A stretch of 26,019 nt of DNA, taken from positions 1 to 26,019 of IMG/VR virus record IMGVR_UViG_3300012936_003521; one strand, written 5' to 3'. The stretch comes from a virus. The notes under the pieces are model-generated. The model did no database searches. It was not told where the DNA came from and was given only the letters and a program-made list of their open reading frames with translations. This document shows, one piece after another, positions 1 through 26,019 of this stretch. The number at the start of each line of letters is the position of its first letter. Position 1 is the stretch's first letter. The position numbers and the translations under genes are program-made.

Positions 1-282
1 GCCTTTATCTTTATAAATATTTCTAGCAGTATCAACTTTTTGTACTGCGGCTGTTCCTGATGCAATCTCAATAGCAACACTTTTTTGAATTAAATCTAAA
101 ATCGCATCTGAAAATTTTCCTGCTGGAAGTCCTTGACCTGCTTGAAGTCTTCTCATACCCTGAATAACTTGTTGAGCTTTCTGGTTGTCTCCACCCATAA
201 GTCTTAATATTGCAGGTAAATTTTTAGATTGTATTTGTGGTGCTTCTCCACCGCCTGTTGCTTGAAATTCGTCTAGTTTCAT
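1..282 (-). CDS. Hypothetical phage protein, C-terminus cut by window edge
   Basis: The 94 N-terminal residues are visible and the frame stays open to base 1. The ATG (282-280) overlaps the TAA of the preceding gene by one base (TAATG), so translational coupling is likely. The protein begins MKLDEFQATGGGEAPQ and continues with a Gln/Ala/Gly-rich, mainly helical segment (ILRLMGGDNQKAQQVIQGM). I see no signal peptide or membrane segment. It lies at the distal end of the head/terminase block (gp4, gp16-like, 236-aa protein), so a structural or assembly role is plausible but is inference from position only. I do not recognise the family. Confidence 0.8.
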   Translation of the reverse strand, partial: MKLDEFQATGGGEAPQIQSKNLPAILRLMGGDNQKAQQVIQGMRRLQAGQGLPAGKFSDAILDLIQKSVAIEIASGTAAVQKVDTARNIYKDKG

Positions 283-992
283 TATAGTATTCCCTTTAAA
301 GATTGACTATGGTTAGAAACTTGTTTTGTGTTCTCAGCACCTTTACCCATATTAACACCTTTTGTTAGGTCATCATATGTTGGTGCAAGGTTATCGCCCA
401 TTAATTCGTCTTTACTTGGATAATTTCTAAAGTAGTCTGAACCTTTTTCTGCTTTAATTTTTGCTAATTCATCTAAGAATTTTTTATTATATTCTTCACC
501 AAATAATGCTTCTGAAAAATCTAATTCTTTATTTTCTGCTTCATAATGCTCAAATGCTTCAGCACCATCTCTCATATCGATATTTTCAGGATCTATTTCA
601 ACATTTCTATCAACATCGTTGGCTTGTCTTTCTGCTGTTATTTCTGCTTCAAGTCTTCTTGGCTCTTTAACACCATAACAAAGCACTCTTTCGTGATCAA
701 GTCCCATATTAACTGCTAACCAAACTTCAAGAATTCTTTCGTTTACTGGATATTTTAAAATAACATCTGAACTACATACTTCTGAAGTAAATTGTACACC
801 TTTAATACGGCTAAATTCCATTGGATTTTCTTGGATTGGAGTTCTTTTGAAAGGAGTAGCACTAACAAAGTTATACTTGGCTAGACATTTTTCTAAAATG
901 TCCATGTGATCATTACCACAATCTGCGGCAATTTTAATTCTGTATCCGTATTCTTTACTAAATGCTTCTGCTATGTATTGCTTTAATTCCAT
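282..992 (-). CDS. Hypothetical phage protein (236 aa), probably structural or assembly
   Basis: I place the start at the ATG at 992-990, not the in-frame TTG at 1004, because a GGAG Shine-Dalgarno lies about 7 nt upstream (GGAGTTTCTAATG) and a GATAAATA late promoter lies at 1026-1019. The N-terminal part (residues 1-115) looks like an alpha/beta domain (YGYRIKIAADCGNDHMDILE, then KYNFVSATPFKRTPIQ). The C-terminal half is acidic, helical and low in complexity. No catalytic motif is visible. It lies directly downstream of the gp16-like gene and overlaps the next gene by one base. Its late promoter and neighbours suggest a virion or capsid-assembly role. Proteins with a similar N-terminus seem familiar from marine T4-like phages, but I cannot name a function. 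Confidence 0.85.
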   Translation of the reverse strand: MELKQYIAEAFSKEYGYRIKIAADCGNDHMDILEKCLAKYNFVSATPFKRTPIQENPMEFSRIKGVQFTSEVCSSDVILKYPVNERILEVWLAVNMGLDHERVLCYGVKEPRRLEAEITAERQANDVDRNVEIDPENIDMRDGAEAFEHYEAENKELDFSEALFGEEYNKKFLDELAKIKAEKGSDYFRNYPSKDELMGDNLAPTYDDLTKGVNMGKGAENTKQVSNHSQSLKGIL

Positions 993-1017
993 TAGAAACT
1001 CCAAATTCTATATAATG

Positions 1018-1506
1018 TTATTTATCATTTTTCACATTTTCATCTTTAATTATTCTTAAAAGATCATTTCTGTCAAAAACAGTAGCAGTAACACCCTCAG
1101 TTTCACCAGAACCTTTATCACTAAATTTATCTATTCTAGCCTTTTTAAGCATAAGGTCTATTTGTTGTAACTTTGCTTTTGTTTTGGCATCACTGGCGTC
1201 TAAGGCTATTTTTAGCATATTACTTGCCTCTGCAAACACTTTACCAGCCGCCATATCACTGACATTCATACCCAGTTGCATTAATTGTTCATAACTTTCA
1301 ATAGCCTTTTTGGCTATCTCGTTCATTTCGTCTTCGTGATCTTCTAGCCCTTTTATTTCTTTAAAAGCAAGATTAATTTTTTCACTTACACTTAATGCAT
1401 TCTGAGTTTCCTCTATCTCTGCTTCTGTTTCCACAATAGTAGGTTCAGTTTTGGTAACCTCTTCAATAGGGGGCAGATTGAACTCTTCTTCCAATTTCTT
1501 TGTCAT
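1018..1506 (-). CDS. 16: Terminase small subunit, gp16-like
   Basis: This 162-aa protein matches the size of T4 gp16 (164 aa), the small terminase subunit that forms a ring and regulates gp17 during headful DNA packaging. The sequence shows an acidic disordered N-terminus (residues 1-40) and two long helices (about 42-75 and 80-125) containing KKAIESYEQLMQLGMNVSDM and SNMLKIALDASDAKTKAKLQ, the helical-hairpin pattern of gp16 cores. A short C-terminal tail carries TATVFDRNDLLRIIKD. The gene sits after gp4 and before two unknown genes. The gp17 large subunit is not in this window. AATAAATA lies exactly 5 nt before the ATG, with no Shine-Dalgarno in between. The assignment rests on length, helical pattern and context, not on a strict motif. 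Confidence 0.6.
   Translation of the reverse strand: MTKKLEEEFNLPPIEEVTKTEPTIVETEAEIEETQNALSVSEKINLAFKEIKGLEDHEDEMNEIAKKAIESYEQLMQLGMNVSDMAAGKVFAEASNMLKIALDASDAKTKAKLQQIDLMLKKARIDKFSDKGSGETEGVTATVFDRNDLLRIIKDENVKNDK
1019..1026 (-). promoter_or_regulatory. Late promoter (GATAAATA), conventional leader
   Basis: GATAAATA overlaps the end of the gp16-like gene and lies 26 nt before the ATG at 992. The leader includes GGAG. It matches the T4 late consensus TATAAATA in seven of eight bases. Confidence 0.65.
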
Positions 1507-1511
1507 AACAC

Positions 1512-1519
1512 TATTTATT
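1512..1519 (-). promoter_or_regulatory. Late promoter (AATAAATA), 5 nt before ATG
   Basis: AATAAATA is followed by GTGTT and the ATG of the gp16-like gene. No Shine-Dalgarno fits between. With T4 geometry the transcript would start at the A of the ATG. Confidence 0.55.
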
Positions 1520-1985
1520 ACTTGCGTTTACGAGCTACTCGTTGTTTAGGCTTACGTGGTTTGTTATTTCTGAATATTTGGTCTTCGTTAATGACTTTAA
1601 AACGAATTCCTTTACGTTGACACCATTCTTGTGCCGCTGTCCATTTTGCGGCATTTACGGCAGTTTGAATTGCATCTCCTTGGCTTCTGGCGTTTCTAAG
1701 ACTAGTTTGAGTACTGGGTTTTATCTCAATAAGTTCTACATGATTATGGCCGTCTCGATCTGTGTATTGTATCATAAAGTCAGGAACATAATTGTGATAC
1801 TTTCCGTCTAATGGACTTCTGTAAGGTATCTTGACATTTTCACTTGCCCATTTAGTAATGTTAGGATGAGTATCACACATTCGCATAAATGCTAACTCCC
1901 AACTACTTCTGTAGGTAGGCTCTTTGGAACCAACATATTTTGCACTTTCCTGGACTAGGTATTTGCCTTGCATAAATTTTTTCAT
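1518..1985 (-). CDS. 4: Head completion protein gp4 (PD-(D/E)XK/TnsA-like fold)
   Basis: The 155-aa protein resembles T4 gp4 (gp50/gp65, about 150 aa), which joins the filled head before neck attachment. The visible nuclease-like elements are Glu30 in YRSSWELAFMRMCD, Asp69 in YVPDFMIQY and E87-I-K89 in VELIEIKP, matching the E...D...ExK layout of PD-(D/E)XK/TnsA-type folds. The last 20 residues are strongly basic (KPRKPKQRVARKRK) and fit DNA contact. It starts 3 nt after the stop of the upstream 146-aa gene. The Shine-Dalgarno is weak (AAAGG about 8 nt before ATG), so expression probably depends on the upstream cistron. Family membership is fairly secure. Whether phage gp4 proteins actually cleave DNA is not settled by the sequence. 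Confidence 0.8.
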   Translation of the reverse strand: MKKFMQGKYLVQESAKYVGSKEPTYRSSWELAFMRMCDTHPNITKWASENVKIPYRSPLDGKYHNYVPDFMIQYTDRDGHNHVELIEIKPSTQTSLRNARSQGDAIQTAVNAAKWTAAQEWCQRKGIRFKVINEDQIFRNNKPRKPKQRVARKRK

Positions 1986-1988
1986 AAT

Positions 1989-2429
1989 TTATGCCTTTAT
2001 TAATGTGCTGACTGAACTCTTGGAATTTTTTAGTGGGACTACTAAGTTTACCCTGTTACCAACAGGACGTAATGCATTAATGGCATCATAGGCATCTTTG
2101 GTAATTTTTAATGTATTAGTGGTTAATTCAAAAAATTCAAAAGGATGGATACCTTGTTTTTCTGAAACTTTTAAAAGTACAATACTTAATGCATTAGCAT
2201 TTGCTTCAGAAAATCCTGAACTTTCTAGTCTAAGTTTTACTTGTTCTAAAAGAGGACCATTTAAATTTTGATCTATATCTTCTTTTTTAAAACTTCCTAA
2301 AATTTCTGCTGATGCTTGTGGTAAGGCAAAATCCACTGTGGAATTTTCTAAAAATATTGTAAGTACTTCATTAAGTACCTGATAATTCCTGCTGTTACCA
2401 AATGTTTCGTATAAACTTTGACTGCTCAT
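1989..2429 (-). CDS. Hypothetical phage protein (146 aa) in tail/head gene block
   Basis: The start codon overlaps the stop of the 426-aa tube-like gene by one base (TAATG) and gp4 follows after 3 nt, so this is one polycistron. The sequence is soluble and mainly helical to about residue 115 (NYQVLNEVLTIFLENS; SGFSEANANALSIVLLKVSE), followed by a short strand-rich end (GNRVNLVVPLK). No signal peptide, membrane segment or catalytic motif is visible. Its position between a baseplate/tube-like gene and head completion gp4 suggests a structural or assembly-chaperone role, which is inference from neighbours. I do not recognise the family. Confidence 0.85.
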   Translation of the reverse strand: MSSQSLYETFGNSRNYQVLNEVLTIFLENSTVDFALPQASAEILGSFKKEDIDQNLNGPLLEQVKLRLESSGFSEANANALSIVLLKVSEKQGIHPFEFFELTTNTLKITKDAYDAINALRPVGNRVNLVVPLKNSKSSVSTLIKA

Positions 2430-3709
2430 TATGTACCTCCGTCGTCATCGAAACCAGCACCACCTTCACTGTCACTTCCTGAATCAGGTCTCCAACCTAA
2501 TCCTGTAGCCGCATTATTAATTCCATCTGTAACAACATCACCAAGGTCAACTTGTAAATTTGTATCAGAGTCGACTCCAAATTTACTAAAAATTGTGTCA
2601 TCACCAGGATTTTGTATGCCTTGAACAACCTCATTTGTTAATCCGCCTAACAGAGCATCTTTAACATCTCCACCATTTAATGCGGCTGTTAATCCATTAT
2701 CTAATATTCTGCCAAAAGGACTATCATCAAAAAAGTCTGATACTTTGTCTAAAAAACTACCTGCACCTGAACTTGTGACTTCTTCTCTTGTATCATAAAA
2801 CTCATTGGGTTCTGTAGCAGGTGTGACCATTTGATCACCAAACTGTGTAAACACCTGAGTTGCTCTGGGTCTTTCAACGATTCCTGTAATATCAGTAGGT
2901 TTTTCAGTTGCTACAGGCTTACTGATGTTTCTTGAACCTGGTAGCTCTACACCATCCATTCTTTCAAACCTATCTAAATCTGATTCGCCAAGATCAAAAT
3001 TAAGTGTATCATGTACTGTGAAATACTCATATTGTAAACTTAGATTAAAATCTTTAAATCCGCTATCTGAATAATCTATGTCACCAAAATTTATAGTAGT
3101 AATAACTGGATTAACTAAACTGTACTGAACTCCTTTATCTGCATGATAAAGAATTATATCTATTCTTTCAAAAAAGTTTTTAGAATAACTTGGAGAATAT
3201 CCAAATGCATCACTGTCAAAACCTTTAGATGTACTATCTGTTGCATGTTTAGTTTCGCTATTGTATGCTACAAAACTTTCATGCATCTGCTCAAAAGTAA
3301 CTTCTCTACCAGTCATTTTGTTTGTTGCATCTCTGAAATTATATGTAAAGTATTTCATTAATACAGTAAGCCACTCATTTTGTATTGTGTCAAAAATAGT
3401 TAAATTTATTGGAGCATATTCTCTACCAGTGGTAATAATTCTTTTTCTGTTGAATGAATTTTTTATTTCTGTATTAAATGAAACTTCAGGTAATTGAGCT
3501 GTTCTTATTAATGAGCTTAATCGTGTTCTTAATTCAACACTATCTCCCAAACCTAAAAAATTATCATCCAATAAGGTTCTGTTAGGTACAAAATTTATGT
3601 ACCCTTGGAACTTTTGTCGCGGAGGAGCGACATCTGGTCTGAATTGATAGGCGTTGCGAAAGTCCTTTGCATAGAACCTTCGCCCGCCACCGAATTTAAG
3701 AAACTGCAT
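2429..3709 (-). CDS. Tail-tube-fold structural protein, possibly baseplate tube initiator (gp54/gp48-like)
   Basis: This 426-aa protein has the signature of tail-tube-type proteins. An early strand region (residues about 60-110) contains IRTAQLPEVSFNTEIKNSFN and EYAPINLTIFDT. Later strands (about 195-240) contain VNPVITTINFGDIDYSDSG and NLSLQYEYFTVHDTLNFDL. The 'position of the interaction, then DYSD' pattern also occurs in the gp19 tube gene just downstream of the sheath here (TQVDYSDSDY). After residue about 290 comes an acidic, Gly/Asp-rich tail. It follows gp19 by 18 nt with a GGAG Shine-Dalgarno before the ATG and no promoter of its own. In T4, gp48 and gp54 (about 320-360 aa) cap the baseplate and start the tube, so one of these roles fits. 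A second tube protein is the alternative. Confidence 0.6.
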   Translation of the reverse strand: MQFLKFGGGRRFYAKDFRNAYQFRPDVAPPRQKFQGYINFVPNRTLLDDNFLGLGDSVELRTRLSSLIRTAQLPEVSFNTEIKNSFNRKRIITTGREYAPINLTIFDTIQNEWLTVLMKYFTYNFRDATNKMTGREVTFEQMHESFVAYNSETKHATDSTSKGFDSDAFGYSPSYSKNFFERIDIILYHADKGVQYSLVNPVITTINFGDIDYSDSGFKDFNLSLQYEYFTVHDTLNFDLGESDLDRFERMDGVELPGSRNISKPVATEKPTDITGIVERPRATQVFTQFGDQMVTPATEPNEFYDTREEVTSSGAGSFLDKVSDFFDDSPFGRILDNGLTAALNGGDVKDALLGGLTNEVVQGIQNPGDDTIFSKFGVDSDTNLQVDLGDVVTDGINNAATGLGWRPDSGSDSEGGAGFDDDGGT

Positions 3710-3727
3710 TAAGCACTCCTACTGGTA

Positions 3728-4366
3728 TTAACCTAAAGTAGTAGAGCCTGTACTTACTGTTTCTGGGAATGGATCTCCACCAACTACTCTTCCGTTGACA
3801 TCGTTGTCACCTTCGAAGTGTACTGCGTTATCGTATCTAATGGTCATTATAACCTGGATAGGATCACTTGCCGCATAGTCGGAGTCACTGTAATCAACCT
3901 GTGTTAAAAAACATCCTTCTAAGAACCAAACTTCAGAAGCACCTGCATTGACACCATCTAAAACTTCGATTTGACAATCGAATTTGTAATCACTACCTGA
4001 AGCAGGTGTTGATTGTTGGAAATGGTTTAATTGTCTTTGAACTTGTGCGCCAACAAGTTTAGTTACTTGGTTTTGGATATCGTCCCTAACAGTTAAAGTA
4101 ATTTGTTCCCAAGCATGTTTGCCTTGAACATAGACTCTTGAGTTATAACTATCAATTACTTGCTCTTCATAACTAATTTTTGGTCTTGTTACGTTTTGAA
4201 CGTTTTGTGTTAAAACCTTAGTTTCAGCACTACCACCAAATTGGTTAAGCAAACTAACTCTAAACCTATATTTAAGTTTGGGCATTAATACCCCAGAACC
4301 AGTATTACCGGTTAAGGGTACACCAAATTTACTTTTGGTTTCTGTTGTTGCACTATCTACTGCCAT
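3728..4366 (-). CDS. 19: Tail tube protein gp19
   Basis: The product is the major tube subunit through which DNA passes. It polymerises as rings inside the contractile sheath. At 212 aa it is slightly longer than T4 gp19 (163 aa). Typical elements are the N-terminal entry strand (MPKLKYRFRVSLLNQFGG), the central VTRPKISYEEQVIDSYNSRVYV segment in shorter form (RPKISYEEQ), WEQITLTVRDDIQNQV and the C-terminal strand pair FLTQVDYSDSDY...IQVIMTIRYDNA. It is immediately downstream of the sheath gene but transcriptionally separate: a terminator (4478-4498) lies between them, and its own late promoter (4420-4427) and AGGAG Shine-Dalgarno precede the ATG. This arrangement would let sheath and tube be expressed independently at high level. 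Confidence 0.92.
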   Translation of the reverse strand: MAVDSATTETKSKFGVPLTGNTGSGVLMPKLKYRFRVSLLNQFGGSAETKVLTQNVQNVTRPKISYEEQVIDSYNSRVYVQGKHAWEQITLTVRDDIQNQVTKLVGAQVQRQLNHFQQSTPASGSDYKFDCQIEVLDGVNAGASEVWFLEGCFLTQVDYSDSDYAASDPIQVIMTIRYDNAVHFEGDNDVNGRVVGGDPFPETVSTGSTTLG

Positions 4367-4419
4367 GTTGTTCTCCTAGAACTAATTATATATTAAAGTT
4401 ATTACTTCAATTATACGAA

Positions 4420-4427
4420 TATTTATC
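4420..4427 (-). promoter_or_regulatory. Late promoter (GATAAATA) for tail tube gene
   Basis: GATAAATA lies 53 nt before the gp19 ATG, downstream of the sheath terminator. The leader carries AGGAG 7 nt before the ATG. Confidence 0.75.
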
Positions 4428-4477
4428 TGATCTAAGTTAAAAAAATTAACTGGTGTTTTAATTAAAGTCATAAAAAA

Positions 4478-4498
4478 GGGCGGAAAAACCGCCCTTTT
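4478..4498 (-). terminator. Intrinsic terminator after tail sheath gene
   Basis: A perfect 6-bp GC stem (gggcgg/ccgccc) encloses a 5-nt A-rich loop. A-tracts on one side and T-tracts on the other extend it, and on the minus strand six T follow the stem. It lies 18 nt after the gp18 stop. The symmetric flanks could make it bidirectional, but no plus-strand gene reads into it. Confidence 0.92.
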
Positions 4499-4516
4499 AA
4501 TAGTTAAATTACTAGA

Positions 4517-7321
4517 TTAACCAGTTTGTCCCAAAGTATTTTGGATTCTGATAGGTATGTAAATAAATTCAACTGCTTTGACTGGCTGTATAGCAACGTC
4601 AATGTGTAATTCATTTCTATCTATTCTTGCTGGTGTATTATTTGAAGTATCACATACTGTGATAAAGTCAAATAGTCCTCTCTGAGCAACAAGTTCGCCA
4701 AGTAGTCTATCAACTACTGATTTTGCGTTTGCTCTTGTTACTTCATCATTAGGCTCAAACAAGAATGGTTTAACTGCGTCATCTAATTGCTCACGTAGGT
4801 AAACAACTAATCTTGACACATTTACTCTATCCAATGCACTTGAAACAGGATTTAGTGTTTTCTGACCAAATACTGCTAGTCCTCTTCCTGGGAAGTTACC
4901 AATTGGGTTTACTTTGTTAATGTAAAGGTTATCTCTTTGTCCTTCACTTAAAGCAACTGGAACATACTCACTACTTGTAGAGTCTAAATAACCTACACTA
5001 GTTGCATTGTTCACTAATCCTCTTTGGAAACCTGCTGGTGCAAACCAAGGGAAAGCCACTTGGTCGTTAAATGCTAGTGTTCTCAAAGCCATATGTGAGG
5101 CAGGAACCATAACACTTGAACCGTCTAGGTTTGTTGAAAGTCCTGAAGGATAGTAAACTGCGGCGTATGGATCACTTGATACTAGACCATCTTCTCCATT
5201 TTCACCTGCATTGTTTGAGTTTGTTGCCCAATTTTTAGTACTTGTAGCATCTGATTTTAATCTAAATGGTGAATCAATAACACTGAATACAGTATTTTTT
5301 CTATCTGTACCTAAAGTAATCATTTCATCTGCCAATTCAGGATATCCAGGAACAGCCATGATATTAAATCTGTTTGTTTCATTTCTGATATCTTGATTAG
5401 ATGTTACTGCTGATTGTAATTGTTTTACAACAACTGCTCTCTGAGCCTTTCTCAACATGTATGGTGAACCATCTGATCTATTACCACTGTGGTCTAACCA
5501 TAAACCTGTTGATGAATCATATTTCTTAACATTACCACCACTTAATAATTTGTTCCATGCTAACATATTTGCAGGGAATAAATTTGATGATACTGCTGAA
5601 CTAATTAAAGCATTACTTGAACTAGAACTTCTAAAGTCATTAAATATAATTCCATCTGGTGATACTTGGTCTGTGTTATCAACTAACACCCAAGCACTAG
5701 AGGCTCTTTTGTAAATTACTGGATAATTTTCTAAGTCACTTCCGTCAACCCAAATATCCCCATCTACTAATGAACTTACGCCATCAGATTGTAGAGTTGG
5801 TGCTGAACCTTTAACTTGAACGTCACCTGTGTAAGGTTCCCATCCAGTTGAAGGATGATTGTAAAGTATATCTACTTTTTCAGTACTTACTGAACTATCA
5901 TACCATAATGTACCGTCTGCTAATGTACCTGTAATAGCACTATTTTTAGCAGTAAAGCTCAATGCTTCAAAGTTACTGTAAGCATCTGCACTAGAAAGAT
6001 TTAAGTTAGAAGCACCAAATCCTGAAACGTTTCCGTCTATAACTAAAACGTCAGTACCTGCACTATTAACAAACTTAATTTTTCCTGAGTTGTTTGAAGC
6101 AACAACTGTGTTTGCAAAAGTTAAAGTACTATTTGAAGCCGCTAATGCTGTATTGATATCTTGAACCATATCATCAACACTTGCGTTTCCGTCTGAATCA
6201 CCATCAGTACTAAATGTTACATCAACGTTTGACCCACTGTTAATTCTTAATGAAATACTTACTTTTCCGCTGTGACCAGTTAATGAAATATCTGTGTCAC
6301 CAAGTGCGGCTGTACTCTCAAATTCAACAGTTGAATTACCATTGTGTCTTTTAGGTGTAAAAGTTGCTTTACCGTCTGCTTCGTTGGCACCTGATCCAGA
6401 AACATCAAAGTATATATCTCCAACTTCTGGGTTTGCACCATGTCTTGCACTACTAAATGCACTTGCACTAATAATAGAACTTTCAACTGTTTGAGTAGTA
6501 AACTGTGCTGTTGCACTATTATATAATTTTAAAGACCAAACAGAACCGTCGTTAAATGCATTAAGTTGTAGGAAAACATCTCCTGATACTAATGCACCAC
6601 CACCTTGTCTTGCAACTGGTAAATCGCTGTGATCACCAATTTGAAAATCTGCTGAACTTTTTGCTGTTGACCATGCTGTTGTGCCTATAAGGTTCCAAGC
6701 ACTTGAACTTGTTTTTTCATAAACTTTAAATGTGGAAAGTGTATTTCCTGAAACATCAAAGTAAACAACTGCAAAGTCGTTTAATGTACCGTAACCTGTT
6801 TTAGGTGTACCGTCTGATGCTAGATCTGTTGAAGCAGGAACTTTTACAGTTTGCCTTACATATTTAGAACCATCATATTTTTTGATACCAACTACAGTAC
6901 TTGCTGTATCTAACCAATATGAACCATTTGCTGGTGCAGTTGTTGGTGCTGTTGCTGTAGGATCTAGATCTGCTAAATCAATATCAGCTCTAAGTACATA
7001 CGCACTATTGGCTACACCAAGAAAACTGTAAGCGGCTAGTAATCCATATTCATTTTGTTCGTGTCCGTGTAACTGAGTTCCTCCACTTGATTTAAAGACA
7101 GGATTACCATAATTTTGTAATAGTTCTCTCTGACTAGAAATTCTGTAGAGTTTATCAGCGGTTGCTGAAGTTGTATATTGTGCTGTACCTGAGCCATCTG
7201 GACTACTCTTGTCTTGAGCAGTTGCAATAACTATAAGTGGTACTGAACCTGTACCAGCAGGAGAGTAAAAACTTTCGTCTGATACACTTACACTAACTCC
7301 AGGTGAAACTAATGTTGCCAT
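4517..7321 (-). CDS. 18: Tail sheath protein gp18 with large inserted surface region
   Basis: This is the contractile sheath subunit of the tail. The N-terminal region (residues 1-115) begins ATLVSPGVSVSVSDESFYSP and includes AAYSFLGVANSAYVLRA, typical of sheath N-termini. The conserved C-terminal core (about 640-934) contains NRFNIMAVPGYPELADEMI, GNFPGRGLAVFGQKTL, SRLVVYLREQLDDAVKPFLF and the closing AVEFIYIPIRIQNTLGQ. At 934 aa it is far longer than T4 gp18 (659 aa). The excess is between about 125 and 620 and contains several related modules (GSYWLD, GDIYFDV, GTLWYD, GDIWVD followed by a Tyr/Lys strand and a Trp). It is monocistronic: a late promoter with a 40-nt leader and AGGAG lies upstream, and a strong terminator follows. 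Confidence 0.95.
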   Translation of the reverse strand: MATLVSPGVSVSVSDESFYSPAGTGSVPLIVIATAQDKSSPDGSGTAQYTTSATADKLYRISSQRELLQNYGNPVFKSSGGTQLHGHEQNEYGLLAAYSFLGVANSAYVLRADIDLADLDPTATAPTTAPANGSYWLDTASTVVGIKKYDGSKYVRQTVKVPASTDLASDGTPKTGYGTLNDFAVVYFDVSGNTLSTFKVYEKTSSSAWNLIGTTAWSTAKSSADFQIGDHSDLPVARQGGGALVSGDVFLQLNAFNDGSVWSLKLYNSATAQFTTQTVESSIISASAFSSARHGANPEVGDIYFDVSGSGANEADGKATFTPKRHNGNSTVEFESTAALGDTDISLTGHSGKVSISLRINSGSNVDVTFSTDGDSDGNASVDDMVQDINTALAASNSTLTFANTVVASNNSGKIKFVNSAGTDVLVIDGNVSGFGASNLNLSSADAYSNFEALSFTAKNSAITGTLADGTLWYDSSVSTEKVDILYNHPSTGWEPYTGDVQVKGSAPTLQSDGVSSLVDGDIWVDGSDLENYPVIYKRASSAWVLVDNTDQVSPDGIIFNDFRSSSSSNALISSAVSSNLFPANMLAWNKLLSGGNVKKYDSSTGLWLDHSGNRSDGSPYMLRKAQRAVVVKQLQSAVTSNQDIRNETNRFNIMAVPGYPELADEMITLGTDRKNTVFSVIDSPFRLKSDATSTKNWATNSNNAGENGEDGLVSSDPYAAVYYPSGLSTNLDGSSVMVPASHMALRTLAFNDQVAFPWFAPAGFQRGLVNNATSVGYLDSTSSEYVPVALSEGQRDNLYINKVNPIGNFPGRGLAVFGQKTLNPVSSALDRVNVSRLVVYLREQLDDAVKPFLFEPNDEVTRANAKSVVDRLLGELVAQRGLFDFITVCDTSNNTPARIDRNELHIDVAIQPVKAVEFIYIPIRIQNTLGQTG

Positions 7322-7361
7322 AATTTTCTCCTAATTAAGATAAATTTAAATTTCTTAAATG

Positions 7362-7369
7362 TATTTATC
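7362..7369 (-). promoter_or_regulatory. Late promoter (GATAAATA) for tail sheath gene
   Basis: GATAAATA lies 40 nt before the gp18 ATG. The leader carries AGGAG. Four GTATT units at 10- and 20-bp steps lie just upstream of it (7378-7422). Confidence 0.75.
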
Positions 7370-7377
7370 TTTTCTTA

Positions 7378-7423
7378 GTATTTTAGGGTATTTTAGAAAA
7401 TTATTGCGTATTAGGGCGTATTA
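7378..7423. repeat. Helically phased GTATT repeats upstream of sheath promoter
   Basis: GTATT starts at 7378, 7388, 7408 and 7418. The first two are GTATTTTAG copies 10 bp apart, the last two GCGTATTA copies 10 bp apart, and the pairs are 20 bp apart. The block spans the gap between dNMP kinase and the sheath promoter and ends over the kinase stop codon. Confidence 0.6.
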
Positions 7424-8083
7424 TACTAATTTAAGATTTTCAACAAATTCGCCTGTTTTCCAATCTCTAATTTTATTTACTTGTTGTTCTAAGTCCTGTA
7501 AAGACCCATTATTATCAATTACATAATCAACTGGATAGCCAGCCCAATTCCATTCACTTTCGTGTACGTCTCTGTACTTAGTTGTCATTATCTTCCTAGA
7601 CACAACGTTCTCATGGGCCTGACTTGCTGTTTCAAACCATTCAGGTAACTCTCCACGTTGTACCCATATAATCACACCGTCCATTTTTTTAATTAAATCA
7701 AGTTCATTTCTGAATCTAGCATCACTTACAACTACACAAGGTGAATCTTCATTAAGTTTTCTCATGCGATATTCTAAACTGTTTAGCCAAATATCCTGAT
7801 CAAAATGATTTCTTAAAACTTCTGTGCCCATTAGTTGTAATGCAAGTCTGGGAGTAAAGTTTGGAACACCTAATTTCCTGCTCCAAAACATATCAGGCAT
7901 TTCACGAAAGTCTCTGCTTTCAATACTATCGCCTTCAAGCATTTCTCTAGGCCAACCAAATATACTGGAGCATACATCTTTAAGAGGGGCCGCAAAACTA
8001 TCCTGTACACATCCACGTTCTACAAACATATTGGCAACTGTGTCTTTGCCACTGCCTATAAATCCGCAAATGCCTATTATCAT
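7421..8083 (-). CDS. 1: Deoxynucleoside monophosphate kinase (T4 gp1-like)
   Basis: The enzyme phosphorylates dNMPs to dNDPs with ATP in the cytoplasm, supplying precursors for phage DNA synthesis. A P-loop is present at residues 7-15 (GFIGSGKDT). The DARFRNELDLIKKMDG segment carries the Arg/Asn residues usual in phage dNMP kinases and is followed by GVIIWVQRG. The C-terminal VDYVIDNNGSLQDLEQQV is typical of P-loop kinase ends. At 220 aa it is close to T4 gp1 (241 aa). The ATG is one base after the stop of the neck-like gene, with AGGA about 5 nt upstream, so the two are translated together. This places a nucleotide-metabolism gene in a structural operon under a late promoter, an unusual timing for this function. 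Confidence 0.9.
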   Translation of the reverse strand: MIIGICGFIGSGKDTVANMFVERGCVQDSFAAPLKDVCSSIFGWPREMLEGDSIESRDFREMPDMFWSRKLGVPNFTPRLALQLMGTEVLRNHFDQDIWLNSLEYRMRKLNEDSPCVVVSDARFRNELDLIKKMDGVIIWVQRGELPEWFETASQAHENVVSRKIMTTKYRDVHESEWNWAGYPVDYVIDNNGSLQDLEQQVNKIRDWKTGEFVENLKLV

Positions 8084-8084
8084 A

Positions 8085-8846
8085 TTATCCTATTACAAAG
8101 TTTAACGGAATGTTGCCCTCTTCCATATTATGGATACCATCTTTAAGCATTTGCATTTCATTTTGTGCTTCACCCTTTAATGTTTCACCGTTCAACTGAA
8201 TTGCTCCACCGGCTCCAGGTAATCCACTTGCATACTTACTTCTGGCTTCTCCCAACATATATTTAGATTGTGCTAATGCATATGAACCTAGCCAATTACT
8301 AGCATATACATCAGTTAAAAGAATTGACTCTGGAACAAAATTATAAACACCCACAGCAATATCTTCTTCATGTCTGATATTTCTTAAAATTTTAAGTTGC
8401 TTGGTATTTCTATTCCAGATAAAATTGTATTCACTACCAAAAATTCTACCAATAGTTTCTTTGTATTGTGCAAAAGCATCAAATACAGCAAGTCCACCAA
8501 TTTGTCCTGCTTGTAGCATATACATATTGTTAAATGCTACGTCAAATGGATCAAAGTTTGTTCCACCGCCACTATTAGTACCAATACCTCTTCTGTACAA
8601 ACGTCTTACTTCTTGTACTTCATCTGGTAAAGTGTATTCAGTTACGTCTTTTTGTGTTTGGAAAAATATGATACTTTCTTCTACACTACCTGCACTTAAC
8701 TGTCTGTAGATAGCAATAGCCTTATCAACAGCAACATCATAATGTTCTCTGTCTAATTCAACATCTACCATTCCGTCACCAAGACGAAGTTGTAGCTCTG
8801 TTATGAGTTCTTCTCGACTTTTATATCCTATCTGATCTTTTGGCAT
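8085..8846 (-). CDS. Putative neck/head-completion protein, gp13-like
   Basis: This 253-aa soluble protein has a layout I associate with neck/connector proteins of marine T4-like phages. Helical N-terminus: SREELITELQLRLGDGMVDV, then a helix ending YRQLSAGSVEESIIFF. Beta region: DVTEYTLPDEVQEVRRLYRR. C-terminus: GLPGAGGAIQLNGETLKGEA followed by NIPLNFVIG. The hydrophobic middle (SWLGSYALAQSKYMLGEA) looks like a packing helix rather than a membrane span. It is the first gene of its operon (dNMP kinase follows after 1 nt). GATAAATA ends 5 nt before the ATG with no Shine-Dalgarno. T4 gp13 is 309 aa and partners gp14. Here gp14 is 7.7 kb away on the other strand. Another head-tail connector remains possible. 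Confidence 0.5.
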   Translation of the reverse strand: MPKDQIGYKSREELITELQLRLGDGMVDVELDREHYDVAVDKAIAIYRQLSAGSVEESIIFFQTQKDVTEYTLPDEVQEVRRLYRRGIGTNSGGGTNFDPFDVAFNNMYMLQAGQIGGLAVFDAFAQYKETIGRIFGSEYNFIWNRNTKQLKILRNIRHEEDIAVGVYNFVPESILLTDVYASNWLGSYALAQSKYMLGEARSKYASGLPGAGGAIQLNGETLKGEAQNEMQMLKDGIHNMEEGNIPLNFVIG

Positions 8847-8851
8847 ACTAC

Positions 8852-8859
8852 TATTTATC
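8852..8859 (-). promoter_or_regulatory. Late promoter (GATAAATA), 5 nt before ATG
   Basis: GATAAATA, GTAGT, then the ATG of the gp13-like gene. No Shine-Dalgarno can fit. Confidence 0.65.
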
Positions 8860-8869
8860 TAATTTTTAA

Positions 8870-10021
8870 TTAAAATGCCTTAAGAATGATCGTGGAATCG
8901 TTAATTCTCCCATTTAATTTGATTGGTGTTGTTTTAAGCTCTTCGAATGTTTTAGCAAATTTAGTTTTAGCATTACCAGTCCAATTACTAATTTGCTCTT
9001 TAGGTTTTCTGAGTGTTTTTTGTAAACTTTCCTCAGGATTAAAATCTTGTATGGTTGTGCCTTTGACTGTTAGGCCATCTCTACCCATATTACGTGGGTC
9101 TTTATTCCTTGCGTGGTACACACCTATTTTCCTAGTTTTAGTATTGTACACCCAAAGTTCATTCGCATTTACAACCTCTGTAGGATGAATACTTGCTATA
9201 CCTAATTCACTATCATTTATTTGATATTTTAATTTTTTAACAATGGACTCTTTGCTTCTTGCTCTAGGCTTACGAGCCTTTCGTGTAGTCTTTTTAGTTT
9301 CTATAATTGTATCGCATGATGTATTAATTTTTTCAAAAAATGTTAAAAAATCTTTTCTCATTTTAGGTGTGAAATGAGAGTATGCTTCTTTGATATCAGG
9401 ATCTTTCCATTCTTTTACTTCTGTTGCTTCTTTATATTGTGGCTCAAAATCATCTTTGATAAGTTTTGCATGATTGGCTTTTATTTCTGGTTGATATACC
9501 AGCATGTCTTTATAGGGATCAAAATCATTAATTGTAAATTCACCATCAACAAACTGATCTATTTTGTACTCCCAATCAGCACAGAGATCTGTAATCTGCT
9601 GTTTCATTCTTTCCTGTATGCTGATTACCTTTTTAGGCTTTAATTCTGCTTTTGCTTGTTTTTCTTTTATGTACTCTTTACCCCTTTTAAGCCATTCCTC
9701 TTTTCTTTTACCAAAATGCTTTAAAATACTTTCAGGCATGTATCCTAATTTATATTCAACATAAGTGGAAATACCAGTTGCTGAAAAGGCCCAATCTGGA
9801 TTTGCTAAAATTATTTTTTGTTCTTGTTTAGACCAACCTGATTTATTTTTAACCCAATTTTTTACAGAAGCAACCAACTTCTTTTTAGGTATTTCTGTTC
9901 TAACAAAATATTCACAACTGTGAAATGCTTTGTCCTGTTCTTCAGGCTCTGTTATGAGTGCTAGAGCCTTCCATTCAGGCTCTTTGGTAACGTAAATGCT
10001 TCTCTGTTTTTTTCTCGGCAT
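8870..10021 (-). CDS. Hypothetical basic phage protein (383 aa)
   Basis: I start at the ATG at 10021-10019 (MPRKKQRSIYVTKEPEW), because the 14 residues upstream in the same frame would run into the preceding gene. The real distance is 7 nt from that gene's stop. The protein is rich in Lys/Arg/Trp. It includes WVKNKSGWSKQEQKIILAN, a long charged helix (residues about 110-135), a very basic linker near residue 265 (TTRKARKPRARSKESIVKK) and a C-terminal beta-rich part (ELWVYNTKTRKIGVYHAR). The basic linker suggests nucleic-acid binding or a disordered tether. It is co-transcribed with the 74-aa membrane protein behind a sigma70-like promoter, not a late one. Long proteins of this kind are common in marine T4-like phages, but I know of no function. 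Confidence 0.8.
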   Translation of the reverse strand: MPRKKQRSIYVTKEPEWKALALITEPEEQDKAFHSCEYFVRTEIPKKKLVASVKNWVKNKSGWSKQEQKIILANPDWAFSATGISTYVEYKLGYMPESILKHFGKRKEEWLKRGKEYIKEKQAKAELKPKKVISIQERMKQQITDLCADWEYKIDQFVDGEFTINDFDPYKDMLVYQPEIKANHAKLIKDDFEPQYKEATEVKEWKDPDIKEAYSHFTPKMRKDFLTFFEKINTSCDTIIETKKTTRKARKPRARSKESIVKKLKYQINDSELGIASIHPTEVVNANELWVYNTKTRKIGVYHARNKDPRNMGRDGLTVKGTTIQDFNPEESLQKTLRKPKEQISNWTGNAKTKFAKTFEELKTTPIKLNGRINDSTIILKAF

Positions 10022-10028
10022 GTGTGTC

Positions 10029-10253
10029 TCAATCTTCAAACATATCAGGGTCTGGATTAACATACATCATTTTTATTGCTAACGGCCAGTTATCGAACCC
10101 TATTATATCATTTTTATCTTTAAGCACACTTTTTTGCTTAAAGAACTGAGTAATACTTATCATTCCGATGAATTTTCCTGCTTTTTCACCTGCTTTATAC
10201 ATAAAATATGAATTTGCAAGTATAAAAAGTAAAAATAAAATATAGATATCCAT
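10029..10253 (-). CDS. Small single-span membrane protein (74 aa)
   Basis: Residues 1-18 (MDIYILFLLFILANSYFM) form one transmembrane helix, followed by the positively charged YKAGEKAGKF. This predicts N-out/C-in topology with a soluble cytoplasmic tail of about 50 residues ending in an acidic PDPDMFED. An AGGAG lies about 10 nt before the ATG. The gene heads a two-gene unit behind a sigma70-like promoter (10279-10307), suggesting expression before the late genes. A role in membrane remodelling, superinfection exclusion or inner-membrane anchoring is conceivable but not shown by any motif. Confidence 0.8.
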   Translation of the reverse strand: MDIYILFLLFILANSYFMYKAGEKAGKFIGMISITQFFKQKSVLKDKNDIIGFDNWPLAIKMMYVNPDPDMFED

Positions 10254-10278
10254 AGTTCACAATTCTCCTAAAACAATA

Positions 10279-10307
10279 AGTTTAACAAAAACTTATTTAT
10301 TTGTCAA
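10279..10307 (-). promoter_or_regulatory. Sigma70-like promoter, early type
   Basis: On the minus strand a perfect -35 TTGACA (10307-10302) is separated by 17 nt from TAAACT (10284-10279), which matches four of six -10 bases. Together with the AGGAG further down, this gives a normal leader for the 74-aa gene. An AATAAATA occurs inside the spacer, so a late activity at the same place cannot be excluded. Confidence 0.65.
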
Positions 10308-10313
10308 GGAAAA

Positions 10314-11270
10314 TTATTTACCTTTTGAGAATCTTTTGTCTTGATTGTGAGGTATTTGATTTTCTAGGATATTTTTCCAAACAGCAATAGTTCTGTCTAA
10401 GCCTTCACTAAGACCTACTTTTGGAAACCATCCTAATCTGCTAGTAATTTTATGATTTGTACTATTAAGTATATAAATTTCTCCAGGACGTTTTGGTTTT
10501 GTATTCCAATTAACGTGTCCTTTCCAACCTATTTTACTAGCAATTAAATGTACATAATCTTTAATTTTGATTGCATTGTCAGGACCTATACAAAATATTT
10601 CTCCAGCACATTGTTCTGGATTATTTATTACTGTTTCCCATGCATCTAATAAATCATCAATGTAAATAAAGTTTCTGTATGGCTCGCCATAACCTAAATT
10701 TATCTCTTTTGGATTTTTTAGCATTTGTGTAATTATTTGTTCAGTAACAAAGAAGTCGTTATCCTTCCTGCCATATGCGTTTGTTTGACGTATTGCTGTA
10801 AATGGTAAACCATAACTTCTGTGTGCATACTCTAAATATTTTTCACAACCATATTTTGCAACGGCGTAGGGGGCATTTGGATTTGGAGGCGTTGCTTCAT
10901 TGAATGCAATTATACCTTCTTCTTTACCTTCTTTTATTATATCACTAATTGGTTGCCAACCATAAACTTCCATTGTACTAGCAAACACAAAGTTTTTAAG
11001 GTTAGGTAATGTAGCCGCAATTTCAATCAAATTTACTGTACCCACATAATTTACTTCACTAAAACTTATTTGCTCATAAAAACTGTCTTGTACTTCTGTT
11101 CTTGCCGCCAAGTGTACAATAATTTCTGGATCGAACTGTTTAATTTGGAATCCCACTTTAGCATGGTCTCTTAAATCTTCTGTTAAAAATTCTAGTTCAT
11201 GTTTGTCTTTCAGTCTCTCAACCATGTGCTGACCTATAAAACCGTCTGCTCCTGTTATAAAAATTCTCAT
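10314..11270 (-). CDS. NAD-dependent nucleotide-sugar epimerase/dehydratase (extended SDR)
   Basis: This 318-aa extended short-chain dehydrogenase would convert a nucleotide sugar (4-epimerisation or 4,6-dehydration). The Rossmann motif is at residues 7-13 (GADGFIG), an Asp at about 32 follows strand 2, and the catalytic set is Ser98/Thr99 in FASTMEVYG, Tyr135 and Lys139 in PYAVAKYGCEKY. Downstream substrate-domain features are RQTNAYGRKDNDFFVTE and FIYIDDLLDAWE. The length is normal for GalE/RfbB-type enzymes. The start overlaps the previous stop (TAATG), making it the last gene of the cassette led by the amidinotransferase. The substrate cannot be read from the sequence. LPS/capsule-type sugars or a phage-specific glycoconjugate are the usual candidates. 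Confidence 0.88.
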   Translation of the reverse strand: MRIFITGADGFIGQHMVERLKDKHELEFLTEDLRDHAKVGFQIKQFDPEIIVHLAARTEVQDSFYEQISFSEVNYVGTVNLIEIAATLPNLKNFVFASTMEVYGWQPISDIIKEGKEEGIIAFNEATPPNPNAPYAVAKYGCEKYLEYAHRSYGLPFTAIRQTNAYGRKDNDFFVTEQIITQMLKNPKEINLGYGEPYRNFIYIDDLLDAWETVINNPEQCAGEIFCIGPDNAIKIKDYVHLIASKIGWKGHVNWNTKPKRPGEIYILNSTNHKITSRLGWFPKVGLSEGLDRTIAVWKNILENQIPHNQDKRFSKGK

Positions 11271-11809
11271 TATAAATCCTCTTCTTTTGCAAATCCTGTT
11301 ACTTGTAAAGTATATCTATTTGTATTACTAACATTACTAACACAATGCACCTGATTTTTTAATATATATGTAAAATCTCCTTTTACATATTCTGGATACG
11401 TTGTGTCTCCTATTTCTAAAAAATGCCCCATTATTTTATCCTGTAAAAATACATTTACTCTTACAGGTGTTTTATCTTTTATGTCCCAATTATTTAATTT
11501 TGCCAAATCATATAGTCTAAAAAATTTATCTGTATGTGGTCCTATAAATCTACCAGGCTTTACACAATTTACAGTAACCATAGAATACTCTACATTAGGA
11601 AACATTTCACGTATTTTATGAGCCCAGGATGGAGCATGTTCGTCATATGTTTGTAAAACAATAGGCCCATCTGTTGGATAATCTGGTACTGGTAGATTAT
11701 TATCTTTCCAGTAACCTCCAGACCAAATAGTATTTGTTTCTTCTACAAATTTAGTTAGATATAGTTCTCTTTCGTCTAACCAATCTAGATTTACATGACC
11801 TTTTATCAT
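11270..11809 (-). CDS. Iron-dependent dioxygenase-like protein (Asp/Asn beta-hydroxylase type)
   Basis: The 179-aa protein carries a plausible 2-oxoglutarate/Fe(II) facial triad: His92-x-Asp94 in IGPHTDKFFRLYD and His155 in NQVHCVSNV, with Arg165 as the candidate 2OG-binding residue. The intervening strands (RVNVFLQDKIMGHFLEIGD; YVKGDFTYIL) fit a double-stranded beta-helix. It overlaps the next upstream gene by 4 nt (ATGA) and is a diverged paralogue of it: both have PHxDK, a FL.D...GH..EI stretch, KGD and a late His. Substrates of related aspartyl/asparaginyl hydroxylase-like phage proteins are unknown. In this cassette the target could be an intermediate made by the neighbouring aminotransferase and amidinotransferase. 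Confidence 0.7.
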   Translation of the reverse strand: MIKGHVNLDWLDERELYLTKFVEETNTIWSGGYWKDNNLPVPDYPTDGPIVLQTYDEHAPSWAHKIREMFPNVEYSMVTVNCVKPGRFIGPHTDKFFRLYDLAKLNNWDIKDKTPVRVNVFLQDKIMGHFLEIGDTTYPEYVKGDFTYILKNQVHCVSNVSNTNRYTLQVTGFAKEEDL

Positions 11810-12294
11810 TTATATAATACCGTAACCTGTGCAGAGTAAAAAGGTTCATCTCCCATATTACCTGCTATATGCCAATCATCACTACCAAACTTTACCCAAT
11901 CGCCTTTACGCCATTTTGTAAAAGGTTGATCATGTATTTCATAATAATGTCCTCTTTTCCAATCCTCTAAAAAAATTAAATATCTGTAACCTTCACCTTC
12001 ACCATGTTCTTGTTTTAATTTAAAATGTTTATCTACATGATGCGGAATTGTGTTTCCTGGTAATACTTTAATTACACTTACAACATGATGATCGAATCCT
12101 TGTGGTATTTTATTTGCTAAATTATGTACCCAGTCAGGAGACTCTTCAAACATTTGCCAAATACTACTATTATGCTCATTGTAATATTCTTCCAGTGCCT
12201 CATATTGTTGATAACACTGAAAGTAATCCTCAAATCTAATATTATCTAGTTGAGCTTTTGGTATAGAGATATCAAAATGTCCGTACTCAATCAC
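11806..12294 (-). CDS. Iron-dependent dioxygenase-like protein, paralogue of the next gene
   Basis: This 162-aa protein probably belongs to the cupin/2OG-Fe(II) oxygenase fold. The triad would be His86 and Asp88 (IPHHVDKHFKLK) with His142 (DDWHIAGN). Between them lie YLIFLEDWKRGHYYEIHD and WRKGDWVKFG, the strand pattern of aspartyl/asparaginyl hydroxylase-like proteins. The start is GTG, inside the last 8 nt of the amidinotransferase gene. The 4-nt ATGA overlap with the next gene completes a tightly coupled trio. No separate promoter exists. Unlike its neighbour it lacks a clear Arg about 10 residues after the distal His, so 2OG use is less certain than metal binding. Confidence 0.7.
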   Translation of the reverse strand: MIEYGHFDISIPKAQLDNIRFEDYFQCYQQYEALEEYYNEHNSSIWQMFEESPDWVHNLANKIPQGFDHHVVSVIKVLPGNTIPHHVDKHFKLKQEHGEGEGYRYLIFLEDWKRGHYYEIHDQPFTKWRKGDWVKFGSDDWHIAGNMGDEPFYSAQVTVLYK

Positions 12295-13348
12295 AATAAC
12301 TCTCTAAAGTTCCTCTACGTCTAAGATCTAAAGTAGCACAATGAATACCGCCAGACAACGTCATAGAGTGCCTGAATTGAACAGGTACACTATCTATACC
12401 ATACTTGTCTAATTCTCTCATCAGAGGCTCTTGTGCTGAGTCTAAGATAACAGTATTCTCATCTACACTAAGTAAATTCATACCAATGTATGGAGAACAT
12501 GGTGCTATGTAACCTTCCTCAGAAAGTTTACTGCCTTGGACTACACAATCATCAAACCAAATTTTATCCCACTTTGCAAACATTTCAGGACAATTATCTG
12601 GCGTAACTCTTGAACTGTTCATTAAAACTAGTCCTGGTCTAAGAGGAACTATAGTACTATCAAAGTGTGCAAAACTGTAAAGTTCGCTATAATGCATTTT
12701 GTAACCCATTGGTTCTAATAATCTTTTAAGCCATTTGTAACCTTTCATGTTACCTGAATTACTTACTTGATATAATAAATCTTTTCCGACTCTCACAATG
12801 TTTGGAGCATCAAAACATATCTCATGATCTAATAGGGTGGCAACGTCTAAATTATCAAACTGATACATGTCATCATGTAAGTTTGGTTTAGGTGCTTGTA
12901 GCCATAAGGCTCCGTCTTCAAATGCTTCATACATTATATCTTCATATAAATGTTTTGCTTCAAAATATCTTGCTCTTACAGGAGTAGGCGTTTCAATTAA
13001 CATATCGCCTAATGGTAGTATTAAATCTCTTGGACACCAACTGTACCATCCTTTGGAACTCCAACCTTTACCTATATCGTAATTTAAATTTTCCCAATCA
13101 ACTATTGCTGGTCTATGTACCTTTACACCCATTTTTGTAAGTGTGTCTGCTAGTCCATCAGCATCTTCGTTGGCTTCATCTATCACCCATTGAGGATAAA
13201 CTCCCTCTAATGGTTTAATTTGTTCTTCTGGATATGGGGCATAACTGAAACTTCTTGCTGAGATATCAGTTGCTATGCGACTATGATGGGCATGTCCTAC
13301 AATTATTTCCTCTAAAGGATCCCAATCATTGTGCGAGTTTACTATCAT
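12287..13348 (-). CDS. Glycine amidinotransferase (AGAT/StrB family)
   Basis: The enzyme family moves an amidino group from arginine to an amine (glycine in creatine synthesis, inosamine phosphate in streptomycin synthesis). At 353 aa it is close to bacterial members. The triad is complete: Asp180 (CFDAPNIVRVGKD), His228 with Asp230 (FAHFDSTIVPL) and nucleophile Cys337 (GGIHCATLDLRRRGTLESY). The C-terminal block is very like vertebrate AGAT, whose corresponding end is [20 protein letters not shown]. An AATAAATA late promoter (13378-13385) lies over the end of the upstream gene, followed by a 29-nt leader with AGGAG. It begins a four-gene run with two oxygenases and an epimerase, joined by overlaps. 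The amine acceptor is unknown. Confidence 0.92.
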   Translation of the reverse strand: MIVNSHNDWDPLEEIIVGHAHHSRIATDISARSFSYAPYPEEQIKPLEGVYPQWVIDEANEDADGLADTLTKMGVKVHRPAIVDWENLNYDIGKGWSSKGWYSWCPRDLILPLGDMLIETPTPVRARYFEAKHLYEDIMYEAFEDGALWLQAPKPNLHDDMYQFDNLDVATLLDHEICFDAPNIVRVGKDLLYQVSNSGNMKGYKWLKRLLEPMGYKMHYSELYSFAHFDSTIVPLRPGLVLMNSSRVTPDNCPEMFAKWDKIWFDDCVVQGSKLSEEGYIAPCSPYIGMNLLSVDENTVILDSAQEPLMRELDKYGIDSVPVQFRHSMTLSGGIHCATLDLRRRGTLESYCD

Positions 13349-13377
13349 TTTATCTCCTGTATAGTGTGTTGCAGTAC

Positions 13378-13385
13378 TATTTATT
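13378..13385 (-). promoter_or_regulatory. Late promoter (AATAAATA), conventional leader
   Basis: AATAAATA overlaps the stop of the 385-aa gene. A 29-nt leader with AGGAG leads to the amidinotransferase ATG at 13348. This allows that cassette to be expressed separately from the aminotransferase. Confidence 0.55.
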
Positions 13386-14538
13386 TTAAAAAATTTTTAT
13401 TCTGTATGTATTCTGACATAATATTAAAATTATGCTCACATATAGGAGTAACATTCTCAATAAATTTATTTTTTTCTGTATCTGACATCTCAGATATTTT
13501 TTTCATTTCCTTTATTACTAACTTGTACCTAACAATATCATCTTCTACAAGATCATATTCTTCATTTATAAAAGGTGCAAAACTTTTAAATCCGTATTCT
13601 TTCATTTCCTTTAAAAAATTTGCACAATAAAAAACAACAAAAGGTTTTTTCAAACTAATAGGAATAAAAAATTTTTCAGATAACTGATTAAAATTATTTT
13701 CCTTTCTATCGTGATCTGCTTTGTCCTCTAAAATAATATTTATTAAGGATTTATTTTGTGCTTTTAAAAGTTGTTCAGAAAAATTTAAATTAAAATATTT
13801 GTTTTTATCAAATGCATTTTCCTGATAAAGTTTACCTAATATATTTTCTTCAACATTTTTATTAAGTGCTTCTTTAAGTAATTCTATTTCAGGCGAATCT
13901 TTATACATATTTAATACAAATTCTTTAATGTTTTGTATATTAGTACCACCATAAGAGTAATTTTTATTAAGTAAATTAGCATGTTTTAATAAATGTAAAA
14001 CAATAAATTTACTGTTCCTAACAGTATTTGCTGGAATAAAAAAATCTTGTTCAATTTTAGATTGCGGTATAGTTTTATTTAAAAATAGATAAGTGTAAGG
14101 CAACAATAATAATGATTTAATTATTTTTACATCATCAGACTCGATACTTATATTGCTTGTAATAAAATTTATTCTATTCCATACTGCTTCAGGAAAATAT
14201 GTTTTTATAGCAGGTATGTGATTAATATTTTCTAATAATTCTTGTATAACTAAAATATTTTTTGTGTCTTTATTTAGAAATCTGTTAAGTAAACTTATTG
14301 TGTGATTGTTATAGAAAAATTTAAAATTATTATCGCTGGCTCTTATTAAATTTAAATGGTATATATTACAGTCTGTAATATTAACGTCATAAAATTGTTC
14401 TAGTGTAATGTATTCTGTATCTATTTCGTCTGCATTGTAAAATTGTAGTAATGAAGACTCGAGACTTTTGTTTAGTATTTTTAATTTATCTAGAGGTTGG
14501 CCTTCAGAAATTAAATGAATATTTTTTATTTTTAACAT
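13381..14538 (-). CDS. Hypothetical protein (385 aa) with glycosyltransferase-like C-terminal motif
   Basis: The start overlaps the stop of the aminotransferase-like gene by one base (TAATG). The protein is Asn/Lys/Ile-rich with no signal peptide or membrane span. The C-terminal third has a recognisable pattern: LSEKFFIPISLKKPFVVFYC followed by FLKEMKEYGFKSFAPFINEE, YD and a helix (residues about 280-360). I recall this E-K...P...K-PF...G-F-x-(T/S)-F...(D/E)EYD arrangement from uncharacterised phage proteins next to sugar and small-molecule modification genes. It distantly resembles the nucleotide-binding half of some glycosyltransferases (the SEK...P element). The N-terminal two-thirds has no recognisable motif. 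Its position suggests a partner of the PLP enzyme. A transferase role is a weak inference. Confidence 0.75.
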   Translation of the reverse strand: MLKIKNIHLISEGQPLDKLKILNKSLESSLLQFYNADEIDTEYITLEQFYDVNITDCNIYHLNLIRASDNNFKFFYNNHTISLLNRFLNKDTKNILVIQELLENINHIPAIKTYFPEAVWNRINFITSNISIESDDVKIIKSLLLLPYTYLFLNKTIPQSKIEQDFFIPANTVRNSKFIVLHLLKHANLLNKNYSYGGTNIQNIKEFVLNMYKDSPEIELLKEALNKNVEENILGKLYQENAFDKNKYFNLNFSEQLLKAQNKSLINIILEDKADHDRKENNFNQLSEKFFIPISLKKPFVVFYCANFLKEMKEYGFKSFAPFINEEYDLVEDDIVRYKLVIKEMKKISEMSDTEKNKFIENVTPICEHNFNIMSEYIQNKNFLK

Positions 14539-15410
14539 TAACAGTCACCTAACCACTCACTCACACAAACTCTGTAATTACCAGTTATGCCTCTGTTAAA
14601 TTCTGAGTGTCTTATATCATCACCTAATCCAAAAATAACTGTATCTGTCCAAACTAAATCATTTTGGTGACATATTTCTTCATACTGTTCTTTGTAATTA
14701 TTCCAATTATAATCAGTACTAAAATTTTCCATGTATTGGATTCCTAAAGCCATACTATAATTGTTAGCCATTTTTACTTCGTTTAACATACTAATACCAT
14801 CATCTGAATAGTCTCTTGTCCAACGAATTCCTACTCTGTGATTTTCTAATGTAAAAAACGGCTTACTTAAACTGCATGTAACTTCTTTAACACATGGAAA
14901 TTCGTCTAGGTCTATATGCACATTTTTTGCTATACCCCAATATGCTAAATCTAAACACACAGGAATATTATGAACATTACATATTCTTAATATATTTTCA
15001 AAATCAGGATGTATGCAACCAAAGTCACTAAATGGAGCACTTACTAAAAGAGCATGTAAATCAGGACCTCTTAATGTTCCTTCTAAATGATGGGGATAAT
15101 TTATATATTTAAATTCTACATGTTTTCCTAGACAAGCATGGTATTGAAAGTCACCAATTAGACAATTAATTTCTCTGTCCTTACTGTGTTTTAAAATAAA
15201 TTGATCAAATGTTTGACTTGTTCCTTGTGTATAGTCAGCAAAAGCAAATTTATCAAGGCCTTTAATTGATTTTGATTCTGAAAAGTTCATCCATTCTGTC
15301 CAAACTTTTGCATATTCATCTAGAGTAGGAGTATGCAAATTAGACAACTTATTGTGAAAATTTAATATTTCACTATTACGAATGGGCCTTGCTCCTCTAA
15401 CTGCTGACAT
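14538..15410 (-). CDS. PLP-dependent aminotransferase-like protein (fold type I)
   Basis: At 290 aa it is short for the family (normally 350-420) but keeps its core in order. A Gly/Ser/Thr loop lies at 59-67 (DYTQGTSQT). A NPTG-equivalent is PFSDFGCIHPDFENIL. The PLP-pyridine Asp154 and Tyr157 are in IPVCLDLAYWG. The Schiff-base Lys183 is in VTCSLSKPF, and a phosphate-binding Arg196 in HRVGIRW. A final NYRVCVSEWLG supplies an Arg in the place of the carboxylate-binding Arg. The missing part is mostly the C-terminal small domain. It starts 5 nt after GATAAATA with no Shine-Dalgarno and is coupled to the next gene. It may transaminate a keto-sugar or keto acid for the amidinotransferase cassette, or may have become a non-canonical enzyme. 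Confidence 0.75.
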   Translation of the reverse strand: MSAVRGARPIRNSEILNFHNKLSNLHTPTLDEYAKVWTEWMNFSESKSIKGLDKFAFADYTQGTSQTFDQFILKHSKDREINCLIGDFQYHACLGKHVEFKYINYPHHLEGTLRGPDLHALLVSAPFSDFGCIHPDFENILRICNVHNIPVCLDLAYWGIAKNVHIDLDEFPCVKEVTCSLSKPFFTLENHRVGIRWTRDYSDDGISMLNEVKMANNYSMALGIQYMENFSTDYNWNNYKEQYEEICHQNDLVWTDTVIFGLGDDIRHSEFNRGITGNYRVCVSEWLGDC

Positions 15411-15415
15411 AAATC

Positions 15416-15423
15416 TATTTATC
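15416..15423 (-). promoter_or_regulatory. Late promoter (GATAAATA), 5 nt before ATG, leftward
   Basis: GATAAATA, GATTT, then the ATG of the aminotransferase-like gene. It forms a divergent pair with the promoter at 15452-15459. Confidence 0.65.
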
Positions 15424-15451
15424 AGTTAAAATATGTGTTAATTTATATACT

Positions 15452-15459
15452 GATAAATA
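15452..15459 (+). promoter_or_regulatory. Late promoter (GATAAATA), 5 nt before ATG, rightward
   Basis: GATAAATA, TTGGC, then the ATG of the radical SAM gene. This position decides the start at 15465. Confidence 0.65.
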
Positions 15460-15464
15460 TTGGC

Positions 15465-16547
15465 ATGCCTCAATTTACACAACCTAAAAGTGTTCATGTA
15501 GAACTCACAGATAAATGTAATGCAGAATGTCCTGTTTGTGTTAGGCGTTTAGGTGGAGGTAAATTAAACTCTATTATTCAAAATATAGAACTAGGAGTGG
15601 ATTATTTTAAAAAGTTATTAGGATTTGAATTTTGTTCAAATGTTGAACATTGGCAATTTTGTGGTACCAAAGGTGATCCAATAGCATGTACAGAATTAAT
15701 TGACATTATAAACTTTTTAAAAAATTGTAATCCAAATACAATGTTTTCTATTCATACAAATGGAGGTTTTAGATCTGAAAAGTGGTGGACACAATTAGGA
15801 AACCTTTTAAAAGACACAGAGTCATTTGTTGTTTGGGGAATAGATGGCCTTGAAGATACAAATCATATACATAGAAAAAATGTAAAATGGAAAAAGTTAT
15901 GGGCAAATTTAAATGCTTTTAACGAAACTGGTGCCAAAAGTACCTGGCAATTTTTAGTATTTGAACACAACAAACATCAAATTAAATCTGCAATAGATTT
16001 GTGTAAACAAATGAATATAACATTTGAGTCTAAAGAAGCATTTGGTTTTGGCATTAAAGAAAAAGACGGCATAAAGGAAATATATCCTATAGAAGTATTT
16101 GATAAGGAAGGTAATTTTGAATACTCTATTAATCCTCATAATAGTAATGAACCAAATGTAAAAGTATTAGAGTTAGACCCTGAAAAAAGAAAATTTACAA
16201 CAAATGAGTATAGATTATACCCTGAATATATGAATTTAATAAAAGGACAATATGAAATAGACTGTAAAGTAGGAAAAAATACATCTGATTTGTATATAGA
16301 TTGTGACGGTGCGTTGTTGCCTTGCTGTTTTATTGGTGCTGGAATATATACATCTCCATTAGATAGGCAATTACAAACACAATTTTCCGATAGAAAACAG
16401 TTTATACCCACAGCAGAATACACATATAAACAGATTTTCCAAAATAAGTACTACACCGATACTATTCATAAAGGTATTTCAGGCGATTTACCTGAACAAC
16501 CAAAATATACAGTTAAGTGCATGGAAACTTGTGGCAAATGTCAGTAA
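15465..16547 (+). CDS. Radical SAM enzyme with C-terminal Cys cluster (SPASM-like)
   Basis: I start at the ATG at 15465 (MPQFTQPKSVHVELTD), because an in-frame GTG at 15435 would put the GATAAATA motif inside the gene. CxxxCxxC is at Cys18, Cys22 and Cys25 (DKCNAECPVC) and would hold the SAM-cleaving [4Fe-4S] cluster. A GGE-like element follows (FCGTKGDPIA). The second half carries extra Cys: DCKVGK, DGALLPCCFIG and the C-terminal KCMETCGKCQ, consistent with auxiliary clusters. The length is 360 aa. It is divergent from the aminotransferase gene across a 54-bp gap. Substrate unknown. SPASM proteins often act on peptides, but sugars and other small molecules occur too. It heads the plus-strand block before neck gene 14. 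Confidence 0.88.
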   Translation: MPQFTQPKSVHVELTDKCNAECPVCVRRLGGGKLNSIIQNIELGVDYFKKLLGFEFCSNVEHWQFCGTKGDPIACTELIDIINFLKNCNPNTMFSIHTNGGFRSEKWWTQLGNLLKDTESFVVWGIDGLEDTNHIHRKNVKWKKLWANLNAFNETGAKSTWQFLVFEHNKHQIKSAIDLCKQMNITFESKEAFGFGIKEKDGIKEIYPIEVFDKEGNFEYSINPHNSNEPNVKVLELDPEKRKFTTNEYRLYPEYMNLIKGQYEIDCKVGKNTSDLYIDCDGALLPCCFIGAGIYTSPLDRQLQTQFSDRKQFIPTAEYTYKQIFQNKYYTDTIHKGISGDLPEQPKYTVKCMETCGKCQ

Positions 16548-16555
16548 CATAAACC

Positions 16556-16563
16556 GATAAATA
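16556..16563 (+). promoter_or_regulatory. Late promoter (GATAAATA), 7 nt before ATG of gp14
   Basis: GATAAATA, GTATATT, then ATG. This is the only one of the short-gap class that differs from 5 nt. No Shine-Dalgarno is present. Confidence 0.65.
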
Positions 16564-16570
16564 GTATATT

Positions 16571-17641
16571 ATGCCAAGAATAAGTTTATGGAATCCAGTT
16601 AAAACACATGACTACAACTTTGTAGACAGAGTTGTTGGCGAGCATATCTATGCAGGTGGCACTGGAGTTCATGTACATAAGTATATGGGAGTACATGGTG
16701 ACGATGACGGAAAAGATCCTACTCGTCCATCTCCTGAAGCCGGAAATAATACAGAAGTCTTTATACAGGATTTATTATTTTTAGAAAACAGAGATAGAAA
16801 ATACGATAAAGATATTTATGAATTACGTGGGCAATATAATATAGCAGACAACGATGCATTTGATTTAACACAATTTGGTATGTTCTTAGCAAACGACCAA
16901 GTGTTTATGAATTTCCATATAGAAAGCATGGTAGAATCAATAGGCAGAAAACTTATGCCTGGTGACGTTTTAGAGTTGCCACATTTGAGAGACGACTTAC
17001 TACTTGGTAGCGATGATGCTATAAACAGATTTTATGTAGTAACAGATGGTGCAAGGCCAAGTGAAGGATATGATCCTAGATGGTGGCCACATCTTTGGAG
17101 AGTAAAATTAGGACCTATAACAGATTCACAAGAATACAGAGATATACTAGGTACTGGTGAAGAGGAAGAAGATTTAAGAAACCTAATTAGTACATACGCA
17201 AATGAAATTAATATAAATGATAAAATATTAGAACAAGCAGAACGTGATGTTCCATTTGATCCGCAATATAGAGATACTGCACATTTATACTTTGATGAAG
17301 AGGTTCCTGATAAACCTGCTGTAGGTTTAGCATTTGGCGGTAATGATGGTCAACCTATAAATGGATTAAGTGTAGTTGGAAGTGGGGATAGTTTCCCAAC
17401 AAGTGGTACAAATGATGGAGACTTTTTCCTTAGAACAGATTTTTCACCAAATAGATTGTTTAAAAAATCAGGATCAAGATGGTTAAATGTTGGCTCAGAT
17501 GAAAGAGGAAATTGGAGTGCGGCAAATAGAATATTGTCTACATTTATTAATAATGAAAATATTACAACTAACTCTGATGGTGAAACACAAAGTGAAAGAG
17601 TGCCTTTAAGTAAGGTTGTAAAACCACAAACGGATAATTAA
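16571..17641 (+). CDS. 14: Neck protein gp14
   Basis: The product is a neck component that closes the filled head and joins it to the tail. The characteristic stretches are IQDLLFLENRDRKYDKDIYE, LTQFGMFLANDQVFMNFHIE, IGRKLMPGDVLELPHLRDDL and RWWPHLWRVKLGPITDSQEY, which I associate with gp14 of T4-like marine phages. The length (356 aa) exceeds T4 gp14 (256 aa). The additional C-terminus includes TNDGDFFLRTDFSPNRLFKK, a beta module that recurs in the sheath and gp15 here (about residues 279-307). GATAAATA ends 7 nt before the ATG, slightly further than at other such starts. The gene is on the opposite strand from the sheath and tube, unlike T4's collinear 13-14-15-18-19 order. Confidence 0.75.
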   Translation: MPRISLWNPVKTHDYNFVDRVVGEHIYAGGTGVHVHKYMGVHGDDDGKDPTRPSPEAGNNTEVFIQDLLFLENRDRKYDKDIYELRGQYNIADNDAFDLTQFGMFLANDQVFMNFHIESMVESIGRKLMPGDVLELPHLRDDLLLGSDDAINRFYVVTDGARPSEGYDPRWWPHLWRVKLGPITDSQEYRDILGTGEEEEDLRNLISTYANEININDKILEQAERDVPFDPQYRDTAHLYFDEEVPDKPAVGLAFGGNDGQPINGLSVVGSGDSFPTSGTNDGDFFLRTDFSPNRLFKKSGSRWLNVGSDERGNWSAANRILSTFINNENITTNSDGETQSERVPLSKVVKPQTDN

Positions 17642-17642
17642 T

Positions 17643-17990
17643 ATGAGATTTAGAGAATTAAATAATAAAAAACTTAATGAAAATAAAGAAGAGTTATCCA
17701 GACTGGAAGACAAAAAATTTGATCTAGAGAGTGCTTTGGACCGTGCTAGAGAAATTACCAAAACTATTAAGTATGTAGATACTCCTATAGAAATTATGTC
17801 TAAATTAGGTACACTTGCTGAAGAGCATGGATTAGAATTAGACAGTTATGATGAAAACAAAGTTTTAGAAGCAAAAAGAAAATTAGAAAGTGCTATCTAT
17901 CAATTAGAAGAAGTTTTTGAAGATGCAATACGTGATCTATCTAATAAAATAGACGAAATAGAATACGAGTTAGAGTACGGCGAAGAATAA
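17643..17990 (+). CDS. Hypothetical coiled-coil protein (115 aa)
   Basis: The gene fits between gp14 and gp15 with 1-nt gaps on both sides. Almost all of it is charged helix: NENKEELSRLEDKKFDLESA near the N-terminus and KVLEAKRKLESAIYQLEEVF after a short break around residue 60, consistent with a helical hairpin or coiled coil. The C-terminus is acidic (IEYELEYGEE). It has no membrane span or Cys. Its place in the neck cluster suggests an assembly factor or small structural partner, but I recognise no family. Confidence 0.8.
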   Translation: MRFRELNNKKLNENKEELSRLEDKKFDLESALDRAREITKTIKYVDTPIEIMSKLGTLAEEHGLELDSYDENKVLEAKRKLESAIYQLEEVFEDAIRDLSNKIDEIEYELEYGEE

Positions 17991-17991
17991 A

Positions 17992-19341
17992 ATGGCAGGT
18001 AAAAATTTAGATTATTGGTATGACGAGCAGATAAAACGATATCTTATACAGGTTATCAGAATTTTTTCTAATTTTAAAGTAAGAGAATTCACAGATAAGG
18101 GAACAAGATATAATAAAGTACCAGCAAGATACGGAGATAGTAGCAGAATGGTTGCTAGTATATTGCGTAACAATTCAGAAAATATTATTAATAGTGCTCC
18201 ATTTATATCATTAACTATACAAAGCATCCAGCCGGCAAGAGATAGAACACACGAACCTTTTTTAGTAGATACACAACAAGTTGCAGAAAGAGAGTTTAAT
18301 AAAGAAACAGGTACATATTCTTCCGCACAAGGAAATTTATATACAACACAAAGGTATATGCCTGTACCATATAATTTAACTTTTAACGTAGATATATGGA
18401 CAACAAATACAGACACAAAATTGCAACTATTAGAACAAATTTTTGTATTGTTTAACCCTAGCATACAATTACAATCAAACAGTAACCCTTTAGACTGGAC
18501 TAGTGTATTTGAAGTAGAACTAACTGATATAAATTGGAGTAGTAGAAGTGTTCCTGCAGGTGTTGATGAGCAATTAGATATATCCACAATGACTTTTAGT
18601 AGTCCTATATGGATTTCTCCACCAGCAAAAGTTAAAAGACAAAGCATAATTCAAAGAATAATAAACGATATCCATTCGTCTCCTAATTTAGATGATTTAG
18701 GATATAGCGAAGAATATGCAGACTTTTTTGGCTCTGTTGCAGAGCTCGGAGAGGTTGTTGTTACACCAAACGACTTATATGTACAGGTTGCAGGTAGTAC
18801 AGCAAGACTTGTAAACAATGCAGGACTAGGTCAAAAATGGCAAGATATTATAGAAATGCAAGGCGAACTAAAAGCCACTAGTAAATTAAAACTTAACATA
18901 TCTTCAGATTCAGATAATGAATTAAATATGTTAGTTGGATCTGTTACTGCTAATCCATTAGACGATACTGCTTTAATTTTTAATATTGATTCAGATACTC
19001 TTCCAGTTGATACTCTAGATGATGTAGATAAAATTATTGATCCAAGAGAAAATTATCCAGGAGATGGGACTTTGCCTGCCGCAACTACAGGCCAAAGATA
19101 TTTAATTACAGAAGATTTAACTAAAACTGGATACACAAATTGGGATATAGATGCATCTGAAAATGATATTATTTCATATGATGGCACAAAATGGACAGTA
19201 GTATTTGATGCTAGTGCAAATCAAACAGCACAGTTTACAACTAATACATTTACATCCAAACAATTCAAATGGACAGGTACAGGCTGGATAAGTAGTTCTG
19301 AAGGCGAATATAAACCTGGCTATTGGAGACTTATACTATAA
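17992..19341 (+). CDS. 15: Proximal tail sheath stabiliser gp15, C-terminally extended
   Basis: gp15 forms a ring at the head-proximal end of the tail and links sheath to neck. The T4-like core (about residues 1-220) is clear: YWYDEQIKRYLIQVIRIFSN, RYNKVPARYGDSSRM, PYNLTFNVDIWTTNTDTKLQ, LLEQIFVLFNPSIQLQ and the final TFSSPIWISPPAKVKRQSII. The protein is 449 aa against 272 in T4. The extra 200 residues end in a beta module (GQRYLITEDL, NDIISYDGTKWTVVFDASAN, FKWTGTGWI) like those in the sheath and gp14. It starts right after the coiled-coil gene and its stop overlaps the Nudix ATG by one base. No promoter of its own is seen. Confidence 0.85.
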   Translation: MAGKNLDYWYDEQIKRYLIQVIRIFSNFKVREFTDKGTRYNKVPARYGDSSRMVASILRNNSENIINSAPFISLTIQSIQPARDRTHEPFLVDTQQVAEREFNKETGTYSSAQGNLYTTQRYMPVPYNLTFNVDIWTTNTDTKLQLLEQIFVLFNPSIQLQSNSNPLDWTSVFEVELTDINWSSRSVPAGVDEQLDISTMTFSSPIWISPPAKVKRQSIIQRIINDIHSSPNLDDLGYSEEYADFFGSVAELGEVVVTPNDLYVQVAGSTARLVNNAGLGQKWQDIIEMQGELKATSKLKLNISSDSDNELNMLVGSVTANPLDDTALIFNIDSDTLPVDTLDDVDKIIDPRENYPGDGTLPAATTGQRYLITEDLTKTGYTNWDIDASENDIISYDGTKWTVVFDASANQTAQFTTNTFTSKQFKWTGTGWISSSEGEYKPGYWRLIL

Positions 19342-19766
19342 TGAAGACCACTGCGGCAGGAGTTGTTTTTCTTGCCAAAGATACTGGTAGGTGTTTATTA
19401 CAACTCAGAGAAGGCACAAAACGATTTAACCATACCTGGGGGTTTTGGGGCGGTATTATTGAAAAAGGTGAAACTCCTTACCAGTGTATTCAAAGAGAGT
19501 TAGAAGAAGAAATAGGGTTCGTTCCAGAACTTGAAAAACTAAATCCAATAGATGTATATCAAAGTAAAGATAAAAATTTTTACTATTACAGTTTTGTTTA
19601 TGTAATTGAAAAAGAATTTTTACCAGAACTTAATAGCGAAAGTTGTGGTTATGCATGGGTAAATATAGGGCAATGGCCCAAACCATTACACAATGGATCT
19701 AAAATAACATTGTATAATAATGGTGGTACTGATAAACTCCATACAATTCTAGAAATTAATTCCTGA
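19341..19766 (+). CDS. Nudix hydrolase (141 aa)
   Basis: The Nudix box is intact at residues 38-60: G, five residues, E44, seven residues, then RELEEEIGF (GX5EX7REUXEEXGU). Surrounding strands (TTAAGVVFLAKDT; RCLLQLREGTKRF; TWGFWGG) resemble MutT/ADP-ribose-type Nudix enzymes, so it would hydrolyse a nucleoside diphosphate derivative (oxidised dNTP, ADP-sugar or similar) in the cytoplasm with Mg2+. The first in-frame start would be 18 nt upstream, inside gp15. I use the ATG at 19341 overlapping gp15's TAA (TAATG). It is a metabolic gene placed in the neck operon. Substrate unassigned. Confidence 0.9.
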   Translation: MKTTAAGVVFLAKDTGRCLLQLREGTKRFNHTWGFWGGIIEKGETPYQCIQRELEEEIGFVPELEKLNPIDVYQSKDKNFYYYSFVYVIEKEFLPELNSESCGYAWVNIGQWPKPLHNGSKITLYNNGGTDKLHTILEINS

Positions 19767-19772
19767 TAAATA
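19765..19772 (+). promoter_or_regulatory. Late promoter (GATAAATA), 5 nt before ATG
   Basis: GATAAATA overlaps the Nudix stop codon and is followed by TACAC and the ATG of the 210-aa gene. Confidence 0.65.
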
Positions 19773-19777
19773 TACAC

Positions 19778-20410
19778 ATGAGCAAAGGCGAAATCATAGA
19801 TTTTGAGGTCTTGCGAATACAGAACGATCTGGACCAATTTCAGCGGACAAAAACCATTCCACATACACTATTAGAAGGCACATATGATATCGAGGAGATA
19901 ATGAATGTGTACTATAAAAAACTATCTTCTAAACACCAAAAATTAGCAGATAAGATTTATAAAGAGTATCTGGAAAAAATTGAAGAAAATATTGATACAC
20001 TGAAAAAGGCTATGAAAAAAGATTATGCCAGAGTTGTAAAAAATATGGCTACTGAGCATGAGAGTTTTTATTTTAAAGAAATAATGAACTTATATAGGCC
20101 TAGTATAAATCCAGTTAGAGCTCTGTATTACCAGACTCGTGATGTGACCAGGAGGTACAATCCTGAGCACCCGTATCACTATTGGTTAATAGATCTTGTG
20201 TCAGATTTAGAATTTAACAATATAATTTTAGATGCTTTAAGAAAAGATATTGGAAAACTAGAACGTATTATTAAAAGATATTATTTTCCTTTAGTTAAAA
20301 AAACTGAGGGTGTGCCTTTAGAAATGTTTCATGCCAAGCAACAACTTAAAGATTTTAGACATTACTATAAATTTTTTAGAGGTGTAAAAGATTGGCAACC
20401 TGATGAATAA
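19778..20410 (+). CDS. Hypothetical helical protein (210 aa)
   Basis: GATAAATA ends 5 nt before this ATG and overlaps the Nudix stop (TGA at 19764-19766). The protein is soluble, Lys/Tyr/Glu-rich and almost all helical: HQKLADKIYKEYLEKIEENI (about 55-75), KKAMKKDYARVVKNMATEHE, then a Tyr/Arg/His-rich centre (RALYYQTRDVTRRYNPEHPY) and another helix with IGKLERIIKRYYFPLVKK. No known motif is visible. The gene is the last on this strand and its TAA directly abuts the stop of the converging minus-strand gene with no terminator-like hairpin. Function unknown. Confidence 0.82.
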   Translation: MSKGEIIDFEVLRIQNDLDQFQRTKTIPHTLLEGTYDIEEIMNVYYKKLSSKHQKLADKIYKEYLEKIEENIDTLKKAMKKDYARVVKNMATEHESFYFKEIMNLYRPSINPVRALYYQTRDVTRRYNPEHPYHYWLIDLVSDLEFNNIILDALRKDIGKLERIIKRYYFPLVKKTEGVPLEMFHAKQQLKDFRHYYKFFRGVKDWQPDE

Positions 20411-21037
20411 TTAAGCAGAAATCATACCTGATAATTTTTTCCTGTTTACTGCCTGAAGAGATACTATTAATCTGTTTAACTTTCCATCTGGATTTACTGC
20501 ACTATGCCAACTGGTTTCTGATACTTTAAATAAAAACAATGTCCCTGGTTTTCCACCAACTGTTTGCATACTTTCTGGAATACATTCATTATGCTCATCA
20601 TGATCATAAATGTTTGTACCAAACGTATATTTAGGATTGCAATAAATTATTCCCCTAACAGGAGGATTGTTTGGTGTTTCATGCTTACCATAATAGTCAT
20701 TATGTATATGTAAATTTTGTCCTCTTGATATCATATTATTTACACAATTTATTCCATCAACATTTACACCCCAAACTTCATTAATTGCATCTGTAAATTC
20801 TTTTTCTGAATCTTTAATTAATTCTAAAAGGTTAAAATACGGAGATACATATCTTGGTCCATCATTTTTATATGAATCATCAGATAGATCTTCCATTGTT
20901 TTTAAATATTGCTTAAACAGATAAGTGTCATGTAAATTTAAAACAAAATCTTCAATTATAATATGCTCAAAAGGTTCTTTTATAATATTTTCTTTTTTAA
21001 TTTTATCTATATTTTGTATTTTAAAATTTGAACTCAT
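20411..21037 (-). CDS. 2OG-Fe(II) oxygenase (copy B of tandem pair)
   Basis: This 208-aa protein has a complete prolyl-4-hydroxylase-like set: His112 and Asp114 (LHIHNDYYG), His178 (SWHSAVNP) and Arg189 (LNRLIVSLQ) for 2-oxoglutarate. Between them lie PVRGIIYCNPKYTFGTNIY and the glycine-bounded MQTVGGKPGTLFLFKV. It closely resembles the 204-aa upstream neighbour along its whole length. The ATG overlaps that gene's TGA by 4 nt (ATGA), and the pair is coupled in the same way to the cyclase gene. No separate promoter. Candidate substrates are protein side chains, peptides or small molecules. Many phages carry uncharacterised members. Confidence 0.87.
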   Translation of the reverse strand: MSSNFKIQNIDKIKKENIIKEPFEHIIIEDFVLNLHDTYLFKQYLKTMEDLSDDSYKNDGPRYVSPYFNLLELIKDSEKEFTDAINEVWGVNVDGINCVNNMISRGQNLHIHNDYYGKHETPNNPPVRGIIYCNPKYTFGTNIYDHDEHNECIPESMQTVGGKPGTLFLFKVSETSWHSAVNPDGKLNRLIVSLQAVNRKKLSGMISA

Positions 21038-21648
21038 ATAAAATTTCCTGCAAGTATATCATATTCTTTTGTATTTATAAATTTTAAAGATACAATTAAT
21101 CTATGTGATTTATTTTCTGTGTTAAAAGCACTATGCCAACTATTTTTTGAAACCCTAAATAAAAATAATGTACCTGGATTCCCACCAACTGTTTGCATAC
21201 TTTCTTTTACACACTCATTATTTGAATTGTGTCCATAAATATTTGTGCCAAATGTATATTTTGGATTACAATAAATTATTCCTCTTACTGGAGGCATATA
21301 ATGAATATCTTCAATATCATAGTCATTATGTATTGTTAAATTTTGTCCTTTTGATATCATATTAGTTACAGGAAGAATTTTATCCACATTAACATTCCAA
21401 ACATTATTAACTAATTCGCAAATATGATTTTGTTTTTCCTGTATTAATTTTTCAATATTGTAATATTCTGTTACATATCTAGGCCCATCTGCTGGATGGT
21501 TTTCTGAAATATCTTTATATGTACTTAAATAATTTTCAAACATAACTTCATTATCTAACCCTGCTATAAAATCTTCCACTATTATATGTTCAAAAGGCTG
21601 AATATTAATATGTTGTCTGTTTATTTTATCTATATTTTGAAGTATCAT
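21034..21648 (-). CDS. 2OG-Fe(II) oxygenase (copy A of tandem pair)
   Basis: A 204-aa paralogue of the following gene. His107 and Asp109 (LTIHNDYDI), His172 (SWHSAFNT) and Arg183 (SHRLIVSLK) form the metal and co-substrate sites. Shared blocks with copy B include DGPRYV, NMIS.GQNL, PPVRGIIYCNPKYTFGTNIY and ESMQTVGG.PGTLFLF. The region between HxD and the second block differs most (DIEDIHYM against GKHETPNN), as expected if substrates diverged. The start lies in a 4-nt ATGA overlap with the end of the cyclase gene. Expression therefore appears to depend on the promoter at 23720-23727. Confidence 0.87.
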   Translation of the reverse strand: MILQNIDKINRQHINIQPFEHIIVEDFIAGLDNEVMFENYLSTYKDISENHPADGPRYVTEYYNIEKLIQEKQNHICELVNNVWNVNVDKILPVTNMISKGQNLTIHNDYDIEDIHYMPPVRGIIYCNPKYTFGTNIYGHNSNNECVKESMQTVGGNPGTLFLFRVSKNSWHSAFNTENKSHRLIVSLKFINTKEYDILAGNFI

Positions 21649-23714
21649 TTACTTGTTTTTCTTTCAACTCCGTCCCAATCACCTTTTGGCATAGGTTGTT
21701 TTATTCTTTCTGAATATAATTCAGTCAAAACAGGATTCCAATTATGTTGCTTCATTATATCTATTTGATGTGCAACTGTACTCCATTCTCTGTTTTGATA
21801 TGCATCTACCATTCTATTTACAGTTCTTGCCTCTTTATGGTCTCTAAGTATGGTATAAATTGTTACTGGTGCTGTTTGGCCTTTTACTGCTATTTTATCT
21901 AATGTAACTAAATTTTCAGGTGCTTTAATTTGTTTTAGAGTATGCTCTGTAAACATAAAGAACACACCATACTCTTTTGTTTGTGCTTCTAATCTAGCCG
22001 CCAAGTTTACACTATCCCCTAATACAGTATAATCAAAACGTTGATTACTTCCCATGTTACCTACAACTGCATCACCTGTATTAATACCTATACCAACTCC
22101 TAACTCCATTAACCCATCTGCTTTTAATTCTTTATTAAGTTCTGCTAATTTTACTTCCATTTCCTGTGCTGTTTCTATTGCCAACTGAGCATGATTTTCT
22201 ATATCAAGTGGTGCTCCCCAAATAGCCATCAAGGCATCACCAATGTATTTGTCTATTGTGCCTTCTTTTTGCATAACCAAATCAGTCATTGGTGTCATAT
22301 ATCTGTTAATAAGTTTACCTAAACCTTGTGGGTCTGTTTTAAATTGTTCTGATATAGGAGTAAATCCACGAATATCTGAAAACAGGTATGTCATTGTTTT
22401 TGTATCACCACCTAACTGTAATAGCTCAGGATTCTTTTGTAATTTTTTAACCATTGCAGGAGCAAGGTAATGTTCAAATTGTTTTTTAATTTGCTCACGT
22501 AATTTGTATTGTTTGTAGAAATTATTAAATGCCGCCTGTGTAAACACTAAAAATCCTGATAGCACAGGGAATGTAGCATCTAATAAAACCAAATCATTAG
22601 TATATTTGTAAACACTGAAATATGCCATACCTCCCAATACACTCAAACTTATAGGTGCTGTCCATAGTAAAGGCAATTTATATACTGCAAGTGCTATAAG
22701 AATCATAGTCAATAAAGCAACGACAAGCTCTGTCACAGCACTTAATTGGCTTCTTGTTATGTTACTGCCATCTATAAAGTTTTGTAGCATGTGTGCTTGT
22801 ATATGCTGTGGATATAAGTTTCCTCTAGGTGTAGGCACAGGGTTTGCAATCCCTTCAGCAGTAACACCTATTATTACCCATTTACCCATAAGATCAGGAA
22901 TGCTTTCTGCACCCTCATATTCTATTTCTTCAAACTGATTATTAAATCGTATATAAGCAGTACCGTTAGGTTGTGTTACTATAGGGTCAAAAGGCGGTAC
23001 TGCAACTTCCTGTATTCCTATTTCAGATGTTTTTATCATATAACTGGGTTTGCCAGTATGTACTCTCAACATCTCGACTGCAAAACTAGGATATATCTTA
23101 TCTCCAACTGTTATAGCAAGTGGATAAGTTCTTGTTTGATTATCAGGCTGTGGTGCAGATGCTAAAACACCTTTACCATTACTTACTACTTCTAACATAG
23201 GAACATTAGTTACAAGGTTAGGCCATGTAAGCAAATAATCTTTTGCAGGTACAGGTCCTATTGTGCCAGTTCCTATATGAGGGCCTGTTGACTTTATGCC
23301 TTTTACACTTGGTGTTTGACTTAAAATATTAAAATTAACAGGATTTTTTCTAGCACCTGGTACATTTACTAAGTTTTGATTTAAAATACTAGCAAAACTA
23401 TCATCTCCCTGAAACCTGTCTTTCTCAGGAAACATAATAGTCCATCCTACAGGGCCACTATTTTTCATAGCAACATCAACAAGCATTTGAGCATAGTATT
23501 GTCTTGGGAAAGGATATTGCCCATACTTTGCTAAACTTTTTTCGCCAATGTTTAATATTACAACATTTTCACTTTGTTGTATTTCATCTAATTGTTGATA
23601 ACTGTCAAAAACTTGACCACGTAAACTTTGTAATGGCGTAGGGTCTACTATTCTTAAGCCAAGTAAAAGTGCAATAGATAAGACCACTGCATAACCACTA
23701 TATAACCATTTCAT
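21645..23714 (-). CDS. CHASE2-type class III adenylate/guanylate cyclase, membrane sensor
   Basis: This 689-aa protein makes a cyclic nucleotide in response to a periplasmic signal. Order: one N-terminal membrane helix (about 5-20); periplasmic CHASE2-like domain (about 25-320; VVILNIGEKSLAKYGQYPFP, YPLAITVGDKIYPSFAVEML, LMGKWVIIGVTAEGI); three membrane helices (about 327-396); class III catalytic domain (about 440-625). Catalytic residues are intact: metal Asp447 (FSDIRGF), Lys489 and Asp493 (IDKYIGDALMAIWG), Asp567, Asn570 and Arg574 (YTVLGDSVNLAARLE). The K and D at the purine positions favour ATP, as in bacterial CHASE2 cyclases. GATAAATA ends 5 nt before the ATG. The gene is overlap-coupled to two oxygenase genes. 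It reads like a cellular gene acquired by the phage, but its promoter is phage-type. Confidence 0.92.
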   Translation of the reverse strand: MKWLYSGYAVVLSIALLLGLRIVDPTPLQSLRGQVFDSYQQLDEIQQSENVVILNIGEKSLAKYGQYPFPRQYYAQMLVDVAMKNSGPVGWTIMFPEKDRFQGDDSFASILNQNLVNVPGARKNPVNFNILSQTPSVKGIKSTGPHIGTGTIGPVPAKDYLLTWPNLVTNVPMLEVVSNGKGVLASAPQPDNQTRTYPLAITVGDKIYPSFAVEMLRVHTGKPSYMIKTSEIGIQEVAVPPFDPIVTQPNGTAYIRFNNQFEEIEYEGAESIPDLMGKWVIIGVTAEGIANPVPTPRGNLYPQHIQAHMLQNFIDGSNITRSQLSAVTELVVALLTMILIALAVYKLPLLWTAPISLSVLGGMAYFSVYKYTNDLVLLDATFPVLSGFLVFTQAAFNNFYKQYKLREQIKKQFEHYLAPAMVKKLQKNPELLQLGGDTKTMTYLFSDIRGFTPISEQFKTDPQGLGKLINRYMTPMTDLVMQKEGTIDKYIGDALMAIWGAPLDIENHAQLAIETAQEMEVKLAELNKELKADGLMELGVGIGINTGDAVVGNMGSNQRFDYTVLGDSVNLAARLEAQTKEYGVFFMFTEHTLKQIKAPENLVTLDKIAVKGQTAPVTIYTILRDHKEARTVNRMVDAYQNREWSTVAHQIDIMKQHNWNPVLTELYSERIKQPMPKGDWDGVERKTSK

Positions 23715-23719
23715 ATCTA

Positions 23720-23727
23720 TATTTATC
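23720..23727 (-). promoter_or_regulatory. Late promoter (GATAAATA), 5 nt before cyclase ATG
   Basis: GATAAATA, TAGAT, then the ATG of the nucleotide cyclase gene. It follows the terminator at 23733-23755 by 5 nt, so the cyclase and oxygenase unit is transcriptionally insulated. Confidence 0.7.
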
Positions 23728-23732
23728 GTGAA

Positions 23733-23755
23733 AAACCTCCCTAAAAGGGAGGTTT
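23733..23755 (-). terminator. Intrinsic terminator before cyclase unit
   Basis: A 9-bp stem (AAACCTCCC/GGGAGGTTT) with a 5-nt loop is followed on the minus strand by T-rich sequence. It would end transcripts from the KOW-like gene. Confidence 0.85.
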
Positions 23756-23841
23756 CATTCTAGTCTGCTCGTTTTAAAGTCGTCGAGGTCGACTGGCAAA
23801 TTATGGCTTTTAGTTTTAAGAGTCTCTAAACCACCGGGCAA
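23755..23841 (-). other. Possible 28-codon ORF in GC-rich intergenic stretch (or structured RNA)
   Basis: Minus-strand bases 23853-23758 are open for 32 codons. The peptide has clearly biased composition (RFPGLPGGLETLKTKSHNLP, then VDLDDFKTSRLE) and stops at TGA 23757-23755, at the edge of the terminator. The only in-frame start candidate is a TTG at 23841, with no convincing Shine-Dalgarno, and stops lie upstream. The stretch is far more GC-rich than its surroundings and includes the inverted repeat CCGGattgcCCGG (23836-23848). It could be the remnant of a gene, a leader/attenuator RNA, or a true tiny protein. I cannot choose. Confidence 0.3.
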
Positions 23842-23863
23842 TCCGGGAAATCGCTCTATCTAA

Positions 23864-24121
23864 TTATGCTACTTCAATCATGCTTAGTGGCACATTGTAA
23901 CTACCACCTTGCATATCAACAATAGCACGTTTGATGTTAATTTTAGTAATAACACCTGGTGTTCTTTTAGTTTTTTGTACAACAAAAACTTTATCACCAA
24001 CATTTAAACTGGCTTTAGTTTGTGTCTCCATTACTGTTCTTGTATAACTGATTAAAGATTGTAAATCAGATGTGCTAAAATTACCTCTGCTTACTGCTTG
24101 TTTAATATCTGTTATATTCAT
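23864..24121 (-). CDS. Small KOW-like/SH3-fold phage protein (85 aa)
   Basis: The N-terminal half (1-35) is helical (ITDIKQAVSRGNFSTSDLQS). Residues 38-84 have a KOW-like beta pattern: SLNVGDKVFVVQKTKRTPGV, then ITKINIKRAIVDMQGG and YNVPLSMIEV, as in small SH3-type barrels that bind RNA, DNA or ribosomes (for example NusG C-terminal domains). The protein is too small for NusG itself. AGGAG lies 5 nt before the ATG. A near-consensus sigma70 promoter (24151-24178) precedes it, so it is likely made early. A terminator follows about 110 nt after the stop. A role in transcription or translation control is suggested by the fold, not demonstrated. Confidence 0.85.
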   Translation of the reverse strand: MNITDIKQAVSRGNFSTSDLQSLISYTRTVMETQTKASLNVGDKVFVVQKTKRTPGVITKINIKRAIVDMQGGSYNVPLSMIEVA

Positions 24122-24150
24122 AGTTACTCCTAATTTCTAAATATACATAT

Positions 24151-24178
24151 ATTATACAATATATCTATTATTTGTCAA
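24151..24178 (-). promoter_or_regulatory. Near-consensus sigma70 promoter for the KOW-like gene
   Basis: On the minus strand TTGACA (24178-24173) and TATAAT (24156-24151) are both perfect, separated by 16 nt. The start would fall about 7 nt further on, giving a leader of about 20-25 nt with AGGAG before the ATG at 24121. This is the strongest host-type promoter in the window. Confidence 0.85.
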
Positions 24179-24197
24179 GTACTTTAGGTAACTATTT

Positions 24198-24914
24198 TCA
24201 GTCTACAAAGGCACGTTCTAGCATGAAATCTCCCATTTCACCTGTATTGCCTTCTTCAAAATTTTGATATGAGAATGTTTGCCTGCATTCTTTATTTAAT
24301 GATGGGGAGCCACATACCATAATAGCATCTAACTCTTTATTTAATTCTCTACCTAAAACAGGTTGTATATACATCCAAAACCTACCAGTTCTAAAATATT
24401 TTTCTCTGGTTACAGAAGGAATATATGTAAACGGCATCATACCTGATATTTCTGACATAGTATCTTTGTATGTAATTTCTGCTACTTCCCTTACAGTATG
24501 AAATAAATATACATTCTCAAATCTTTCATATGTCTCAGGATCTTTTGCTATACTAACAAAAGGTGCTACACCTGTGCCTGTTGCTAGAAGAATTAAATTT
24601 TTCTTGGGTGTTAAATAATCTACAACTAAACTACCTGTGCATTTTGGATTTACTAATATTTCATCTCCAATCTGTATGTTTTGCAGTTTACTTGTTAAAG
24701 GTCCTTTTTCAACCTTAATACTAAGAAACTCTAAATAGTCATCATAACAAGTGCTAACAATACTATATGCTCTCATAATATTTTTAGGTTCGAGTTCTAA
24801 ACCTATCATGCAAAACTCACCGTTTTTGAATCTTAAACTTTTGTCTCTGGTTGTTTTAAAACTGAATAGTCTATCTGAATAATGTTTTACTTCTATAATT
24901 TTTTCTTTCAGCAT
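24198..24914 (-). CDS. Ferredoxin/flavodoxin-NADP+ reductase (Fpr-like)
   Basis: This FAD enzyme exchanges electrons between NADPH and ferredoxin/flavodoxin in the cytoplasm. The start chosen is the ATG at 24914 (MLKEKIIEVKHYSD), not the ATG 33 nt upstream, because AATAAATA ends 5 nt before it. Motifs: FAD-binding RAYS at 48-51, GPLTSKL at 71-77, NADP-binding LLATGTGVAPF at 109-119, VCGSPSL at 200-206 and the C-terminal GDFMLERAFVD typical of alpha- and gammaproteobacterial Fpr. The length (238 aa) is slightly below the usual 250-258. The preceding secreted-protein gene ends just before it. It could supply reductant for phage metal enzymes, such as the radical SAM enzyme or ribonucleotide reductase, but that link is inference. 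Confidence 0.92.
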   Translation of the reverse strand: MLKEKIIEVKHYSDRLFSFKTTRDKSLRFKNGEFCMIGLELEPKNIMRAYSIVSTCYDDYLEFLSIKVEKGPLTSKLQNIQIGDEILVNPKCTGSLVVDYLTPKKNLILLATGTGVAPFVSIAKDPETYERFENVYLFHTVREVAEITYKDTMSEISGMMPFTYIPSVTREKYFRTGRFWMYIQPVLGRELNKELDAIMVCGSPSLNKECRQTFSYQNFEEGNTGEMGDFMLERAFVD

Positions 24915-24919
24915 ATCAG

Positions 24920-24927
24920 TATTTATT
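24920..24927 (-). promoter_or_regulatory. Late promoter (AATAAATA), 5 nt before ATG
   Basis: AATAAATA, CTGAT, then the ATG of the ferredoxin-NADP+ reductase gene. It decides the start at 24914. Confidence 0.55.
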
Positions 24928-24928
24928 T

Positions 24929-25468
24929 TTATCTGATTTGATTGCAATTTCGTTTGGCACTATTAATTACATCTATATTATTAATTACTGCTACACCTGT
25001 TATAAAATTTGCCATAGTTAAATCATTTTCAGAAGTATTTTCAATAAAATTATTCCAACTAGTACCGAAAATTATACCTTTGTGTGCTACAAGTCTTAAA
25101 GTTGAAGGTCTTTCTCCTAGTAAAGGATTTAATTCTGAAATGCAATCATAACCTAACCCTTCTGAAGTTGTTAAAACATCTAATGCTTGTAATGTCCAAA
25201 AAAGTGACCATTGCCAATCCTTAGGTCTTTTGTACATTTCAAATTTTGGTAATAACGACTTAGTTTGATCCTGCTTTAATGCATCACAAAATTTTGCATT
25301 TGTAACACAAAATTCAAAATCGAATTCAGGCTCATACTTTAAATTAAGTTTTTTTGAATATTTTTGAAAGGGGTCATGAGGAATATATGCTGGACTAATA
25401 ACAATTTCCTCTGCCATTGCTGACAGAGGAAATATTGTAACTAACAAAAAAAGTAGTAACTTATTCAC
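24929..25468 (-). CDS. Secreted/periplasmic hypothetical protein (179 aa)
   Basis: I favour the GTG at 25468 over the GTG at 25489, because it gives a clean signal peptide (MNKLLLFLLVTIFPLSAMA, cleavage after AMA) and overlaps the previous stop by 8 nt (GTGAATAA). The mature part has acidic and aromatic segments and four Cys (FEFCVTNAKFC; GLGYDCISE; AKRNCNQIR). A hydrophobic C-terminal half carries ALDVLTTSEGLGYDCISELN and THKG-like VAHKGIIFG, a pattern I associate with small integral or membrane-associated proteins of unknown function. It lies in a run with a lipoprotein, so it probably acts in the envelope. Function unknown. Confidence 0.8.
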   Translation of the reverse strand: MNKLLLFLLVTIFPLSAMAEEIVISPAYIPHDPFQKYSKKLNLKYEPEFDFEFCVTNAKFCDALKQDQTKSLLPKFEMYKRPKDWQWSLFWTLQALDVLTTSEGLGYDCISELNPLLGERPSTLRLVAHKGIIFGTSWNNFIENTSENDLTMANFITGVAVINNIDVINSAKRNCNQIR

Positions 25469-25709
25469 ATTCTTTAGGGTTCTTAGCACAATATTTCATT
25501 ACCTTATCTAACAATTTAATTTGTTCAATAAGTTCTTTAATGTCCTCGTCTCCCTGAAGCTCATCCTCTTTTGAGGATTCTGTAATTGGGTCTTGTTTAC
25601 ACTTTGATGTAAGAAGACACTTTACAGAGAATGAGCTTTTACTTCTTTTCTTCTTCGGCTTTTTCTTCTTTGGGATCTTGAAGTTCGTCAGTTTGCTCAT
25701 CAATTTCAT
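25461..25709 (-). CDS. Small Lys-rich hypothetical protein, overlaps lipoprotein gene out of frame
   Basis: The frame opens upstream, but the first ATG is at 25709 (MKLMSKLTNFKIP; a second ATG at 25700), so the first 71 nt lie inside the lipoprotein gene in another frame. The N-terminal third is a Lys cluster (IPKKKKPKKKRSKSSFSVK), followed by paired Cys (KCLLTSKCK) and a helical acidic part (DIKELIEQIKLLDKVMKYCA) ending NPKECE. No signal peptide or membrane span. Neither ATG has a good Shine-Dalgarno. The open part after the overlap (25461-25638) and the 8-nt overlap with the next GTG support a real gene. The exact start is uncertain. Confidence 0.6.
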   Translation of the reverse strand: MKLMSKLTNFKIPKKKKPKKKRSKSSFSVKCLLTSKCKQDPITESSKEDELQGDEDIKELIEQIKLLDKVMKYCAKNPKECE

Positions 25710-25935
25710 CTGAAACTGTTTTAACAACACCTGCTCCAACTTCTAATGCAGTGGTTGAGATGTCTGAAACATCTTCGGCTACTGCAATAGTAATATCTGA
25801 TGCTGTGCCTACCACAGTATCAACTGTGTTAGTAACTAACTCTTTACCACCATCGATTGCCATACCAACTGTTGCACAACCTTGTGTAAAGATCACAAAA
25901 AACAATCCGAAAAACATATTTTTAATGTTATTCAT
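25639..25935 (-). CDS. Putative lipoprotein (98 aa)
   Basis: The N-terminus has a hydrophobic stretch (MFFGLFFVIFTQGC) ending in a lipobox-like TQGC with Cys20, so processing to a lipid-anchored protein is likely. The mature part is Val/Thr/Ala-rich with a low-complexity helical repeat (VDTVVGTASDITIAVAEDVS) and ends in a highly charged tail (ELQDPKEEKAEEEKK). AAGGAG lies 7 nt before the ATG, and a GATAAATA late promoter at 25986-25993 gives a leader of about 45 nt. It begins a run of envelope-type genes. A role in lysis or superinfection exclusion is possible but unsupported by any motif. Confidence 0.82.
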   Translation of the reverse strand: MNNIKNMFFGLFFVIFTQGCATVGMAIDGGKELVTNTVDTVVGTASDITIAVAEDVSDISTTALEVGAGVVKTVSDEIDEQTDELQDPKEEKAEEEKK

Positions 25936-25985
25936 GTTATTCTCCTTATAAGGTGTTATAAAACCATCTGTTCTTATAACAATAT

Positions 25986-25993
25986 TATTTATC
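25986..25993 (-). promoter_or_regulatory. Late promoter (GATAAATA), conventional leader
   Basis: GATAAATA lies 50 nt before the lipoprotein ATG. The leader ends with AAGGAG. The remaining bases to 26019 hold no gene I can see. Confidence 0.65.
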
Positions 25994-26019
25994 TTATATT
26001 AAAACAGGTTATAAAGAAA

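Follow-up and report, generated by a model that had tools for sequence, protein, structure and literature searches.

Phage T4 transcribes its late genes with the factors gp55, gp33 and gp45 from promoters that are a classical element of phage biology. Leaderless mRNAs are known separately from bacteria and phage, as in lambda cI, mycobacteria and Caulobacter, and to our knowledge the known phage cases comprise single genes only. The T4 late promoter, TATAAATA, occupies positions -13 to -6 (PMC1524935), and in Deinococcus-Thermus leaderless genes have been described in which a "-10 region adjacent to ORF" serves as promoter (PMC12340547). For a leaderless mRNA with a 5'-terminal AUG, initiation by the 70S ribosome is the expected route (PMC9031893). 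In the pelagimyophages, a genome survey reported that late-promoter prediction was unsuccessful (PMC7029224).

The whole stretch of DNA analyzed here, called the window, is a viral record, 26 kb (26,019 nucleotides) long, from an uncultivated T4-like myovirus. Its gene content is T4-like, with a tail sheath, tail tube, gp15-like sheath stabiliser, head-tail adaptor and dNMP kinase, and it additionally carries several extra metabolic genes. A search of named phages with the window returned no close match. The host is unresolved: the single genome scan performed with its reductase gene recovered merely two distant proteobacterial hits at 44-45% identity.

Spacing between the late-promoter motif and the start codon

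The window contains 21 late-promoter motifs of the form NATAAATA, and in 7 of these an ATG follows after exactly 5 nt, as against 0.39 expected per offset for 21 ATAAATA motifs (P = 7e-8). Likewise, RATAAATA-N5-ATG is found 7 times where 100 dinucleotide shuffles predict 0.06, the largest count in any shuffle being 1, and the reversed-pattern control has no match in the window. The 5-nt spacing is thus real and far beyond chance. The seven sites and their differing spacers had been singled out in the first-pass annotation, along with a 7-nt site before the ATG at 16571, and all were recovered as described (ATGs at 1506, 8846, 15410, 15465, 19778, 23714 and 24914). In the following, the gap denotes the number of nucleotides between motif and start codon, and SD stands for Shine-Dalgarno.

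1507..1519, minus strand: predicted leaderless late promoter, AATAAATA + GTGTT, at the ATG of gene 1018-1506 (phrog_16202, function unknown)
8847..8859, minus strand: predicted leaderless late promoter, GATAAATA + GTAGT, at the ATG of the head-tail adaptor gene 8085-8846 (Ad2, phrog_211)
15411..15423, minus strand: predicted leaderless late promoter, GATAAATA + GATTT, at the ATG of gene 14538-15410 (function unknown)
15452..15464, plus strand: predicted leaderless late promoter, GATAAATA + TTGGC, at the ATG of gene 15465-16547 (radical SAM)
16556..16570, plus strand: predicted near-leaderless late promoter, GATAAATA + GTATATT, a 7-nt gap before the ATG of gene 16571-17641, whose product is a virion structural protein (phrog_11591)
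19765..19777, plus strand: predicted leaderless late promoter, GATAAATA + TACAC, at the ATG of gene 19778-20410
23715..23727, minus strand: predicted leaderless late promoter, GATAAATA + TAGAT, gene 21645-23714 (CHASE2-adenylate/guanylate cyclase)
24915..24927, minus strand: predicted leaderless late promoter, AATAAATA + CTGAT, gene 24198-24914 (NAD/FAD-binding oxidoreductase)

As to their surroundings, the predicted leaderless promoters frequently run into the tail of the preceding gene, whose stop codon falls within the motif or next to it at 1518 and at 19766. At 1507..1519 the ORF upstream ends 11 nt before the ATG, so that its stop codon is shared with the promoter; the promoter at 19765..19777 contains the TGA stop of an upstream NUDIX gene; and the minus-strand promoter at 15411..15423 is divergent to the plus-strand one at 15452..15464.

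No SD is present at the leaderless sites, since the promoter itself fills -13 to -6 and the spacers are free of one, in agreement with what was first noted for the spacers. The same annotation had set apart a second group of late genes, starting at 992, 4366, 7321, 13348 and 25935, with leaders of 26-53 nt bearing GGAG or AGGAG. These stand as described, and the gene starting at 10253, not included at the time, joins them.

1019..1026, minus strand: predicted leadered late promoter of gene 282-992, GATAAATA; the 26-nt leader contains GGAG
4420..4427, minus strand: predicted leadered late promoter of gene 3728-4366 (tail tube), GATAAATA; the 53-nt leader contains AGGAG
7362..7369, minus strand: predicted leadered late promoter of gene 4517-7321 (tail sheath), GATAAATA; the 40-nt leader contains AGGAG
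10294..10301, minus strand: predicted leadered late promoter of gene 10029-10253, AATAAATA; the 40-nt leader contains AGGAG
13378..13385, minus strand: predicted leadered late promoter of gene 12287-13348 (phrog_25854), AATAAATA; the 29-nt leader contains AGGAG
25986..25993, minus strand: predicted leadered late promoter of gene 25639-25935, GATAAATA; the 50-nt leader contains AGGAG

Distribution among related and more distant phages

Disappearance of the spacing in related genomes would have counted against the original proposal; instead, the 5-nt peak persists. Among 80 IMG/VR loci encoding homologues of the gp15-like protein of the window, the ATG lies at exactly 5 nt in 228/464 ATAAATA motifs, with about 9 at a typical other distance, and even the adjacent gaps of 4 and 6 nt account for only 12 and 26. 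When 20 other permutations of the heptamer were examined in these loci, none exceeded 12% at any offset. In a related 250-kb contig (G001), 27/101 motifs have a gap of 5 (P = 7e-23) with zero control matches, the start codons at this gap being ATG in 27 cases versus GTG or TTG in 2; its recognisable late promoters divide into 26 leaderless and 36 leadered ones (leaderless about 40%). The SAR11-infecting phage HTVC008M has 9/45 motifs at gap 5 (P = 2e-7), and there are 8 such sites in Mosig and 4 in Melnitz with zero in the control. HTVC008M, Mosig and some relatives share the predicted leaderless late-promoter class. Further, an unguided scan of hexamers by distance upstream of ORF starts returned TAAATA at gap 5 as the top upstream element both in G001 (30 seen versus 0.5 expected) and in HTVC008M (12 versus 0.3), outranking the SD hexamers in both, while in T4 it found TAAATA at gap 28.

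T4 and the cyanophages lack the class, with merely 1-3 gap-5 sites per genome (T4 2/65, Syn9 1/38, S-PM2 2/59), and in T4 no open frame of at least 40 codons starts at this gap. Three further IMG/VR sets were gathered around major-capsid queries from G001, HTVC008M and Syn9: the signal is strong in the HTVC008M-like set (70/359), weak in the capsid relatives of G001 (10/263) and absent from the Syn9-like set (7/303). A wider presence in jumbo phages was also considered: RAS14, with 7/59 motifs at gap 5, is suggestive, and the signal is weak in PA5oct (8/145) and in a Salicola phage (10 matches versus 8 in the control). An alphaproteobacterial host as the cause was rejected, as Phosso, Atu_ph07 and Cr30 are without the class.

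Transcription start, start codons and competing explanations

In the most likely mechanism, which has strong support at the level of sequence, the ATAAATA motifs would be T4-type late promoters read by the host RNA polymerase with a gp55-like sigma factor, and transcription would begin at the sixth base past the motif. For a large subset of the late genes this base would be the A of the ATG, yielding an mRNA that starts with pppAUG and has neither leader nor SD, and the remaining late genes would retain leaders of 20-50 nt with an SD. Direct recognition of the 5'-terminal AUG, probably by 70S ribosomes, would then be the expected mode of translation, an inference that rests on the literature alone. 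We consider it highly probable that the late mRNAs from these sites form a genuine leaderless class of the gp55 type, with the qualification that the 5' ends are inferred and that no transcript or protein data are available. Concerning promoter identity, the ATAAATA core is found upstream of late (virion) genes in the window. A gp55 homologue was detected by a single-sequence search in G001 (119248-120105, E = 8e-8), and was later recovered by a profile that itself includes the G001 sequence; it is present in this relative only, the window being a fragment without a gp55 gene.

Given the location of T4 late promoters at -13 to -6, a 5-nt spacer places +1 on the A of the ATG. A pyrimidine stands at -1, directly before the leaderless ATG, at 26/26 sites in G001 and 7/7 in the window, versus 68/159 of the SD-led starts in G001 (Fisher P = 4e-9 for the G001 comparison). 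Pooling 352 leaderless sites, which represent 55 protein families and 84 different spacers, gives a majority of pyrimidines at -1 in 54/55 families. Additionally, in leadered late promoters, which carry no ATG constraint downstream of the motif, the pyrimidine-purine step peaks at positions 5/6, counted from the motif, in the relatives of the window (0.66), the cyanophage set (0.55) and T4 (0.42). It also stands out in the leadered promoters of set B, where a second peak at 7/8 is about equal, and in the HTVC008M-like ones, where the step at 2/3 is slightly higher. The leadered consensus at positions 5-8 in the group of the window is T-A-T-A, one base off T-ATG. That leaderless and leadered promoters share the offset of this initiator step argues for +1 at the ATG without assuming the behaviour of T4. 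The original leaderless interpretation thus draws support from this step and from the 5-nt peak in the relatives, although no 5' ends have been mapped.

The same motifs could be late promoters that produce very short leaders of 1-3 nt, or several adjacent starts, with near-leaderless translation. Orthologues with 6- and 7-nt spacings lend this some weight, including the 7-nt gap at 16571 (its relatives have exactly 5 nt in 25 cases and a near spacing in 10) and 12 relatives of 19778; the leader could be 1-2 nt at some sites, and the leadered promoters of sets A and B display the second pyrimidine-purine step at 7/8. The sharpness of the peak at 5 nt and the almost invariable pyrimidine at -1, seen in the 5-nt register only, nevertheless make this reading improbable as compared with a start on the A of the ATG.

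A second possibility is that the promoters lie further upstream, with translation achieved by coupling or an A/U-rich enhancer and ATAAATA at -12 being a translation element or a coincidence. In G001, 18/26 leaderless genes sit behind a same-strand ORF ending within 60 nt; since many adjoin a preceding same-strand gene, read-through transcripts from upstream could also cover them. However, ATAAATA is also found 20-50 nt ahead of the leadered late genes, divergent pairs such as 15410/15465 lack a gene upstream, and in orthologues the leaderless arrangement and an SD can replace each other. Moreover, the cyclase gene is separated from upstream transcripts by a terminator:

23731..23752, minus strand: predicted intrinsic terminator, CCTCCCTTTTAGGGAGG-TTTTT, with 16 nt between the end of its T-run and the cyclase ATG

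This element folds at -16 kcal/mol (z = -4.4); it was found by a dedicated stem search and had not been listed by a simple terminator scan. A transcript begun past it would have a leader of at most about 16 nt and no SD. In G001, a different terminator occupies the equivalent place before the cyclase gene. We accordingly regard upstream promoters as very unlikely.

Lastly, the ATGs might be wrong start codons, with the true starts located downstream behind an SD; gene starts in uncultivated phages are, after all, predictions without N-terminal peptide data. Against this, orthologues carry a correctly placed SD before the same ATG: for gene 14538, the ATG is preceded by ATAAATA-N5 in 23 orthologues and by an SD without the motif in 15, and the class labels require three changes on the protein tree. 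For gene 8085, ATAAATA-N5 is kept in 8/9 relatives, and one relative (L028) keeps the promoter with ATC in place of the ATG, followed by a 23-nt leader with GGAG. Such class switching at the site of the ATG in the orthologues of these two genes indicates that the leaderless ATGs are very probably genuine starts. Further, all 9 leaderless ATGs of HTVC008M (9/9) coincide with GenBank-annotated starts, as do both sites in the stretch of Mosig that was inspected. Misassigned starts are therefore scarcely credible, and the initial suggestion of two translation classes gains support from the orthologues in which ATAAATA-N5 and an SD alternate in front of one ATG.

Gene membership, implications and comparison with known systems

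It had been supposed that the leaderless class takes in most of the metabolic genes. This does not hold: radical SAM, cyclase and flavin reductase genes belong to it in the window, but so do the head-tail adaptor, the phrog_16202 protein and two family-less proteins, and the near-leaderless gene at 16571 is structural. Outside the class are the gene at 12287-13348, whose product is amidinotransferase-like as judged by eye, and the sugar dehydratase and dNMP kinase genes. In HTVC008M the class mixes baseplate, tail tube cap, end-protector and tape-measure genes with a curli gene and genes for an oxygenase and a transcriptional regulator.

The simplest guess as to the benefit is compactness, with promoters fitting into the stop codon of the preceding gene, though this too is inferred. 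A more elaborate proposal, which we consider unlikely, couples a switch in translation to the late sigma switch: ribosomes would be shifted late in infection towards leaderless initiation, and the class would form a regulon timed or boosted separately from the SD-led late genes, beyond mere compact layout. Leaderless coding starts do not differ in A-richness or weak folding, the two properties tested. Ribosomal protein S21 was considered as a phage-encoded aid and is found in HTVC008M, PA5oct and two rhizobial jumbo phages; because it is absent from G001, it does not track the leaderless class. The tRNAs of G001 are for Ala and Thr only, with no initiator tRNA.

If confirmed, these observations would mean that widespread marine T4-like phages, including those of SAR11, make a large share of their late mRNAs without leaders, and that genome-wide leaderless translation exists in a phage that also uses Shine-Dalgarno initiation. 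The leaderless arrangement may account for the reported failure to detect late promoters in pelagimyophages. It would also furnish a simple rule for finding late genes and correcting start codons in marine viral contigs, and HTVC008M and Mosig would offer cultured systems for studying how ribosomes share leaderless and SD messages.

No earlier report of leaderless late mRNAs in T4-like phages was found in the literature searched, which did not extend to subscription papers; abutting promoter-ORF arrangements and T4 late promoters are each known, and their combination was not found reported. The T4 late promoters share with those described here the motif core, the expected start six bases on and, in the case of G001, a gp55 homologue. 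They differ in that the T4 ATG mostly lies 21-29 nt downstream of the motif with an SD, and in the first base of the motif, which is mainly G in these phages and T in T4. A leaderless class is not described for the late promoters of cyanophages or pelagimyophages. The predicted mRNAs resemble those of lambda cI, mycobacteria and Caulobacter in having a 5'-terminal AUG without an SD, but where the phage precedents are single genes, about 40% of the recognisable late promoters of one phage genome (G001) are involved here. Finally, the Deinococcus-Thermus genes present the same arrangement, in which a core promoter abutting the ORF gives rise to a leaderless mRNA (PMC12340547); those are cellular genes, whereas here the arrangement would define a class of phage late promoters beside a coexisting SD class.

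The divergent promoter pair and the cyclase gene

Two features of the window involve late promoters:

15411-15464, both strands: a divergent pair of leaderless promoters that share an intergenic region of 54 bp
21645-23714, minus strand: phage-encoded CHASE2-adenylate/guanylate cyclase, with a late promoter upstream

The back-to-back promoters, whose intergenic region is near-palindromic at its flanks (ATCAGT ... ACTGAT), serve the radical SAM gene and gene 14538, the latter of unknown product. The cyclase, which is kept across about 20 relatives and shares 36% identity with the annotated cyclase of the SAR11 phage HTVC008M, contains the stretches FSDIRGFT and YIGDALMAIWG, which, as judged by eye, look like intact metal-binding motifs. 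It is a second-messenger enzyme that these phages share, here with a late promoter in front, and its role is unknown.

Start sites and the gp55 homologue in other genomes

A separate observation concerns the ORF starts of HTVC008M (NC_020484, loci L123-L130), at which TATATT is enriched immediately 5' of the ATG, i.e., at gap 0 (10 versus 0.4), from an unknown cause.

In the related 250-kb contig G001, one further feature was delineated:

G001 119248-120105 (L109:19248-20000 plus L110:1-105): gp55 homologue

At 286 aa, this protein exceeds T4 gp55 by about 100 aa, with the additional residues lying close to its N-terminal part.

Comparison with a cultured phage

The cultured and distant Stenotrophomonas phage RAS14 (L101, OP752703) possibly has the same leaderless class as the window: an ATG lies 5 nt after ATAAATA in 7 of 59 cases, with a pyrimidine at -1 in 6 of these 7 (P = 9e-5).
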